Part shown: one piece after another, positions 1 to 64,000 of the stretch
Numbering within the stretch: position 1 is the stretch's first letter
Layout: the number at the start of each line of letters is the position of its first letter
NCBI RefSeq assembly: GCF_026314945.1
Contig: NZ_CP111121.1
Span: forward strand, 1,178,001 to 1,242,000
DNA length: 64,000 nt
Origin: Chryseobacterium fluminis
GTDB taxonomy: Bacteria > Bacteroidota > Bacteroidia > Flavobacteriales > Weeksellaceae
Direction: 5' to 3'
The notes under the pieces: generated by a model
What the model was told of the DNA's origin: nothing
What the model saw: the letters and a program-made list of their open reading frames with translations, nothing else
The model's database searches: none
Made by a program: the position numbers and the translations under genes

Positions 1-708
1 ACAGAAGCATTACAAGGCTGTGATACTCTTTATTTTTGTGTTCCTCAAAGCAATACACAAAGAGATGTAAATGCTTACTACGAAGAATTTGCTACAGTAG
101 CTTCAAAAGCAATCAAAAATGCAGGTACAAAAAGAGTTGTTTATTTATCCGGCGGCGGCAAAGAAAGTAATTTACAGGCTGGTCTTATAACAGCACTGCA
201 TATAGGCGAAGACATCATCAGTCAATCCGGAGCATCAGTAAGGGCATTGCGTTGCCCGGTCTTCTTTGAAACCCTTTTGTATCAGACTGTATCCCTAAAA
301 AAATCAGGAACATTTTTTTTGCCCATTGACGGAGATTACAAAGCGCCACAAATCGCAGTAAAAGATATCGCATCAAAAGCAGTAGAATTACTAATTGACA
401 AAACCTGGACAGGTATTGAAGGGTTAACAGTTCAAGGTCCGGCAGATTTAAGCTATAATGAGATTGCTTTACAAATGAGTGAATTAACAGGAAAGTCTAT
501 TCGTTTTCAACAAGTTTCAAAAGGAGACTATATAAAAACGCTTTTGGAAGACCATCATACAAGTGAAGCATTTGCAAACTCTCTGACCGATATGCTAAAG
601 GCAATTGGTAACGGCTTGTATGACACAGAACCGAGAACAGAGGCATCTACAACACCGACAACAATTAAAGAATGGATGAGTGATAATTTAGTTTCTAAAA
701 TAAAATAA
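1..708 (+). CDS. NmrA-like NAD(P)-binding protein, 5' end outside the window
   Basis: C-terminal part of an NmrA-type atypical short-chain dehydrogenase. The frame is open from base 1 to the TAA at 706-708 (235 codons), so the gene begins before the window. Visible family segments are DTLYFCVPQS, then KNAGTKRVVYLSGGG (the strand holding the active-site region) and ALRCPVFFET (the R-x-x-x-F-x-E-type segment near the substrate pocket). The Rossmann dinucleotide motif lies outside, so cofactor preference cannot be judged. A TTG at 247 is an internal codon, not the start, because homologous sequence continues upstream. Proteins of this family are cytosolic NAD(P)H-dependent reductases or redox sensors. 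Two further NmrA-like genes occur at 22.5 kb and 26.4 kb. Substrate unknown. Confidence 0.85.
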   Translation, partial: TEALQGCDTLYFCVPQSNTQRDVNAYYEEFATVASKAIKNAGTKRVVYLSGGGKESNLQAGLITALHIGEDIISQSGASVRALRCPVFFETLLYQTVSLKKSGTFFLPIDGDYKAPQIAVKDIASKAVELLIDKTWTGIEGLTVQGPADLSYNEIALQMSELTGKSIRFQQVSKGDYIKTLLEDHHTSEAFANSLTDMLKAIGNGLYDTEPRTEASTTPTTIKEWMSDNLVSKIK

Positions 709-886
709 AATAAAGCTAAATATAAAAAACATTTGAAATGGCATTGTTACTTGGCCTTGCGTTTTTATTACCGCAATTCTCTTACTTCCTGTTGTGAGGT
801 TTGTAAATAAAATTTTGGTCGGTGTTTAGAAAATAAAATGAATATCTGGAAATCAAAACGGCTTTTAAAGGCAGTCACAAATAAAA

Positions 887-922
887 AAGCATTGATTTGA
901 CCATAACGCCAAATCAATGCTT
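887..922 (-). terminator. Rho-independent terminator of the SDR gene at 983-1756
   Basis: Two perfect 13-base arms (AAGCATTGATTTG and its complement) around a 10-base loop. Read on the minus strand the stem is followed directly by a run of six T. It sits 61 bases after the stop codon of the minus-strand SDR gene. Confidence 0.85.
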
Positions 923-982
923 CCTTAAGCTCTAATGCTAAAGACTCTAAGTCATCCCAGACAGTTTTAAGTTATCACAGCA

Positions 983-1756
983 TTAAACGGTTGGTGATGA
1001 GCCACCATCTACAGAAATATTGGCTCCAGTAATATATTGCGCTTCCGAAGAGGCAAGAAATGCAACTGCGTTGGCTACCTCCTCAGGTTCTGACATTCTT
1101 CCTAGCGGTACTCCAACGGTATCAATAATACTTTGAAAAGTTTCCTCAAAACTCGACCCTGATTTCTGAGCAATATTTTCTATAAACTCATTCATCAGTG
1201 GTGTTCTGACAACACCTGGAGAAACAATGTTCACTCTGATTCCTTGGGGTCCTAACTCATTAGCCAATGCTTTGCTATATGCATTCAAGGCAGCCTTGGC
1301 AGATGAATAGGACATGGTCATGTCCCAAATCGGTTGTTTTGCTGCGCCAGTAGATATATTGATTATTGTGCCTTCTTTTTGATGAAGCATAGTGGGTAAT
1401 AGCGCTTTATTGATTCTTACCACTGACATAAAATTGAGTTCCCAGTCTTTGAACCAATCCTCATCTTCCAATGTGCTGAAACCACCTCCCGGACCTAAAT
1501 TGGCTCCTGCATTATTAACAATAATGTCTATTCTTCCATACTTTTCCAATATCTGTTTTGCAATATTTGCTGCACTGTCTGCCTTAGTAAGGTCAGCGGC
1601 AATAAAGTGATGGTTATCAGATTGGTTTTTTGCTTCTGTACGAGCAGTTGTTACAACTAATGCTCCCCATGCACTCAATTTGTCAGCAATAGATTTTCCT
1701 ATTCCTTTTGTACCGCCTGTGAGCAGGGCTACTTTTCCTTTTAAAGAATCATACAT
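983..1756 (-). CDS. Classical SDR family oxidoreductase
   Basis: NAD(P)-dependent short-chain dehydrogenase, 257 aa, the usual length for the classical family. The cofactor motif TGGTKGIG is at residues 13-20, NNAG at 81-84, and the catalytic Ser135-Tyr150-xxx-Lys154 set is complete. The C-terminal ITGANISVDGG is typical of FabG-like members. The start ATG at 1756 gives the family's normal N-terminus. The gene is divergent from an HxlR regulator at 1877, with a GTTACA/TGTAAC inverted repeat between them. That is the common arrangement of an HxlR-controlled reductase, often tied to reactive aldehyde or quinone stress. Substrate not deducible. Confidence 0.93.
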   Translation of the reverse strand: MYDSLKGKVALLTGGTKGIGKSIADKLSAWGALVVTTARTEAKNQSDNHHFIAADLTKADSAANIAKQILEKYGRIDIIVNNAGANLGPGGGFSTLEDEDWFKDWELNFMSVVRINKALLPTMLHQKEGTIINISTGAAKQPIWDMTMSYSSAKAALNAYSKALANELGPQGIRVNIVSPGVVRTPLMNEFIENIAQKSGSSFEETFQSIIDTVGVPLGRMSEPEEVANAVAFLASSEAQYITGANISVDGGSSPTV

Positions 1757-1819
1757 ATTTTAAATTATATTTTAAGATTAAGTTGCAAATCTATTTCCAT
1801 TACTTTACTTTTGCAAGTA

Positions 1820-1854
1820 GTTACACGATTGTATACTATAGACATCGATGTAAC
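1820..1854. promoter_or_regulatory. Inverted repeat, candidate HxlR operator
   Basis: GTTACA at 1820-1825 and TGTAAC at 1849-1854, separated by 23 bases. The arms extend as ACGAT and ATCGA with a one-base offset. It lies between the divergent SDR and HxlR genes. A second HxlR gene at 16640 has AGTTACA-N17-TGTAACT in its own upstream region, which supports a shared recognition core. Confidence 0.5.
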
Positions 1855-1876
1855 TTTAATTGACAATCAATTATTT

Positions 1877-2206
1877 ATGAATAAAGAAAAAGTTGAAAAA
1901 CCGGAAAATAAATGTGAGCTTCAGAAAATTCTGGACATTATCGGAGGAAAATGGTCAATGTCAATTATTTATGCGCTGATCCCTGAGAAGAGACGTTTCA
2001 AAGAATTGGAAAGAATGATACCCGGAATTAGTACAAGGATGCTTGTCAAGGAACTGAAGAATATGGAAGAAAACGGCATTGTAAATCGTAAAGCCTTTGC
2101 AACAGTTCCGCCCACCGTTGAATACACATTAACAAGCAAAGGCAAAAAACTGGAAACCAGCATTAACGAGCTTTACAAATGGGGGCTGGAATATGTGAAT
2201 GATTGA
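1877..2206 (+). CDS. HxlR family transcriptional regulator
   Basis: Winged-helix regulator of the HxlR/MarR-like group, 109 aa from the ATG at 1877. The frame is open further upstream to a TTG at 1811, but that extension would cover the candidate operator and has no family similarity. Family hallmarks: KILDIIGGKWSMSIIYAL (helix 1), RRFKELERMIPGISTRMLVKELKNME (recognition helix region) and PPTVEYTLTSKGKKLE (wing). Members act as dimers sensing reactive electrophiles or redox state, usually controlling a divergent reductase, which fits the SDR at 983-1756. A decayed copy of the same type of gene lies at about 4200-4330. Confidence 0.92.
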   Translation: MNKEKVEKPENKCELQKILDIIGGKWSMSIIYALIPEKRRFKELERMIPGISTRMLVKELKNMEENGIVNRKAFATVPPTVEYTLTSKGKKLETSINELYKWGLEYVND

Positions 2207-2283
2207 GAATGGAGAAATAAGCAATCGGATAAGGAAATGATCTCACGTGAAAATGATCATTTAGATTGAATCATATAGTTTTA

Positions 2284-2307
2284 AAGGTTATCCGTGAGGA
2301 TAACCTT
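2284..2307. terminator. Perfect hairpin, possible terminator
   Basis: AAGGTTATCC, a four-base GTGA loop, then GGATAACCTT. It lies 78 bases after the HxlR stop and between convergent genes. There is no T-run on either side, so it may instead be an mRNA-stabilising stem. Confidence 0.4.
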
Positions 2308-2405
2308 CGTTATGATTAGTTCTTACACAAGAATTGGTCATTATTAAATATCACGCTTTATCATTATGATCTTTGCAAACTTAAAAGTTTTCATGTGTAT
2401 AAACT

Positions 2406-3139
2406 TTACCATGGACATTCCTTTGTTTCAGGATCATGGTCCGCGCTTAAAAACTTCCCAGTCTGAAAATTCTTATCCAGCAATGCATTAACAATCGTAG
2501 TAGCAGCATCTTCAGGCGTTCCACTACCTTGATTATTGGTAAGATCAGTTTTTATAAATCCCGGATCAACAAGATTAACCCGGAACTTTGGAAGCTTGTT
2601 TGCCAGCGAAATTGTGTACATATTAATCGCAGCTTTTGATACAGCATAAACCATAAATAGATTGGCATTTTCATAATATTTCCAGCTGCTATCGCTATGA
2701 AGCTTTAGTGAGCCAATACTTGAACTGATGTTAATAATTTGTGGTTCTGCAGATACTTCTAAGAGATCAATAAATGATCGAACGACTCTTAAAGTGCCGT
2801 ATAAATTTGTGTCCAAGACTTTTTCAAATTCAGAAACAGTCGCAGACAGAGCATTTTGCGGCATATTGCCAGTAATACCTACATTATTGATGAGTACATC
2901 TAATCGATCTGTTTTTTCTCCAAGTTCAATCCGGGCATTTTTTACTGACTCCTCCTTGGTAATATCAATCTGCATAATTTCAGCATGGATTAGTCCCTGA
3001 GATTTTAGCTTATCCAATGCCTCTAAACCTCTTTCCCGGCTTCGACAACCAAGATACACATAAAACCCTTTTTGTAAAGTTGTTTTGCTGTAGCGAAACC
3101 AATTCCTTTATTGGCTCCTGTGATAAATACTTTCTTCAT
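2406..3139 (-). pseudogene. SDR family oxidoreductase with N-terminal frameshift
   Basis: Carbonyl-reductase-like SDR. Translation from the ATG at 3139 gives MKKVFITGANKGIGFATAK, the expected N-terminus with TGxxxGIG. The frame then shifts near 3062-3070, in a T-run on the coding strand, and continues in another frame as YLGCRSRERG through to the stop at 2406. Downstream parts are intact: NNVGITG, INISSSIGS, a Y-A-V-S-K catalytic pair and DPGFIKTDLT. The shift looks like loss of one T. The closest relative in the window is the intact SDR at 25642-26364 (GANKGIGF, YHVFLGCRD). Either a recent pseudogene or a sequencing indel. Confidence 0.8.
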
Positions 3140-3217
3140 TTTTTTTACTGATTTAATTTGACTTTGCAAATTTGGGTCAACAAAAAATTAATTCTTTTAA
3201 CATTTGTGAAAAAGTGT

Positions 3218-3787
3218 TTAGCGTATCCCTTTTCGTACCCTGCTTAGGGATTGCTGTTTCATTCCCAGGTATGAGGCAATATAGGACAGCGGTATTCGGT
3301 TGACCATATTTGGATATGTTTCTAAAAAAGACAAATAGCGTTCGGTAGTATCTTCTGAAATCAATGGACTTCTTCTTTCCAGTTTTTTTGATTTATGACT
3401 GATGATGATCTTTTGAATGATTTCATTTAATCCATCGACCGACTGTAGAAGCTCGCTCCAGTCTTTTTTTAAGAAAGCAACAAAAGAGCATGGAGTTATT
3501 GCCTGTAAATTTGCAGTATGTGTAACACTTTGACCAGCATTATCCCAATCTGAAAGCCAATGGTTTTCTTCCACAAAGTAATGGGTAACTTCATCTCCTT
3601 TATCGTTGTCATAGTAAACACGAAGAATACCGTACTTCAAAAAACCGACATGCTTCGAAGCTTTTTTCGCCTCCCAAAAATACCCGCCTTTTTTCAGCTC
3701 CAATTCTATCGACTTGCTTGCTATTAATTCAATGTGGTGCTGTTCAATATTTCCAAACTGCAGCAGAAAATTTATAAATTCGCTCAT
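3218..3787 (-). CDS. Crp/Fnr family transcriptional regulator
   Basis: 189-aa protein with an N-terminal cyclic-nucleotide-binding-type beta roll (about residues 25-115; GFLKYGILRVYYDNDKGDEVTHYF is the RNA-like strand-turn segment) and a short C-terminal helix-turn-helix (about 150-189, SYIASYLGMKQQSLSRVRKGI). The bacteroidete subgroup often has this length and lacks the residues that bind cAMP in E. coli Crp, so the ligand is unknown. It is transcribed away from the frameshifted SDR, 79 bases beyond its start, and may have controlled it. A TGTGA-N6-TCACA palindrome at 9569 is a possible target for a protein of this family. Confidence 0.88.
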   Translation of the reverse strand: MSEFINFLLQFGNIEQHHIELIASKSIELELKKGGYFWEAKKASKHVGFLKYGILRVYYDNDKGDEVTHYFVEENHWLSDWDNAGQSVTHTANLQAITPCSFVAFLKKDWSELLQSVDGLNEIIQKIIISHKSKKLERRSPLISEDTTERYLSFLETYPNMVNRIPLSYIASYLGMKQQSLSRVRKGIR

Positions 3788-3978
3788 TAGACAAAGTTAA
3801 TACAACTTATCGCCGGATAATTACGTTACGGTTAAATCTGAATCTTTTTATCCCTTACATAACATTTTCAGATGCCACTCATCATTGGGTTTATTTTTCC
3901 ATTCATCAAGAAAATAAACCCTTTGGTCATATACATTATTAGTTTTTTAAGCTACGAATTACTTTTGAGCCAAATAAA

Positions 3979-4152
3979 ATGCGTAGATATGATCTAGATA
4001 ATTTCAGGGTTATCGCTTTCGGCCTGCTTATCTTTTACCATGTTGGAATGGTATTCGTACCGTGGCCCAACCACATAAAAGACGTTCGAACCTACGAAGG
4101 ATTTTTTTTTCCGATGCTTTTCCTAAACCAATGGAGGCTTTCAAATAATTGA
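3979..4152 (+). pseudogene. Fragment of an acyltransferase-3 family membrane protein
   Basis: 57-codon remnant starting MRRYDLDNFRVIAFGLLIFY, followed by HVGMVFVPWPNHIK. This matches the first membrane helix and conserved arginine/histidine start of OpgC-like acyltransferase-3 proteins, which are normally about 350-400 aa with ten helices. The frame closes at 4150-4152 after QWRLSNN and no continuation follows, so only the 5' end remains. It is joined directly to HxlR-like and CDF-like fragments, indicating a scar of several deletions. Confidence 0.6.
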
Positions 4153-4199
4153 AAATTTTCATCATTCCATTGCTGAGTTGAAATTTATGGATGATTTTA

Positions 4200-4330
4200 T
4201 CATCAAGACAAGGATACGGGTGAAAGAACTAAAAAATATAGAAGAAAACAGCATTGTAATCCTTACAGCTTTGCCAATGTTCCACCGATCCTTGAATATA
4301 ATTTAACTGTAGGCAGGCACAAGGAAACTA
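4200..4330 (+). pseudogene. Remnant of an HxlR regulator gene
   Basis: The DNA is recognisably similar to bases 2035-2160 of the intact HxlR gene: it shows the equivalents of the recognition-helix codons (acaaggat-gaaagaactaaaaaatata-gaagaaaacagcattgtaa) and of the PPTVEY wing. There is no intact frame. It precedes a CDF-transporter remnant, the same order (HxlR then CDF) as the better preserved locus at 16640-17979. Confidence 0.65.
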
Positions 4331-4371
4331 CAATCAATTCCTTGAAAACAATAAGAAAGAACATTGATGTA

Positions 4372-4807
4372 AGCTTGAAATCTTTCGTAGTCTTTGAAGA
4401 TGGTGCGGCAGTCGCAGGTCTTATCGTTGTAATGGTATTGATGGGAATCAGCCACACTTTCCAGATTCCGTAATTGGACGGGCTAGCCTCGATCATTGTA
4501 GGATTGATACTGGTGTTTGTTTCTTTCATTCTGGCAAGGGAGAGCAGAAGCTTATTGATGGGTGAAGGAATAGCCCCAGAAACGAAAGAAAAAGATTGCG
4601 AAATTAGCTGAGACAGATACTGCCGTGGTAAGAACAAAAAACATATTATCTACCTACCAGTCACCTGAGGAAGTTGTAATAATGCACATTATCGATTTTG
4701 AAGACCATCTTGATACTGAAGAGATCACTAAAGCCATTAAGCGTATTCGTGAAAATATAAAAAGTGAATTTCCATTGGTTCATTTTGTTATTATTCAGCC
4801 AGAATAA
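4372..4807 (+). pseudogene. 3' half of a CDF cation transporter, decayed
   Basis: Strong similarity to the second half of the CDF gene at 17086-17979: FVVFEDGAAVAGLIVVMVLMGISHTFQIP, a stop in place of E, then LDG-ASIIVGLILVFVSFILARESRSLLMGEGIAPE. Near 4585 an extra A in an A-run shifts the frame. The C-terminal cytoplasmic part reopens from 4625 (VVRTKNILSTYQSPEEVVIMH) to the stop at 4805-4807. The 5' half, with membrane helices 1-3, is missing. This is a partial duplicate, not a working transporter. Confidence 0.8.
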
Positions 4808-4920
4808 TTGAGACAGCAGACCTTTTTTTATTACGGAAAACCGTAAAAATTGATAAAAGAGCTTTCATACTTTTACAGATATATATTTTTAACGATGAAA
4901 AATTAACCTACTTTTCAATT

Positions 4921-5235
4921 TTGCTATTGATTTTATCATGCAGTGCTCCTTCCCAAAAGAATACACTTACATTCACCAAACAGGAATATATCGGTGAATG
5001 GCCGTTCTCTGTCAATGAAATCGAGGTTTATTGTTCCGGATACAAAGAAATTTACGGAAGAACAAACGATGGTAAAATCTATGCTCTTAACGGATCAGCG
5101 AAAGGAGCTTCACATAACGATCCATCCATCAGCAAGGTTGAGGAGATCTGGCTAGATGACCCGAAATGGGCAGGTCTGAAGATATCCTATGGAGATTTTA
5201 TCACGCAGGGGCTGACTATCTGTGAGAATAAATAA
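4921..5235 (+). CDS. DUF2511 (YebY-like) lipoprotein, start region damaged
   Basis: Small exported protein with lipobox LILSCS near the N-terminus and a DUF2511-like body: EYIGEWPFSVNEIEVYC, then KIYALNGSAKGA and a C-terminal LTICEN. The expected start is the ATG at 4895, but it runs ATG-AAA-AAT-TAA. One extra A there would restore a normal leader reading MKKLTYFSILLLILSC, so the gene has probably lost one base in an A-run. As sequenced it could only start at the TTG at 4921, which keeps a very short hydrophobic leader. Family members are small secreted proteins of unknown function. Confidence 0.6.
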   Translation: MLLILSCSAPSQKNTLTFTKQEYIGEWPFSVNEIEVYCSGYKEIYGRTNDGKIYALNGSAKGASHNDPSISKVEEIWLDDPKWAGLKISYGDFITQGLTICENK

Positions 5236-5261
5236 ATTAATTCGTAATAAACAGGAAAGGT

Positions 5262-5307
5262 ATTTTCTATGTATAGCTTTGAATGGTTATTTAAGATCAT
5301 AGAAAAT
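5262..5307. repeat. 10-base inverted repeat between genes
   Basis: ATTTTCTATG at 5262-5271 and CATAGAAAAT at 5298-5307, perfect arms with a 26-base spacer. It lies just after the DUF2511 gene in a 370-base stretch otherwise holding only an SDR fragment. No T-run follows, so an operator or a scar is as likely as a terminator. Confidence 0.4.
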
Positions 5308-5404
5308 CGATCCTTTATTTCGCTTCAAGTAGTGCCGATTTGACTGAAAAGGCTGTCTTTTTATATCCACCTTTACTGTATTTCAATTTGAATCAATCAA
5401 AATT

Positions 5405-5485
5405 ATGCAGACAAATGGACAAAAAATAGCACTAGTTTCAGATGCCAATACAGGTATAGGTTTTCAAATCGCTAAAGTCCCTTAA
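5405..5485 (+). pseudogene. N-terminal stub of an SDR gene
   Basis: 27 codons ending in TAA. The translation contains KIALVSDANTGIGFQIAK, a Rossmann glycine motif of the SDR type in which the first glycine is replaced. Nothing SDR-like follows before the AraC gene at 5609. A truncated SDR 5' end next to an AraC gene echoes the SDR-AraC pairs elsewhere in the window. Confidence 0.6.
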
Positions 5486-5608
5486 GATAACGACTATAGC
5501 TTATAAAATTAAATTGGACGGCAAATATAATAGTATTGCAACCAATTATCTATATTCTCAGATCAAGTTTAGTCTATTTTTTTTATTTTTAGTGAAAATT
5601 AAAACCCA

Positions 5609-6421
5609 ATGAATTACCAGACATTTGACCCGCACCAAGAATTGAAGATGGTTATCAAATGCTATTGGACAATGGAAGATTCGGCAGGTGACCGACTTGA
5701 AAAGCAATCGATCATTCCAGATGGATGTATGGAAATGATCTTCCATCATGGAGATCTTTATAAGCAATACACTGGTGATGGAAACAGTATGATCCAACCA
5801 AGATGTTTTGTCATTGGGCAGCTGACACGGCCGCTTGAAATAGAGCCCACAGGAAAGACAAGTATCTTCTCCGTCCGTTTCCATCCCCATGGCTTTTTGC
5901 CTTTCGCTTCCATTCCGATAAAGGAAATGGAAAATACGGCCATTCCATTGGAAAAACTGTTCGGACGGGATGGGAAAGATATTGAAGAGAAAATATTCAA
6001 TGCGCATTCGGTGCAGGAGAGGATCAATTTGGTCGAAATATTCTTACTGGACAGGCTAGCAAGTTTAGAAACGATCGATCATATTGTGAGATCGACCGTA
6101 GAGACCATCTTAACAGGTAACGGTCAGCTTTCCATTGATGAACTTTCCAGTAAGATCGATATCAACCGCAGGCAAATGGAACGTAAGTTTTATCTTGCGA
6201 TTGGCTTACGTCCCAAACAATTATCAAAGATCATCCGCCTTCAGGCTGCGCTCAAGATGCTGTTGACTAAGGAATCCGCTAACCTTACTTCTTTAGCGCA
6301 TGCGAACGATTATTATGATCAGTCTCACTTCATAAAAGATTTCAGAGAACTCGTTGGCATCACTCCAAAAGAATTCTACAGAAAGAATTTGAAAATGAGT
6401 TCTTTTTTTATCGGAGATTGA
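5609..6421 (+). CDS. AraC family regulator with DUF6597-type N-terminus
   Basis: 270 aa. The N-terminal part (about 1-130: YWTMEDSAGD, IIPDGCMEMIFHHGDLY, FSVRFHPHGF) is the DUF6597 sensor found in many bacteroidete AraC proteins. The C-terminal 95 residues form the double helix-turn-helix (DINRRQMERKFYLAIGLRPKQLSKIIRLQAAL, then LAHANDYYDQSHFIKDFRELVGITPKEF). This subgroup differs from the AraC paralogues at 19.5, 23.9 and 60.8 kb, which share another sensor domain. It is followed by the DUF6265 lipoprotein gene 110 bases downstream on the same strand, a possible target. Ligand unknown. Confidence 0.92.
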   Translation: MNYQTFDPHQELKMVIKCYWTMEDSAGDRLEKQSIIPDGCMEMIFHHGDLYKQYTGDGNSMIQPRCFVIGQLTRPLEIEPTGKTSIFSVRFHPHGFLPFASIPIKEMENTAIPLEKLFGRDGKDIEEKIFNAHSVQERINLVEIFLLDRLASLETIDHIVRSTVETILTGNGQLSIDELSSKIDINRRQMERKFYLAIGLRPKQLSKIIRLQAALKMLLTKESANLTSLAHANDYYDQSHFIKDFRELVGITPKEFYRKNLKMSSFFIGD

Positions 6422-6531
6422 TCCTGTCGCGTTTTTACAATTTTATTTGCTGGAGATATCGCAACTTCGCATTGTGACCTGATGACCGGACAATAAAGAA
6501 TTGTATAAAGCGTCATCGATAAAATTAAAAT

Positions 6532-7023
6532 GTGATGACAAAAACAAATTTCGCTCTGGTTGCTGCCTTGTTAATGATTTGCAGCTGTACCGTAAAAAAT
6601 GCCGCTCATATCAGAAAAATGGAGTGGCTGGTCGGAACCTGGGAGCATAAAACTTCGAAAGGCAGTGTCTATGAGACCTGGCAAAAAGCTGAGAGGAATG
6701 AGTTGAGAGGTAGAAGTTATATGATCAAGAATGAGGATACTATAGTATTTGAGACCATACGATTGGCTCAGAATAAAGGAAACTTGTTCTATGTTCCTGT
6801 CGTTAAAAATCAAAATGGAGGCGCTCCGATCTGTTTTGAGGGAAAGATAATTTCTGAAACTCAATTGGTCTTTGAAAATAAAATGCACGATTTTCCACAG
6901 GTTATTTCTTATACCAAGATTGGTGTAGACTCTCTGAAGGCTGAGATCTCAGGGTTAAGAAATGGAAAAGATGAACGTCGGTACTTTCCGATGAAACGTC
7001 TTAAAAAGAGGTTTATATACTAA
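6532..7023 (+). CDS. DUF6265 family lipoprotein
   Basis: 163 aa. A signal peptide ends in a lipobox (LLMICSC, Cys near residue 19). The DUF6265 body has MEWLVGTWEHKTSKG near residue 30, then YETWQKAERNELRGRSY, and near the end FENKMHDFPQVISYTKIG, the HDFP signature of the family. The protein is probably anchored in the outer membrane or periplasm and has a lipocalin-like barrel; the function of the family is not established. It may be transcribed with the AraC gene just upstream. Confidence 0.85.
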   Translation: MMTKTNFALVAALLMICSCTVKNAAHIRKMEWLVGTWEHKTSKGSVYETWQKAERNELRGRSYMIKNEDTIVFETIRLAQNKGNLFYVPVVKNQNGGAPICFEGKIISETQLVFENKMHDFPQVISYTKIGVDSLKAEISGLRNGKDERRYFPMKRLKKRFIY

Positions 7024-7056
7024 TCCTTAGAGCAGGCTAAAACCTGATCTTTTATG

Positions 7057-8399
7057 CTATATAAACTTTGCAAGAATAAATCCTATAACCAACGCCACTA
7101 AAAATGCGATAATGATCTTCATATAATTGGTTTTGCTGTCTTGGACCTCCTGATTCAGTCTGACATTTTCCTGTTTCAATGTTTCCAAACTGATCTGTAA
7201 AGACGATGTCTTTTCATTGATGGCAGACTGTACATTCTTCTCATGCAGAATAGCGATCTCCTTTTTATAGCTTTCCATTTCTGCCTGGCGTTGTTTCTGC
7301 TGCTCCTGGAAATTCTTCTGCAGATCATCAAGCTGCTTGCTAGATGTCAACTGAAGCTTCTGAAATTCTTCGTTTCGAATTTTCAGCTGTTCTGTAAAGC
7401 TTTTGTTATGGTTCTCTACCTGCTCTTTATAAGTTTTCTGGGCTTCAGTGAATTCTTCATTTTTCTTCTTCGCTGTTTTTCCAAAGTTTCGACCTGTTCT
7501 GAAAACTGTTTCGTTATATCTTTTTTCACTTCATCGATGAGCAAAGCCCTTGAGTTCGATCTTTCGTGAGAAAGCTTTTCAGCAATGGCGTGCAATCCTG
7601 CACCATAATCGTGGGGTAAATGAAAACGCTTGTCGGCCAGCTTATCCAATAATGTTTCATCAACCGTATGTCCGATAGCCGTTACAGTTACCGGTTTCAT
7701 TGTTATGAATAATTCGGATAAGCTCAGGTCATTAAATGTTTCCATACTCTGCCGGTCACCTCCTCCCCTGACCAAGGCAACAATATCATAATCCAAAGCT
7801 GAGATTTCCTTCAGTTTGTATATGATCGCTGTGGAAGAAGTGATATTGCAGCTGTGATCTGAAATATCAAAATATTTTCGGGAAACATCCAATCCTTCGA
7901 AAAAATCCTTCTGGACAATCGCATTATTTCCATAAATGTTAGCGACCCTGACCTTTTCCTCTTTGAGCATCTTATCCCTAATAAGGTTCTCAAGGTCTTT
8001 TGATCCTGTCTCCAGTTTTTTCTGGATCAGTCCATACCTTTCCAGTTCTTCTTCGGAGATGGCTTTTTCTTCCTGCTGAACGATCTCGTCCACAACAAAG
8101 CGCAGTTCAATCGAAGAATTTTTAATATTTTTCTCAATAAAGCCTCTGAGTGTGTAGACCTCATTATTGGTGATCTTGCTCCTGAGCAAAGATGAAATAC
8201 GAATCCCTATCGATGTGTGATCACCTTCTGAGAAAAGAAGGTCATAATAGTAGTTCCCGTAGGATTTACCACCATCAAAAGCATACCTGCCTTTCAGATA
8301 GATCAGATTGACTGTAGCATTGAGCTTCAGGGCATTGCTGAAGATCCCAATAACTGAAGCTGGTGAATAGATCGGTTATGTGACTTCTTGATCGTCCAT
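7057..8399 (-). pseudogene. Decayed copy of a membrane-anchored exonuclease VII-like protein
   Basis: Paralogue of the intact 448-aa gene at 18034-19380. The start ATG is at 8399, but codon 8 is TAA (8376-8378) where the intact copy has a tyrosine codon. A base is missing near 7467 (CAGCGAAG against CAGCTGAAG), shifting the frame between the catalytic-like core and the C-terminal coiled coil. The core is otherwise well kept: DYDIVALVRGGGDRQSMETFND, TAIGHTVDETLLDKLADKR. The C-terminal segment ends in a membrane helix (IIIAFLVALVIGFILAKFI). Two independent lesions argue for a true pseudogene. Confidence 0.88.
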
Positions 8400-8816
8400 A
8401 TGATTGACTGTCGTTTTAAAAAGCTTGATAGGCAAAGGTATTGCTAATTGCACTTAAATAAAATAGCCGTGTTTACATATCTTGAAAAGGTGAGTTTTAA
8501 AACTGAATGCAACTATTCCTATACCTTAAAAAGAATATGGAACGCCTGCCGCTTTCTAATTTTTGGCTTCAACATCAAAACATTTTTATTGCTGTAGAAA
8601 CAAAAAATCCCCAAATAATATGGGGATAAAAACTAATAACCATGAAAATCTTTATAAAAGTATTTCCTCTACAAAATTACGGAAACTCAATACATTTAAA
8701 GATCATCAATGGTGTTAATTGTATTTTAAAAAAGACCTGATTATCCTAATTTTTCCTAAAAAAATGGAATTATTTTACAGCCGAACACCAAGGTCTGATT
8801 CTCTGAAATGAAAAAA
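8400..8816. other. Intergenic stretch, terminator only
   Basis: 417 bases between the ExoVII-like pseudogene and the DJ-1 gene. Apart from the hairpin at 8607-8627 there is only a 32-codon open frame from 8642 without recognisable features. Confidence 0.6.
8601..8627 (-). terminator. Terminator downstream of the DJ-1/PfpI gene
   Basis: ATCCCC, a nine-base loop, GGGGAT. On the minus strand the stem is followed by TTTTTTG. It lies about 190 bases after the stop of the gene at 8817-9494. Confidence 0.6.
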
Positions 8817-9494
8817 CTAAATAAGTTTCAATAACTCTTCAGCCACCTTCTCAGAAGAAGCAGGATTTTGGCCTGTAATCAATCTTCCGTCAACCACTGC
8901 GTAAGGAGCCCAATCTTCAACTTTACTATATGATCCGCCATTCTTTTTCAACATATCTTCAACCAGAAACGGAACTACATCAGTTAACTGTACAGCCTCT
9001 TCTTCAGTGTTGGTAAATCCAGTGACGTTTTTACCTTTTACCAAATATTCACCGTCTATTTTTACATCCTTCAAAACTCCGGGTGCATGGCAAACGAATG
9101 CTACAGGCTTATCATTGCTGTAAAAATCAACAATTAAGTTCTGAGAAACCTTATCTTCAGCCAGATCCCACAAAGGACCGTGTCCACCAGGATAAAATAC
9201 TGCATCAAAATCTCCACTTTTGATTTCCGATAATTGATGTGTGTTCTTTAATTTTTCCTTTAGAACATCATCCTTGTCCATTCTGCGAGTAGCATCCGTT
9301 TGAGATGAGGGATCTTCACTTTTAGGATCAATTGGCGGTTGACCTCCGTTAGGAGATGCCAATGTAACTTCAACACCTTTGTCAGACAATGCATAATAAG
9401 GAGCCGCTAATTCTTCTGTCCAGAATCCGGTCTTCTGTCCTGTATTTCCTAATTCATCGTGACTCGTAAGCACGAATAAAACTTTTTTGCTCAT
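8817..9494 (-). CDS. DJ-1/PfpI family protein (type 1 glutamine amidotransferase-like)
   Basis: 225 aa, the length of the HSP31-like/YDR533C subgroup. The nucleophile elbow AFVCHAPG places Cys135 followed by His136, and FWTEELA supplies the acidic residue (Glu27/Glu28) next to it. YPGGHGPLWDL near 101-111 is the conserved glycine-rich segment. Relatives act as glyoxalase III or protein/nucleotide deglycases, or as chaperones protecting from methylglyoxal and oxidative stress in the cytosol. That fits the many aldehyde- and redox-type genes nearby. A CRP-like palindrome lies 75 bases upstream of the start and a terminator follows. The exact enzymatic role is inferred. Confidence 0.92.
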   Translation of the reverse strand: MSKKVLFVLTSHDELGNTGQKTGFWTEELAAPYYALSDKGVEVTLASPNGGQPPIDPKSEDPSSQTDATRRMDKDDVLKEKLKNTHQLSEIKSGDFDAVFYPGGHGPLWDLAEDKVSQNLIVDFYSNDKPVAFVCHAPGVLKDVKIDGEYLVKGKNVTGFTNTEEEAVQLTDVVPFLVEDMLKKNGGSYSKVEDWAPYAVVDGRLITGQNPASSEKVAEELLKLI

Positions 9495-9568
9495 TTTTAT
9501 ATTTATTTAATTACTACAAAGTTGGAAGTATTTGTCTTTTAAAAGCACGACCCAGGTCACTATTTTGA

Positions 9569-9584
9569 TGTGATTCAAATCACA
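9569..9584. promoter_or_regulatory. CRP-like palindrome TGTGATTCAAATCACA
   Basis: Perfect seven-base arms around CA, matching the TGTGA-N6-TCACA pattern of Crp-family sites. It is 75 bases upstream of the DJ-1/PfpI start and 40 bases downstream of the 70-aa gene's stop, so the DJ-1 gene is the likely target. Two Crp/Fnr-type proteins are encoded in the window (3218 and 42047). Confidence 0.55.
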
Positions 9585-9623
9585 CTTTTTTAGGACAAAG
9601 ACAAATGAGAATTATTTTAGTTG

Positions 9624-9836
9624 TCACAGAGTTCCTTTATTCTGGAATACGCTAAGACCTTCTATCTTGTTATTGATGGTCTTATATACAATCTCAACTG
9701 AAAAACTTGTCAGCTCATACAATACAAACTTTAGTCCATCCTTAGAGGTTTCACTGATGACCTTTCCTTCGGCCAAGGCCAATTCGTATTGAGATTGCGT
9801 GGGTAGATTTTTAAAATCGTAGTACGAAATAGACAT
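9624..9836 (-). CDS. 70-aa protein of unknown function, last gene of the S24-AlkB operon
   Basis: Not recognised. The sequence is MSISYYDFKNLPTQSQYELA followed by a region rich in hydrophobic beta-type residues (FVLYELTSFSVEIVY). No signal peptide or membrane helix. The ATG at 9836 is seven bases from the AlkB stop, so the two are almost certainly cotranscribed. Its place after an S24 regulator and an AlkB-like repair enzyme suggests a small accessory of the damage response, but nothing in the sequence shows how it acts. Confidence 0.7.
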   Translation of the reverse strand: MSISYYDFKNLPTQSQYELALAEGKVISETSKDGLKFVLYELTSFSVEIVYKTINNKIEGLSVFQNKGTL

Positions 9837-9843
9837 ATAACTA

Positions 9844-10470
9844 TTATTTAATTTTATTTTTTATGATATTATACAGTCGGAAGGTCAAATTAATACGTTC
9901 CTTCATAGGTATTGTAGATTTGGCGATCCGATGTTCCCAATTCTCCTGAAGATCACCTTTCATAATGAGAAGCGAACCGTGCGGGAGCGGCAGACTGTAT
10001 TTGCTTTTATGATGGTCTTTTTTTCTGAAATCAAAATTCCTGGTCTGCCCAAGGCTAATGGATGCAATTACAGGTCTCTTTCCGTACCTGCTTTCCTTAT
10101 CTCTGTGCCAAGCGACTGAATCATTGTTGTCACGATAGAGATTTAAAAGGACACCATTGAACTGATAACCGAATTCGTTTTCTATTCTCTCTTTCAAGGA
10201 TAATAACTCCGGAGTCCAAGGGTTGGTAGCTGATGCATTATTATCAGCGGATTCATTGTATTTTGAATCGCCATACCAAGCGGTCAAGCGTGGCGTTATC
10301 ACCATCTTATCATACATTTTCTGAGTGCGCTGTTCCCAGGGAGCAGTTTTAAGCAGATGGTCTTTTAAACGATCTGCCTCTTCCTCACTTAGGAAATTCT
10401 CCCTGTATTCCAAAAGGTCTTTTGGAAACTCATAAAATTCTTCGGCATCAAATAAACTCAGCTGACCCAT
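9844..10470 (-). CDS. AlkB-like alpha-ketoglutarate-dependent dioxygenase
   Basis: 208 aa from the ATG at 10470 (MGQLSLFDAEEFYEFPKD); the frame extends to a TTG at 10512 without support. The 2OG-Fe(II) core is complete: the iron ligands His and Asp in AWHRDKESRYG, the distal His in WEHRIAKS, and the 2OG-binding arginines in RINLTFR. LLNLYRDNNDSVAWHRD is the signature of the ALKBH2/3-like group that repairs N-methylated bases in DNA by oxidative demethylation. It lies between an S24-type repressor gene and a 70-aa gene in one minus-strand operon, opposite a translesion polymerase operon, so it is probably damage-inducible. A decayed C-terminal copy lies at 31866-32185. Confidence 0.93.
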   Translation of the reverse strand: MGQLSLFDAEEFYEFPKDLLEYRENFLSEEEADRLKDHLLKTAPWEQRTQKMYDKMVITPRLTAWYGDSKYNESADNNASATNPWTPELLSLKERIENEFGYQFNGVLLNLYRDNNDSVAWHRDKESRYGKRPVIASISLGQTRNFDFRKKDHHKSKYSLPLPHGSLLIMKGDLQENWEHRIAKSTIPMKERINLTFRLYNIIKNKIK

Positions 10471-10577
10471 TTTGATTTTTTGTGTAAAATATTTATCTTT
10501 ATCAAATCCCAATTTAATGGGATAATTTTTTTTTCATCATTTGTGTTTTTAGCTTCCCTCCGGGGAAGTTTTTATTA

Positions 10578-11363
10578 TTAAGGATTGAGTTTAAGAATTC
10601 CGTTCTCCAGATTGCTGATGCTTCGTTTCGCTTCTGCCACGAGATTTTTGAGATTGGCCTCATCAGGAAGCGAATGCGGTTTATAATCCTGGGGAAGTAT
10701 CCCTCTTACATAACGCCATACTTCTGCGATATCCTCCAATGGAATGTCGTATGGTTCGTAAAATGAGTTATCGGCTGATACGGTAATGAACTTTTTGTTC
10801 CTTTTCAAAAATGTCTTGTAGGTAATGCCTTCAGTGGTAACAAAAATATATTCTTTGTTAGACTTCAGGTCTTCCAGTTTTTCTACGTATTCTCCGATGA
10901 TTATGGATTGGTCTGCAAAGGGTGGCATAGAATCACCATCCGCTAAAAATGCACGGTATTTTCCGTTTTTTAAGAAAGGCAGCTGCATTTTCTGAAGACC
11001 TTCAATAAATTCAGGGTCGCTGAAGCCTTTCAAGTACCCCATAGAAGCTTTTTGAGGTACGATCTCAATGAAATTATTCCCTTCCGAATCTACTGCTATA
11101 GGAAGCAATATCTTATTTCCGGGCAGATTGACCATCCTGTCCAATGGATACTTTCTGATATCGACCGTGACCAAAAGGTCGATGCTGATATTATAATATT
11201 TGGAGATCCGGACCAATACCTCAATGGGAGGTTCTGCATTTCCATATTCGTATGAAACGTATCTTGATCTTGTAAGAATGAGTTCGTCCGCCAGCTTATG
11301 TTGGGTTAGATTTTTTTGACCCCTCAAAAACACGATGTTATCTGCAAAAATTGACATTGTCAT
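10578..11363 (-). CDS. XRE/S24 (LexA-like) autoregulatory repressor
   Basis: 261 aa. N-terminal XRE helix-turn-helix (about 5-65: GQKNLTQHKLADELILTRS, SYEYGNAEPP) and C-terminal S24 serine-lysine peptidase fold (about 85-235) with Ser145 in DGDSMPP and Lys183 in ITYKTF. This is the build of cI/LexA-type repressors that self-cleave when RecA filaments form on damaged DNA; no certain cleavage site was identified. The start may be the ATG at 11363 or the one at 11357. A perfect 19-base palindrome overlaps this start, pointing to autorepression. It heads the operon with AlkB and the 70-aa gene and is divergent from dinB-dnaE, so it is the likely master regulator of the module. Confidence 0.92.
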   Translation of the reverse strand: MTMSIFADNIVFLRGQKNLTQHKLADELILTRSRYVSYEYGNAEPPIEVLVRISKYYNISIDLLVTVDIRKYPLDRMVNLPGNKILLPIAVDSEGNNFIEIVPQKASMGYLKGFSDPEFIEGLQKMQLPFLKNGKYRAFLADGDSMPPFADQSIIIGEYVEKLEDLKSNKEYIFVTTEGITYKTFLKRNKKFITVSADNSFYEPYDIPLEDIAEVWRYVRGILPQDYKPHSLPDEANLKNLVAEAKRSISNLENGILKLNP

Positions 11364-11375
11364 AATTTATGACAA
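11357..11375. promoter_or_regulatory. Operator palindrome TTGTCATAATTTATGACAA
   Basis: Perfect nine-base arms around one central T, overlapping the start codon of the S24 repressor and located 44 bases before the polymerase gene. A TAnnTTTG box (TATATTTG) precedes it on the minus strand and another (TAAGTTTG, 11407-11414) precedes the polymerase start on the plus strand. One dimer bound here could shut off both divergent operons. Confidence 0.7.
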
Positions 11376-11418
11376 CAAATATACAAATTTTGTTTAAAAA
11401 CGTGACTAAGTTTGCAGA

Positions 11419-12561
11419 ATGGAAAGAGCAATTGCACATATGGACCTGGATACCTTCTTTGTCTCCTGTGAGCGGCTGAAAAACTCCGTCTTGGAGAAAC
11501 AGCCTGTGATAATAGGCGATGGAGACCGTGGTGTGGTGGCATCCTGCTCCTATGAGGTTCGGAAGTTTGGGGTGCGCTCGGCGATGCCGATAAAAATGGC
11601 ATTGAGGCTATGCCCTGAGGCAAAGGTCATCAAAGGAGATATGGAATATTATTCCAATATGTCGCATCTGGTGACCGAGGTCATTCAGGAAAAAGTACCG
11701 GTGCTGGAGAAAGCCAGCATCGATGAATTTTATCTTGATCTCTCAGGAATGGACCAGTTCTTCGGATGCTTTCAATGGACCAATGAGATAGCGGATGCTG
11801 TTCAAAAAAATACAGGTCTGCCGATCAGCTTTGCCGTTTCCACCAATAAGACGGTATCAAAGATCGGGACCGGTGAATCAAAACCGACAGGCAGACTTGA
11901 GGTCAGGGCTCCCCATATCCAGAATTTTTTAAATCCCCTATCCATCAAAAAGATCCCGATGGTCGGCACTGAGACCTTCAATCTGTTCTCCAGGCTAGGC
12001 GTGAAAACAATACAGACCCTTAGTGAGATGCCTGTAGAGGTCCTTCATCAACTGATCGGAAAAAATGGAACGGTACTTTGGAAAAAAGCCCATGGCATCG
12101 ATGATACGCCCGTAGTTCCCTATTCGGAACGAAAATCAATATCCACCGAAGATACATTTTCTGAGGATACGATCGATGTTCAACAGATCAAAAGTATACT
12201 GTCGGGAATGGTCGAAAAGTTGACTTTTCAGCTCAGACAGGAAAAATGGCTAACCTCTACCGTTACCGTTAAGATCAGGTATTCCAACTTTGACACAGAA
12301 ACCAAACAGTGCAAAATCCCCTATACTTCTGCTGATCATACATTACTCAGGGCAGTGCTTGAATTGTTTCATAAAGTGTATACCCGAAGAATGCGGATCC
12401 GTCTGATAGGCATCCGCTTCAACGGTCTTGTGCACGGGAGTCATCAGATGGATCTTTTCGAAGATACCGAAGAATTGATCTCCCTTTATCAGACCATGGA
12501 CAGGATCAAGAACAGATTCGGGACTTCCAGCGTCGGAAGGGCATCAGGTTTTTTAAAATAA
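11419..12561 (+). CDS. Y-family DNA polymerase (DinB/UmuC-like)
   Basis: 380 aa translesion polymerase. Catalytic carboxylates are present: Asp9 in HMDLDTFF and Asp102-Glu103 in KASIDEFYLDLSG. SCSYEVRKFGVRSAMP is the Y-family fingers motif and SKIGTGESKPTG the thumb start. The little-finger domain occupies roughly 240-345, and the C-terminus has MDLF, a possible clamp-binding peptide (HQMDLFED). It is followed 19 bases later by dnaE. Pairing of a Y-family polymerase with a second DnaE under an S24 repressor is a mutagenesis cassette comparable to ImuB-DnaE2. Here the Y-family active site is intact, unlike ImuB. Probably damage-induced through the palindrome at 11357. Confidence 0.95.
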   Translation: MERAIAHMDLDTFFVSCERLKNSVLEKQPVIIGDGDRGVVASCSYEVRKFGVRSAMPIKMALRLCPEAKVIKGDMEYYSNMSHLVTEVIQEKVPVLEKASIDEFYLDLSGMDQFFGCFQWTNEIADAVQKNTGLPISFAVSTNKTVSKIGTGESKPTGRLEVRAPHIQNFLNPLSIKKIPMVGTETFNLFSRLGVKTIQTLSEMPVEVLHQLIGKNGTVLWKKAHGIDDTPVVPYSERKSISTEDTFSEDTIDVQQIKSILSGMVEKLTFQLRQEKWLTSTVTVKIRYSNFDTETKQCKIPYTSADHTLLRAVLELFHKVYTRRMRIRLIGIRFNGLVHGSHQMDLFEDTEELISLYQTMDRIKNRFGTSSVGRASGFLK

Positions 12562-12580
12562 TAAAAATATATCATCTGCT

Positions 12581-15500
12581 ATGTTTCTCAATTGCCATTC
12601 TTATCACAGCCTTCGGTACGGCACCATTTCCATTGAGAATCTGGTACGGAAGGCTGTGGATCTGAATATCAGAACACTGGCCTTGACAGACATCAATACG
12701 GTGACCGGGATCTATGATTTTTATAAGCTCTGTGAGGAGAATCATATCAAGCCAATTGTGGGAGTTGATGTCCGCGTTGAAAATGAACAATATTACATCT
12801 GTCTTGCTAGAAATGCTATAGGTATTGCAGAGACCAACCGGCTTTTGACAGATCATAACTGTGAAGGAATTGAGATCCCTAAAACGAATCCCTCCCTTGA
12901 AAATACTTTTGTCATCTATCCTTTGAAGAACATTCCTGAGAAGCTGCTGGAATATGAATTCATCGGTATAAGAGAGAATGAATTGAACCTCTTGGTAAGG
13001 CCTGAGCTGAAAAAATTGATTGACAAGATGGTCATTCTCCATCCGATAACCTTTAATGGGACTGAGGAATATGAGCTGCACAAGATCTTAAGGGCGATCG
13101 ATGGAAACACTTTGATCAGCAAGCTTTCAGAAAATGACCATTGTCAAAGTACCGAGATATTTTTTGATAAGAAAAAGCTTTTAAGTGCTTATAAACTTTA
13201 TCCCCAGATCATTGAGAACACAAAATACCTGGTCAACAACTGCAGTTTTGATTTTGACTTTTCCACGCCTAAAAATAAGAAGCATTTTACAGATAGCAGG
13301 GAAAATGATTTTAAGCTGTTGAAAGAATTAGCTTATGAAGGTCTTGAAAGAAGATATCCTGACGGTGATACTGATGCCAAGGCAAGGGTTGAAAAGGAAT
13401 TGGGCGTTATTGATCAATTGAATTTCTGTGGCTACTTTCTGATCACCTGGGACATCATCCAATACAGCAACCGAATGGGTTTTATGCACGTCGGACGTGG
13501 AAGTGGTGCCAATTCCATTGTCAGTTACTGTATTGGAATTACAGACATATGCCCTTTGGAACTGGATCTCTATTTTGAAAGGTTCCTGAATCTTAACCGA
13601 AAGACACCTCCAGACTTTGATATAGACTGGAGCTGGCAGACCCGTGATATAATTCTAGAATACATTTTCAAAAAATACGGCAAAGACCACGTGGCCTTTT
13701 GCGGAACGAATGTCGAATTCAAATACAGGTCGATCTTCCGGGAGGTCGGAAAGGCATTTGGTCTGCCTAAGGATGAACTTGATATCCTGGCAGGAAGACC
13801 GATGGACCAGCACGATAACAATTCGGTGTTCAGGGCGGTTCATCATTACGGGAAAATGCTGGAGAAATATCCCAATCAGAGAAGCATGCATTCCTGCGGG
13901 ATCCTGATCTCAGAGGAACCTATCACCTATTATTCTGCATTGGAAATGCCGCCCAAAGGCTTTCCTATCGTGCAATTTGATATGCATACGGCGGAGGCCA
14001 TCGGCCTGGAAAAATTTGACATCCTATCCCAGAGAGGATTGGGAACGATCAAAGATGCGGTCGACCTGATCCGGGAAAAAAGAGGCATCACGATAGATAT
14101 CAAGGACACTACCCTGTCGAAAAATGAGGCCAGGTGCAATGAATTCCTAAGTATCGGGAAAACAATAGGATGCTTTTACATTGAGAGCCCAGCCATGCGC
14201 GGATTACTGAGAAGACTGAAATGTGAGAACTATAAAGTTCTTGTCGCTGCCTCTTCCATTATCCGTCCGGGTGTGGCACAGAGCGGCATGATGAGGGAAT
14301 ATATCTTCAGGCATAATAATCCTGATAAGTTCGAGTATTTCCATGAGGTCTTTGAAAAGGAGCTGGGAGAAACCTATGGTATAATGGTCTATCAGGAAGA
14401 TGTGATCAAAATTGCCTTGCACTTCGGTGGACTTTCTGCTCCTGACGGGGATGTGCTAAGGAGAGCGATGAGCGGCAAAGGTCGCTCTCTCTCGGCTCTT
14501 CAAAAAGTGAAGGACCATTTCTTTGAATCCTGTAAGGAATTGGGGCATCCGGAACAATTATCAAAAGAAGTTTACAGACAGATCGAATCGTTTGCCGGTT
14601 ATTCATTCTGCAAGGCACACTCGGCCTCGTATGCTGTGGAAAGCTATCAGAGTCTGTACCTGAAAGTATATTACCCCATCGAGTTTATGGTCTGCGCCAT
14701 CAATAATGGTGGCGGATTCTACCGTACAGAGGTGTATGTTCATGAGGCCAAAATGTCAGGGGCTACGATCTGTAATCCGTGTGTCAACCTGAGTGAACTA
14801 CAGACCACGGTCTACGGGAACGATGTTTATCTGGGATTGATGCATATTGAAAAACTGGAAGGAAAGATCGCACAGATGATCCCGGAAGAAAGGAAAAATA
14901 ACGGAGATTATACCTGTCTTGAAGATTTTGTCAAAAGGATCCCGATCGGTATTGAAACCTTGCAGATATTGATATTCATTGGAGCTTTCCGTTTTACCGG
15001 AAAACAAAAGCATGAACTGCTCATAGAGGCCAGATTCCTGATGGCAGGGAACAGACCGGACAATATGCAACTGACCCTACTTGACGAGCCAAAAAAAGAA
15101 TATCAGCTTCCTAAAATACAAAGGGATCCGTTTGAAGATGCCTTTGACGAAATAGAGATCCTTGGCTTTCCCGTATCTTTCAGCCCGTTTGATCTTTTAC
15201 AGACCAGATACAGGGGAACCGTTATGGCCAAAGAACTCACGAAATTTCATAAAAGTCAGGTCAAAATGCTGGCCTACCTGATCTCCAGGAAGCATGTCCC
15301 CACTAAAAGAGGAGCTATGTTTTTCGGGACCTGGATCGACGCGGGAGGTGAGTATTTTGATACGGCCCATTTTCCGAATTGCCTGGAAGAATATCCTTTT
15401 CAGGGCGGCGGATGTTATCTTTTGCTCGGGACGGTCGAGGTCGATTTCCATTTCCCCACGATCACTATTCACAAAATGGCTAAAATGCCGTTCATTCCGG

Positions 15501-15634
15501 ATCCCAGATATTCAATGGATCAATATCGATCATTGGAGACAGCAAGGCTATTGCAGGAAGATGTGAGTATGACGCAAAGAAAACCTTATCCGCAGGAACA
15601 GGAAATAGGATTGCCTAGACAGAAGATGAAATAG
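12581..15634 (+). CDS. dnaE2: DnaE-type DNA polymerase III alpha subunit, error-prone-type paralogue
   Basis: 1017 aa, shorter than the replicative alpha subunit (about 1160 aa in E. coli). N-terminal PHP domain (about 1-210; FLNCHSYHSLRYG, LTDINT). The polymerase palm has GRGSGANS (305-312) and the PDFDIDW motif with catalytic Asp347 and Asp349. The third carboxylate is in FDILSQRGLGTI. Fingers: GIMVYQEDV and a KAHSASYA motif. A tandem HhH-type region is followed by an OB domain at the C-terminus; the tau-binding tail is missing. It is cotranscribed with the Y-family polymerase. The neighbours and size fit the damage-inducible DnaE2 group rather than the replicase; the symbol is used in that sense. 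Confidence 0.92.
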   Translation: MFLNCHSYHSLRYGTISIENLVRKAVDLNIRTLALTDINTVTGIYDFYKLCEENHIKPIVGVDVRVENEQYYICLARNAIGIAETNRLLTDHNCEGIEIPKTNPSLENTFVIYPLKNIPEKLLEYEFIGIRENELNLLVRPELKKLIDKMVILHPITFNGTEEYELHKILRAIDGNTLISKLSENDHCQSTEIFFDKKKLLSAYKLYPQIIENTKYLVNNCSFDFDFSTPKNKKHFTDSRENDFKLLKELAYEGLERRYPDGDTDAKARVEKELGVIDQLNFCGYFLITWDIIQYSNRMGFMHVGRGSGANSIVSYCIGITDICPLELDLYFERFLNLNRKTPPDFDIDWSWQTRDIILEYIFKKYGKDHVAFCGTNVEFKYRSIFREVGKAFGLPKDELDILAGRPMDQHDNNSVFRAVHHYGKMLEKYPNQRSMHSCGILISEEPITYYSALEMPPKGFPIVQFDMHTAEAIGLEKFDILSQRGLGTIKDAVDLIREKRGITIDIKDTTLSKNEARCNEFLSIGKTIGCFYIESPAMRGLLRRLKCENYKVLVAASSIIRPGVAQSGMMREYIFRHNNPDKFEYFHEVFEKELGETYGIMVYQEDVIKIALHFGGLSAPDGDVLRRAMSGKGRSLSALQKVKDHFFESCKELGHPEQLSKEVYRQIESFAGYSFCKAHSASYAVESYQSLYLKVYYPIEFMVCAINNGGGFYRTEVYVHEAKMSGATICNPCVNLSELQTTVYGNDVYLGLMHIEKLEGKIAQMIPEERKNNGDYTCLEDFVKRIPIGIETLQILIFIGAFRFTGKQKHELLIEARFLMAGNRPDNMQLTLLDEPKKEYQLPKIQRDPFEDAFDEIEILGFPVSFSPFDLLQTRYRGTVMAKELTKFHKSQVKMLAYLISRKHVPTKRGAMFFGTWIDAGGEYFDTAHFPNCLEEYPFQGGGCYLLLGTVEVDFHFPTITIHKMAKMPFIPDPRYSMDQYRSLETARLLQEDVSMTQRKPYPQEQEIGLPRQKMK

Positions 15635-15831
15635 AGACAACGAGCATTTGGTCGAATAGATGAGATCAAAGCCTTACATATGTAGTTTTTAATTGCTCAG
15701 CATATACTAAAATGATGAGTCATTTGCAGAGTATACTGGATAACTAACTTCGTTGTGTTCTATCGGTAGATAGATATTCTTTTTTAGTAAGATCTCATAC
15801 AAAGATATTGGTAATTGATTATTAAAATCAA

Positions 15832-15860
15832 AATAAGCCCTCAGGTATGTAGGGCTTATT
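15832..15860. terminator. Bidirectional terminator
   Basis: AATAAGCCCT, nine-base loop, AGGGCTTATT, followed by TT on plus and TTTTGATT on minus. It lies about 200 bases after dnaE and 48 bases after the minus-strand nitroreductase stop. Confidence 0.75.
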
Positions 15861-15907
15861 TTGAACTGCGTTGTTCAGGACTTAAGATATTGAAGCCTTA
15901 CAAGTCT

Positions 15908-16535
15908 TTAATTTATCCTAGTAGAAAATTCATTGATCGGAAGTCTGGCTTTTGGAACCGACGCAAGATGGTCGTTTTCAGCATCCCGAAAGCCCAATGA
16001 CATGATGACCGATGCGTGAAGACCCTTTCCAGACAAACCTAAAACCTCATCAAACAATTTCGGATCAAAGCCTTCCATAGGCGTGGCATCCACCTTAAGT
16101 TCTGCCGCTGCGATCAAAGCAGTACCCAAACCGATATAGGCTTGTTTGTCCGACCAGATCGCATTTTGCTCGGGCGTCTGAGGAGAGAAATATTCTATCA
16201 ACATATCCGACAGCATTTTCAATCCTCCTCTTTCCAAATTCCGCTGCTGCTCCATCATGTCAATATAATCTGTGATGTATTCACTGGTTATTTCATTGAA
16301 TCCCGCAAAGACCAATAAATGGGAGGAAGCATGAATTTGAGAATTGAATGACCCTTGTCCCAATCTTTGTCTAACCCCTGGGTCGGTAATGACATAGAGG
16401 CGATAGGGCTGGATGCCACGACGATGCGGTAAGATTGATGGCTTCGACAATCTGGTCGATCTTTTCTTCTGTGACCACCTCATCTGAGTATTTCTTGACA
16501 GCATAACGCCATTGTAGATTTTTAATTAGATCCAT
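15908..16535 (-). pseudogene. Nitroreductase family protein with frameshift
   Basis: From the ATG at 16535 the translation starts MDLIKNLQWRYAVKKYSDEV, the normal nitroreductase N-terminus with the FMN phosphate-binding R-Y-A-V-K segment. The frame shifts near 16415-16425 (after LTASS) and continues in a different frame as GIQPYRLYVITDPGVRQ to the stop at 15908. The rest is intact, including ASVIMSLGFRD for FMN binding and a C-terminal PKARLP. Family members are NAD(P)H-dependent FMN enzymes reducing nitro or quinone compounds, about 205 aa. It is divergent from an HxlR gene, its probable regulator. If the shift is real only a truncated product is made. Confidence 0.85.
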
Positions 16536-16562
16536 TTTGTCATTTATAAATTAGATGGGCAA

Positions 16563-16593
16563 AGTTACAGCATCAATGTGTACCTTTGTAACT
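16563..16593. promoter_or_regulatory. Inverted repeat AGTTACA-N17-TGTAACT, candidate HxlR operator
   Basis: Seven-base perfect arms between the divergent nitroreductase and HxlR genes. It is followed at 16594-16629 by a tandem AGTGACAAAA pair and GGTAACC. That second block is conserved upstream of the HxlR remnant at 31484 (31447-31483), so it is part of the duplicated regulatory region. Confidence 0.55.
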
Positions 16594-16639
16594 AAGTGAC
16601 AAAAAGTTATAGTGACAAAAGGGTAACCAAGTGAATGCT

Positions 16640-17032
16640 ATGGAACAAGAATTTGATCTGGTAAAGGATTGCAGCCAGAAAATACTGGCGATCAGCGATA
16701 CAATGGAAATTTTAAACGGGAAATGGAAGATGTCCATCATTGCATGCCTGTGTTATAAGCCGATGCGCTATTCCGAACTTTTAAAGGAGGTCAAGGGCAT
16801 CTCCGGCAAGATGCTCAGCCGTGAGCTAAAGGACCTGGAAATAAACGAATTGATAGATCGTCATGTCCTGAACACGGCACCTGTAGCTGTTGAATACAAA
16901 ATAACTGAATACGGGGAATCGCTTAAAGAGCTCACCACTACCATAGCAGACTGGGGATTTTTACATAGAGAACGAATCATATCCGGAATGAGGTCCAAAA
17001 TTTTAATTAAGGAAAGGAAAAATGATATTTGA
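16640..17032 (+). CDS. HxlR family transcriptional regulator
   Basis: 130 aa from the ATG at 16640; a GTG three codons earlier is possible. Winged-helix HxlR signatures: EILNGKWKMSIIACL, then MRYSELLKEVKGISGKMLSRELKDLE and APVAVEYKITEYG. An N-terminal cysteine (DCSQK) is present, as in redox-sensing members. It is divergent from the nitroreductase and 53 bases upstream of a CDF transporter gene. A clearly related, stop-containing copy lies at 31484-31806, and part of another at about 4200. Confidence 0.92.
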   Translation: MEQEFDLVKDCSQKILAISDTMEILNGKWKMSIIACLCYKPMRYSELLKEVKGISGKMLSRELKDLEINELIDRHVLNTAPVAVEYKITEYGESLKELTTTIADWGFLHRERIISGMRSKILIKERKNDI

Positions 17033-17085
17033 CCGCCACCCTTAAATTTTAAATTTTATCTGTCTCATATTTTACATCCATCTAA

Positions 17086-17979
17086 ATGGCCAATAATAAA
17101 AGATCAATTTACAGTGCACTTGCCGCCAACCTGCTCATAGCCTTAACAAAGTTTATTGCCGGGGCATTTACCAATAGCTCTTCCATGATCTCGGAAGGGA
17201 TCCACTCTACCGTTGACACCACCAATCAGCTGTTATTATTGTATGGATTGAGAAGGAGCAGGAAACCCGCTGATGAGTCGCATCCTTTCGGCTATGGTAA
17301 GGAACTCTATTTCTGGTCCTTTATCGTTTCTATTCTGATATTCGGTCTGGGGGGTGCTCTATCCATTTATCAGGGGATCTCACATATAATGGAACCGGAA
17401 CTGATGAAAGACCCTTTCTGGAACTATATCGTTTTAGTGCTCTCATTGATCTTCGAGGGAACTTCCCTATTTATCGCCGTCAAAGAATTCAACAAGACCC
17501 GTAACGGCGTTGGATGGTGGGAAGCGATCATCAAAAGCAAAGACCCCGCAAGCTTTTTGGTTGTCTTTGAAGATGGTGCGGCAGTGGCAGGACTGATCGT
17601 TGTGATGATATTGATGGGGATCAGCCATTCTTTTCAGATCCCTGAATTAGATGGTATTGCCTCGGTCATCGTAGGATTGATACTGGTCTTTGTCTCCTTT
17701 ATCCTGGCGAGGGAAAGCAGGAGCCTTTTAATGGGAGAAGGTATTGCCCCCTAAACAAGAGAAAAGATCGCAAAACTGGCTGAAAAGGATGCTGCCGTGG
17801 TAAGAACAAAAAGTATACTCTCCACTTACCAATCACCTGAGGAAGTTGTATTGATGCTTATCATTGATTTTGAAGAACATCTTGATACAGAGGAGATCAC
17901 AGAAGCCATACAACGCATCCGAGGCCATATCAAAGAGGAATTTCCCTTGGTCCGCTTTGTGATCAATCAGCCCGAATGA
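17086..17979 (+). pseudogene. CDF cation efflux transporter split by an in-frame TAA
   Basis: Cation diffusion facilitator of the ZnT9-like type (SHPFGYGKE motif). The first 222 codons contain the membrane part: SMISEGIHSTVDT (helix 2 with the His/Asp metal site) and FEDGAAVAG (helix 5, where Glu/Asp replace the usual His/Asp). After GEGIAP the codon at 17752-17754 is TAA. The same frame then continues without a gap as TREKIAKLAEKDAAVVRTKS to the stop at 17977-17979, supplying the missing cytoplasmic ferredoxin-like domain. The paralogue at 4372-4807 has GAA at this codon. A single nonsense change therefore splits the gene; translation could restart at the GTG at 17797. Normal role: metal/H+ exchange at the inner membrane. 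Confidence 0.85.
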
Positions 17980-18033
17980 TCACAAAAAATAATTTTGAAA
18001 CAAAGCAGTCGATCACATAATGATGTAGCAGCA

Positions 18034-19380
18034 TCACTGTAATGATCTTGCGATGAAAAAACCAATGACCAATGCAATAACAAAAGCTATTATAACCTTT
18101 GTGTAATCTGTTCTACTGCCTTTAATTTCCTGATTCAATCTGGCATTTTCCTGTTTCAATGTTTCAAGATTGACCAACAATGAAGCGGTCTTTTCACTGA
18201 TAGCAGACTGCACATTCTTTTCGTGCAAAATCGCGATCTCTTTTTTATAGCTTTCCATTTCTGCAATACGCTGTTTCTGCTGCTCCTGAAAATTTTTCTG
18301 AAGATCTTCAACCTGTTTGGTGGAGGTCTCCTGAAGTTTCTGAAATTCTTCATTTCTCACCTTAAGCTGCTCAGAATAGGTCTTGTTATGCGCCTCGCTC
18401 TGCTCCTTGTATGTTTTCTGAGCTTCTGCAAATTCCTCATTTTTCTTCTTCAGCTGTTTTTCAAGAGTTTCGACCTGCTCAGAAAACTGCTTGGTTACAT
18501 CTTTCTTGACCTCATCGATCAATAAGGCCCTTGAATTGGATCTTTCGTGCGAAAGTTTTTCTGCGATTGCATGGAGTCCGGCCCCATAATCGTGGGGCAG
18601 ATGAAAACGCTTGTCCGCCAACTTGTCCAATAATGTTTCGTCAACCGTGTGCCCGATGGCTGTCACCGTTACTGGATACATGTCTATGAATACTTCTGAC
18701 AATTTCAGGTCATTGAATGTTTCCATACTCTGGCGGTCGCCTCCTCCCCTTACCAAAGCAACGATATCATAATCCGACGCAGAAATTTCTTTCAGTTTTG
18801 CAATGATCGCTGTGGACGAGGTAATGTTGCAGGGGTGATCTGAAACATCAAAATACATTTGAGAAACATCCAGTCCCTCTGAAAAATCCTTCTGGACAAT
18901 GGCGTTGTTACCATAGATGTTGGCAACTCTGACCTTCTCATCTTTCAGGATCTTATTTCTTATCAAGGTCTCAAGGTCTTTTGACCCTGTCTCCAACTTT
19001 TTCTGGATCAGTCCGTACCTTTCCAGTTCTTCCTCGGATATGGACCTTTCCTCTTGCTGGATGATCTCATCGACCACAAAGCGTAATTCTATGGAAGAAT
19101 TTTTGATGCTTTTCTCAATATAACCTCTCAAAGTATAGATCTCATTATTGGCGATCTTGCTCCTTAGTAATGAAGATACACGCACGCCGATGGATATATT
19201 GTCCGCTTCGGAGAACAGATGGTCATAGTAGTAGTTGCCATAAGACTTACCACCACCATAGGCATATCGCCCTTTAAGGTAGATCAGATTGACCGTGGCG
19301 TTGAGCTTCAGGGCATTGCTGAAGATCCCTATGACGGACGTCGGAGAGTATACCGGGTAACTAACTTCGTGTTCCTCCAT
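18034..19380 (-). CDS. Membrane-anchored exonuclease VII large-subunit-like protein
   Basis: 448 aa. N-terminal OB-like part (about 10-110: NLIYLKGRYAY...NYYYDHLF...RVSSLLRSKI). An XseA-like core (about 190-300) has DYDIVALVRGGGDRQSMETFND and VTAIGHTVDETLLDKLADKR, matching the RGGGS and GHE-D-TL-D-AD motifs of ExoVII. Then comes a long glutamine/lysine/glutamate-rich coiled coil (about 320-420) and a final membrane helix VIIAFVIALVIGFFIARS. E. coli XseA has a coiled coil for XseB but no membrane anchor. The gene is convergent with the CDF transporter and 78 bases upstream of the next minus-strand AraC stop. A broken copy is at 7057-8399. Activity on DNA is inferred; the anchor suggests work at the envelope, perhaps on incoming DNA. 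Confidence 0.85.
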   Translation of the reverse strand: MEEHEVSYPVYSPTSVIGIFSNALKLNATVNLIYLKGRYAYGGGKSYGNYYYDHLFSEADNISIGVRVSSLLRSKIANNEIYTLRGYIEKSIKNSSIELRFVVDEIIQQEERSISEEELERYGLIQKKLETGSKDLETLIRNKILKDEKVRVANIYGNNAIVQKDFSEGLDVSQMYFDVSDHPCNITSSTAIIAKLKEISASDYDIVALVRGGGDRQSMETFNDLKLSEVFIDMYPVTVTAIGHTVDETLLDKLADKRFHLPHDYGAGLHAIAEKLSHERSNSRALLIDEVKKDVTKQFSEQVETLEKQLKKKNEEFAEAQKTYKEQSEAHNKTYSEQLKVRNEEFQKLQETSTKQVEDLQKNFQEQQKQRIAEMESYKKEIAILHEKNVQSAISEKTASLLVNLETLKQENARLNQEIKGSRTDYTKVIIAFVIALVIGFFIARSLQ

Positions 19381-19458
19381 TTATCATTTTTTATTTTTAT
19401 AATTCACAGCGGAAACAAAGTTATGGCTTATTGAAATAAATACACAACCCGACGAAGA

Positions 19459-20379
19459 TCAATTAAAAGATCTTCTGAATTCTGAAGGTGACAGCTTTGT
19501 TTTGGACTTGAAAAGGTTATTGAAAGATTGTGAATGCTCAAAACCCAATGCAAAGGCAACTTCACCTACTGAAAGGTCTGTAGCTGAAAGAAGCTGTTTT
19601 GCCTCTGGGATCAGTCTGTCGTGGATGTGCTGCTGTGTACTCTGACCGGTAAGTGACCTGAGCATATCACTAAGGTAGCTTGGGGAAAGGTTCAGGTGGT
19701 CAGCAAAGTATGATACGGATGGGAGTCCATATTCTACGGAAAGATCATCTTTGAAGTACTCATCCAGCAATGCTTCAAATTTCTCCAGGAGATTGCCGGC
19801 AACCGTTTTACGGGTTAAGAATTGTCTCTTGTAAAAACGGTTAGCATAGTTTAGTAGTAATTCAATCTGTGAGATGACCACATCATGGCTAAAGTCATCG
19901 ATCCTGGAATTGAGTTCAGTCTCCATAAAACTGAAAATCGACAGGACCGTATTTTTTTCCTCTTCGGAAAGGTGTAAAGTCTCTTTTATGGAATAGGAAA
20001 AGAAACCGAACTGCTTTATCTTTTTAGCCAACGGGTATCCCCAAAAAAAGTCAGGATGGATAAAAAGTGAAAATTGAGAGCAGGCAGAGTCTTCAGATCC
20101 CTTTCCGCCAACGATCTGTCCAGGTGCTGCAAACAATAGCCCACCCTGGTCGAAGTCATAATAATCCTGTCCATACTCCACTTTTCCGCTTAATTTCGGT
20201 TTGTAGGATATTTTATAAAAACCTAAAACATGGCGGTGGTACATCTTATCTTGTGGCATAAAGCTATGTACTTCGTTGACGAGGCTGATAAGCGGATGTT
20301 TAGGCTTCGGCAGGTCAAAGAAAAGATGCGCCTCAGTGAGCGACCTAAATTTGGTAGGTGTTAATTCTTCCTTTTTCAT
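19459..20379 (-). CDS. AraC family regulator, SDR-linked type
   Basis: 306 aa with an AraC-type sensor region (about 1-190: KVEYGQDYYDFDQGGLLFAAPGQ, FSLFIHPDFFWGYPLAKKI) and a C-terminal double HTH ending GFEHSQSFNNLFKSKTKLSPSEFRRSFN. It is one of three close paralogues (also 23919-24833 and 60755-61664), each next to an SDR gene. It follows the SDR at 20438-21274 on the same strand, with a strong terminator in the 58-base gap that would make its expression partly separate. It probably binds the 21-bp-phased repeat at 21324-21364. Inducer unknown. Confidence 0.93.
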   Translation of the reverse strand: MKKEELTPTKFRSLTEAHLFFDLPKPKHPLISLVNEVHSFMPQDKMYHRHVLGFYKISYKPKLSGKVEYGQDYYDFDQGGLLFAAPGQIVGGKGSEDSACSQFSLFIHPDFFWGYPLAKKIKQFGFFSYSIKETLHLSEEEKNTVLSIFSFMETELNSRIDDFSHDVVISQIELLLNYANRFYKRQFLTRKTVAGNLLEKFEALLDEYFKDDLSVEYGLPSVSYFADHLNLSPSYLSDMLRSLTGQSTQQHIHDRLIPEAKQLLSATDLSVGEVAFALGFEHSQSFNNLFKSKTKLSPSEFRRSFN

Positions 20380-20402
20380 AATTCTTTATTAAAGATAAGA
20401 AA

Positions 20403-20428
20403 AACCGATCATAAAGCTATGATCGGTT
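20403..20428 (-). terminator. Terminator between SDR and AraC genes
   Basis: AACCGATCATA, AAGC loop, TATGATCGGTT: perfect 11-base arms. On the minus strand it is followed by TTTTCTT. It lies after the SDR stop and before the AraC start, so read-through would set the regulator's level. Confidence 0.8.
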
Positions 20429-20437
20429 GTTTCCAGA

Positions 20438-21274
20438 TTATTTGATATTTCCTTGAGCAGACCTTGAAACCTCATCCCAAGATTCCCAAAGGGCAATTCG
20501 ATCTGCGTAAATACCCTTGATTAGGGGAAGGTTATGACTTCCCAAATGAAAGCGTAACGGTGGGTCTTCAGAGTCTACCACTTTGAGAATGGCTTGCGCT
20601 GTGGCATTCGGATCTCCCTGCTCATAAGAAGAAAGACCTTTGATAAATTCAGCTTTGAAATCATTATAGACATCAATACTTCCCGAGAATTTCAATGACT
20701 CCTGGCTACCGAATTCCGTCGCATAAGCCCCCGGTTCAATAATGGTGACCTTGATCCCAAACTGTTTTATTTCTTCTGAAAGACTTTCGTGAATCGCCTC
20801 GAAAGCCCACTTTGACGAACTGTAATATCCAATGACAGGCAAAGTGAAGTGCCCGATATTACTTGAAGTTCCTAAAATATGACCGTATCCCTGTTCTCTC
20901 AATATAGGTAATACCGCCTGAATAAGCGTTACGGGACCAATGATATTGGTCTCATACAAAGCTCGTATCTCATCCGCTGTCGCTTCCTCGATCGTTCCGA
21001 CCAATGAGTAACCAGCGTTGTTTAAAACGATGTCAAGTTTCCCGAAATGTTCGTGGGCCTTTTTAACAGCGTCTTTGACCTGATCAGGTTTTGTGACATC
21101 CAATTCCAAGGTCAATACATTATCTCCGTACTTTTCTTTAAGATCGGAAATACTTTCCAATTTTCTTGCCGTGGCAACTACCTTATCACCACGTTCCAAT
21201 GCTGCTTCTGTCCATACACGTCCGAAACCACGTGAGGTTCCTGTAATGAACCATACTCTATTTTGCTGTGCCAT
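20438..21274 (-). CDS. SDR family oxidoreductase
   Basis: 278 aa from the ATG at 21274 (MAQQNRVWFITGTSRGFGRV). The open frame extends 16 codons further, but that part is not SDR-like and would run towards the operator. TGTSRGFG at 11-18 is the cofactor motif, NNAGYSLVG follows, and the catalytic pair is in GYYSSSKWAFEAIHESL. The C-terminal extension with IADRIALWESW is typical of the YusZ-like subgroup. Cytosolic NAD(P)-dependent reductase or dehydrogenase of unknown substrate. Controlled, by position, by the AraC protein encoded just downstream. Confidence 0.93.
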   Translation of the reverse strand: MAQQNRVWFITGTSRGFGRVWTEAALERGDKVVATARKLESISDLKEKYGDNVLTLELDVTKPDQVKDAVKKAHEHFGKLDIVLNNAGYSLVGTIEEATADEIRALYETNIIGPVTLIQAVLPILREQGYGHILGTSSNIGHFTLPVIGYYSSSKWAFEAIHESLSEEIKQFGIKVTIIEPGAYATEFGSQESLKFSGSIDVYNDFKAEFIKGLSSYEQGDPNATAQAILKVVDSEDPPLRFHLGSHNLPLIKGIYADRIALWESWDEVSRSAQGNIK

Positions 21275-21323
21275 AATTTTATATTTATTTAACAAGACAA
21301 AATTAGCAAGCCTTAAATTCATA

Positions 21324-21364
21324 TTTGTAGGCTGAACGCAGAATTTTGTAGGCTAATGGCAGAA
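21324..21364 (-). promoter_or_regulatory. 21-bp-phased direct repeat, candidate AraC operator
   Basis: TTTGTAGGCTGAACGCAGAA (21324-21343) and TTTGTAGGCTAATGGCAGAA (21345-21364), repeating at 21 bp, about 50 bases upstream of the SDR start. Tandem half-sites two helical turns apart are how AraC-type monomers bind side by side. Confidence 0.65.
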
Positions 21365-21429
21365 CTTCCTTTGTATTCACTCATTCAAGAAAATCTATTA
21401 AAAGGCATCCAGTTTGTTACGTTTGTACC

Positions 21430-21915
21430 ATGAGCAATCACAAACCAAGTTATTTAAGTTTCAAAGCAGCAGATTACGCCTGGAAGCCTGATATAGACTA
21501 CAGAGAACATCCAGAAAGATATAAGGTAGGGAAAGGTGAGCAGGGTGTATTGATCTGTGAACCGTACAAATCTGAGATCGGCAAATTTTGGCGCTTCAAA
21601 AATGCGGAAATTGCAATAGAAAGCTCAGAGAAGATCTTCATACTTTTCTTGGACTACCTGAAAGCGAATGATTTTGTCGGTGCAGATATGGCCAGAAAAT
21701 ACCTCCAAATGGGGTTTACCCGGGCAAGGAGATATGCCAATTATAAAGGTGGAAAGAAATACGAGGCTGAAAAAGATTATCAATTAATGGCACGGGGAAC
21801 TGGTGATCCTGAAAAAGCCAGGTCTGCCGATATCTTCTACAAAAAATGGAAAGAGGCTGAGAAAAACGAGATGTATGCTGATTTAAAAATGCAATGGAAG
21901 AAAGATCACGGATAA
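21430..21915 (+). CDS. DUF4385 family protein
   Basis: 161 aa, full length for DUF4385. Recognised by DYREHPERYKVGKGEQGVL, EPYKSEIGKFWRFK, DMARKYLQMGFTRARRYANY and the following GGKKYE. Small, soluble, positively charged cytosolic protein, widespread as a single gene; no function is established. It is transcribed away from the SDR, sharing the intergenic region that holds the 21-bp repeat, so the repeat could also influence it. Confidence 0.88.
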   Translation: MSNHKPSYLSFKAADYAWKPDIDYREHPERYKVGKGEQGVLICEPYKSEIGKFWRFKNAEIAIESSEKIFILFLDYLKANDFVGADMARKYLQMGFTRARRYANYKGGKKYEAEKDYQLMARGTGDPEKARSADIFYKKWKEAEKNEMYADLKMQWKKDHG

Positions 21916-22044
21916 AAATTTGGATGCATAATTAAAAGCTTAATCTTTGATTTTGGTGATCACTTTTCTGCCCGATTATTCGAAGAACAAGTTGGTCATA
22001 TTAGAATATAACATAGTCACAGGAACTTGATCTATCTATAGGAA

Positions 22045-22431
22045 TTAATTTTTATCCGATCGAAAAGAGTTTAAAACTTCCTGACGGTTCGACAGACCAA
22101 ATTCGATCAATGTATTCAATACCTCCCAGATCTCCTGAGCGTGTTTTGTCAATACATAATAAGTAATATCCTTGGAAGGTGTATATTCAACAATCTTTTG
22201 GATCAGCTGATGGGCTTCCAAGGTCGTCAGCTCAGAACTAAGCACTTTGGGAGAAATACCTTTCGACACTTCAAAGAAATCCTTAAATCTTAGTTTCTCA
22301 TAATAATGGAGATTGAGAAGGATACAGAAACGCCATTTTCCACTCAATAGATCCAATGTATCTCTTAGCGCCAGAAATCTTTGCTTTAAGATCTTTTCAT
22401 TTTCTATGCAGGGTTTTATCTTCTTTTCCAT
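22045..22431 (-). CDS. HxlR family transcriptional regulator
   Basis: 128 aa winged-helix protein: LDLLSGKWRFCILLNLHYY, LRFKDFFEVSKGISPKVLSSEL and TPSKDITYYVLTKHAQ. It is more diverged than the two HxlR genes at 1.9 and 16.6 kb. Cysteines are present near the N-terminus (KPCIENEK) and in helix 1 (RFCIL), as in thiol-sensing members. Divergent from the NmrA-like gene at 22505, with ACTTTCC-N32-GGAAAGT between them as a possible operator. Confidence 0.9.
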   Translation of the reverse strand: MEKKIKPCIENEKILKQRFLALRDTLDLLSGKWRFCILLNLHYYEKLRFKDFFEVSKGISPKVLSSELTTLEAHQLIQKIVEYTPSKDITYYVLTKHAQEIWEVLNTLIEFGLSNRQEVLNSFRSDKN

Positions 22432-22434
22432 GAC

Positions 22435-22480
22435 ACTTTCCTATAGGTTACTAAACACAAATATAATGAATAAGGAAAGT
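22435..22480. promoter_or_regulatory. Inverted repeat ACTTTCC-N32-GGAAAGT between HxlR and NmrA genes
   Basis: Seven-base perfect arms at 22435-22441 and 22474-22480 in the divergent intergenic region. The spacing is wide and the core differs from the GTTACA arms of the other HxlR loci, so the assignment is weak. Confidence 0.3.
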
Positions 22481-22504
22481 AATTTTGCTTCAAAGAATTT
22501 TAAA

Positions 22505-23388
22505 ATGAAAAGAATATTGGTTACAGGTGCGACCGGAAATCAGGGAAGCGCCACCGTGTATGAACTATTGCAAAACGATTTTGAAGTGTTTGCATTGACA
22601 AGAATCCCCAGTCACAAGAAGCAAGAAATTTAAAAGATGCAGGAGCTGTTTTAGTAAAAGGAGATCTGGAAGACGTTGATGTTTTGAAAGATACATTTAA
22701 AAAAGTGGACGGGCTTTACTTGGTTCTTCCCGGAGTATGGGTCTCCAGCAAAGAGACAGATGAAAAGGAAGCTGAATTAGGAATCCAAACCATCAAATTG
22801 GCAGAGGAACAGGGAATTGAGTTTGTTTTGTATTCTTCGGTTATGGCCTCTGACAAACAGGATAGATTTCGCCCAAAATTTAAATTTACCATTGAACAAT
22901 ATCTATTGGAAAGTAAATTACAGGGTGCGGTGATCAGGCCTGCCTCATTTATGGAAAATCTTCTTTTGCCAAGCTTTGGATTGGGTGAAGGTAAATTCAT
23001 CAACCCTTTGCCTGAAGAGACCGCAATATCATGGGTTACTACTCAAGACATTGGAACTTTTGCACGTATTATATTTCAGAACCATAGCGATTTCAATGGC
23101 AAGACCATTGACTTTGGCGGTCAGCTTTTTACACCTAGACAAGTACTGGAACTGCTAGAGAAAAAATTAGATCAGCCTATAGAATTTGTACAGGTTCCTT
23201 TAGAAATGCTTTATCAGCAAAGTGAAATATTTGCAAAACTGGTAGAGATGGTAGCAAAAGAAGGATACGATCCTATCGATGATAAGCTGATATCATCCTG
23301 GTTACCAAAATTGACAAGCTTCGAAGAATGGCTGGATGATACAGGCATTGAAAAGATCAGGGGATTACAATCTTTTGGTAATCTTTAA
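22505..23388 (+). pseudogene. NmrA-like NAD(P)-binding protein with frameshift
   Basis: Starts MKRILVTGATGNQGSATVYE with the intact NmrA glycine motif. Near 22612 the frame breaks: the start frame ends at KKQEI-stop, while the next frame reads QEARNLKDAGAVLVKGDLED. It then runs intact from KVDGLYLVLP through FVLYSSVMASDKQ and RPASFMENLLLPSFG to the stop at 23386-23388. Total length about 294 codons, normal for the family. Otherwise well preserved, so the break is recent or a sequencing indel. Likely a redox-linked reductase controlled by the divergent HxlR. Confidence 0.85.
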
Positions 23389-23401
23389 TCAAGAATAAAT
23401 C

Positions 23402-23427
23402 AAAAAAGCGGCTTTTTGCCGGTTTTT
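23402..23427 (+). terminator. Terminator after the NmrA-like gene
   Basis: AAGCGGC, TTTTT loop, GCCGGTT (one mismatch), followed by TTT; 14 bases after the stop codon. Confidence 0.6.
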
Positions 23428-23918
23428 CAATATGAAACTTTATGATAATATCGGCTGGTCATTAAGTGAGACGATAAAGACTTAGGGCATCAGTATTGCC
23501 ACTCAGGAAATGGCAGGGCTCCACTGTCCTTTCCAGGATCATGATAACTTGATTTCCATTGACTAAGTATGAGCGGAATTGCGAAGCACATCACGTATAC
23601 CAAAATAAAATAAAAACTAATGCATAAAAGGAAATTGTTATAATAATGCTGTAGCGAAGAATTTTTTAAAACTCTGAAAACCGAACTTGTCTATCAAAAT
23701 AAATATTAAACTGGAGATCTTGTCAAAAAAGTCTCAAAATTTAATATTGAACCATTCTTAAAATGTAGCATAAAGAGTATATAAATTTTATCTCAAAAAT
23801 AGTTACAAGTTCAATCTAATCGTTAATGATGGAATGTTTTTCAGTGCACCAAGAGGAAAAGGTTTTAAAAACCCGATTCATCACAATAATTAAGATGTTA
23901 AAATTCGATACTATTCAC
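23428..23918. other. Intergenic stretch without a recognised gene
   Basis: 491 bases between a terminator and the convergent AraC stop. Short open pieces such as MKLYDNIGWSLSETIKT at 23431 are interrupted by stops and resemble nothing recognised. AT-rich in the second half. Confidence 0.6.
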
Positions 23919-24833
23919 CTAATTAAACGAGGAACGAAATTCCACGGGTGAGAGATTGGTTTTTGCTTTGAATAATTTACTGAAAGACTGGCTGTGCTCA
24001 AAACCTAGTTGATAAGCAATTTCACTAATGGATAGATCTGATGTGGACAGCTTTATTTTGGATTCCTCTATAATTTTGTTCTGTATGTGCTGCATCGTAC
24101 TCAGTCCGGTTAAATCCTTTAAAAGCCTGCTGAGATAACCGGGAGAAATATTTAATTCCTCCGTCAAAAATTTTACCGTAGGGAGTCCCTTTCCTGATAA
24201 ATCATCAGCTTCATAATAACTGTTGAGAAAACTTTCCATCCGGTCAAGTATTTGGTGATTTGTAATTTTTCTGGTAATGAATTGTCTTTGGTAAAACCTT
24301 TCAGAATAGTTCAGCAGCGTTTCGATCTGGGAAATGATGATATCCTGGCAGAATTTATCAATATTGGAATGGTGTTCCTGCCTGATGTTCTGAATAATAC
24401 CATTAAGGATGCTTTCTTCGGTATCTGATAAAAACAGTGCCTCGTTCACTGAATAGTCAAAGAATTCATAATGCTTTATTTTTTTCGCCAGCGCTGCATT
24501 CCAGAAAAAATCAGGATGTACCAGTAACATCCAGCCTGATTTATCATCCTGCTTCCCCTGGCGTACTTCAACGTTAAACACCTGTCCGGGTGCTATGAAG
24601 AATAGTATACCTTCGTCGAAATCATATTGCTGTTGTCCATATTTTAGCTTAGTAGCCACGTTTCTTTTGAGTGATATGGAGTAAAAGTCAAACACCCAAT
24701 TCACGTTATTATTTTCCGGTGACAAACGTACATCTGCGTAGTCCACCACACTGATAAGCGGGTGTTGAGGTGGAAGCAAACCCCTCGAACGGTGAAATTC
24801 AATCAACGATTTTAACTTCCGTACTTCTTTCAT
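23919..24833 (-). CDS. AraC family regulator, SDR-linked type
   Basis: 304 aa, paralogue of the AraC proteins at 19.5 and 60.8 kb: sensor part with LKYGQQQYDFDEGILFFIAPGQ and LLVHPDFFWNAALAKKIKHY, then a C-terminal HTH pair ending GFEHSQSFSKLFKAKTNLSPVEFRSSFN. It is the last gene of a minus-strand run NmrA-SDR-SDR-AraC (27301 to 23919) with gaps of 40, 33 and 49 bases, so probably one operon with its own regulator at the end. The 21-bp-phased repeat at 27345-27385 in front of the first gene is the likely target. Confidence 0.93.
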   Translation of the reverse strand: MKEVRKLKSLIEFHRSRGLLPPQHPLISVVDYADVRLSPENNNVNWVFDFYSISLKRNVATKLKYGQQQYDFDEGILFFIAPGQVFNVEVRQGKQDDKSGWMLLVHPDFFWNAALAKKIKHYEFFDYSVNEALFLSDTEESILNGIIQNIRQEHHSNIDKFCQDIIISQIETLLNYSERFYQRQFITRKITNHQILDRMESFLNSYYEADDLSGKGLPTVKFLTEELNISPGYLSRLLKDLTGLSTMQHIQNKIIEESKIKLSTSDLSISEIAYQLGFEHSQSFSKLFKAKTNLSPVEFRSSFN

Positions 24834-24882
24834 TTTAAAATAGGCTTTTATTTAAATATAGTAATTTACCCGCAAAGTTCAG

Positions 24883-25608
24883 CTATGGGTTCATCTTGTT
24901 AAAAATGTCTGTGATGGTACGGTTATTTTCATCTGCTCTTTCTTTGCTGTAACCGAAAGTCAGCTCCTTACTGCCCTGTACAAGCTGCTTGAAAATGGAA
25001 TCGATGAACTCACTTACTTCCGGATATCCATCATGGTGGCCCGGTCCGCCAAGGTCCGTATGTAGGGCAGGAGGATTGATCTCTATAACTGCTATACCCC
25101 GCGCTTCAAACTGCTTCCGGAGAGAAAGTGTAAATGAGCGCAGAAACGCTTTAGTCGCACAATAAACCGGCATGGCTGCAGAAGGTACGAAAGCCAGGCC
25201 AGAGGTAACATTCACAATAGTCTTCATTGTTGGCAGTCCTGCAAACAGGCTGATAAGTAAAATCGGAGCCAAAACGTTAACGTTGATCTCCTTAACCGCT
25301 CTGACGTAAAAATCGGCATCTGCGATATCCATCCGGTTCTGGATACCCGCATTATTGATCAATATGTTCAGATCAGCATGGTTCGCTACAACCCATTGAT
25401 GAAGCTTTCGCACCTCTTCTTCCCGTGAGACGTCACATACTACTGGTATTACACTTAAGGGAAAGCGCGCAGCCACTTCATCAAGTCTGTCCTTCCGCCT
25501 CCCGCAGATAATGATGGTATTGCCCTGCTCTACCAGTTTTTCGGTAAGTCCCAGACCGATCCCGGAGGCTCCCCCCGTAATAAGTATTTTCTGATTTGAG
25601 ATTTTCAT
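24883..25608 (-). CDS. SDR family oxidoreductase, DltE-like
   Basis: 241 aa. ITGGASGIGLGL at the N-terminus is the cofactor motif, INNAGIQNRMD the central motif, and the catalytic residues lie in VNVTSGLAFVPSAAMPVYCATKAF (Ser, Tyr-xxx-Lys). EINPPALHTDLGG matches the COG3967 (DltE-like) subgroup. Cytosolic NAD(P)-dependent enzyme of unknown substrate, third gene of the NmrA-SDR-SDR-AraC operon. Confidence 0.92.
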   Translation of the reverse strand: MKISNQKILITGGASGIGLGLTEKLVEQGNTIIICGRRKDRLDEVAARFPLSVIPVVCDVSREEEVRKLHQWVVANHADLNILINNAGIQNRMDIADADFYVRAVKEINVNVLAPILLISLFAGLPTMKTIVNVTSGLAFVPSAAMPVYCATKAFLRSFTLSLRKQFEARGIAVIEINPPALHTDLGGPGHHDGYPEVSEFIDSIFKQLVQGSKELTFGYSKERADENNRTITDIFNKMNP

Positions 25609-25641
25609 TCCTTTCTGTTTAAGATTTAAGATTCCTAACTA

Positions 25642-26364
25642 TTACCAAGGTACTTCGCCTTCTTCCCGGAAGAATTTTCCTGTCGGACCTTCAGACCCAA
25701 TGGTCGCCAATTTAACAATAGGCTTTGCCCCCTCTGCCGCCGTCTTAAATCCGGCGAATCCGTTGAGATCAGTGGCGGTATAGCCTGGAGTGACACTATT
25801 GATTTTGAATTTTGAATTTTTAAACTCATTTGCGAACGCAATAGTAAATGCATTAAGGGCGGTTTTAGTTGAACCGTATACATGGTACAGGTCCCAGTTT
25901 GGATTACGGCTTTCACTGGTCTGCATGGTTAGAGAGCCTACTTCACTTGAAACATTGACAATAACCGGCTGGCTGGCTTTTTCCAAAAGTGGTATCATTG
26001 CCTGTGTGGTCTGGATCACGCCGAAAACATTGGTCTCGAATAATTCCTTGACTACCGATATGTCACACTGTGAGATGTTCTGCGGCTGTGGGCCAGCAGT
26101 ACCGGCGTTGTTGATCAATATATCCAACACATCAATTTTGGAGGCTAAAGTTGAAGCAGCGTTGTGAACTGAGCTTAGGTCTGATACATCAATTTCTAAA
26201 GCTTCCACAGCTGAAATGCCCGATTCTTTTAATTGATCCACAGACTCCAGACCTTTATGAAGGTCACGGCAACCTAAAAAAACATGGTATCCTAATTCAG
26301 CCATCTGTTTGGCAACCTCAAATCCGATACCCTTGTTAGCACCGGTAACCAATACATTTTTCAT
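25642..26364 (-). CDS. SDR family oxidoreductase, carbonyl-reductase-like
   Basis: 240 aa. GANKGIGFEVAKQM, INNAGTAGPQPQN, VNVSSEVGSL and YHVYGSTKTALNAF give a complete SDR with Ser-Tyr-Lys. The GCRD segment after strand 2 is typical of carbonyl-reductase-like members acting on aldehydes, ketones and quinones. It is the intact relative of the frameshifted SDR at 2406-3139. Second gene of the operon, 40 bases after the NmrA gene. Confidence 0.92.
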   Translation of the reverse strand: MKNVLVTGANKGIGFEVAKQMAELGYHVFLGCRDLHKGLESVDQLKESGISAVEALEIDVSDLSSVHNAASTLASKIDVLDILINNAGTAGPQPQNISQCDISVVKELFETNVFGVIQTTQAMIPLLEKASQPVIVNVSSEVGSLTMQTSESRNPNWDLYHVYGSTKTALNAFTIAFANEFKNSKFKINSVTPGYTATDLNGFAGFKTAAEGAKPIVKLATIGSEGPTGKFFREEGEVPW

Positions 26365-26404
26365 TTGTTTCTGTTTAAAATTTAATTAATGCACTATGAC
26401 AAGC

Positions 26405-27301
26405 TTAGGCATTGTAAGCTTTTGCAAATTCTTTGGCATAATCACTCATCTTCACTTTACCTACTGCCGAAGGTCTGTGCTGCTGATAATCCTCAAACAA
26501 TTTTCCCGAATGCATGGCCGCATTCATTTCCACCAGTCCGGCAGCCTGATTTTGCGCCATGCCGATTGAAACCAGTCTATCCTGTTGTTGCTTATCAGAA
26601 ATTAGCTCCCATTTTAAATCAGGAATTCCTATGGCCGTGCCTAATATGGATGCCGTTTCATTGCATGAAAGCTCATCGCTTACCACGTAACGAAATTTTC
26701 TTCCCTGCGCAGGCGAATCAAGTTCTTCAGCGATCACTTCTGCCACATCGACAGGAGAAACCCAGGCAATGATATCGTCTCCACCATAGTTAGCAGTGAT
26801 CTTTCCTGTATGTTTGATTCCTGGAACAAAGCTGAGAAGATTATAATAAATAGCAAGGGCACGGACATGCGTCAGGGATATATCCGAAGGTAACTCCCGG
26901 AGGATATTCTCTACCAAATGATGGAAGTGAAGCATCCCGTTATCTTTGTTTGTGTGCGCACCGATACTGCTTAGATGTACCACGTGCTTCACTCCCGAAT
27001 TTAAAACTGCTTCGACGAAATTACGTCCCAGTTTTCCGTAGTAGGCTGCTATATCCAATTCCTTATCAAAGAAGTCTACGGGCGGTTCCATAAGGTATAC
27101 CGCATCTGACCCAGAAAATGCCGCCGTAAGAAATTTTACATCTTCAACAGAACCAACTGCTGCTTTAGCACCGAGCGCTTCAATAGCCGTTTCTTTTCCC
27201 GGATCTGTACTGATCACCGTAACTTCATGTCCCTTCAAAATAAGATCATTTGCCAATGGTTTTCCTATATTGCCCAATGAACCTGTCAGTGTAATTTTCA
27301 T
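26405..27301 (-). CDS. NmrA-like NAD(P)-binding protein
   Basis: 298 aa, full length. The N-terminal TGSLGNIGKPLAND carries the GxxGxxG of NmrA-type proteins. VVHLSSIGAHTNKDNGML and WVSPVDVAEVIAEEL are further family segments. Acts as a reductase or redox-responsive NAD(P)-binding protein in the cytosol. First gene of the four-gene operon with two SDRs and an AraC regulator. Directly upstream lies a 21-bp-phased repeat. Confidence 0.92.
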   Translation of the reverse strand: MKITLTGSLGNIGKPLANDLILKGHEVTVISTDPGKETAIEALGAKAAVGSVEDVKFLTAAFSGSDAVYLMEPPVDFFDKELDIAAYYGKLGRNFVEAVLNSGVKHVVHLSSIGAHTNKDNGMLHFHHLVENILRELPSDISLTHVRALAIYYNLLSFVPGIKHTGKITANYGGDDIIAWVSPVDVAEVIAEELDSPAQGRKFRYVVSDELSCNETASILGTAIGIPDLKWELISDKQQQDRLVSIGMAQNQAAGLVEMNAAMHSGKLFEDYQQHRPSAVGKVKMSDYAKEFAKAYNA

Positions 27302-27344
27302 TTTTTCTATTTTGTTTATACAAATCTATGGCTAAATTCAGTAG

Positions 27345-27385
27345 ACGATGTATCTATATCTGACTTTGATGTAGCCAAATATGAC
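27345..27385 (-). promoter_or_regulatory. 21-bp-phased direct repeat, candidate AraC operator
   Basis: ACGATGTATCTATATCTGAC (27345-27364) and TTGATGTAGCCAAATATGAC (27366-27385) share GATGTA, ..AT.TGAC and other positions at an exact 21-bp step, 44 bases before the NmrA start. Same architecture as at 21324, 36017 and 59861. Confidence 0.55.
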
Positions 27386-27549
27386 CACCTTTAAAATTAA
27401 CACTCAAATTTGTAAATTGCATTTGGTCAATCAACAACGAAAATCTAAACGCGGATATTTGCAATTGCTGGACGAAATTGCTCCAGCCAAACTCTTGACA
27501 TTAAGGCAAGGAACATTTGCCGTTGTTAAACAATTATTATTAATCGACA

Positions 27550-28139
27550 TTACTCGGTAATTGCCAAATGTCCAGCCACAATTCCTGCGACATCTTTTGT
27601 TGCTACCATAGGGATGGCGTGGTCGCCATCCGCTGCTGTGCCGTTTATCCCTTCGTTTTTCACCAAAGGAATGTTCTTAAGAAGTTCTCCATAAAATAGG
27701 CAGACCTTATGTGTAATACATTGACATCGTCCAACTGATTTAACCTGACCTCCTGTTCTCCGGTCCCGCCCATTATCCCATTTCCTTCGTGCATATGGGA
27801 CCCCAGACTGCTCATATTTACGATGTACCTGATGCCTGATTTTTCGATGGCCTCAATCAGTTTACTTGTTACCTGTCTTTGGTAGGCCCTTGTATTTTCG
27901 GCCTTAACATTGTCCGGTAATAGCACAAAAGCACTATCGGCATTTCTGAAGGCATTGGTCAATGTATCCATATCGCTCATATCTCTGGAAATGATTTCCG
28001 CACCCAAGTTTCGAAATCTTTCCAGCTTTTCCGGGTTCCTTGTTACCAATTTTACCTGATGGCCTTCGTTTAAAAGGATCTCCGAAATTTTGCTTCCTAC
28101 TGTTCCTGTTGCTCCGAGAACTACGATTCTATTTTTCAT
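27550..28139 (-). pseudogene. NmrA-like protein, frameshifted and short
   Basis: Starts MKNRIVVLGATGTVGSKISE, with a clean NmrA glycine motif, and runs to YFMENFL near 27685. One base is missing there: the start frame ends at RTFLW-stop (27660), whereas the next frame gives NIPLVKNEGINGTAADGDHA and VATKDVAGIVAGHLAITE to a stop at 27550-27552. Even with the shift repaired the protein would be about 196 aa against about 290 for the family, so the 3' end is also lost. A fourth NmrA gene in the window. Confidence 0.8.
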
Positions 28140-28511
28140 TTTTTAAAAATTAATTGTTATTATTTACTTTACAAAGATGCTGTGATGAAAGAGGTAAAAC
28201 TTGTATCATATCACTATTGTTAGCTGTTCTTCCAGTTGGTTCCGGCTTCCAGTTGACCTGTTTTTAATAGCCTACAGAGTATCAAGCTAAAGGTCATTAA
28301 GCATTACTCAGCACAACTTATTTAATGAACGATTATTTAAAAGGTAGGGATCAAATCTCTGAAACGTAAGTGCGCCATCAATATATTTTAGAGATTAAAT
28401 ATTAATTTAAATCACTATTTTTGAACACTGAGGGATTTTGCATCTCATAAAGGATTATTTTTTTGATATAAAATTATAGCAACATCAATGTATTATATAA
28501 ACGTAATCGAC
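28140..28511. other. Intergenic region before the fucosidase gene
   Basis: 372 bases between divergent genes. No RNA gene, hairpin or repeat stands out. It presumably holds both promoters; AT-rich near 28440-28490. Confidence 0.5.
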
Positions 28512-30980
28512 ATGATTCGAAGAAAAATTGCACTTTTTTTTATAGTAACTGTATTCTCCATAACTGGTCAAGCACAGCAGAATTTAAAATTAACCTATAA
28601 CAAACCTGCAGAAACCTGGAATGAAGCCCTGCCCATCGGAAACGGAAAATTGGGCGCAATGGTTTTTGGTGGTGCTACTCAAGAACATCTTCAGTTAAAC
28701 GAGGAAACTATTTGGGCTGGCGAGCCTGGAAACAACGTTCCGAAGAACACTTTCGACAGCATTCAGAAAATTAGAAAATTACTGAATGAAAGCAAGTTTG
28801 AAGAAGCACAAGATCTTTCCAACAGAACCTACCCTAGACAGGCTTCAAAAGACCTGAATTACGGAATGCCGTATCAAACGATGGGCGACCTTTTTTTGGA
28901 TTTTAAAGGTCACGAAAACTTTAAAAATTACAACAGGACCTTAGATATTGAAAAGGCGGTCAGCACGGTTTCTTACGAAGTGAACGGCGTGACTTTCAAA
29001 CGTGAGGTCTTCTCCTCATTTGTCGATAATGTAATTATGATCAAATTATCTTCCAGCAAAAAAGGAAGTTTGAATTTCAACATCAATGCTTCCACCCCAC
29101 ATCTTAAAAAATCAATCTTTACCGAGAAAGACCAACTGGTGATCAACGGAACGAGCGGATCTGTTGATAATAAAACAGGGAAGATCAACTTCAAAACAAT
29201 TGCTCTTCCTATTTTAAAAGGCGGGAAATTAAGTTCGAACGGAAATCAGTTAAATATTTCTGGAGCGGATGAGGTGGTGGTCTATGTTTCAATCGCAACC
29301 AATTTCAAAAAATACAATGACCTTTCGGGAAATCCTGATGCGAGAGTTTCGGAATATTTAAAATCAGCATCAAACAAAAAATATGATGCTGAACTGAAAG
29401 CGCATATTGAAAAATACCAGAAATTTTTCCAACGCGTAAGTCTTGATCTGGGAACAACCGAGCAGGCAAAGAAGACAACCGATGTCAGAATAAAAGAGTT
29501 CGGAACTTCCAGTGACCCAGATCTTGTAGCTTTATACTTCCAATTTGGAAGGTATCTACTCATTTCATCTTCACAACCGGGAACACAGCCTGCAAACCTG
29601 CAGGGAATCTGGAATTATCAACTGAATCCGGCTTGGGACAGCAAATATACGGTCAATATCAATACAGAAATGAATTACTGGCCGGCAGAAAACACCAACC
29701 TCAGCGAAATGCACGAGCCTTTGTTTGATATGATCCAGGACCTATCAATTACCGGGCAAGAATCTGCCAAAGAAATGTACCACGCCAGAGGCTGGAATAT
29801 GCATCATAACACCGATCTCTGGAGAATCACAGGAATCGTGGATGGTGGTTTCTACGGAATGTGGCCGATGGGTGGCGCTTGGCTCACACAGCACGTGTGG
29901 AACCATTATTTATACACCGGAGATAAAGTTTTCCTGAAAAAGAATTATGATGTCTTGAAAGGTGCTGCATTATTTTATCTTGATGTTCTTCAGCCAGATC
30001 CTTCCAAGCAATATCTGGTGGTTTCCCCTTCGATGTCGCCCGAGAACACTTATATGAAAAGTGTGGGAATCACGGCTGGAACTACGATGGACAACCAATT
30101 GGTCTTTGATGTTTTCAACAACTTTATTAATGCTTCAAAAATCCTTAATGAAGATAAAGTCCTTTCTGATGAAGTTAAAACAGCTTTAAGCAAACTTCCG
30201 CCAATGCAGATCGGGCAGCACGCCCAATTGCAGGAATGGCTGAAAGATATGGACAGAACCAATGACAAACACAGGCATATATCGCATTTGTACGGTTTAT
30301 TTCCCTCAGGACAGATCTCGCCTTTCAGGAATGCTGACCTGGCTGAAGCTGCAAAAAATTCAATGCTTTACCGTGGTGACAAGTCCACAGGTTGGTCTAT
30401 GGGCTGGAAGGTAAACTGGTGGGCAAGACTATTGGATGGAAACCGAGCTTTTAAATTGATCTCAGACCAATTGACACCTGCTCCGATGGAGACCAAAGGT
30501 CAATCTGGAGGAACGTACCCGAATCTTTTGGATGCACATCCACCGTTTCAAATCGATGGAAATTTTGGGTGTACCTCAGGGATCGCGGAGATGTTACTGC
30601 AAAGTTACGACGGCTACTTATACCTTCTTCCAGCACTTCCTGATGCATTACCGAACGGTTCCGTGAAAGGCTTGAAAGCCAGAGGCGGTTTTGAGATCGA
30701 TATGGACTGGAAAAATTCTAGGCTGACGAAATTAAACATAAAATCTACTTTAGGTGGAAATGCAAGAATAAAAATTGATGCGAAATTATCCTTAATATCT
30801 TCAAAAAATCAGTTTCGTCTAGCAAAAGGAGAAAATCCTAATGAATATTATCAAGTGAATGCAATTAAAACGCCTTTAACATCTGGGAAAGCGGAACTGA
30901 AAGGATTCGAAATCCCTGAAACGAAGGTGTTCGATTTCAATACTGAGAAAGGTAAGACCTATATTTTTGAAGTGAGATAA
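28512..30980 (+). CDS. GH95 alpha-L-fucosidase, secreted
   Basis: 822 aa from the ATG at 28512, which gives a clean signal peptide ([20 protein letters not shown], then AQQ); an ATG eight codons upstream is possible. The GH95 N-terminal beta domain begins [20 protein letters not shown]. The (alpha/alpha)6 barrel contains [16 protein letters not shown] with the two catalytic-water asparagines, and [10 protein letters not shown] with the catalytic aspartate near the end of the barrel. GH95 enzymes release alpha-1,2-linked L-fucose, or L-galactose, from glycans such as xyloglucan and mucin. It stands alone, without SusC/SusD neighbours, so it is not in a typical utilisation locus. Intact over 2.5 kb while the flanking genes are decayed. 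Confidence 0.95.
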
Positions 30981-31483
30981 TAAAATGATGCTGAAGACCT
31001 GTTAGGTCGCCACCAGTCATATTATTAAGATCACACTAATAATCATTAAATTTTGATCAAGGAGGTCCTAATTCCATCTCCGATACTGTATTCCTGAATG
31101 TAAATTAATAGCTTTTTGAAACCATTGGAAGACATCTCTGAACAACAAATTGAATATCAGATATAAAATAATTTATTTGGTGTAATACTTATTGCCAGAG
31201 GTTTTATTTCATACTTCAGAGCGAAAAATATGGTCTGTCCATTACAGCCGGTCGATCGCCGGTTTGTAAGCTTTTCCATTAGGATCTATTTGGAGTGAAG
31301 TCTTTCATACGAATTGGCACAATCTGATATTAGTGTCAAAATTATTGAACTGGGATTAGTGGAGTCGGATTTATTTGAAAAATCGCCTATTGCACTTTAG
31401 GAGGTCGTTCAACTGATGACAATAGACTGAATATTCAATTGGTATAAAAGTAACAAAAAGTTATAGTGACAAACGGTAACCAA
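30981..31483. other. Intergenic region with no recognised gene
   Basis: 503 bases between the fucosidase and an HxlR remnant. Its last 37 bases (31447-31483) repeat the regulatory block seen at 16594-16630 in front of the intact HxlR gene. The rest has no convincing open frame. Confidence 0.6.
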
Positions 31484-31806
31484 ATGAACGGTATGGAACA
31501 AGAATTTGATTTAGTTAAAGATTGCAGCCAAAAAATATTGGCGATTAGCGATACAATGGAAATTTTAAACGGAAAATGGAAAATGTCTGTTATTGAGTGC
31601 TTCTGCTACAAGCCGATGCGATACTAAGAATTGCTGAAGAGGTCAACGGAATTTCCTGGAAGATGCTTAACCGCGAGTTGAAGGATCTGGAAATAAATGA
31701 ATTAATCGATCGCCATGTGCTCACTAGAGCACCTGTCGCTGTTGAATACCGGATCACAGACTATGGATAATCTCTTAGTCAACTGACCAATAATAGCAGA
31801 TTGGGG
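31484..31806 (+). pseudogene. Decayed HxlR regulator gene
   Basis: Close copy of the gene at 16640-17032. It reads MNGMEQEFDLVKDCSQKILA and WKMSVIECFCYKPMRY, then has TAA in place of the following Ser codon. A frameshift follows, then EVNGISWKMLNRELKDLEIN and APVAVEYRITDYG with a second stop. The upstream operator-like block is also conserved, showing that the duplication included the promoter. Confidence 0.85.
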
Positions 31807-31865
31807 GTCGATCCATGGACAACGCGTCATTGCTTGAATGTCAAAGATCCGCTCAATCTTAATGG

Positions 31866-32185
31866 TCAAAGTTCTTGGATTAGACAAAAGGTTAGATTGA
31901 TACGTTCTTTTACTGGTATAGTAGAGTTGACAATCCTATCTACGCAATGTTTTTGCAGATCTCCTTCCATAATGAGCAAGGAACTGTTGGGAAGTGGCAG
32001 CATGTATTTGCTTTTATGATGGTCTTTCTGACTAACGTCAAAGTTTCTTGTATGTCCAAACTTGATGAATGAGTTGACCATACGTTCCATATCTGCTATC
32101 CTTATCCCTGTGCCAAGCCACAGAATCATTATTATCACAATAGACATTTAATAGAACACATTTGAATCCATAACCTAATTTAGAA
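31866..32185 (-). pseudogene. C-terminal remnant of an AlkB-like dioxygenase gene
   Basis: Matches the second half of the AlkB at 9844-10470: LLNVYCDNNDSVAWHRDK, then after a damaged stretch RNFDVSQKDHHKSKYMLPLP and DRIVNSTIPVKERINLTFC. The N-terminal half is absent. Together with the HxlR remnant beside it this is a second degenerate assembly of pieces that occur intact between 9 and 17 kb. Confidence 0.82.
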
Positions 32186-32187
32186 AT

Positions 32188-33033
32188 ATGATAAAGACAT
32201 TAACTTATACTTCTAACAAACAGGCTCCCAGAAATAAAATATTTCTGCCTCATCATCTTATTTCATTTTTGGAACAAGGGGAAAAAGTAGTGTATTATGC
32301 AAATGAGGCAACAACTATCATTGACGATCAACTTGTCATACTGTCATCAGGAAACTGTATCATGACAGAAAAAATCCCTGTAAAAAACAGCTACGTGAGC
32401 ACGATGCTATTATTTGATAATACAGCATTTTCAAATTTTTTAGTAAAATATGCTTCTTTACTTGACAAGATTCCAAAATCTCAAACTGTTAAGGAAAAAA
32501 AACCGTTTGTCGTATTCGAAAAAGACGACTTTATCAGGAACTATATTACGTCACTCAAACTTGTCCAAACAAAACCCGATTCTTTTTCCGACAAATTGTT
32601 AGAATTGAAATTTGAAGAATTAATGCTTCACCTGCTTGAAAAATACCCGCATGAAATTCTTTGTTTTAACACTGAGATGAAAGAAAATTATGCTGATTTT
32701 GAAATAAGGAAAACCGTGGAACTTAATATCAGCAACAATCTTACAGTAGAGGAATTATCATTTCTGTGCCACATGAGCGTTTCAACTTTCAACCGTAAAT
32801 TTATAAAACTCTACAGCGAAACACCAAGTAAATACCTACTGCAGCAAAAAATGAAATTAGCAAAATTTTTGTTGCAGCAAAATGAAAATCCAAGCGAAGT
32901 GTTTTTCAAAGTAGGTTACGAAAACCACTCCAGCTTCTCAAAATCCTTCAAGCAGGCCTTTGGCATTTGCCCTAAAGAATTTCAACACCAAAAGTTGACC
33001 GAATCCCGACAGCATTTGACCGATCAACCATAA
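32188..33033 (+). CDS. AraC family regulator
   Basis: 281 aa. The N-terminal half (NKIFLPHHLISFLEQGEKVV, SGNCIMTEKI) is an ExsA-like sensor domain found in bacteroidete AraC proteins. The C-terminal half has the two HTH units (TVEELSFLCHMSVSTFNRKF and VFFKVGYENHSSFSKSFKQAFG). A different subgroup from the SDR-linked AraC proteins. It is 52 bases upstream of a DinB-fold gene on the same strand, the probable target or partner. No 21-bp repeat was seen next to it. Confidence 0.92.
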   Translation: MIKTLTYTSNKQAPRNKIFLPHHLISFLEQGEKVVYYANEATTIIDDQLVILSSGNCIMTEKIPVKNSYVSTMLLFDNTAFSNFLVKYASLLDKIPKSQTVKEKKPFVVFEKDDFIRNYITSLKLVQTKPDSFSDKLLELKFEELMLHLLEKYPHEILCFNTEMKENYADFEIRKTVELNISNNLTVEELSFLCHMSVSTFNRKFIKLYSETPSKYLLQQKMKLAKFLLQQNENPSEVFFKVGYENHSSFSKSFKQAFGICPKEFQHQKLTESRQHLTDQP

Positions 33034-33085
33034 TTAAACACGATACTGCCAAGCTAACTTTGTGTCAAAATTAAACGTAAGGATA

Positions 33086-33579
33086 ATGACAAAAAAGTAT
33101 TTTACAGAATTAGCCAAATACAATAACTGGACAGACCGCATCATTATTGAATGGCTTAGGCAAATCACCGAATCACAATGGGAACAAACGATTCCAAGTA
33201 GTTTCAGCAGTATTGAAAAAACGACCGTCCATATGGTAAGTGCCAAAAAAATATGGATTGACTTCTGGAGAAAAGACCCAAATCCTATTTACCTGTCGGG
33301 CAATTTTAATGGTACAAAAGACGAACTGATCGATATCTGGGAAAATGCATCCGCAGAACTTTTAAAGTTCATAGAAAACTATTCCGAGGAATATTACCAT
33401 CAACCTGTGACTTTTATATATCCAAGCGGGATAAAAGGAGAAATGATGTTTTGGCAGACTTTCCCCACTTTGTCAATCATGCAACCTATCATCGCGGGCA
33501 ACTTGTGACACTACTAAGGCAAACAGGATTTACAGATTTCTCCAATACGGACCTGGCCACTTACTTTATCAAAAAATAA
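33086..33579 (+). pseudogene. DinB-fold (DUF664-type) protein with 3' frameshift
   Basis: ATG at 33086 gives MTKKYFTELAKYNNWTDRII, the typical four-helix DinB-like start with its conserved N-N-W. The frame breaks near 33452 in a T-run. The other frame continues DFPHFVNHATYHRGQLVTLL, whose H-x-x-x-H-R-G-Q is the metal-site signature, to LATYFIKK and a stop at 33577-33579. Adding one T would restore a protein of about 164 aa. Family members are metal-binding thiol transferases or of unknown role; this is unrelated to DNA polymerase IV. Confidence 0.82.
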
Positions 33580-33639
33580 TTTCCACTGACCTACAGAAAT
33601 AAAAGACTCATATAACCTGCATATTAATAAGCGATACCG

Positions 33640-34020
33640 ATGAATGCAAGATTTGATAATGTCACCAAGCTATTATTTGCTTGTGATGCTGAAGAAATAC
33701 CTGACAAAGTTTTGGTCAGAATAAGAGAGGCAGCAGAACGCCTTAAAGCGGAGATGGAGATCTTCAGTTTACCAAGGCAATGAAATAATTAAAATCCAAA
33801 AATTCAGATTTCGTGGCAACTAATGCCATAGACCAAAAGTCACAGGGAATTAATTGCTATTATAAAAATGTGAGGTTTAACACTGTGATTACAGAAATTG
33901 CAAAAGAGATCAAAGAATATCAGGCCGATCTGCTGATGATGGCCCTAAAAATGTGGTTTTTGGGAATCCATTGTACATCGCAGTAAAATCCGACTTATGG
34001 CTTTAGGACAAGATATTGCG
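33640..34020 (+). pseudogene. UspA-like universal stress protein remnant
   Basis: Pieces of the second UspA domain can be read across three frames: LKAEMEIFSLPRQ, ITEIAKEIKEYQADLLMMAL and WESIVHRSKIRLMALGQDIALPS. The last corresponds to the S-x-x-x-R and phosphate-binding end of bacteroidete two-domain UspA proteins. Stops and shifts make it non-functional. Confidence 0.65.
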
Positions 34021-34425
34021 CTGCCTTCAAAGCAAGGCGGTTTACTTTTCTTTTTTGTTTTTGTACTTATACTAATATATGAATAGTATGATTTCATGGA
34101 ATTAATGTATTTTTTTTCAAATGAATGTTAACATAATTGCAGAATAAAAGAATGCCGGATTTAGTATTTAAAGTATCATCATAAGGCTGTAATCTCAGGT
34201 TGATATATATTATTTAAAAAATTTTTTTAACGATAATCTTTATTAATATGAGAGTTAAAACAGATTTATAATCTTTAATAATGCCTCGCCATAAAAACTT
34301 TCGGAATTATTCTGAGAGAGAGAGAGTGGACTTCTCTACTCTTTGGGTAGTATCCAAGGAAAACAAGTAATAAATCTTTAAATGGCAACATACATATTTC
34401 ATTATTTTATTACTTACAATAAAAA
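34021..34425. other. Intergenic stretch, nothing recognised
   Basis: 405 very AT-rich bases with a short GA-rich run (34314-34330). No open frame or hairpin worth naming. Confidence 0.6.
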
Positions 34426-34797
34426 TTATGGCAATTTATTACCGATCATAATAAAAGGCAATATCCCTGCAATCAATAATGCCCAAAACCATACTGGATG
34501 AGCGGTATTGAGCCATAACCAGCCCACTACGAGCATAATGGCTCCTGATACGATATAATGCTGCCTACTAGCTCCTCCGCAAAATGATATTGCCATACCT
34601 CCCAAAATGCAACTGCTGTAAACGCATATTAATTTAAGGACCAGTTGAATATTATCGGAAAATGACCATGACATCCGGTCAAACAATTCCAAAGAGGCTG
34701 GAAACAATGCACCTTGAATCTTAGCAAATACTGAACTTAAAAGTCCGATGGTCACAATTCCTGCAATCACTGAGAGTATTTTATTTAACTTCATCAT
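34426..34797 (-). CDS. Small four-helix membrane protein
   Basis: 123 aa with four predicted membrane segments (about 8-28, 50-72, 80-98 and 100-118), such as IVSGAIMLVVGWLWL and FWALLIAGILPFIMIG. Not assigned to a family. Its ATG overlaps the last base of the FAD monooxygenase stop (TAATG), indicating translational coupling and a shared role. A second ATG follows immediately. Confidence 0.8.
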   Translation of the reverse strand: MMKLNKILSVIAGIVTIGLLSSVFAKIQGALFPASLELFDRMSWSFSDNIQLVLKLICVYSSCILGGMAISFCGGASRQHYIVSGAIMLVVGWLWLNTAHPVWFWALLIAGILPFIMIGNKLP

Positions 34798-35969
34798 TAT
34801 CCTATTTTGAAATTCATCTGATCCTCCGTCAATACGATCGGATCAGTCATGATATGCTGCAGATCCATTTCGGATGCTTCGCTGAAAGCCGTAACGAAAT
34901 TATCAAGCTTTTCCTTACTTGCCGGAATAAATGAAGATGCATTATTTCTTGCATTTCCTTGAAATTTCCCAATGATCGGCTGCATTAAGGTATTGTAATT
35001 CTTGAGCGCCAAACATAGGTCATTAGGATTTTCACCAATGAATTGTGCCAATGCTTTAGCCCCATAGATCGACAATGATGCGCCCATCCCCGATAAAGCG
35101 GTCGGACAATAGCCCGTGTCCCCTAACAATACAAGATTTCCATTCACCAGATCACGAGCTGTTATCATACCCATCTTATCGATAAACATTGTTCTGTTAT
35201 CGCTAAAATGATCAAGTAATTCGCGCACTTCGATACTATATTCGGTGAACGAATCTTTTAAGAGATTAGGGATATGATCTCGAATGGTCGACAAGTCTCC
35301 CGTATGACGGATATAGCACTGGATTGCGATCTCATTATCTGCAATCGGATAAATGGAAAGCATTTTATTGACGTCAATATAGATCTTAAAAGAACCGATC
35401 TCATAAGAATGTTCCAACTGCAGTTTTCCACCCAGGTACAATGTATTGAAATCTTCCAATTTTGAATTTTCGAAATATCTGTCACGTGTTGGGGAGCGCA
35501 ATCCTTCGGATATAATGACCAGGTCCACTTCCATTTCAGTTCCATCAGATAATGCAACGACAGTATTATTTCCTTTTTGGATAAGACTGGAGATCGTGGT
35601 ACCGAATAGTATATTCACCTCATCTATAATATCTTCGTAAAGGACGTGGTGGAGCCCACCCCGTGAGATCAGTATCGAACGTTCGATATTTTTATTCATT
35701 TCTTCATAGCTGATCTTTTGTATAACCTCATCATTCCTTTCCATGAAACTGACAGATTCAGAAGGAGAAGACGCAGCTCTAAGTCTGTCTGTCAGTGCCA
35801 GTCCATCCATAATCTTGACACCAAAACTTTTCAGTGAAATTAGAAAGCCCGTCTTTGTGTAGGATGATACCCGATCGATCACTGTAACTTCATGTCCTTG
35901 TAAAGAAAGGAACCTTGCTGCTGTCAACCCAGCGATGCCGCCTCCTGCGATAAGAATATTTTTTTTCAT
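34797..35969 (-). CDS. FAD-dependent monooxygenase (PHBH/UbiH-like)
   Basis: 390 aa. The dinucleotide motif ILIAGGGIAGLTAARFL is at the N-terminus. The second FAD motif LVLLGDTGYCPTALSGMGAS (GD motif) is near residue 285-305. Between them DLVIISEGLRSPTRD corresponds to the DG region, with a Glu in place of the usual Asp. This class A flavoprotein fold hydroxylates aromatic or polyketide-like substrates using NAD(P)H and O2. TetX-like drug-inactivating enzymes belong to the same superfamily, but no feature specific to them was seen. Forms a two-gene operon with the membrane protein and is divergent from an AraC regulator. Confidence 0.92.
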   Translation of the reverse strand: MKKNILIAGGGIAGLTAARFLSLQGHEVTVIDRVSSYTKTGFLISLKSFGVKIMDGLALTDRLRAASSPSESVSFMERNDEVIQKISYEEMNKNIERSILISRGGLHHVLYEDIIDEVNILFGTTISSLIQKGNNTVVALSDGTEMEVDLVIISEGLRSPTRDRYFENSKLEDFNTLYLGGKLQLEHSYEIGSFKIYIDVNKMLSIYPIADNEIAIQCYIRHTGDLSTIRDHIPNLLKDSFTEYSIEVRELLDHFSDNRTMFIDKMGMITARDLVNGNLVLLGDTGYCPTALSGMGASLSIYGAKALAQFIGENPNDLCLALKNYNTLMQPIIGKFQGNARNNASSFIPASKEKLDNFVTAFSEASEMDLQHIMTDPIVLTEDQMNFKIG

Positions 35970-36016
35970 TTTAATTCTTTTATAATGTTATGTTGCAAAA
36001 TTATTATTACATTAGG

Positions 36017-36049
36017 AATAAAAATAGTTCCTTTCGCAATAAAAATAGT
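36017..36049. promoter_or_regulatory. 21-bp-phased direct repeat AATAAAAATAGT
   Basis: AATAAAAATAGTTCC begins at 36017 and AATAAAAATAGTCCA at 36038, an exact 21-bp step. It lies between the divergent monooxygenase and AraC genes, ending just before the AraC start at 36060. Likely binding site of that AraC protein. Confidence 0.6.
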
Positions 36050-36059
36050 CCATAAAGAT

Positions 36060-37016
36060 ATGAGCATATATAAGAACCAACAAAAAATGCTTCAGTTGGC
36101 AAGCAAGCTGGGCATCCCGGTTTCGGAATTTGACAAAGAGCTTCATCATTTACAACTCAATGAGTTCTACATCGTTGATATGCTTCCTGAAATGATGGTC
36201 ATGGTTAGATCGCTAATGGCAGATAGAACATTTTCATACTCAAGGAAACCTATCGATATCATTGGAAAAGGGTTGATGTTTTCTTTTCAGAACATCGTCA
36301 AACGTCCAACTGAGATTTCACAGGAAAAAAAAATATCATTAGCTCAGCCTCATGTTCGCATAGCACCACTCCACCTGGAGAGCGAGGTTATATTTCCAGA
36401 GGGTATCAACATCACTCAGGTCACGATCCTGATCGGACTTGGTTATCTTAAAAATTGCATAGGTTATGACCAAAGCAAGTTTGAATATCTCTTCAATGAT
36501 GAAAAAACACTTTTAATTGAGGAATTTATGTCACCTGAAATGGCGGACGTGGTCAATGATATCGCCGATATTTCATCAGTAACCGTCCTTCCCGAGTTCT
36601 ATTGCAAGATTAAGGTCTTACAGCTGCTTTTCCTTCTTTTCAAAAATCTTTTGGAAAGACAATATATGACCTATCAAAGCTTGCGAAGTGAAGAAATACA
36701 GGCTTTATACAAAGTACGTGACAGAATATCTTCATCTTTGGACGGTCAATTAATGCAAAATGAACTGGTGGCCATCGCTGGAATGAATATTCTTAAATTA
36801 CGAAAGCTCTTTGCACAGGTCTTTGGAAAGGGACTCTTAGAGTATCACCAGCATCTTCGTATGCAGGAAGCGGCCAGGCTCATCCGTGAGGAGAAATTGT
36901 CTGTCTCAGAAGCAGGATATCGATTGGGCTTTTCGAACCTAAGTTATTTCGGGAGGCTGTTTGAAAAGCATTTTGGAATGAAACCTAAGAAATGGAGCGC
37001 ACTTTATTCGATATGA
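36060..37016 (+). CDS. AraC family regulator of the monooxygenase operon
   Basis: 318 aa from the ATG at 36060 (MSIYKNQQKMLQLASKLGI). An upstream extension of the frame would cover the operator and is rejected. The long N-terminal part (about 1-215) is an unassigned sensor. The C-terminal HTH pair reads LVAIAGMNILKLRKLFAQVFG and VSEAGYRLGFSNLSYFGRLFEKHFG, the PchR-like kind. Divergent from the FAD monooxygenase, which it probably activates when a substrate is present. Confidence 0.92.
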   Translation: MSIYKNQQKMLQLASKLGIPVSEFDKELHHLQLNEFYIVDMLPEMMVMVRSLMADRTFSYSRKPIDIIGKGLMFSFQNIVKRPTEISQEKKISLAQPHVRIAPLHLESEVIFPEGINITQVTILIGLGYLKNCIGYDQSKFEYLFNDEKTLLIEEFMSPEMADVVNDIADISSVTVLPEFYCKIKVLQLLFLLFKNLLERQYMTYQSLRSEEIQALYKVRDRISSSLDGQLMQNELVAIAGMNILKLRKLFAQVFGKGLLEYHQHLRMQEAARLIREEKLSVSEAGYRLGFSNLSYFGRLFEKHFGMKPKKWSALYSI

Positions 37017-37243
37017 ACAACCGCGACGTGTCTCAAAATTTATGATTGTTTAGCATATTTATGATCGTTTAGCAATAAGAGCTATCATATACTGAGAAAC
37101 AGATTCTGTTTAAAAGGTTTGCTTTGGCAGTAGCTTGACAAGATGAAAATCACATCATTTTATATATGTAAATCGTCAGCAAAAAGTGGACATTAGACAT
37201 TAAAAATTTAAGGAGTGTTTTCATAAAAAGAGTAATTTTAATT

Positions 37244-37597
37244 ATGGCAACACCGAAAAAGAAACCGACCGAGAAATTCGTAAAAGATATTCGGCAGAAC
37301 ACCCGCAGAATATTCACTGCAGAGCAAAAGATTTTAATCGTGATGGAAGGTCTTCGAGCGGAGACTTCCGTAGCCGAACTTTGCAGGAACCATAATATTG
37401 CACAGTCGCAGTTTTATGCCTGGAACAAGGAGTTTATGGAAGCAGGAAAGAAGCGCTTAAATGGAGATGTCGCTCGCGAGGCTACGAGTGATGAAGTATC
37501 AGATCTGAAGAAGGAAAATGCACGTTTGAAAGAGATCGTAGCTGATCTGGTCGTTCGCTATGACATTGTAAAAAAAAGTTTAGACAGGCTGGATTAA
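37244..37597 (+). CDS. IS3-family transposase OrfA
   Basis: 117 aa with an HTH for end recognition (FTAEQKILIVMEGLRAETSV, AELCRNHNIAQSQFYAWNKEFM) and a C-terminal leucine-zipper-like helix (SDLKKENARLKEIVADLVVR). An A8G run at 37570-37578 contains the heptamer A-AAA-AAG. Slipping back one base there joins this frame to that of OrfB, the programmed frameshift that makes the OrfAB transposase. Confidence 0.92.
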   Translation: MATPKKKPTEKFVKDIRQNTRRIFTAEQKILIVMEGLRAETSVAELCRNHNIAQSQFYAWNKEFMEAGKKRLNGDVAREATSDEVSDLKKENARLKEIVADLVVRYDIVKKSLDRLD

Positions 37598-37617
37598 TCG
37601 ATAAATACAGGAAATAT

Positions 37618-38601
37618 ATGAGATTATCGGCAGCTGAGAAATACGAGATCATTCAAACGGTAACCACAAGTGAACTCGGCGTGAAACGAACCTTGGAAAG
37701 TTTTGGAATTGCTAGAAGCAGCTTTTACAAATGGTATCAAAGCTACTTGGAAAACGGCTATGATGGCTTGGAAACTACGAAAAGAACAAACCATAGGCAA
37801 TGGAACAGCATTCCTGAAAGACAGAAAGATCTGGTAGTAGAGATCGCTTTGGAACACACCGAATTATCTGCAAGGGAACTGGCCTACAAAATTACCGATG
37901 AGCAAAGTGTTTTTATTTCAGAATCTAGTGTTTACCGGATTTTGAAGCAAAGAGACTTAATCCCGGCACCGAATCATTTTCTTCTTTCGGCAGCAAATGA
38001 GTTCAAAGACAAAACGGAATTTGTGCATCAAATGTGGCAGACAGATTTTACTTATTTCAAGATCATAGGCTGGGGATGGTACTATCTGAGCACGATCTTG
38101 GACGATTACAGCCGCTACATCATTCACTGGGAGCTATGCGACTCAATGAAAGCCGAAGATGTGAAACGAACGGTGGACACAGCCATTAAAAAAGCAAAAT
38201 TAAAGACCAAAGCCAAACCGAAACTGCTCTCGGACAACGGTTCCTGCTACGTCTCCAATGAGTTGAAAAGCTATCTGAAAGACGATTTAAGGATGAAACA
38301 GGTTCACGGAAAACCAATGCATCCGCAGACCCAGGGCAAGATTGAACGTTATCACAGAACGATGAAAAATGTAGTGAAACTAAATCATTTTTATCATCCC
38401 GAGGAACTCATCCAGGCACTGGAGAAGTTTGTAGAAAACTACAATAACAAGCGCTATCACGAGTCGATAAATAACCTCACTCCAGCAGATGTGTACTTCG
38501 GAAGATCAGAACAGATTTTGGAAAAAAGAAAGCAAACAAAAGCGGAATCCATCCGAAAAAGAAGACAAATATATAACCAACAAAAATTAGTAAGTTTATA
38601 A
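37618..38601 (+). CDS. IS3-family transposase OrfB (DDE integrase)
   Basis: 327 aa from the ATG at 37618; the frame is open back to the slippery site, so the functional form is probably the OrfAB fusion. An N-terminal HTH_21 helix region is followed by the rve catalytic core with D in WQTDFTYFK, D in LLSDNGSCYVS and E in GKIERYHRTMKN (DD35E). Intact. Confidence 0.92.
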   Translation: MRLSAAEKYEIIQTVTTSELGVKRTLESFGIARSSFYKWYQSYLENGYDGLETTKRTNHRQWNSIPERQKDLVVEIALEHTELSARELAYKITDEQSVFISESSVYRILKQRDLIPAPNHFLLSAANEFKDKTEFVHQMWQTDFTYFKIIGWGWYYLSTILDDYSRYIIHWELCDSMKAEDVKRTVDTAIKKAKLKTKAKPKLLSDNGSCYVSNELKSYLKDDLRMKQVHGKPMHPQTQGKIERYHRTMKNVVKLNHFYHPEELIQALEKFVENYNNKRYHESINNLTPADVYFGRSEQILEKRKQTKAESIRKRRQIYNQQKLVSL

Positions 38602-38756
38602 ATCGAAAATCCTCCTTAAGGATTTAAACTAAAATGTCTAAGTTGGTTTGAAGACGTACAAACTGCATTAAAATAATCTCAAACCTCTTTAAAAATTGAC
38701 ACATAAGAGGAAAGGTCCAGAAAAGCAAAATAAGACCTGAATAATTTTTCGTGTTA

Positions 38757-39697
38757 TTATTTTGAATTCACTGAGCTTATGTAGTGCATTTTACCCTCCA
38801 TATATTCGATTATTCGATCATCATGTATGTCTGTAAGCTTGTTGATGAAGAGGCTGTTACTCTCTGCCAGGAATTTCAGGAACTGGTGGTAGTAATTTTC
38901 TTTCCCTATTAATGGAGGTGCAAAAACTGCCCTTTTGTCATCATTCACTATAATATCATTGAAATCTGTATTCATAAGAACGGTCTGCAAGAACGACTCA
39001 ACATGAAGCAGGGTATGCAGATAATAATCTTCAAAGTCCATTACCTTCTCATTAGTTGTGAAGAAGGAGCAAGTGTCAAGGGTAAAGATAAACCATTTTC
39101 CACCTATGTAGGGTTTAACGTTTTTCATGAACTCTCGTCTGTACATCAATGCGGACATTGTGTGGGTCAGTTCAGTAAAGTGATTCTGAATCCTGCGCAA
39201 CGTGTCCGGTCTGTAAAATTTCTGATCGTAGTAGAAAATATAATTTCTCCTGCATTGACCGTGAGAAACTGCCTGATGATATCCTGAGACCTCAAGGGAA
39301 GGTCCTCTCCGCTTGAGTTGATCAGATAATCCCACTGCTTACTGGCATTGAGTAGAAATTCCATTGCATTGAGCTCTGCCTGGATGATGCTGAAGTCTCC
39401 TGATACGATATTCATACTTTCCAGGATGTATACATTAGGATACTGAACAATATAATCCTGAATCGCATCTGTTGTGTCGGAACTTGCTCTGCGCTCAATA
39501 TGTATCAGCTAGAATTGATCGTGGGTATATATTTTTTCAAACAACATCTTAAAGGCCTCGGGTCGCTGATGTATCATGATAAAATAAGCGATACGAACCT
39601 GAGGTAAGGAATGTTTGTCGATCATCTGGGACACGGTCTGTGGTGTAGTTGAGAAGGTCTGCATGTTTACGGAATTTTGATCATCCGCACTGTGCAA
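38757..39697 (-). pseudogene. GT14 family glycosyltransferase, decayed
   Basis: Core-2/I-branching-type N-acetylglucosaminyltransferase relative. It starts at 39697 and reads RIAYFIMIHQRPEAFKMLFE and KIYTHDQF, then an in-frame TAG near 39510, then LIHIERRASSDTTDAIQDYI, QWDYLINSSGEDLPLRS and GEDLP-type motifs. A missing A near 39240 shifts the frame, after which NYIFYYDQKFYRPDTL continues to 38757. One nonsense and one frameshift lesion; otherwise complete (about 312 codons). Family role: adding sugars to surface glycans. Confidence 0.8.
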
Positions 39698-40101
39698 ATA
39701 ATTTTATGTGTGCGTAATGTACGAATAAAATAATGATAACCAATTGTTTATAATTTTTATTTTTAGTTAATATTCATCTACATTTGCAAAGTATTCATAA
39801 AGAAAGGTTCCTGCCTTTGCTTAACCGGTCCTATGACAACGATCGGTCTTGCTTCTACAGTTCCCCCGTTTATAGATCCGATTTTTAATGATATTGAGAA
39901 TGATGATTCCTTTGGTCTTAAAAAATGATGCGATATTGCAGGCCAAGACCCTGAGATGTCTTATTCATAATATCACTGAGCCACGTAGAATGACAGGCAG
40001 ATAGTATAAAATTACATTTTGTCCTATTTATCAAAATTTACAACAAAAATGAAATCTGTAAAGTATACAGATACCATTATATTAATTTTTAATTTATTAC
40101 A
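39698..40101. other. Intergenic stretch before the cold-shock gene
   Basis: 404 bases. A 32-codon frame from 39833 resembles nothing. The last ~100 bases probably form the long 5' leader usual for cold-shock genes. Confidence 0.5.
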
Positions 40102-40296
40102 ATGCAAAAAGGCACCGTAAAATTTTTCAACGAAGCAAAGGGCTTCGGTTTCATCGCGCCGTCAGAAGGTGGCGTAGATATCTTTGTACATACTTCAGGA
40201 CTCGTTTCAATAGGCATTCGTGAGAACGATCAGGTTGTTTTTAATGTACAGAGAGGAGATAGAGGTTTAAGCGCCATCAACGTTAAACTGGCATAA
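40102..40296 (+). CDS. Cold-shock domain protein (CspA family)
   Basis: 64 aa, a single OB-fold cold-shock domain. RNP1 is KGFGFIAP and RNP2 is VDIFVHTS; the N-terminus MQKGTVKFFNEAKGFGFI is nearly invariant in the family. Binds single-stranded RNA and DNA and melts RNA structure during cold or growth stress. Stands alone with its own terminator. Confidence 0.96.
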   Translation: MQKGTVKFFNEAKGFGFIAPSEGGVDIFVHTSGLVSIGIRENDQVVFNVQRGDRGLSAINVKLA

Positions 40297-40335
40297 TCTG
40301 ATCCATATAATAATTTATTGTTAGTTGTATTACCT

Positions 40336-40364
40336 GCCTCCCGCACTGTGCGAGAGGCTTTTTA
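40336..40364 (+). terminator. Terminator of the cold-shock gene
   Basis: GCCTCCCGCAC, TGT loop, GCG-A-GAGGC, followed by TTTTTAT; 40 bases after the stop codon. Confidence 0.85.
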
Positions 40365-40867
40365 TCTTCTTTAAGAACACATTTTTCTTTGGCATTGAAC
40401 TATTAATCAAAAAACGTAATGCGGATTATCAATAATTACAAAGAGTATTACTGGAGGGAGTAATGTCGGAATTTCACACTGGCATATCATCGGCCAGAAG
40501 CATATTGACCGCTTTGCAGATGACATACTATACCACCAGCGGATACACATGTATTAAGACAGGACATCTAATAAAGACCTTACGGATCCATTATCGCTTA
40601 TGGGTACCTGACCCTTTCGCTGATCCCTTATTGGTGGAAGCAAATCGCATTGGTGTAGAATATGTGCCTTGAGATCAATTACGGCATTAAAGACCTCAGA
40701 TTTGATATTTATGTAAAGGTGAATTCTAGAGTTTCATTGCATGGAACGATCAAATCAGTCAATGATTTAGGGACGAATCCAGACCTGCGGATACTGGTGA
40801 TATAGTATTCCTACAGTTCAAATAGAAATAAGCCATTACCACGTGGGAAATTAAATTGCATTTCGTT
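40365..40867. other. Region with only unassigned open pieces
   Basis: A 69-codon frame (40463-40672) reads through GHLIKTLRIHYRLWVPDPFA to IGVEYVP. A second piece in another frame reads INYGIKDLRFDIYVKVNSRV up to 40803. Together they look like one decayed gene, but I do not recognise it. No RNA feature seen. Confidence 0.35.
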
Positions 40868-41959
40868 ATGAATCAAAATAAATATTTGCGGTATTGGACG
40901 ATTGTCGTACCGGTTCTATCATGGCTCTTGTATTTCGGGAGTTTCATCTTTTCATCAGGCTATTATTCTATCCTGCTAGCTGTCCTGTTACTGGGAAGCG
41001 TGATTACTGCAGTTTACCACTCCGAAGTCTTGGCACACCGGTTGGGCGAACCTTTCGGTACGCTACTTCTTGCGTTTGCAATCACTGTTATTGAGGTGGG
41101 GCTGATTATTTCCATCATGATGGGTGCCAAAGGTCTTGAGACCATTACTTTGGCCAGAGATACCGTATTTGCAGCAGTAATGTTTATTCTAAACGGAATT
41201 ATCGGTATATGCATCGTAATAGGATCTCTTCGATACAGGGAACAGGCATTTACTTTAAAAGGCGTGAGCACAGCTTTGATCACTCTGACAGCAGTGGTGG
41301 TGTTCGTATTGATCCTGCCAAATTATACGGTGAGTCATGGAGGTGGGGAATATACCTCTTTTCAATTGCTTTTTATTGCAGTGACATGTCTGTTCCTATA
41401 CCTTGGTTTCACCATGGTGCAGACGATCAGGCACCGCAGTTTTTTCCGTTTCCCACAGAAAGACAGTACTGCTCATAATAATGAGACTGAGATAAAAGTT
41501 ACCGGCAAAAGCAGCTATATTAGTGGTTTTATGCTGCTTGTCAGTTTGGGAGTTGTCGTGATGATGGCCAAGCTGCTTTCGAAGGACGTCGAATATCTAG
41601 TGGTGGCAGTTGGGGCGCCCAGATCCGTAGTGGGAATTATTATTGCTGGGATCGTTTTACTGCCTGAAGCTCTTGCTGCCGTAAGGGCGGCCCGAAATGA
41701 TGAGATACAGACTTCTCTCAATCTGGCATTCGGCTCTGCTCTGGCAAGTATCGGTCTCAGCATTCCTGCCATCGCCATTATTTCGGTCATCAGTGGTATT
41801 AGAATGACCTTGGGGATCGATATAAAATCAACAGTATTACTGGGACTTTCCCTCTTTATTATTACAGTATCGTTAGCGACAGGAAAGACTAACATCATGC
41901 AGGGGGTTGTATTGGTCGGCATCTTTCTGATCTATCTCTTTACATCAATCGTACCATAA
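40868..41959 (+). CDS. ChaA-like Ca2+(Na+)/H+ antiporter
   Basis: 363 aa from the ATG at 40868. About eleven membrane helices in two homologous halves. The CaCA signatures are AHRLGEPFGTLLLAFAITVIEV in the first half and IAGIVLLPEALAAVRAARNDEIQTSLNLAFGSALASIG in the second, each with the acidic residue needed for cation exchange. A polar linker (HRSFFRFPQKDSTAHNNETE) separates them. Exports Ca2+ or Na+ against protons at the inner membrane. It is followed by a Crp-like gene 88 bases downstream on the same strand. Confidence 0.92.
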   Translation: MNQNKYLRYWTIVVPVLSWLLYFGSFIFSSGYYSILLAVLLLGSVITAVYHSEVLAHRLGEPFGTLLLAFAITVIEVGLIISIMMGAKGLETITLARDTVFAAVMFILNGIIGICIVIGSLRYREQAFTLKGVSTALITLTAVVVFVLILPNYTVSHGGGEYTSFQLLFIAVTCLFLYLGFTMVQTIRHRSFFRFPQKDSTAHNNETEIKVTGKSSYISGFMLLVSLGVVVMMAKLLSKDVEYLVVAVGAPRSVVGIIIAGIVLLPEALAAVRAARNDEIQTSLNLAFGSALASIGLSIPAIAIISVISGIRMTLGIDIKSTVLLGLSLFIITVSLATGKTNIMQGVVLVGIFLIYLFTSIVP

Positions 41960-42046
41960 AGATAATGAGTATCAATTTATGAGGTCAATCATAAATAAAA
42001 AAGAAACAGAAATATTTAGCTTCAGTACAAATTTAAAAATAGCAGG

Positions 42047-42640
42047 ATGATCAATGAGAAATATTTAAGATTTCATGGCGCGGTAGAAAAGACTTTCAGA
42101 AAAGGATCCTATATCTTTAATCACGGAAGCTTTCAAAATCATTATTATCAGATAGTTGACGGCGTTGTCAAGCTATTTTCCACAGGATTTAATATCCTAG
42201 ATATGACTTTTCAATTGTTAAGAAAAGGTGAACAGATAAGTCTGTACTCAATGTTCGTTGAAATGCCTTTACTTCACAATGCATTAGCACTTACCGACTG
42301 TCGTATCCTTGTAATGGACAAAGAGCACTTTAATAAGATGATACAGCAGGATAAATCTTTGATGTTAAAGATTTTAAAACACCTTTCAAATGATTCATAT
42401 CCGCGGCCGCTTACGAACCGCTTTTTCATCACAGATAGCCCGAAACTCAAAATTCAGCAGCTATTTCACAATTTGAAATATGAGAAGGCTGATCAGGAGA
42501 TATTCTCTTATGAGGTTAGGCTGAAGTTACAGCAAATCGCCGATTTAACAAATGTTGATATCGAACAAATAATGCCATGCATCAAATGCCTTGAACAGCA
42601 GGGTTTATTGAAAATTGTTAACGATATAATCTATTTTTAA
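42047..42640 (+). CDS. Crp/Fnr family regulator
   Basis: 197 aa. N-terminal cNMP-binding-like beta roll (FRKGSYIFNHGSFQNHYYQI, DGVVKLFSTGFN, EQISLYSMFVEM) and a C-terminal HTH (VRLKLQQIADLTNVDIEQIMPCIKCLEQQGLLKI). Typical of the short bacteroidete subgroup without a proven cAMP pocket. It may be cotranscribed with the antiporter upstream. Confidence 0.88.
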   Translation: MINEKYLRFHGAVEKTFRKGSYIFNHGSFQNHYYQIVDGVVKLFSTGFNILDMTFQLLRKGEQISLYSMFVEMPLLHNALALTDCRILVMDKEHFNKMIQQDKSLMLKILKHLSNDSYPRPLTNRFFITDSPKLKIQQLFHNLKYEKADQEIFSYEVRLKLQQIADLTNVDIEQIMPCIKCLEQQGLLKIVNDIIYF

Positions 42641-42673
42641 TGTAAAAGATGAACGATAACATTGAACCACCAA

Positions 42674-43036
42674 TTAAAATTTTCCTAGTAGATTTGATAC
42701 TATTGCCACTATATTATCAAGATCAAAAGGTTTGGAAATAAAAGCATCCGGGCTACATACTTTCTCAATTTCATTAATTTTGGCATGTGCGCTCATTAAA
42801 AGTACAGGAATATCAGCAGTGTCAGTATTTGCTTTCAAATTATTACAGACATCGATACCTGAGCCGTCCGCAAGCCGGATATCTAGCAGATAGAGATTTA
42901 CATTATAGTTGGTGTGCAACTTATTAAATTCAGTAATATTTGAAGTAAATATCACCTTATAGCCTTCCATATCGAAGACCACTTCCAACAATTCGCGAAT
43001 GCTGTCCTCATCTTCTAATATAAATATTGTCCCCAT
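42674..43036 (-). CDS. Stand-alone response regulator receiver (CheY-like)
   Basis: 120 aa from the ATG at 43036 (MGTIFILEDEDSIRELLEVV); the frame extends further upstream without family support. Acidic pocket in LEDED, phospho-acceptor Asp in LYLLDIRLADGSG, conserved Ser in VLLMSAH, and Lys in FISKPFD. There is no output domain and no kinase gene nearby, so it acts through a partner encoded elsewhere. Confidence 0.92.
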   Translation of the reverse strand: MGTIFILEDEDSIRELLEVVFDMEGYKVIFTSNITEFNKLHTNYNVNLYLLDIRLADGSGIDVCNNLKANTDTADIPVLLMSAHAKINEIEKVCSPDAFISKPFDLDNIVAIVSNLLGKF

Positions 43037-43164
43037 AGTATAATCCCTAACGCAACGCATATTTATATAGCCTGATAAAAAACGGCTTGCTGCCTCACAT
43101 GTCATACAAATACTATGCGACAATTATGTTTTCTGAAAATTATTTATGATAATCAGAGATAAAA

Positions 43165-44045
43165 TATCCTGAAGGTAGATTTTCAGCTCATTGGAGACGT
43201 AGCAGGAACCGTTATCTGAGAGCAGTTTCGGTTTAGCTTTGGTTTTTAATTTCGCTTTTTTAATGGATGTGTCCACCGTTTGTTTCACATCTTCGGCCTT
43301 CATCAAGTCGCATAGCTCACAGTGAATAATGTAGCGGCTATAGTCGTCCAAAATCGTGCTCAGATAGTACCATCCCCAGCCAATGATCTTTAAATAGGTA
43401 AAAATCTGTCTGCCACATTTGATGCACAAATTCCGTTTTGTCTTTTAACTCATTTTGCTGCTGAAAGAAGAAAATGATTCGGTGCGCGGATTAAGTCTCT
43501 TTGCTTCAAATACGGTAAACACTAATTCTGAAATAAAAACACCTTGCTCATTGGTAATTTTGTAGGCCGGTTCCCTTGCAGACAATTCGGTATGTTCCAA
43601 AGCGATTTCTACCACCAAATCTTTCTGTCTTTCAGGAATGCTGTTCTATTGTCTTGTGCTTGTACTTTGGTAGTTTCCAAGCCATCATAGCTGTATTCGA
43701 GGTAGCTTTGAAACCATTTGTAAAACTATTCTGACGATTCCAAAACTTTCCAAGGTTCGCTTCACACCAATTTCACTCCTGGTCACCGTTTGAATGATTT
43801 CGTATTTCTCGGCGGCTGATAATCTCAAACTTTTTTTACAATATCATAACGAACGACTAGGTCAGCTACGATCTCTTTCAAACGAGCGTTTTCCTTCTTC
43901 AGGTCTGATACGTCATCACTCGTAGTCTCGCGAGCGACATCTACATTTAGACGCTTCTTTCCTGCCTCCATAAACTCCTTGTTGCAGACATAAAACTGCG
44001 ATTGTGCAATGTTATGGTTCCAGCAAAGTTCGGCTAGCGTCCAGT
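43165..44045 (-). pseudogene. Degraded IS3-family transposase remnant
   Basis: Inverted, decayed relative of the element at 37187. The OrfA part (44045-43830) reads AELCWNHNIAQSQFYVCNKE and SDLKKENARLKEIVADLVVR. The OrfB part (to about 43165) includes IIGWGWYYLSTILDDYSRYI and KPKLLSDNGSCYVSNEL. Several frameshifts and stops lie between 43430 and 43830, and both ends are missing, including the last catalytic Glu. Not active. Confidence 0.88.
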
Positions 44046-44105
44046 ACAAAAATATATGAAGTATCTAAGAAAAAACAAATTTGATATTTTACGAAATGTA
44101 TCTTT

Positions 44106-44531
44106 TTATTTGGATCGAATTAATTCTCTAAATTTACGTTGGTTCCATTTCCTAGTAAAAACCATACCTTCCTCGAATCTATAGAAATAAGTCTCCTTTT
44201 CTCTTTCCCCAGGTCTTATAAGAGTAAAGCATTCCTCCTCTGGAAGTTCGATAATTTCATGGATTGTATTTGCCGGAACAAAATGAGAAGTTCCTTCGGT
44301 CCTATGGTATAGAGAGGAAGTATAGCTTCCATCTTTATGGATCTCATAAATGCGTTCAATATAACTGCCTTTTAAAATATGAGTTGTAAAACTGAATGGA
44401 TGATCATGTATATGTTCATTTGAATCTTCTTTGCTGAAATGATGAATCACCGCATCGAAGGGCAGACCTTTCAAATGATGTTTCATAAATACAGCATTCA
44501 TTTTTTCACGTTTGATTTTTATAGTAACCAT
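44106..44531 (-). CDS. Small cupin-like protein
   Basis: 141 aa. A single cupin-type barrel is suggested by HIHDHPFSFTTHILKGSYIE, an HxHxH-type metal-binding motif, and by SHFVPANTIHEIIELPEEEC further on. No signal peptide. Possibly a small dioxygenase- or isomerase-fold protein; the substrate cannot be inferred. It lies at the edge of the IS remnant and opens the run of minus-strand accessory genes. Confidence 0.7.
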   Translation of the reverse strand: MVTIKIKREKMNAVFMKHHLKGLPFDAVIHHFSKEDSNEHIHDHPFSFTTHILKGSYIERIYEIHKDGSYTSSLYHRTEGTSHFVPANTIHEIIELPEEECFTLIRPGEREKETYFYRFEEGMVFTRKWNQRKFRELIRSK

Positions 44532-44827
44532 ATTATTACAAATTTTTTATAAACTCGGATGAAAATGGAATTTGGCATGTAGATTTCAACACTGATCAGT
44601 TGTATTATATAAAAGTAATAAAAAAATAAGAGTTAATCATGGCATCCCATTTTATTATAATACTCATTATCCACCATAAATACTCCTTACCATCAATAGA
44701 AGTTCTATTTTATTTTTCTTGCGTACTTCCATTTTTTAAGATTTATTTGACACGGATATAATCTACAATTTGTTAAAGAATCTTATGCATTAAATACACA
44801 TACCAAATCAAATAGAATATATAATTC

Positions 44828-45331
44828 TTATTTTTCAGTACCATCATAATTATAAGTTTCCTTAGTCCACTCGATCAAAACTTCATTGACCCATTCAGTA
44901 AAACTATTATTTGAGACTTCTACACTATCAAAATCATTGTATTCGAAATCCCATTGCCAAAATACTACAGGGCACATTCCGCCAGCCGCTTTAGACAAAT
45001 CTAAACAATAATGATTTCCCCGTCCATCAGGTGAAAATGGAAAAAAATAGACGGGCATTGGATTTTCAACTTCAAAATGTTCGAATTTATAAATAATATC
45101 TAAAGAGCGTCCTCTTAATTCTGATGCTAATCCATAAACCTCGGTACCACAAAGAATAATACCATTATGTTTTTTTAGAATATAAACAAATTCTTCCGGT
45201 AGCTTATATCCAATTTCTTGTTCCAAAATTTCTATTCGAGAAGCTGTGATAGGTTCTCCCAAATATAAAATATCCTCCGAAAATTTATACAATTCCTGTA
45301 ATGCATTATCACATTTTTCAAGTAACTTCAT
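44828..45331 (-). CDS. SMI1/KNR4 (SUKH) family protein, immunity-like
   Basis: 167 aa. SUKH signatures: EILEQEIGYKLPEEFVYILKKHNGI near the N-terminus, VYFFPFSPDGRGNHYCLDLS in the middle, and VVFWQWDFE. In bacteria this superfamily mostly encodes immunity proteins that neutralise polymorphic or contact-dependent toxins. No toxin gene is adjacent, so it may be an orphan immunity gene in an array. Another SUKH-like gene lies at 63404-63895. Confidence 0.85.
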   Translation of the reverse strand: MKLLEKCDNALQELYKFSEDILYLGEPITASRIEILEQEIGYKLPEEFVYILKKHNGIILCGTEVYGLASELRGRSLDIIYKFEHFEVENPMPVYFFPFSPDGRGNHYCLDLSKAAGGMCPVVFWQWDFEYNDFDSVEVSNNSFTEWVNEVLIEWTKETYNYDGTEK

Positions 45332-45374
45332 ATGGCTGATGTTTCTGCAATGGTTGAAACGACGATTAAATTTT

Positions 45375-45390
45375 ATCGTTTCTAAGACTT
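45375..45390 (-). repeat. Intergenic motif, copy 1 (diverged)
   Basis: ATCGTTTCTAAGACTT on the plus strand, a diverged copy of the consensus ATCGTTTTTTGAGATTT. It lies between the SUKH gene and the unknown gene at 45457. Confidence 0.45.
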
Positions 45391-45456
45391 AACTTTAAAA
45401 ATATATTTTGGTTTGTAAAAGCTTATTTTTCAAAAAGCTCTTTAATACTTTTGTAT

Positions 45457-46005
45457 TTACTTTTTCCAATCTAAAGTAGCAAGCCCATCCTTTTTACGTA
45501 GCTGACCGTTATTTGCTTTACCATTGACTAAAAAACGATGATCATCAAAACGGCAATCATAAGTACCCAGATAGCCCATCATGCCATAATGTAAGTAAGC
45601 ATAATGATGAAAGTCAGAGACCTGAAAAAAATATTCATGTTCGCCGATAACCTGCATTACTATGGTATCTGTTTTTTTAAATGCTGCAAAAGGGATTTGA
45701 ATGCTTACAGACTCATAAATTGCTTCTGGATGTGGAGATGTTAAAGTATCTCGCACAGCCATGCCTTGCCGTATAAGTAAAAACCTTACCTTGTTGACCT
45801 CCAAACTATCAAAGCCGGTTAATGTTACATAGGGCTTGCCGGTTACAAACTCAGTCTGTTCACAGATTTCAGAATATTTGACGGCATCTATCTTGGCCTG
45901 TTGTCGCCTTTTAGCTGCATCATAATTATACCATATTATTATGCTTATAATGCCTAAGAGCAAAATTCCCAAGATGATCGAACATCCTTTTAAATATTTA
46001 TTCAT
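45457..46005 (-). CDS. Membrane-anchored protein of unknown function
   Basis: 182 aa from the ATG at 46005 (MNKYLKGCSIILGILLLGII). One N-terminal membrane helix (about 8-28) is followed by an extracytoplasmic domain of about 150 residues rich in beta-type segments (VTLTGFDSLEVNKVRFLLIR, EYFFQVSDFHHYAYLHYG). Not recognised. Bounded on both sides by the 17-base intergenic motif (45375 and 46136), like a single-gene cassette. Confidence 0.75.
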   Translation of the reverse strand: MNKYLKGCSIILGILLLGIISIIIWYNYDAAKRRQQAKIDAVKYSEICEQTEFVTGKPYVTLTGFDSLEVNKVRFLLIRQGMAVRDTLTSPHPEAIYESVSIQIPFAAFKKTDTIVMQVIGEHEYFFQVSDFHHYAYLHYGMMGYLGTYDCRFDDHRFLVNGKANNGQLRKKDGLATLDWKK

Positions 46006-46135
46006 TACCCTTGTTATAATATGATTTAGAAACAAATTCCAAATATTAAGTACCTGTTTAATTTAAAGCTACTAACAATTTTTCGGTTAAATTAAACATT
46101 CTTTGGATGAACAGAATACACATAAGTCCTATATT

Positions 46136-46152
46136 ATCGTTTTTTGAGATTT
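46136..46152 (-). repeat. Intergenic motif, copy 2
   Basis: ATCGTTTTTTGAGATTT on the plus strand, exact consensus. It separates the genes at 45457-46005 and 46187-46561. On the minus strand GTTAGC occurs about 15 bases before it. Confidence 0.7.
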
Positions 46153-46186
46153 ACGAAGCTGCTGCTAACGTTTTATTTATCACCAC

Positions 46187-46561
46187 TTATTGCAAATCCT
46201 TCCCAACAGTCTTCTCTCTTGCATTAATTATGATATAAGTTAAATAGGTTAATATAAAAATCATCAGAGGAATTTGAAATGCTAAATAGTCGAACATTTC
46301 AATTGGAACTTGTAGCAACCTGCTAATGATTGGTGATAACATAAGTATAAAACTTAAAATAGTAATATTAGTACTGGTTTTCCATTTAATTAGGTTTAAA
46401 ATGATTCCTACAAGTCCAAATATAGCAAACAATTGGTCAATATTTCCAAAGTCAAAGGCTGTAAATATTAACCATATAATAAATGGGATTCCACTCATCC
46501 ATCCTGCCAAAATGATTAATAAATAAGAAATGATCGAGATCCACTTAATAACATTTTTCAT
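46187..46561 (-). CDS. Small four-helix membrane protein
   Basis: 124 aa with four membrane segments (about 4-26, 30-55, 60-85 and 88-112), for example ISYLLIILAGWMSGIPFIIW and IPLMIFILTYLTYIII. No recognised domain. Flanked by motif copies at 46136 and 46603. Confidence 0.7.
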   Translation of the reverse strand: MKNVIKWISIISYLLIILAGWMSGIPFIIWLIFTAFDFGNIDQLFAIFGLVGIILNLIKWKTSTNITILSFILMLSPIISRLLQVPIEMFDYLAFQIPLMIFILTYLTYIIINAREKTVGKDLQ

Positions 46562-46602
46562 CCTTGATGTTCGTTAACTTTATACATATTATGGTGAAAA
46601 CA

Positions 46603-46618
46603 ATCGTTTTTGAGAATT
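46603..46618 (-). repeat. Intergenic motif, copy 3
   Basis: ATCGTTTTTGAGAATT on the plus strand, one T shorter than consensus. It lies 42 bases upstream of the start of the gene at 46187-46561. Beyond it, read on the minus strand, AAAAGCACG and GTTGGCTAATAACGGC occur. Confidence 0.6.
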
Positions 46619-46796
46619 ATTAAATTATTTGAAGCCGTTATTAGCCAACTTTTTCGTGCTTTTATCTATTATAAAAATACTTTCCTAAACTTATAGATTA
46701 CTGTTTTTGTATAGCAACAAAATCTATTAATACTTATAAATTGAATAACAATAATTTACATAATAATGCAAAATTTATATTGTTTTAAATATTAAC

Positions 46797-48182
46797 TTAT
46801 CTTTTTATAAATTTTTCTTTAAAAATTTTTTCATCAGATGTTAGTGCTTCAATAACATATACACCAGTATCGAGGGAGGATAAATTTATTTTATTATTAT
46901 TAATATTCTGTACATCTTTCACCAATATCCCATTAATATCATAAATTTTAATATTTTTTATTTCTTTTGAGAAGTTTAAATATTCCGATACGGGATTAGG
47001 AAATATCTTCAGATGTTGAAATGAAGTAATTGCAGTTTCTGTACCTAGTAAAGAACATGGGCCTTTAATCATAGTTGGTATGAAATTATTTGAAAAGGTG
47101 CCGTTACCTAATTGTCCTCTATTATTATATCCCCATGTCCAAATAGAATTATCTTGTTTTCTTGCAATGCAATGACTTCCTCCACATTCAATATCTTGCC
47201 ATTCATATGAATTTCCGACTCGTGTCGGTACAAGTTTCTGCTGCATTGTACCATCCCCAAGTCTACCTTCATTTCGACCCCATGCCCATAAACTTCCGTC
47301 ATTTTTGATAGCAAAACTGCTTTCATTCGAAGTTCTTGCTTGTCTCCAATCATTATCAGTTCCGATTTGGGTAGGAATAATTTTATCTACTGTAGTACCA
47401 TCTCCTACCTGTCCATAACTATTACCTCCCCATCCCCATAAAGTTCCATCTGTTTTTAATGCTAGAGTATGACTAGATGATGAAATGTCTTTCCAAGTAT
47501 TTCCTGTTCCTATTTGAACAGGTAGGCTTGTACTGATAGTAGTTCCATTTCCCAAAGTTCCACCACCATTTGCACCCCAAGACCAAAGAGTTCCATCAGT
47601 TTTAATTGCTACTGTATGATATAAGCTTCCTGAAATATGTTGCCAATTTGTATCAGCTCCTACCTGAGTCGGCACTAATACATTAAATGGACTACTGCCT
47701 ACACCAACTTGACCATCTGAATTATATCCCCACCCCCAAAGTGTTCCGTCTGATTTAATTGCAAAAGAAGTTTCAAACCCCTTAAATATCTTGTCATAAG
47801 GTACTGTGTTTACTTGAGTTGGAACATAAATATAATTTGTAATACCACTGGAGCCATTGCCAAAAATTCCGTTAGAACCACTCCCCCATGCCCACAATGT
47901 TCCGTCATTTTTTTGAGCCATGGTGGTACGATAGTATGAAATTACATTCTTCCAATCGTTTGAAGTTGTAAGCTGGAAAGGAGTATTTCTATCCTGAAAA
48001 TTAGAAACTCCAAGACCTAATTGACCCGAATTATTACTTCCCCATTCCCAAATTGTCCCATCTTCACTTAGAGCAATGTTAGTATCCCAAACTGTCGAAA
48101 CTTTTTTAAAACATTGTGCATCTATAAAAGTATTATGTAATAAAAAGATGCTAGTACATAAAATCGTAAATTTATTTCTCAT
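46797..48182 (-). CDS. Secreted RCC1-repeat protein with type IX sorting domain
   Basis: 461 aa. Signal peptide (FTILCTSIFLLHNTFIDAQC), then seven RCC1-type blades of about 50 residues, each with a W-x-WG-x-N and GQLGxGT pattern (for example WEWGSNNSGQLGLG and WGGNSYGQVGDGT). The C-terminal 75 residues are a type A T9SS sorting domain (LKIFPNPVSEYLNFSKEI ... GVYVIEALTSDEKIFKEKFIKR). The protein is thus carried across the outer membrane and cleaved or anchored by the PorU machinery. It probably forms a seven-bladed propeller used for binding; partner unknown. Flanked by motif copies at 46603 and 48425. Confidence 0.93.
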   Translation of the reverse strand: MRNKFTILCTSIFLLHNTFIDAQCFKKVSTVWDTNIALSEDGTIWEWGSNNSGQLGLGVSNFQDRNTPFQLTTSNDWKNVISYYRTTMAQKNDGTLWAWGSGSNGIFGNGSSGITNYIYVPTQVNTVPYDKIFKGFETSFAIKSDGTLWGWGYNSDGQVGVGSSPFNVLVPTQVGADTNWQHISGSLYHTVAIKTDGTLWSWGANGGGTLGNGTTISTSLPVQIGTGNTWKDISSSSHTLALKTDGTLWGWGGNSYGQVGDGTTVDKIIPTQIGTDNDWRQARTSNESSFAIKNDGSLWAWGRNEGRLGDGTMQQKLVPTRVGNSYEWQDIECGGSHCIARKQDNSIWTWGYNNRGQLGNGTFSNNFIPTMIKGPCSLLGTETAITSFQHLKIFPNPVSEYLNFSKEIKNIKIYDINGILVKDVQNINNNKINLSSLDTGVYVIEALTSDEKIFKEKFIKR

Positions 48183-48799
48183 TTTCTAATTATATTAATT
48201 GCATAGATATTAAACAAATGCAATACTACAATATTTATATTAATAGAATTTACATTCTACTTTAATAATAAAGCTATATTTTTATTTTACATGCTAATTT
48301 GTTAACATCAACCGATATATTTCGACTAACGATGAAATACTCTGATGTTTAGGATTGGTGCATGGCAATTTATTTATATAATCTGGATTTGGGACTTCTA
48401 AAATTCTTAACTACTTGTTTATTGATCGTTTTTTGAGATTATTTATATCTATTATTAACGTTTCCAAGTTTGGTAATTGCAGCCATTCGAAGCGGAATTG
48501 CTCAACTAAATACAGGTCTCTCCAATCATAAATTTTATATTTCAGGTCATCTGATATAAATATCTACTGCAGAAAAACAGTTGATCATATGTTGTATACA
48601 CCTAACTTCAAGTCATACAGTTATATCGTTATTTAAGCTTTTTTTTAATGATAAATCCACTTAAGCTTTTCATCACTTTATTTAGATTATTACAGTGAAA
48701 AGTCTTTCATTTCAAAAAATTTCCTGAAATTTGCAGCCTGTACGTTAAAAAATAATGAATAGAATTTAAATCAAACATACATTAAACTTAAGGTAAGTT
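48183..48799. other. Intergenic region with a motif copy
   Basis: 617 AT-rich bases before the riboswitch. Besides the motif at 48425-48440 there is no convincing gene or hairpin. Confidence 0.6.
48425..48440 (-). repeat. Intergenic motif, copy 4
   Basis: ATCGTTTTTTGAGATT on the plus strand, 243 bases upstream of the RCC1 gene. On the minus strand AACGTTAATAATAG precedes it by about 8 bases. Confidence 0.7.
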
Positions 48800-48920
48800 T
48801 TCTTCGGGGCAGGGTGAGATTCCCTACCGGCGGTTACAGTCCGCGACTCCTTTCTTTTTGAAGGGACTGATTTGGTGAAATTCCAATACCGACAGTTACA
48901 GTCTGTATGGGAGAAGAAAA
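48800..48920 (+). promoter_or_regulatory. FMN riboswitch (RFN element)
   Basis: Contains the conserved RFN core: GGGGCAGGGTGAGATTCCC, CCGGCGGTTACAGTCCGCGA, a variable arm (CTCCTTTCTTTTTGAAGGGA), GGTGAAATTCCAATACCGAC and AGTCTGTATGGGAGAAGA closing the basal stem. It lies about 97 bases before ribB. FMN binding is known to stop expression of riboflavin genes at transcription or translation; the expression platform here was not resolved. Confidence 0.96.
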
Positions 48921-49016
48921 TGAAACACTCAGTGAGGCTATTTCGATAGACTCATTACTGTGTTGTATTTCATTTCCATGACCGAAGTGTATTTTAACTT
49001 TTTAAAGTAAAACAAC

Positions 49017-49667
49017 ATGGAAAAATTATTAGAAAAATTCGGAACAACTCCGAAAGAGCGTGTAGAAAAAGCACTTCTTACACTACAACAGGGAAAAGGA
49101 ATTCTTTTGGTAGACGATGAAAACCGTGAAAACGAAGGCGATATCATCTTTCCCGCCTCTACTATCACAGAAAAAGATATGGCACTTCTAATCCGCGAAT
49201 GCAGCGGAATTGTCTGCCTTTGCATTTCTGAAAAGAAAAGTAAGCATCTCAATCTGCGCCCGATGGTAGAAACCAACAATTCTAAAAATCAGACTGCATT
49301 TACAATTTCCATCGAAGCCAAAGAAGGTGTGGAATCAGGGGTTTCTGCTAAAGACCGGGTGACTACAATCCAAGCAGCCATTGCAGAAAATGCGTTAGCG
49401 GAGCATATTGCAAGTCCTGGACACGTTTTCCCCTTAATTGCTAAAAATGATGGCGTTTTTGAAAGACGTGGCCATACAGAAGGCAGTGTGGATTTAGTAA
49501 AGCTGGCTAATCTCGGGGATGATTCCGTACTTTGTGAACTCACTAACGAAGACGGAAGCATGGCAAGGCTTCCAGAAATTGCATTTTTTGCTGAAAAAAA
49601 CGGAATGACTGTCGTTACAATTGAAGATATCTATAGCTACAGAAAGATGATGATGAGCCAAAATTAG
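49017..49667 (+). CDS. ribB: 3,4-dihydroxy-2-butanone 4-phosphate synthase
   Basis: 216 aa, the length of monofunctional RibB (no GTP cyclohydrolase II domain). It converts ribulose 5-phosphate to the four-carbon precursor of riboflavin. Active-site loop [12 protein letters not shown] near residue 38-49, CSGIVCL near 60, and the substrate segment [28 protein letters not shown] with the catalytic His and Glu. Start ATG at 49017. Controlled by the FMN riboswitch upstream and closed by a strong terminator, so a single-gene unit probably boosting flavin supply. Confidence 0.97.
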
Positions 49668-49693
49668 TAAATAGAGATTTTAACGTACAGAGC

Positions 49694-49718
49694 ACCGTTC
49701 TTGAAGAACGGTTTTTTT
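49694..49718 (+). terminator. Terminator of ribB
   Basis: ACCGTTCTT-G-AAGAACGGT followed by seven T, 26 bases after the ribB stop. Confidence 0.92.
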
Positions 49719-49932
49719 ATATAATTTATTTAAAAATTAGCAGGCCTAATTGAAACTTTTTTAGTTATTTGAATTGTATAATAAATTTTTTACTGTCTTT
49801 AATCGATGTGTTCCAATGTGCAACATACTACTTTCATAAAATTGCAGGCAAGTATTCATCATTTTTTTAAATCAGGCTTTCTCCTATTCTTCAATATATT
49901 CTATACTATTCTTCTTTAGCCTCACATCTTAT

Positions 49933-49948
49933 TTTGTCCACTTCAGCA
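49933..49948 (+). promoter_or_regulatory. Shared upstream element TTTGTCCACTTCAGCA, first copy
   Basis: Located 58 bases before the start of the outer-membrane protein gene at 50007. It is nearly identical to TTTGTCCACTTCAACA at 52922-52937, which is 57 bases before the TolC gene. A likely site for the LytTR regulator encoded between them. Confidence 0.6.
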
Positions 49949-50006
49949 AAAATTTAAAGCATAATTAATTAGATGCAGGATACTTTTGCCTTACTAAAAA
50001 AAAAAT

Positions 50007-51011
50007 ATGTCAAAATCAGCTGTACTTAAAATTTTAATACTTTCTTTTCCTATACTATTTCCTGAATTTTATATGGGTCAGGAAAAAGACAGCATAAATT
50101 CAGATACTCCAACAGTATCCCAAAAGGTCGAAGAAGCGGTTAGCAATAAGTTTCCAATGGCAAGGCTGATCAATGTGGAGTATACACAGTCTATGCCTTA
50201 CAATTTTTCTTCTAAGTACTTGCAGGGTATTCTTCCTGAAGGTAAAGTAAATAATCTTTCAAGCGTTAAGATTTCATCCAATATAAATATCATACGGAAG
50301 AAAGACTGGTCTATGGGTGCAACATTGAATTATAATTATTTATCAGCAACGGTGGATGCGATCAACCCTTTTGACGTCAAACAAATTATAGATCAAGCAG
50401 AAGATTTTCATTATCATGCCACCTCGCTCAATGCTTCGTACTACTCAAAATTATTTAATAAAACTATGATTTATTCAGGAGTGGCAACCGTGGATGGAAG
50501 CAACAAAAATTTTGAAAGAGTAAGGGGGGTGGTCACGGCAACGATGGTATTGAAAGCAACTGCTGACACCAAAATGACCATTGGAATGGTGGGGCTTATA
50601 GACCCCAATGCAATTGTTCCGGCTTTTCTTTCATTTTCTTATGAGCATCATTTCAGCAACGGTATTGTAATCGATGCAATACTTCCAAAGTGGATGTACG
50701 TAAGAAAAAACATTTCTCATCTTGGAAGATTGTCTGTTGGGACGGAATTAGGAGGTACAATGTTTTATCTTTATAATAATGATCGAGCATACACTTTTTC
50801 GCAGTTGGATCTGAATTCAGGATTATTATATGAACACCGCTTAGGAAATTCATTTATTGCTTCATTAAAAACAGGAGTCAGGCTATCGCCATCTTCCAGA
50901 GTAATGGACAAGCAGGCATCTTTTAAAGATTATGTTTTAGATTCAAAGCCGGACCCTTCTTTCTACTTCAATGTAGGGATTTCATTTAATCCGTTTAAAG
51001 CGAAAAGATAG
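50007..51011 (+). CDS. Outer-membrane beta-barrel protein (DUF6268-like)
   Basis: 334 aa with a signal peptide (VLKILILSFPILFPEFYMGQ) and many alternating amphipathic strands ending in FYFNVGISFNPF, an aromatic C-terminal strand as in barrel proteins. The DUF6268-type pattern DWSMGATLNYNYLSATVD fits. Function unknown. It precedes a LytS-type kinase, a LytTR regulator and an efflux operon, and shares an upstream element with the TolC gene, so it is probably coregulated with efflux. Confidence 0.8.
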   Translation: MSKSAVLKILILSFPILFPEFYMGQEKDSINSDTPTVSQKVEEAVSNKFPMARLINVEYTQSMPYNFSSKYLQGILPEGKVNNLSSVKISSNINIIRKKDWSMGATLNYNYLSATVDAINPFDVKQIIDQAEDFHYHATSLNASYYSKLFNKTMIYSGVATVDGSNKNFERVRGVVTATMVLKATADTKMTIGMVGLIDPNAIVPAFLSFSYEHHFSNGIVIDAILPKWMYVRKNISHLGRLSVGTELGGTMFYLYNNDRAYTFSQLDLNSGLLYEHRLGNSFIASLKTGVRLSPSSRVMDKQASFKDYVLDSKPDPSFYFNVGISFNPFKAKR

Positions 51012-51070
51012 CATTATTAAATTTTCATAGATTTGTAACCTTCAGCCTATGTACTTAATAACTGACCCAC

Positions 51071-52117
51071 ATGAGCAATAACTTTGGCAAAAATGTTTTA
51101 AGAAGCAGCTTAAAGGAGATTTACATTAGTAATATAATCGTAAGCAGCATTGTCTGCGTACTCATATTTTCCTTTCTTTCCCTGATTTCGGATGCTACAT
51201 TAGGAATCACATTGCTGTCTTCTTTTATGACATTTTTATATATGTTAGTATGCAGCTATCTTCTCCACCGGATTCTACGTACATCTGCAAAATATTTTAC
51301 AGATGATATTTTGAAATTCAGACTTTTCAGATACACTTTAAGTTATTTTTCCGGCTTTGCTTTGTTTCTTTTGATTTATATAGGTACAAGCCCGTTCACA
51401 GAATTCAGACTACAATTATTATATCAAAAAGAGACCCTTCCCGTTTTCATTATTGAGAGCATTGTATTTACGACATTAATTATGATTTTTCATAATTTTG
51501 TTATTGTACAGTTGGAAAGAAATAATACAAAACTTGAAAATGCCAACTTAAAAGTTAAAAGTGCCGAAGCTGTAAATCTCTTGCTTAAGCAGCAGATTCA
51601 GCCTCATTTTTTATTCAACTCCCTCAATACAATGAAGGTCCTTTATAAAGAGGACCATCAGTTAGGAGAAAAATATCTTTTACTGCTTTCAGATTTTCTT
51701 CGGTCTACCATCGCTGAATCTCCGAACATCACAGCAACGCTACAGGAAGAACTCGCTGTTTTTGAGAATTACCTGCAGATGCAAAAAATGCGCTTCGGAG
51801 AAGCATTACAATGGAATATTAATATTGACGATGAGTCTTATCTCTTAAAAAGCTTACCCTCCTTCTCTTTACAGCCGTTAGCAGAAAATGCAATAAAACA
51901 TAATCATTTTTCCGTAAAACAACCGCTTATTATATCAGTAAACCAGCTGGATGAGCAGCTGATTATTTCAAATCCTATCCATAAGAAAAAATATTCGGAC
52001 CACTCCATAGGAAGCGGTCTTATTAATATTTCAGAACGCTACCAAATTCTCTCTGGCATTCCATTGCAGATTGAGGACAAGAATGACTACTTTGTTATAA
52101 GCTTTAAATTAAATTGA
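51071..52117 (+). CDS. LytS/YpdA-type sensor histidine kinase
   Basis: 348 aa. Four membrane helices in the first 155 residues without a large sensor domain, a short coiled coil, then a His_kinase domain with the phospho-acceptor in QQIQPHFLFNSLNTMK (His near 178). The ATP-binding region has LQPLAENAIKHN and GSGLINISERYQIL. It senses a membrane or small-molecule signal and phosphorylates the LytTR regulator encoded five bases downstream. Confidence 0.93.
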   Translation: MSNNFGKNVLRSSLKEIYISNIIVSSIVCVLIFSFLSLISDATLGITLLSSFMTFLYMLVCSYLLHRILRTSAKYFTDDILKFRLFRYTLSYFSGFALFLLIYIGTSPFTEFRLQLLYQKETLPVFIIESIVFTTLIMIFHNFVIVQLERNNTKLENANLKVKSAEAVNLLLKQQIQPHFLFNSLNTMKVLYKEDHQLGEKYLLLLSDFLRSTIAESPNITATLQEELAVFENYLQMQKMRFGEALQWNINIDDESYLLKSLPSFSLQPLAENAIKHNHFSVKQPLIISVNQLDEQLIISNPIHKKKYSDHSIGSGLINISERYQILSGIPLQIEDKNDYFVISFKLN

Positions 52118-52121
52118 TCCG

Positions 52122-52883
52122 ATGAAAATTGTAATCATAGAGGATGAACTGCTAATTGCCAATGATCTAAGCCAAACGTTGAGAGAGATTCATCCGGAAA
52201 TTGAAATCCAGGCATTATTACCCTCTGTAGAACTTGCAGTACAATTCTTTCAGACTTTTCCTACTGTGGATCTTATATTCAGTGATATAGAATTAGAAGA
52301 TGGTTTTAGCTTTGAGATATTTAAAAGCGTTAAAATTAATACACCTGTAATATTTTGTACCGCCTATGATGCGTATGCCTTAGAAGCATTTAAAGCGAAC
52401 GGTGTTGAATATATCCTAAAGCCGTTCAGTAAAACTTTGTTAGAAAAATCATTAAAGAAATTTGAATCATTAAGACATTCTTTAAATGAAAGCTTGTCAA
52501 GACAATATAAAGCGACTACCGAAGCTTTAGAAGCTTACCAAAAGAAGACAGTAAGCACACTAATGGTTAGATATCGAAATCAATTGATCCCGATCTCTTT
52601 CAGTAAAATATTTTTAATTTATATTGAAAATGACCTGACGTACATCTACACCACCCAACATCAGAAATATGTCGTACCCAATACGCTGGATGAGATGGAA
52701 AGTAAGGCAGGAGAAAGCTTTTTCAGGGTGAACAGACAGTTTTTGGTCAACAGAAATTCGGTCAGGGAAACTCACCATGCGCTGTACAGAAAACTCAGTA
52801 TTGTCTTTACCTTTGATTTTAACCGGGAAGTCCTGGTAAGCAAAGAAAAAACCAGTAAGTTTATCAGCTGGTTAAGTCAGTAA
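52122..52883 (+). CDS. LytTR family response regulator
   Basis: 253 aa. Receiver domain (about 1-120) with acidic pair IIEDE, phospho-acceptor Asp in DLIFSDIELEDG, and Lys in YILKPFSK. The C-terminal LytTR DNA-binding domain (about 150-250) has YRNQLIPISFSKIFLIYIEN and FRVNRQFLVNRNSV. Four bases separate it from the kinase. It probably activates the efflux genes through the TTTGTCCACTTCARCA element. Confidence 0.94.
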   Translation: MKIVIIEDELLIANDLSQTLREIHPEIEIQALLPSVELAVQFFQTFPTVDLIFSDIELEDGFSFEIFKSVKINTPVIFCTAYDAYALEAFKANGVEYILKPFSKTLLEKSLKKFESLRHSLNESLSRQYKATTEALEAYQKKTVSTLMVRYRNQLIPISFSKIFLIYIENDLTYIYTTQHQKYVVPNTLDEMESKAGESFFRVNRQFLVNRNSVRETHHALYRKLSIVFTFDFNREVLVSKEKTSKFISWLSQ

Positions 52884-52921
52884 TTTGCGGCTGCAATACC
52901 ATTTTGTAATTGAATGGCTAA

Positions 52922-52937
52922 TTTGTCCACTTCAACA
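52922..52937 (+). promoter_or_regulatory. Shared upstream element TTTGTCCACTTCAACA, second copy
   Basis: 57 bases before the TolC start; 15 of 16 positions match the copy at 49933. A weaker relative, TTTGTAACCTTCAGCC, is at 51033-51048 before the kinase gene. Confidence 0.6.
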
Positions 52938-52994
52938 TTTTATTCTATTTAATCAGCTTTCTCATCAAGTAATTTTGAACATTCATTCAAGATT

Positions 52995-54329
52995 ATGAGA
53001 ATATATATTTCAGGGATAATTTTAGTTTTGTCTCTAAATACTTTACAAGCCCAACAATCATTTGACTTAAAAGACTGCATACAATACGGTCTGGAAAACC
53101 ACAAAAGTGTGGTGATTAAAAATAATGAAACCGGCATTGCGGAAGCCGAACGTAAGGAAGTACGTGCCGGATATCTTCCTTCAATATCACTTAATGCGGG
53201 AATTGACGACAATCTGCAAGTGCAGGAACAAATATTGCCTGCCGGTCTTTTTGGTGACACAGATGTCCGGGTTGCTTTTACAAAGCAGTATACGACAACC
53301 GCAACAGTACAATTGGAACAGAAGCTTTACGACCAGTCACTCCTTATCTCATTAAAGGCAGGAAAATACAATATCAGGAGGGCAGGGAAAAATGCTGTCT
53401 TAAATGAAGAGGAAGTCATTTTCAATATTGCCTCTTCCTATTATCAGACCCTTGTTTACCGTCAGCAATTGAGCTTTTTAAATGATAACAGGGAAATTTA
53501 TACCGAACAGCAAAGGATTGCACAGCTTCAGGTAGATAAGGGAGTTTTGGCCGAAGTTGAACTGTATAAGATCAAAGTAACTTACAGCAATAACCAATCA
53601 CAGATACGGCTTTGCGAAAAAAACATTACCAACAGCATCAATGGACTGAAAAATGCCATGGGATTTCCTATCAGTGAAGAATTATCTGTTGAAAATGAAC
53701 CTATATCGTATTCGCTTGATGGCGTAAACCCAAATGAAGGAATTCCTTTTGAAGTTAAAAACAGGACTGACTATCAGATCGCCGAAATAGATTCACAACT
53801 TGAAGAACTGGAATATAAAAAGATAAGAGCGGGATATCTTCCTATACTTTCTGTATATGGCAAATATGGTGGCACCGGGTTCGGAGATCAGCTAGGACAG
53901 TCATTTAGTACTATTTCTGATTTTTCGTCCATCGGTGTAAAGTTGAGTATGCCTGTATTTGACGGCTTCAGCCGAAGATCACAGATGCAGCAGGCAAAAC
54001 TGAAACATATCAATTCCTTGGAAACATTAAAATTAGACGAATCAACGTTCAGAATGGAATATGAAAATGCAAAAGTGAAGCTCGAACAAGCCCTCACTAG
54101 TATCGAAGCAGAATCAAAAAATCTTGAACTGGCAAGACAAGTTCTTAATATTTCTAATCTGCAGTACACCAAAGGAATTATAGATATGAATGAATGGCTT
54201 ACTTCCCAGACCTCTCTGAAAGAGTCACAAAATAACTATCTCAACTCTATTGTAGATCAATATGTAGCAAAGATCGAATTGGAAAAAGCAAGAGGAACCA
54301 TCAAAAACTTTTATCAAAATCTTAAATAA
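52995..54329 (+). CDS. TolC family outer-membrane efflux protein
   Basis: 444 aa with a signal peptide (YISGIILVLSLNTLQAQQ). Two repeats of the long helical hairpin plus beta strands are visible, with FDLKDCIQYGLENHKSVVIK at the start and YDQSLLISLKAGKYNIRRAG inside. The C-terminal half repeats the pattern (LSMPVFDGFSRRSQMQQAKL). Forms the trimeric outer-membrane channel for the MFP and RND proteins encoded next. Confidence 0.94.
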   Translation: MRIYISGIILVLSLNTLQAQQSFDLKDCIQYGLENHKSVVIKNNETGIAEAERKEVRAGYLPSISLNAGIDDNLQVQEQILPAGLFGDTDVRVAFTKQYTTTATVQLEQKLYDQSLLISLKAGKYNIRRAGKNAVLNEEEVIFNIASSYYQTLVYRQQLSFLNDNREIYTEQQRIAQLQVDKGVLAEVELYKIKVTYSNNQSQIRLCEKNITNSINGLKNAMGFPISEELSVENEPISYSLDGVNPNEGIPFEVKNRTDYQIAEIDSQLEELEYKKIRAGYLPILSVYGKYGGTGFGDQLGQSFSTISDFSSIGVKLSMPVFDGFSRRSQMQQAKLKHINSLETLKLDESTFRMEYENAKVKLEQALTSIEAESKNLELARQVLNISNLQYTKGIIDMNEWLTSQTSLKESQNNYLNSIVDQYVAKIELEKARGTIKNFYQNLK

Positions 54330-54352
54330 TTGTGATCAGAATAACTAAACAA

Positions 54353-55423
54353 ATGAAACGACTCCCTATTATAATAGCAGCAGTACTTACTATTGGTTTT
54401 ATTACTTATAAATTGTATTTAAATAAACAGGAAATCAATAACAGTACGGCATCAAAAGAAACAGTTGATCTGCGCATCCCTGTAACTGTTTCAAAGGTGC
54501 TACAATACACACCATCTTCGGCTTTAAAAAAAACAGGAAATATTGCTCCGTTTAAGCAAGCCACAGTCTTCACTTCTACTGCGGGTAACGTTCAGAGGAT
54601 TAATTTTGAATTGGGAACTAAAGTGTCAGCAGGCCAGCTGATGGCAGTTACAGATCCGCAGAAGATTAATATTGATCTTCAAAATGCTATTTCCAAGGAA
54701 AAAAAGCTTCAAAATGAACTCAACACCTATATCGAACTTTTGCAGGGAAAAGCGACAACGCAGGAAAAAGTAAACCAAATCCGTCTCGATTACACTGATG
54801 CCAAAAACCAATCGGCATTATTAAGAAGACAAATCAGCGACACCCGAATTCTGGCACCCATTACAGGCATTATAACCGAAAAAACAGTAGAAAATGGAGT
54901 ATATGTGAATGGAGGAACAGAAATTGCCAAGATCGTAAATCTTAACAAGGTCAAAGTTCAGGTTTATTTGACGGACTCTGAGGTATATCAGGTGAAAATG
55001 AATGACCATACGAAAATTACAAATGAAGTTTTTCCTGACCGCATTTTTGATGGTAAAATAACGTTCATCAGCCCTCAAGGCGATGCAACCCACAGCTATC
55101 TTGTAGAAATGACCGTGGATAATCCGGACAATAATCTCCTAAAATCCGGATCGTTTGTCTATGTCGATTTCATCGCTCACGATATCGCAACATCTCTGGT
55201 TATTAATAGAGAAGCTTTATTGCAAAATTCAGAAAATCCTGCCGTTTATGTTGTTCAAAACAATAAGGCAATCCGCAGAAGCATTCGTACAGGAATGGAT
55301 TTTGGAGATCAGGTGGAAGTTCTTTCAGGTCTTTCCAGTGGTGAAATTATCGTGGTCTCAGGGCAGATCAACCTTAAAGATCAATCAAAAATAAAAGTGA
55401 CAAACAATAAAAAATTCAAATGA
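54353..55423 (+). CDS. RND efflux periplasmic adaptor (MFP)
   Basis: 356 aa from the ATG at 54353 (MKRLPIIIAAVLTIGFITYK, an N-terminal anchor); a GTG at 54332 is the alternative. Lipoyl half-motifs flank a short hairpin: ASTAGN-type segment TSTAGNVQRINFELGTKVSAGQLM and ISDTRILAPITGIITEKTVENG. A beta-barrel and a membrane-proximal domain follow (LVINREALLQNSENPAVYVV). Bridges RND pump and TolC. Its stop overlaps the RND start in ATGA. Confidence 0.93.
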   Translation: MKRLPIIIAAVLTIGFITYKLYLNKQEINNSTASKETVDLRIPVTVSKVLQYTPSSALKKTGNIAPFKQATVFTSTAGNVQRINFELGTKVSAGQLMAVTDPQKINIDLQNAISKEKKLQNELNTYIELLQGKATTQEKVNQIRLDYTDAKNQSALLRRQISDTRILAPITGIITEKTVENGVYVNGGTEIAKIVNLNKVKVQVYLTDSEVYQVKMNDHTKITNEVFPDRIFDGKITFISPQGDATHSYLVEMTVDNPDNNLLKSGSFVYVDFIAHDIATSLVINREALLQNSENPAVYVVQNNKAIRRSIRTGMDFGDQVEVLSGLSSGEIIVVSGQINLKDQSKIKVTNNKKFK

Positions 55424-56178
55424 GCATATCAGAAATCGCTATAAAAAGACCTTTACTTATTGTGGTAATTTTCACCATACTTATCTTATTTGGTGCCCAG
55501 AGTTATCTTAATCTAAACTACAACCTCCTTCCCAAGATGGAAGTTAAAACAGTAAGCGTCAATGCACTTTATCCGGGCGCTTCAGCAGCAGAAGTTGAAA
55601 CCAACGTAACCAAAAAACTGGAAGATGCTCTATCATCTTTAGAGGGTCTTGACATTATCAGTGCCACATCACAGGAAGGAGCTTCGCAGATCAGTATCAG
55701 CTTAACAAGTAATGCAGATCTTGATAAAGCGGAAAGAGATGTTCAGCGCAAGGTTCAGCAGGCTATGAACACTCTTCCTGAGAACATTGAAGCACCTATT
55801 GTAAGCAAGGTCAATCTGGAAGAAATACCCGTCATCAACGCAGCTGTAACAGGTTCTATGTCTTCAAAAGAACTTTATAATTTGATTGATACCGATATCC
55901 TTCCTATCCTTCAAAATACGGAAGGCGTTGGACAGGTCAACATCATTGGAGGCGATGAGCGACAAATTCAGGTCAATATCGATCCTGAAAAACTTCGTTC
56001 GTATAATCTTGACATTACACAGGTAGCATTAGCCATCAACAATGCAAACAGATCATATCCTGCGGGAAATATCGAAACGGTTCAGCAGCAATTTGCTATT
56101 AAATTTGATGCGAATGTAACGTCTATTGAACAGATAAGAAATCTCATCGTTTCAAAAAAGGAAGATGGCGGAACAGTA
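55420..56178 (+). pseudogene. RND efflux pump permease, truncated at a chimeric junction
   Basis: The first 253 codons are a normal HAE1/AcrB-type pump: IAIKRPLLIVVIFTILILFG (first helix), NLLPKMEVKTVSVNALYPGA and periplasmic porter sequence up to LIVSKKEDGGTV. At 56172-56178 the sequence changes into the complement of a MocR-type gene. The plus-strand frame runs on as meaningless antisense to 56499. RND pumps need about 1020-1050 residues and twelve helices; only one helix remains, so this gene cannot work. Confidence 0.9.
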
Positions 56179-56699
56179 TCATCTTCAGACAATCTTCCCT
56201 CCATCACCAAAGACCATTTGGCTATGTTTCTTCTCAGGTTAATACTGCCCTGTGCCGGTTCAAATGCAGTACCGCTACCATCGAGACTTTTCATTATTTT
56301 AACCACTCCTTTGTTCAGTTTGGCTATGGGCAAAAGGCTTTCATCAGGAATACCTAAAGAAAACTGTTGTATGTTTTTATCTCTTAAAGAATCAAAAACT
56401 TTAAGCGTCAGATCTTCGGGAGTACTTTTGCGTTCGGATATTGCCGGATTACTAATAGCAGGAAGTGCAAGCTTCCTCCGGGAAGTCTTGCTGACATAGT
56501 AGCCTGATTTTGGGCGAGACTCTATAAGGGATTTGCTCTCCAATTCTGAAAAAGCCTGCTTTACAGTATTTAAACTAACATTGTACATCGTCTGTACTGT
56601 GCGTATTGAAGGTAATTTATCTCCAATTCTTAATGTTTCGGATATAATTTGTTCTTCTAAAACCCTTGCAATTTTCAGATAGAGAATTTCCCTTACCAT
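56172..56699 (-). pseudogene. MocR/GntR-type regulator, 3' part lost
   Basis: Starts at 56699. The N-terminal GntR winged helix (about 1-75) reads GDKLPSIRTVQTMYNVSLNTVKQAF and SKSLIESRPKSGYYV. The beginning of the aminotransferase-like domain has FSLGIPDESLLPIAKLNK and GSINLRRNIAKWSL up to LSEDDTV at residue 176. There it meets the RND gene, and the frame continues into antisense RND sequence to 56082. MocR proteins are about 470 aa, so the PLP-binding domain with its lysine is gone. Confidence 0.88.
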
Positions 56700-56950
56700 T
56701 TTATATATTTTGTCTTCTGTAATCTTATCAATACAAAAGTAGATCTAATTAAGGTGTAGAGAAAATAAATATAAATTCAGTTTTCTGGAGGCAGAAGGCA
56801 AATATCTCCAACTGGCCCACGCATATTACTTTGAATATAGAAACACTTGTGTAATGTGAGCAACTAGAAAAGGTTAAATATATTAGTTAAATAATTAATA
56901 TAACCAATATATTTAAATAATTAATTAGTAAGTTACCATTATAAAATACC

Positions 56951-57024
56951 CCAAACATTCAGCAAAATGCTTAATATTTATCAGTTTTATGAAATAATAA
57001 CGTTCTACACCAAACATTCAGCAA
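56951..57024. repeat. Direct repeat CCAAACATTCAGCAA, 59 bp apart
   Basis: CCAAACATTCAGCAA occurs at 56951-56965 and again at 57010-57024, each followed by a TGC three to four bases later. Immediately next to the 17-base motif copy at 57036. Could be part of the same recombination-like unit. Confidence 0.6.
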
Positions 57025-57035
57025 TTTGCATTCTA

Positions 57036-57052
57036 ATCGTTTTTTGAGACTT
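57036..57052 (-). repeat. Intergenic motif, copy 5
   Basis: ATCGTTTTTTGAGACTT on the plus strand, 34 bases beyond the stop of the YhcG nuclease gene. On the minus strand AAGTTATTAGAAAAC precedes it. Confidence 0.65.
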
Positions 57053-57085
57053 TATGAGGTGTTTTCTAATAACTTTACAATCAAC

Positions 57086-58099
57086 TTAGGATTCATTTTG
57101 TTTATCCTCAAAACTTTCTAACTCTTTATTTAATTCTTCTAATAATTGTTTTTCTGTTGGTAAGTACAGCTGATATTGACTTGCAATAATTTGTTTTTCG
57201 CCTTCTGGTAATGTAAATTTTACAACTGCATCATTCTTGTCTGCACATAACAAAATTCCGATAGTCGGATTTTCGTGCGGTAATTTCTCTTTACGGTCAT
57301 AATAATTGACGTACATCTGCAACTGGCCAATATCCTGATGTGTAAGCTTATGTGTTTTGATTTCGATTATAACAAAACATTGTAATAATCTGTTATAAAA
57401 AACCAGATCTACAAAGAATTCATCCCCTTCAAGATGTATTCTTTTTTGTCTTGCTACGAATGAAAAACCATTCCCTAATTCTAACAAAAAATCTTGTAAA
57501 TGTGTAATAATAGCATTTTCCAAATCTTTTTCATAATAGGAATTCTCTTTCTTTAATCCTAGAAATTCCAAGATCATGGGATCCTTGATGATTTCTTTTG
57601 CGTCAGATGGCAGCTTTTCATTTCTTGCTACTGCTAATACACCTTCTTTATTATTGCTTATTAAAAGTCGTTCGTATAAACTACTATAAATTTGTCTTTC
57701 CAATTGACGGACTGTCCAATTATTCTTTACTGTTTCTGCAATGTAGAAATCTATTTTATCCGGATTGTCAAGCCTTATAAGAATTTTGTATTGGCTCCAG
57801 CTCAATTGCGAATACACTGTATTCGCAATTGGAAATACGCGGTAAAACTGACGGAAAATTTCAATTTGTCTTTTAGAAAAACCAGTACCATATTCCGGTT
57901 CTAACTCTTCAGAAATATATTTGGTAAGAAACTTACCATAATCTGCACGGTCTTTCCCCTCTTGCTCCTCCTCAAAAATACGCTTACCAATACGCCAATA
58001 CATCATAGTGCGATGATGATCAATAGTGCGGATAGCATTATTCTTTGACTCTACTATGATGCTTTTTATATCGTTTATTATCACTCTGCTTATAGACAT
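57086..58099 (-). CDS. YhcG-type PD-(D/E)XK nuclease domain protein
   Basis: 337 aa. The N-terminal DUF1016 part (about 1-165) has YWRIGKRIFEEEQEGKDRADYG and FSKRQIEIFRQFYRVFP. The C-terminal PD-(D/E)XK nuclease (about 180-330) has Asp in GDEFFVDLVFYNR and the E-x-K pair in CFVIIEIKTHKLTHQDIGQL. All catalytic positions are kept. Family members are often found in defence islands and restriction-like loci, and some act on DNA; the exact role is unsettled. It is framed by motif copies at 57036 and 59562, with an IS3 element inserted between the start and the outer motif. Confidence 0.9.
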   Translation of the reverse strand: MSISRVIINDIKSIIVESKNNAIRTIDHHRTMMYWRIGKRIFEEEQEGKDRADYGKFLTKYISEELEPEYGTGFSKRQIEIFRQFYRVFPIANTVYSQLSWSQYKILIRLDNPDKIDFYIAETVKNNWTVRQLERQIYSSLYERLLISNNKEGVLAVARNEKLPSDAKEIIKDPMILEFLGLKKENSYYEKDLENAIITHLQDFLLELGNGFSFVARQKRIHLEGDEFFVDLVFYNRLLQCFVIIEIKTHKLTHQDIGQLQMYVNYYDRKEKLPHENPTIGILLCADKNDAVVKFTLPEGEKQIIASQYQLYLPTEKQLLEELNKELESFEDKQNES

Positions 58100-58184
58100 T
58101 ATTTGGTAATAGCTTTAATTTCAAGAATTGATAAAATTAGAAAAAGAAAAATAATTCCTATTATAATGTGTAATCTCACCCATC

Positions 58185-59117
58185 TTAAGTACACTTAAAA
58201 GTAGAGCTTTTAGTTAATAATTTATTGTTGTCGTTGTTAAAATTTTGTTGGAATGTGGGAAACTCGTTGGCCTTAGTTTGGGTTAGTTTTCCATATTTCA
58301 ATAAAAAATCCCTCGGCGTGAGGTATTGCAATGATTTGTGAGGCCGCTCATTATTATACATCCACATCCAAATTTCCGAATAATGTCTCATCTGACTGAT
58401 GTTCTCAAATAAATAAACATCTAAGAATTCTGTCCGAAAAGTTCTGTTGAATCTTTCTACCAAAGAGTTTTGCGTTGGTTTTCCAGGCTGAATATAATGA
58501 AGCGCGACTTCATTTTTATTGCACCAGTCTTTTAGTTTTTCAGCAATAAACTCTGGACCATTGTCAACTCTTATCTTTTCAGGTTTCCCACGCCAGTCGA
58601 TTAGTTGTTCCAGCTCAGAAACAACTCTTGCTGATGGTAAACTGGTGTCGATGGTAATATTCAAAATTTCTCTGTTAAAATCATCAATGATATTAAGGCT
58701 TCTAACGCTTTTACCATTCTCCAGAGTATCGTGCATAAAATCCATACTCCACGTTACGTTAGGATAAACAGGACGAAGCAAAGGCTCTTTCACCCTTGCC
58801 GGAAGCCGTTTCTTTCGTTTACTTCTTAGATTCAGTTTCATCGATTTGTAAATCCTGTAAACCCGTTTGTGATTCCACCCGAAACCCAAATTTCTCAAAC
58901 GGTGGTGCATTGTCCAAAATCCCCAGGTCTGATGCTGTTCTGCGAGCAAAATCAACTCCTCCCGAATCTTATCATCCTCATTATTTTTCTTTCTTTTATA
59001 ATAAAATACCGAACTGTTTATGATAAAAAGTCTACACGCATTCCGAATGCTTATTCCGTGTTCCGATCCGGAATAAACGACCAGTTCCCGCTTCTCGGAA
59101 GGTGTTAAAGCTTTTTT
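58185..59117 (-). CDS. IS3-family transposase OrfB
   Basis: The rve DDE integrase has D in VTWSMDFMHDTLENG, D in KIRVDNGPEFIAEKL and E in NSLVERFNRTF. HTH_21 precedes it (MHHRLRNLGFGWNHKRVYRIY). The frame is open upstream without its own good start, through KALTPSEKRELVVYSGSEHG, back to the slippery heptamer CTTTTTT (59111-59117; AAAAAAG on the coding strand). The enzyme is therefore made as an OrfAB fusion by -1 frameshifting. Confidence 0.92.
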   Translation of the reverse strand, partial: KKALTPSEKRELVVYSGSEHGISIRNACRLFIINSSVFYYKRKKNNEDDKIREELILLAEQHQTWGFWTMHHRLRNLGFGWNHKRVYRIYKSMKLNLRSKRKKRLPARVKEPLLRPVYPNVTWSMDFMHDTLENGKSVRSLNIIDDFNREILNITIDTSLPSARVVSELEQLIDWRGKPEKIRVDNGPEFIAEKLKDWCNKNEVALHYIQPGKPTQNSLVERFNRTFRTEFLDVYLFENISQMRHYSEIWMWMYNNERPHKSLQYLTPRDFLLKYGKLTQTKANEFPTFQQNFNNDNNKLLTKSSTFKCT

Positions 59118-59371
59118 GCAATCACATCTTTCATTACCACGTTTTCCAGCGTAAGTTCAGCCACGATCTTTTTATATTGTGAGAGTTCCTTTTCCAATTC
59201 CTTCATTTTAGAGAGTTGCTGCACATCCAAACCACCATATTTACTCTTCCATTTGTAAAATGTCGGCTGGCTGATCCCGTGTTCACGGCAAATCTCATTC
59301 ACGGTTCTTCCTTGATTTTGTTCAGCTAAAATCTTAATAATCTGAACTTCTGAAAATTTACTGTTTTTCAT
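59105..59371 (-). CDS. IS3-family transposase OrfA
   Basis: 88 aa HTH protein (SEVQIIKILAEQNQGRTVNE, then EICREHGISQPTFYKWKSKYGG) ending in a leucine-rich helix (LEKELSQYKKIVAELTLENVVM). Stops at 59105, just after the slippery A6G where ribosomes can enter the OrfB frame. Confidence 0.92.
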   Translation of the reverse strand: MKNSKFSEVQIIKILAEQNQGRTVNEICREHGISQPTFYKWKSKYGGLDVQQLSKMKELEKELSQYKKIVAELTLENVVMKDVIAKKL

Positions 59372-59561
59372 AGTATTCCAAATTTAAAAACTATATTTTT
59401 AAATGATACTGTTTTTGGGGAAGATTACAAATGTACATAAAGATTGGCTCTTTGTAAAGACATTTAAGTTTTGTAGAATATTTATCGTTCAAATTTAAAT
59501 ATAGATTTCTATTTAATATAAATAACCCAGTATATTTCATCTTTTTAAACTCTCCTGTTAG

Positions 59562-59578
59562 ATCGTTTTTTGAGATTT
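59562..59578 (-). repeat. Intergenic motif, copy 6
   Basis: ATCGTTTTTTGAGATTT on the plus strand, exact consensus, framed as TGTTAG-motif-AACA so that TGTTA and TAACA form a short inverted repeat around it. Confidence 0.7.
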
Positions 59579-59860
59579 AACAAATAAGGATATTAATTTT
59601 GCTTCAGTTACTAATATTTTCGGATAAAAATAACTTAGTAAAAATATAATAAGATTGTCAATAATGATTGTTGCAAAAATTAGACTCACGCATTACCTAA
59701 AGATTTATAAAATCTTTAGAAAAAATACTGTACATTTTATAAGTTACAAGCTTTATTAACCATATTGGTATGAAGAATACCTCTAATTTCACTTCTTTTT
59801 AACTAGCTTCAGCCGTAATCTTTTCTTGAGTTAACATTGATAGCATTTTATTTCCCAATT

Positions 59861-59900
59861 TCCGACATTTAAACACAAGTATCCGACATTTGAACACGAC
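59861..59900 (+). promoter_or_regulatory. 21-bp-phased direct repeat, candidate AraC operator
   Basis: TCCGACATTTAAACACAAG (59861-59879) and TCCGACATTTGAACACGAC (59882-59900), 16 of 19 identical, at a 21-bp step, 42 bases before the SDR start. In the gene's orientation the half-site resembles that at 21324 (TCTGCCATTAGCCTACAAA). Confidence 0.75.
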
Positions 59901-59942
59901 TACTCACTATAAATTTACCAGTTTTGTGGTAAAGAAAAAGAA

Positions 59943-60752
59943 ATGCAAGTATCATTAATTACGGGAGCAACTAGTGGAATAGGCGAAGCCCTTGCACGAA
60001 AGTTGGCTAAGAGAAAACGCAATTTACTACTAGTGGCCAGAAATGAACAGAAACTAAAAGAATGTTGTAGTGAATTGGCAATTATGTACGGGATCGAGGC
60101 ACATTACATTGTAGTGGATCTTAGTAAACCTGAAGCTGCAAATTTCGTATTTGAAGAAAGTAAAAGGAAAAAACTATCAGTTGATCTGCTTATAAACAAT
60201 GCAGGGATTGGTTCGAGCGGGGAATTTACACAAATGGAACTCCAGTCAGAACTTAAGCTTATCCAACTCAATATCGCATCTTTGGTATCTCTTTCACATC
60301 TTTTCCTGACAGAAATGAAAAATAGAAAGAGTGGTTCATTAATCAACATTGCTTCGATGACGGCATTTACCCCATTTCCATATATGGCTACCTATGCCGC
60401 CAGCAAGGTTTTTGTCAAGTCGTTTACGCAGGCAATTACTGAGGAATACAGGTCCTACGGAATTCAAGTGGTTTTGGCATGTCCGGGAGTGACGCGTACT
60501 AATTTCAATCATGCAGCGGGGTTGGACAATGAGAAAGCTAAGGCGTTAAGTTCTGAATACACAGAAAACACAACCCAAACCGCCGAAGAAGTAGCTATTG
60601 AAATTCTGAATGCATTTGACAGGAAAAAAACGTTTGTTGTTGCAGGTAGCAGAAACCGTTTTTTGAGAAAAATATTTTCGATAATACCTACTGCAACCTT
60701 CGTAAAATTTTTGGCAAACTCCTACCGCAAAAAAACAAATCAGAATTTGTAA
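59943..60752 (+). CDS. SDR family oxidoreductase
   Basis: 269 aa. TGATSGIGEALARKL near residue 7-21 is the cofactor motif, INNAGIGSSGEF follows at about 83, the catalytic Ser is in INIASMTAFTPFP, and the Tyr-xxx-Lys in ATYAASKVFVKSF. A C-terminal basic tail (FLANSYRKKTNQ) suggests membrane association, as in the DltE/Sco1803-like group. The AraC gene begins two bases after the stop, one operon. Confidence 0.93.
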   Translation: MQVSLITGATSGIGEALARKLAKRKRNLLLVARNEQKLKECCSELAIMYGIEAHYIVVDLSKPEAANFVFEESKRKKLSVDLLINNAGIGSSGEFTQMELQSELKLIQLNIASLVSLSHLFLTEMKNRKSGSLINIASMTAFTPFPYMATYAASKVFVKSFTQAITEEYRSYGIQVVLACPGVTRTNFNHAAGLDNEKAKALSSEYTENTTQTAEEVAIEILNAFDRKKTFVVAGSRNRFLRKIFSIIPTATFVKFLANSYRKKTNQNL

Positions 60753-60754
60753 AT

Positions 60755-61664
60755 TTGAACATGGATAATATCGAAAACGTTCATATTGAAACCATTGGGC
60801 AGCTGCATAAGCTTTTAGGTATATCCAAACCTAAGCATCCGCTTTTCAGTATCATTCGTTTCGAGGATTTCCCGGTAATTAAAATTGAACGAAGAACGAG
60901 GATGATCACCGATTTCTATCAGATCACGCTAAAAAAAGAACACCCTTGCAGAATACAATATGGGCAAAATATGTTTGATTTTGATGAAGGCATCATTTCC
61001 TGCTTTTCCCCGAAACAAGTAATTTTCCTGGACCAGAACTTTGAATTTGCCACTTCCGGATGGCACCTTTCGGTGCATCCAGACTTTTTCCGTTTACATT
61101 CTGTAGGGCAAAAAATAAAGGAATATGGCTTTTTCGACTATGCTGTAAGCGAAGCACTAATAATGTCTGAAGGAGAGCAGGATAATATGGAAGCTATTCT
61201 TAAGCAGATAGAAAAGGAAGCAAGCCTGCCGATTGATAAATTCAGCCATGACGTCATTATTTCGAATATTGACCTATTCCTGATTCATTGCAACCGTTAC
61301 TACAACAGACAGTTTTTGACAAGAAAAATCTTACAGCGAACTTTTAATTAGATTTGAACATGTGTTGAATATCAGTTTTTCGGAGAGGCATAAAGGTGTC
61401 CCAACGGTCAGTTCTCTGGCGTCCAAACTCAATCTTTCTCCAAAGTATCTCAGCGATTGTTTAAAACAGCTGACCGGACAGACCGTACAACAACATATAC
61501 ACGATAAGTTAATCGAAAAAGCCAAAGAAAAACTATCGACCACGGATCAGAGTGTCAGCGAGATTGCCTATGAATTAGGTTTTGAGTTCTCCCAATCGTT
61601 CAGTAAACTATTCAAAACAAAAACCAGCCTATCTCCAAAAGAATTTAGGCAGTCTTTTAATTAA
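60755..61664 (+). pseudogene. AraC family regulator, SDR-linked type, frameshifted
   Basis: Third paralogue of the AraC proteins at 19.5 and 23.9 kb. The N-terminal sensor (IQYGQNMFDFDEGIISCFSP, LSVHPDFFRLHSVGQKIKEY) ends at a stop at 61349-61351. The frame resumes from LLIRFEHVLNISFSERHKGV, then GVPTVSSLASKLNLSPKYLS and a complete HTH pair ending GFEFSQSFSKLFKTKTSLSPKEFRQSFN. The shift near 61343 separates sensor from DNA-binding part; a TTG at 61362 could start a stand-alone HTH protein. Starts two bases after the SDR stop. Confidence 0.85.
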
Positions 61665-61714
61665 CAAATAACACTGTGTATTTATAATTGAGATAGAATG
61701 TCAGTATTTATTGA

Positions 61715-61897
61715 TTTTCAGACGTGCATGCAGAGATCTCCTTCAACTTTCCGGATCTGATCAGCTTGATGGGCTGCCAGGTCTTATCTTACTTCAGGAA
61801 CTCACGTACTGGCGAGAATTTCAGGCGTGGACATCGCCTGGATATCTTTGGAGAAACCTTCCGGATGGATCAGCATCTTATTTTGAATAGATATTAA
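61715..61897 (+). pseudogene. Unidentified coding-like fragment
   Basis: 60 codons without a start: HAEISFNFPDLISLMGCQVL, then RTGENFRRGHRLDIFGETFR and a stop at 61895-61897. Composition is protein-like and richer in GC than the flanks, as for a 3' remnant of an imported gene. Not recognised. Confidence 0.3.
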
Positions 61898-61904
61898 TTT
61901 TTGG

Positions 61905-61920
61905 ATCGTTTTTTAAGACT
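61905..61920 (-). repeat. Intergenic motif, copy 7
   Basis: ATCGTTTTTTAAGACT on the plus strand, 11 bases beyond the stop of the 48-aa gene. Confidence 0.6.
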
Positions 61921-61930
61921 ATATTTCTAA

Positions 61931-62077
61931 CTACAAACTGAAGCTAAAGTTCCAGTTGATATTTCTATTCATACCCCAGGTTCCTGCATCTATCCCTTTT
62001 TCATACTTGACAAAAATAAGTAAGAATAAAACTATTATCGTTATTATTACTAAAATATAAAACCTCCTTTTCTTCAT
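61931..62077 (-). CDS. 48-aa single-span membrane protein
   Basis: Starts MKKRRFYILVIITIIVLFLL, a positively charged N-terminus and one membrane helix to about residue 24. A short outside tail containing KYEKGIDAGTWGMN ends at TAG (61931-61933). The ATG lies inside motif copy 8 (AAATCTCACAAAACGATG on the coding strand), and copy 7 follows the stop, so the gene fills one motif-to-motif interval of about 170 bases. Not recognised; may be a small toxin- or immunity-like peptide, by position only. Confidence 0.5.
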   Translation of the reverse strand: MKKRRFYILVIITIIVLFLLIFVKYEKGIDAGTWGMNRNINWNFSFSL

Positions 62078-62092
62078 CGTTTTGTGAGATTT
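62076..62092 (-). repeat. Intergenic motif, copy 8
   Basis: ATCGTTTTGTGAGATTT on the plus strand, one mismatch from consensus, overlapping the start codon of the 48-aa gene. Confidence 0.65.
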
Positions 62093-62249
62093 AATAGCAA
62101 TAGCAAAGTCCTTTGGCTTTGCGGGAGTTGCGGAAATTGAAACTGAGTTCGCTCGGCTAGATTAAACGAAGTTATGGAAAAGCACGTTCTGACAAGCACT
62201 ACAACAGCAATTTTGCAAAAGCACTGTTAGGCAGTTTTAGGGATTTTCC

Positions 62250-63050
62250 TCATTTATTAAAATCTTCAAATTTAATATTGAAATGGTAACTCATATCGTA
62301 TTGGTCTTTTAAAATTTTTGCAATATGAGCCTTTCCAATATCCGTAATACTTTCCCAATCATTTATGGCATCAAATTTTTTTAAGGTTTCTATATCTGAT
62401 GTCTCTAACAATACTTTTCTTTTTTCGAAACTATCATTCATATAAACATTAAAATTAGCTCCATTAAGCAATCGTAAATCTATATTCTCGCTACTGAAGA
62501 TTTTTGCAAAAATTTCTGAAATATTATCAATCTTAAGTGATTCTATTATTTCATTTTTTAAAAATCCAAGCTTATGTTGGCGACTATATTCCAAAGTCTG
62601 TTTTGAAATTCTTGCGGCTAAATCACCATTAAACGGATTGATAGTTTTGTCAAAACAATTAACTATAGCTTTCATCGTAGCTTCTTCAAAGTGTTCTGGT
62701 CGAGTGTCCAAAAAATGAATTCCAATATTTGTTATTTCAAATTTCAGAAAAGTTGTTTTTCCTTTTATTCCTGAAACATAATTTGTAAAAAATGTTAACG
62801 TTTCATCTACAATTGACCTGTGTCCAAAGTTGTAAGGAATTTGATTTTCACTTATGTTCCATAAAACCTCAGATCCATAATCAATATCGGTTTTCTGCAT
62901 AATTAATTCTATATGCGCATATCTATCGCTTCCGGTAAATTTTGCAACTAAACCTTTTCCTTCTATTGGCAATAAGTTCCATCCTAAAATTTTTTGATTT
63001 ATAGGGAATAAACTGGTGGATTGATAATTTCTTTTGAGATAGGTTTTCAT
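62250..63050 (-). CDS. 266-aa protein of unknown function, faint EF-G domain IV resemblance
   Basis: Soluble protein without signal or membrane segment. Residues about 45-135 (YAHIELIMQKTDIDYGSEVL, IPYNFGHRSIVDETL, then FLKFEITNIGIHFLDTRPEH) have the order of features of translation factor EF-G/TetM domain IV, including I-P-x-x-F and the I-x-x-x-x-H-x-x-D strand, but the match is weak. The C-terminal half (IVNCFDKTINPFNGDLAARI, IGKAHIAKILKDQYDMSYHF) is unassigned. The ATG at 63050 is nine bases after motif copy 9. Likely a cassette gene. Confidence 0.7.
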   Translation of the reverse strand: MKTYLKRNYQSTSLFPINQKILGWNLLPIEGKGLVAKFTGSDRYAHIELIMQKTDIDYGSEVLWNISENQIPYNFGHRSIVDETLTFFTNYVSGIKGKTTFLKFEITNIGIHFLDTRPEHFEEATMKAIVNCFDKTINPFNGDLAARISKQTLEYSRQHKLGFLKNEIIESLKIDNISEIFAKIFSSENIDLRLLNGANFNVYMNDSFEKRKVLLETSDIETLKKFDAINDWESITDIGKAHIAKILKDQYDMSYHFNIKFEDFNK

Positions 63051-63059
63051 TTATAGCCG

Positions 63060-63076
63060 ATCGTTTTTTAAGATTT
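63060..63076 (-). repeat. Intergenic motif, copy 9
   Basis: ATCGTTTTTTAAGATTT on the plus strand, one mismatch from consensus, between the genes at 62250-63050 and 63088-63342. Confidence 0.65.
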
Positions 63077-63087
63077 TTTTTAAATAT

Positions 63088-63342
63088 TTAATCTTCTGTA
63101 AAATAACGTGCAAGGTCTTTTACTAACTTGAGTTGTTCTTGAATATGATCCTGCGGTACTCCTTCACTTAACAAAAATTCTCTGTGTAGGTTAACATAGC
63201 TTTGAAAACCTACTCGGATTCTAAAAGCTTCGAAAAGTGCATCTTGAGCTTGTTTCCTGTCATAATAATGCAGCGCAAAAATTTTATCTTCTGTTCCGTA
63301 AGAAATAGCAATTAATCGCTTCAATTCATTTAATTCTTCCAT
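63088..63342 (-). CDS. 84-aa acidic helical protein of unknown function
   Basis: MEELNELKRLIAISYGTEDK and the following HYYDRKQAQDALFEAFRIRV suggest an all-helical, charged cytosolic protein. No domain recognised. It is 61 bases downstream of the SUKH-like gene on the same strand and may be cotranscribed with it. Confidence 0.65.
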   Translation of the reverse strand: MEELNELKRLIAISYGTEDKIFALHYYDRKQAQDALFEAFRIRVGFQSYVNLHREFLLSEGVPQDHIQEQLKLVKDLARYFTED

Positions 63343-63403
63343 GTTGTTTTATTATTTTTTTTAAATCATTTAGTAAGACTATTAAATGAGTTCAATAGAT
63401 ATT

Positions 63404-63895
63404 TCATAATAAGCCTAATGACTCTGAGTTTCTATAATTATAAACAGCTCCATTAATAGTCTGAGAAAGATTGATACCTGTAGCTTTTAATCTAGAAACA
63501 CCATAGTGAATAAGATCATCATTCATATAAAGATTTAACTCATAAACTTTAGGATCTATTTGATTTTCATCTAAAAAAACAATAAAGAACTGAGGATCAG
63601 AAAATGATTTAGTAAAAGCTATAAAAGGCCTCGTAATTGAATAGTTAATCTCTTGGCAATATCTGTTTATTAAAGATCTTAGTTGTTTTTGATCTCCTCC
63701 TTCAAATATCCAATTGTAGATTCCCCCGATTGATAAAAATTCTTTAACTACAGTTGGAAATTGATTCCCATTATTCCAAAGTTGTTCTAATTCCTGTATC
63801 TGTTGATTATTAATTCCTTTATTAGGTGTTGTATTCGAGTTATTTAAATCACTTCTTGGATTTTGCTGAAAAAGTTTTAAATAATTTATTTCCAT
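63404..63895 (-). CDS. SMI1/KNR4 (SUKH)-like protein
   Basis: 163 aa. IQELEQLWNNGNQFPTVVKEFLSIGG is the N-terminal SUKH helix pair with the usual P-x-x-x-x-F-L motif. Later FIAFTKSFSDPQFFIVFLDE resembles the central strand. The superfamily is dominated by immunity proteins against nuclease and other toxins. It is followed by small unknown genes and preceded by a gene entering from outside the window. Confidence 0.7.
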   Translation of the reverse strand: MEINYLKLFQQNPRSDLNNSNTTPNKGINNQQIQELEQLWNNGNQFPTVVKEFLSIGGIYNWIFEGGDQKQLRSLINRYCQEINYSITRPFIAFTKSFSDPQFFIVFLDENQIDPKVYELNLYMNDDLIHYGVSRLKATGINLSQTINGAVYNYRNSESLGLL

Positions 63896-63913
63896 AATAA
63901 TTATATTATTTCA

Positions 63914-64000
63914 TTAAAAATATCTTTTTAATTGAGCTAAATATTCCCCTACTGATAAATTAAAATCATTGGCTTGCAATACCAGAGTAATTGTTATATT
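63914..64000 (-). CDS. 3' end of a gene entering from beyond the window
   Basis: Open frame from base 64000 to a TAA at 63914-63916, 28 residues ending NDFNLSVGEYLAQLKRYF. Too short to identify; 18 bases upstream of the SUKH-like gene, so probably the preceding gene of that operon, possibly a toxin. Confidence 0.4.
   Translation of the reverse strand, partial: NITITLVLQANDFNLSVGEYLAQLKRYF

Follow-up and report, generated by a model that had tools for sequence, protein, structure and literature searches.

From position 46136 onward, the window (the whole 64,000-nucleotide stretch of the Chryseobacterium fluminis genome analysed here) carries minus-strand genes, mostly one at a time, between plus-strand copies of a 17-base motif, ATCGTTTTTTGAGATTT (Table 1). 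With up to three mismatches allowed, the motif has eight matches in the whole window, all on the plus strand and the first at 46136, which agrees with the sequence-only reading that it recurs on one strand and is absent from the early part. Dinucleotide shuffles of the window (n = 100) yielded 1.13 matches on average and four at most, and 0/100 reached the observed eight. Seven of the nine positions listed in that reading were recovered (46136, 48425, 57036, 59562, 61905, 62076 and 63060). As to the other two, 46603 stands as a copy with one T fewer, a class that occurs nine times in array orientation and never in the opposite one in 56 array regions, and 45375 (ATCGTTTCTAAGACTTA) falls, its five mismatches being indistinguishable from chance. 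The eighth match, at 48625, was absent from the earlier list, scores only 10.6 with the first matrix and is probably a chance occurrence. As had been described, the window sites lie between genes or coincide with a start codon; at 62076, the 48-aa gene takes the first two bases of its ATG from the AT of the motif.

Table 1. Sites, genes and insertion sequence of the array in the window, with the motif-bounded units read as cassettes
Feature	Position	Strand	Remarks
Cassette site, exact consensus	46136..46152	+	Putative exchange point at the first two bases, AT; half-site CGTTTTTTGAGA
Gene, 124-aa protein, cassette 46136-46602	46187..46561	-	No Pfam or PADLOC match
Cassette site, variant one T shorter	46603..46618	+	Sequence variant; 5-T class 9:0 in orientation
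Gene, 461-aa RCC1-repeat protein with Por_Secre_tail, cassette 46603-48424	46797..48182	-	
Cassette site, 1 mismatch	48425..48441	+	Followed by 8.6 kb ribB-efflux block breaking the array
Cassette site, 1 mismatch	57036..57052	+	
Gene, YhcG/DUF1016 nuclease, cassette 57036-59561	57086..58099	-	
Insertion sequence within cassette 57036-59561	58185..59371	-	Presumably IS3-type, by appearance; 99.9% copy at C2:5053467-5054729
Cassette site, exact consensus	59562..59578	+	
Cassette site, 3 mismatches	61905..61921	+	Matrix score 22.1
Gene, 48-aa protein, 171-bp cassette 61905-62075	61931..62077	-	ATG borrows AT of next site
Cassette site, 1 mismatch, T/G variant	62076..62092	+	
Gene, 266-aa protein, cassette 62076-63059	62250..63050	-	
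Cassette site, 1 mismatch	63060..63076	+	
Two genes (84 aa, 163 aa), cassette 63060 to window coordinate 64091 (beyond window end)	63088..63895	-	

The interruption of the array by the ribB-efflux block was confirmed. Comparison of 44.5-49.5 kb with plasmid DNA gave 21 records, and among the 20 listed the matches cover 2-7% of the query and fall in the ribB/FMN-riboswitch part only. Beyond the window end, the array extends as far as about C2:1255655, equal to window coordinate 77655. Cassette 62076-63059 recurs in array B (C2:2392505-2393488) with 99.2% identity over 1017 bp, and the homologue of the YhcG/DUF1016 unit in G032 begins at the identical motif base.

Distribution of the motif and ends of the shared units

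In the whole genome, all 19 copies with at most one mismatch are confined to three regions, with a single orientation per region, and the motif does not stand genome-wide before core genes. A promoter or leader element was rejected, because the motif is confined to arrays and shared units end there. The exact motif was found in 89 of 148 Chryseobacterium genomes and, in a sample of the order, in 14/29 Chryseobacterium, 1/20 other genomes of the family and 0/247 others. It is present in all 38 genomes that carry the F1 recombinase (match of at least 75% identity; 11 F2 genomes were hand-picked from weaker matches), and 51 of the 110 genomes without F1 have at least one motif.

When 166 sites are aligned on the motif, only 16-17 bp and a weak AT-richness stand out; the GTTA-containing segment proposed earlier has no conservation at a fixed distance in this alignment. 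In 268 cassette sites, conservation is limited to a single arm, with no more than AT-richness at positions -1 to -14, and the two inverted half-sites of DNA-invertase-type sites are lacking. In the first site set, 3/168 sites are reversed, two of these being head sites. In a separate count of units, 28/168 are read away from their own site.

The suggestion that the units are cassettes sharing a border is supported by the way in which they are shared. Among 839 oriented matches, 53 left and 35 right ends of shared units coincide with the motif in each of the two copies, whereas a shifted-motif control averaged 0.02 and 0; homology of alike units starts and stops at the motif. Units also vary: in the species representatives compared, alike units sit between different neighbours. 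Neither of the two observations named beforehand as refuting the cassette reading was made. At 47 left junction pairs, identity rises from 0.26 at base -1 to 0.96 at base 0; at 27 right junction pairs, it is 1.00 at base 1 but 0.63 at base 2 (0.83 in random pairs), the pairs of both sets not being all independent. These profiles place the exchange point, as read from the alignments, at the AT that starts the motif. Agreement at base 3 of the right pairs, 0.89 versus 0.74 by chance, counts against this reading. A two-base exchange at AT equals the 2-bp overlap of serine recombinases, which, in the excerpts of the literature consulted, cut with a 2-bp stagger; the central 2-bp overlap typical of the DNA-invertase subgroup is thus indicated by the junction pairs. 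The same excerpts give the Gin core as WWSSTTT, and AT-CG-TTT matches its right half. No clean empty site was found: two head flanks compared with 148 genomes matched 5 and 2 of them, mostly beside other recombinase heads.

A small serine recombinase at the array heads

A tyrosine recombinase had been suspected near an array end; the gene at the heads encodes a small serine recombinase instead. This 201-aa Gin-like protein, at the 5' head of complete arrays, matches PF00239 only (2e-44), and its best solved-structure matches are annotated as DNA-invertase (E 7e-45). The alignment to DNA-invertase chains covers residues 1-147 including VSTxDQN and LDRLGRS, and the conserved serine and arginine motifs of a Resolvase catalytic domain are present. 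The DNA downstream of the gene, summed over 44 recombinase loci, holds 176 motifs in cassette direction and none in the opposite one. Where at least 5 kb follow the gene, the motif is present at 36/40 loci and absent at 4/40, the first motif being kilobases off at some loci. Among 43 named loci, motifs occur at 10, with 18 in cassette direction versus 0 opposite.

A conserved head site lies upstream of the recombinase gene, with GT rather than AT as its overlap, and no cassette site directly follows the gene. Head sites use the same half-site as building block and, in Sphingobacterium, are two-armed in appearance. No attI-like cassette entry site adjoining the gene was found at the recombinase loci. 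Two distant recombinase clades head arrays that share one motif. No resolvase gene occurs within 100 kb of the window's own array, nor near the arrays of three drafts (G090, G018 and G104), which have no PF00239 match at all. A crude k-mer test was applied to 20 regions (19 with the gene) behind recombinase homologues of 44-53% identity, some in other Bacteroidota and some at loci of the genus that are not array heads, and found no comparable array motif. As control, four known arrays were used: the result was clear in three, while in the fourth the motif tied with other words. The repeats in two of the regions, L163 and L164, resemble coding tandem repeats.

Alternative readings and proposed mechanism

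We consider, with a probability of about 85%, that the array in the window is one section of a cassette array belonging to an integron-like system, which a small Gin/Hin-type serine recombinase drives. Against this weigh the motifs in genomes without F1, the arrays lacking a nearby resolvase gene, the two distant clades at heads of arrays with one motif, the loci with no motif or only a far one downstream, the failure to find an attI-like entry site, and the reversed sites and units. A true integron or an integrase-less cluster (CALIN), in which a tyrosine IntI acts on folded attC sites, would have the same layout, with tandem, one-directional and mostly single-gene units, a site at the gene 3' end and a recombinase at the head. 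However, when 140 nt were searched for an inverted partner of the motif core (at least 11/14 matched), one was present at 3/261 sites only, with controls no lower (4 on the other side, 4 in shuffles), and the mean fold z is 0.07 for 60 sampled sites (simple shuffle). An attC hairpin was rejected on these two tests. Exchange within a 2-bp AT and a head gene of PF00239 also speak against IntI. Of the eight PF00589 genes of the genome, none lies in arrays A or B, and one precedes the head of D by about 2 kb. We regard this reading as very improbable. It is unlikely, too, that an unlinked other recombinase moves the cassettes and that the serine recombinase is a passenger settling at array heads. 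Arrays without a nearby resolvase gene and the two clades heading arrays of one motif would fit such a passenger; its strict head position and polarity (176 to 0), the 2-bp exchange point with a Gin-like half-core, head sites made from the same half-site and the motif in all F1 genomes would not.

As a dispersed direct repeat, and with T-rich tracts frequent near gene ends, the motif might alternatively be a terminator, promoter or protein-binding site at which homologous recombination between short repeats occurs. Exchange would then be expected anywhere within the 16 bp, yet the sequence that follows AT goes with the unit on its right; moreover, the motif is restricted to arrays and a 16-bp repeat is short for homologous exchange, and we regard this reading as highly improbable. 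Head-to-tail insertion of one-ended transposons (IS91/ISCR, IS200/605 or Helitron-like) would account for a single conserved end per unit. That end nevertheless has no fold or inverted repeat, the units abut with a single AT in common, and most are one short gene read toward the site with no recognised transposase (in the window's cassettes, which the family scan covered), leaving this reading a barely appreciable probability.

Visible in the genomes compared are the motif with its polarity, the sharing of whole cassettes, the exchange point of two bases and the position of the recombinase gene at array heads. To these the serine-recombinase reading adds a mechanism in which we infer that the head recombinase performs the exchange, that a circle is the intermediate and that the head site has a role. 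A cassette would be a gene (sometimes more) with a 3' 12-bp recombinase half-site adjoining the two-base crossover AT. The site would read AT-CGTTTTTTGAGA on the plus strand and TCTCAAAAAACG-AT on the coding strand, with the layout arbitrary DNA, AT, 12-bp half-site, the other arm being whatever DNA follows. The enzyme would make 2-bp staggered cuts at the AT of two sites, both within an array or one of them on a circle, and rejoin the ends; a cassette would in this way exit as a one-site circle or enter at a site in a fixed direction. The palindromic AT overlap alone leaves the fixed direction unexplained. The enzyme gene stands at the 5' head of complete arrays, behind the conserved GT-overlap head site. 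For gene-less arrays such as the window's, the copies at arrays B and D would supply the enzyme in trans; otherwise these arrays would be relics. Tentatively, the recombinase may need one specific half-site and take almost any AT as partner, in which case half-site-AT would be joined to arbitrary DNA and new cassettes would be self-made, cassette birth being built in. At six junctions, a 3' piece of a recombinase gene is joined straight to a site with AT at the joint, at four gene positions (nt about 140, 146, 321 twice and 486 twice).

Relation to known systems and significance

Among known systems, the Gin/Hin invertases (gix, hix) share the best solved-structure matches, the half-site fitting the Gin core and the central 2-bp exchange. 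Their known sites are two-armed and their reaction inverts one segment, whereas the present sites have one arbitrary arm and are numerous direct repeats, and units shared between arrays retain their orientation with respect to the site. Shufflons and Min of p15B perform multi-segment inversion with many sites per recombinase and shuffle parts of one gene. The many sites for one recombinase are alike here, but whole genes of different kinds are shared across arrays and species in one direction. SCC, in which a serine recombinase also moves cassettes, differs by its large elements and large serine recombinases (Ccr) at one locus; XerCD pdif modules have similarly short bounding sites but use tyrosine recombinases and two-armed 28-bp sites.

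The likeness to integrons, as defined in the excerpt consulted of PMC8618304, lies in the head recombinase gene, the one-directional tandem array of apparently mobile cassettes (mostly one gene and its site), the site at the gene 3' end, the accessory content and the existence of arrays without a recombinase gene. The differences are a serine (PF00239) and not a tyrosine recombinase (PF00589), the 2-bp AT exchange, a short, one-armed and hairpin-less site, and a recombinase gene that reads in cassette direction; nor was an attI found. For this phylum, according to the excerpt of PMC9024848, IntegronFinder 2.0 reports Salinibacter as having a complete integron, with further ones across the larger Bacteroidetes/Chlorobi group. 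Further background came from excerpts of PMC3084882, PMC3798978, PMC3510496, PMC4817059, PMC11607074 and PMC5175349. No description of serine-recombinase cassette arrays was found in the titles and abstracts searched; preprints and most subscription journals lay outside this scope, and an earlier description is possible.

To conclude, if this reading is true, gene-cassette arrays would have been invented a second time and independently, with an enzyme and a DNA site that are both unrelated to those of integrons. It would mean that a DNA-invertase-type enzyme can drive gene capture with a short, one-armed, double-stranded site, and would suggest how ordinary genes turn into cassettes, a route open to testing. 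Besides, it would offer a compact recombination tool. For Chryseobacterium, it would account for accessory-gene clusters that an IntI/attC-based search would presumably miss.

A polar motif shared by three arrays

The sequence-only reading had described a 17-base motif that recurs in one orientation and is absent from the first 45 kb of the window, and the search bears this out: at up to three mismatches, ATCGTTTTTTGAGATTT has eight matches there, all on the plus strand and the first at 46136, against a mean of 1.13 and a maximum of 4 in the shuffled window. Seven of the nine positions it had listed were recovered at this threshold and 46603 carries a copy that is one T shorter, but 45375, with five mismatches, is indistinguishable from chance. 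In the whole genome (5.07 Mb), 74 + 73 matches at three mismatches or fewer are found versus 25 + 37 for the reversed pattern, and the genome-wide search that had been proposed confines all 19 copies with at most one mismatch to three regions, arrays A (that of the window), B and D, each with a single orientation (table).

A matrix built on 23 regions (these three and 20 stretches from other genomes) found 168 sites versus one with the reversed matrix. Their conserved part is limited to 16–17 bp within AT-rich flanks, and three of them face the opposite way, two being head sites and one lying at the far end of region B. Strict copies in array orientation in 56 regions have six (154), five (9) or seven T (5), with none in the other orientation. 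Exact copies of ATCGTTTTKTGAGAYT are present in 89 of 148 Chryseobacterium genomes and in 15 of the 296 genomes of an order sample, distributed as 14/29 Chryseobacterium, 1/20 in the remaining genera of the family (G320) and 0/247 others.

Features of the C. fluminis genome (C2, contig of the window; window, positions in the 64-kb stretch) and of other loci
Feature	Coordinates	Strand	Remark
Array A	C2 1224-1254 kb		8 copies at <=1 mismatch
Array B	C2 2370-2399 kb		6 copies at <=1 mismatch
Array D	C2 4955-5060 kb		5 copies at <=1 mismatch
201-aa recombinase	C2:4952173-4952775	+	head of array D, found by reading array end
Recombinase, 92% identical to array D protein	C2:2404103-2404696	-	head of array B, found by reading array end
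Tyrosine integrase-like gene	L042:7304-8557	+	upstream of array D head
SUKH/SMI1-KNR4 protein	window 44828-45331	-	just left of array A, beside doubtful site 45375
FMN riboswitch (113 bits)	window 48796-48922	+	before ribB-like gene and efflux block
ribB-like gene	window 49017-49667	+
Tandem/dispersed ~0.7-1 kb units, 84-96% identical	C2:2345959-2347778, 2361-2372 kb		near array B
Tandem/dispersed ~0.7-1 kb units, 84-96% identical	C2 5031-5032 and 5058-5059 kb		near array D

Shared units and the exchange point

The window unit 62076-63059 recurs in array B with 99.2% identity over 1017 bp, and both copies begin at the first motif base and are flanked by different neighbours. A survey of 56 merged regions (1.20 Mb, 268 sites) yielded 1205 matches 150 bp or longer, of which 839 oriented ones were examined. 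The majority end away from motifs; within 40 nt of a motif in both copies lie 53 left ends, 26 of them exactly at base 0 (the A of the AT that opens the motif), and 35 right ends, 25 at +13 to +16, where the conserved block stops. Randomly shifted motif positions (50 rounds) gave a mean of 0.02 left ends and 0 right ends. Loci L133 and L134, from two other genomes (G135 and G115), share stretches of 96.7% and 99.6% identity that run from the head site up to a cassette site's AT, beyond which they diverge; between the two stretches L134 has ∼217 bp extra in which no site was recognised. Matches between arrays headed by the two recombinase clades, F2 and F1 (L068 or L076 with L081, 92% identical), stop at a motif. 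Judged from these comparisons, array units move as cassettes.

Pairs sharing the right-hand unit (n=47; not independent because some cassettes recur, as for those that follow) show an identity of 0.26 at base -1 (random site pairs 0.28), 0.96 at base 0, 0.91 at base 1 and 0.98 at base 2 (random 0.83). Those sharing the left-hand unit (n=27) show 0.96 at -1 (random 0.28), 0.96 at base 0, 1.00 at base 1 and 0.63 at base 2 (random 0.83). Further in, their identity at bases 8, 14 and 17 is 0.52, 0.59 and 0.15 (random 0.66, 0.61 and 0.38); base 3 goes against the pattern (0.89, random 0.74). Since identity rises between bases -1 and 0 in the first set and drops between bases 1 and 2 in the second, we place the exchange point in the two-base AT. 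According to passages of PMC4817059 and PMC11607074, the cuts made by serine recombinases are staggered by 2 bp, and their sites with unlike overlaps give at most traces of recombinants; the Gin pseudo-core, NNNNAAASSWWSSTTTNNNN, is cut at its central dinucleotide (a passage of PMC5175349). Centred on AT, the cassette motif takes the form WW-SS-TTT and so matches the right half of this core; the left half, AAASS, has no conserved counterpart. The outer part of the motif may resemble hix/gix arms. Finally, in six junctions a site is joined to the 3' part of a recombinase gene, with AT at the joint and four gene positions involved; though few and within one gene, they fit a birth of cassettes in which one true site recombines with any AT.

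A Gin-type recombinase at array heads

The 201-aa head protein matches Resolvase PF00239, and its best solved-structure matches are chains named DNA-invertase (4m6f, 3uj3), which we take to be phage Mu Gin. Homologues at E 1e-40 or better occur in 60/148 genomes, with seven in G028. The tree (bootstrap not settled) places 30 rows in clade F1 and 11 in clade F2, each with 100/100 support; arrays headed by either carry one and the same motif, and the two clades may or may not share a root of their own. The exact motif is present in 38/38 F1 genomes versus 51/110 without F1 (Fisher 7e-11). Downstream of the gene, 176 motifs point in the cassette direction and none opposite in 44 loci (arrays B and D, L076, L068 and 40 stretches that are part of the listed places). 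A motif is present in 36 of the 40 loci that have 5 kb or more of downstream sequence; L119, L128, L148 and L156 have none, the last also lacking a head site. Ten loci chosen from a set of 43 (four Chryseobacterium, four Sphingobacterium, one Epilithonimonas, one Flavobacterium MAG) gave 18 versus 0, with none downstream in three. Other Gin-like recombinases of Chryseobacterium (G028 and L179-L182, ∼50% identity) lie without evident array.

Homology between F1 heads (31 examined) starts ∼128 bp upstream of the start codon, where the sequence reads GT-[G/A]GTATTTTGAGATTTT or nearly so, in many heads preceded by AACG; an inverted TTTTCTCAAAATCTC-GT-ATCA lies further inside. The homology stops about at the stop codon, where no clear site was seen. 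F2 heads start at CGGTCGGTTT or similar. Head and cassette sites face each other with GT and AT overlaps, respectively, and because these differ, the overlap rule would block recombination between them. Sphingobacterium head sites look two-armed, and candidate cassette sites there read AA-C(A/C)TTTTTTGAGA.

The system works like an integron, but its head enzyme is Gin-type and no tyrosine integrase was found in that role; a tyrosine integrase and attC sites both belong to the integron definition in a passage of PMC8618304. Folded sites of attC type were sought in the arrays and not found. Integron attC sites fold. DNA invertases share the Gin-type enzyme, but they combine a two-armed site with inversion, neither of which is seen in the cassette arrays. 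Arrays without an intact enzyme gene nearby resemble integrase-less cassette clusters: array A (the eight PF00239 matches of its genome lie at B and D or else far away), those of drafts G090, G018 and G104 (0 PF00239 matches) and that of G112, where two sites have a broken recombinase piece on their head side. A literature search, with preprints and most subscription journals outside it, returned no description of serine-recombinase cassette arrays.

Cargo and carriers

Units between neighbouring sites (n=216) have a median of 1134 bp, and in the 180 below 3 kb the longest ORF (at least 40 aa) points toward its own site in 140, away in 28 and is missing in 12. Window cassettes encode a YhcG nuclease, which also matches PADLOC candidate PDC-S02, and an RCC1-repeat protein that carries a sorting tail; the Pfam scan of the window gave no match for one neighbouring protein and for five more of the cassette proteins. 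The SUKH/SMI1-KNR4 family (table) is known for toxin immunity. The ribB-like gene and efflux block interrupt array A and may be either chromosomal or cargo.

Recombinase heads are also found on plasmids of C. shandongense and C. balustinum, and relatives (70–84%) on those of Sphingobacterium faecium, Rhizosphaericola mali and Emticicia oligotrophica. Among these five, downstream sites in the cassette direction occur only in C. shandongense (2) and C. balustinum (1); on the Emticicia plasmid a single weak site (score 14.2) points the opposite way. The small S. faecium plasmid pWB1 carries an 83% identical recombinase (10359-10964), a head site and several annotated resistance genes, and no cassette site was recognised on it. 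Since tyrosine integrase-like genes lie upstream of two heads, D and that of G042 (L141, judged by eye from translation), some platforms may ride on integrative elements. On the C. shandongense plasmid (20001-28928), an annotated restriction endonuclease and two Abi-family genes follow the recombinase, which suggests a defence role for the cargo.
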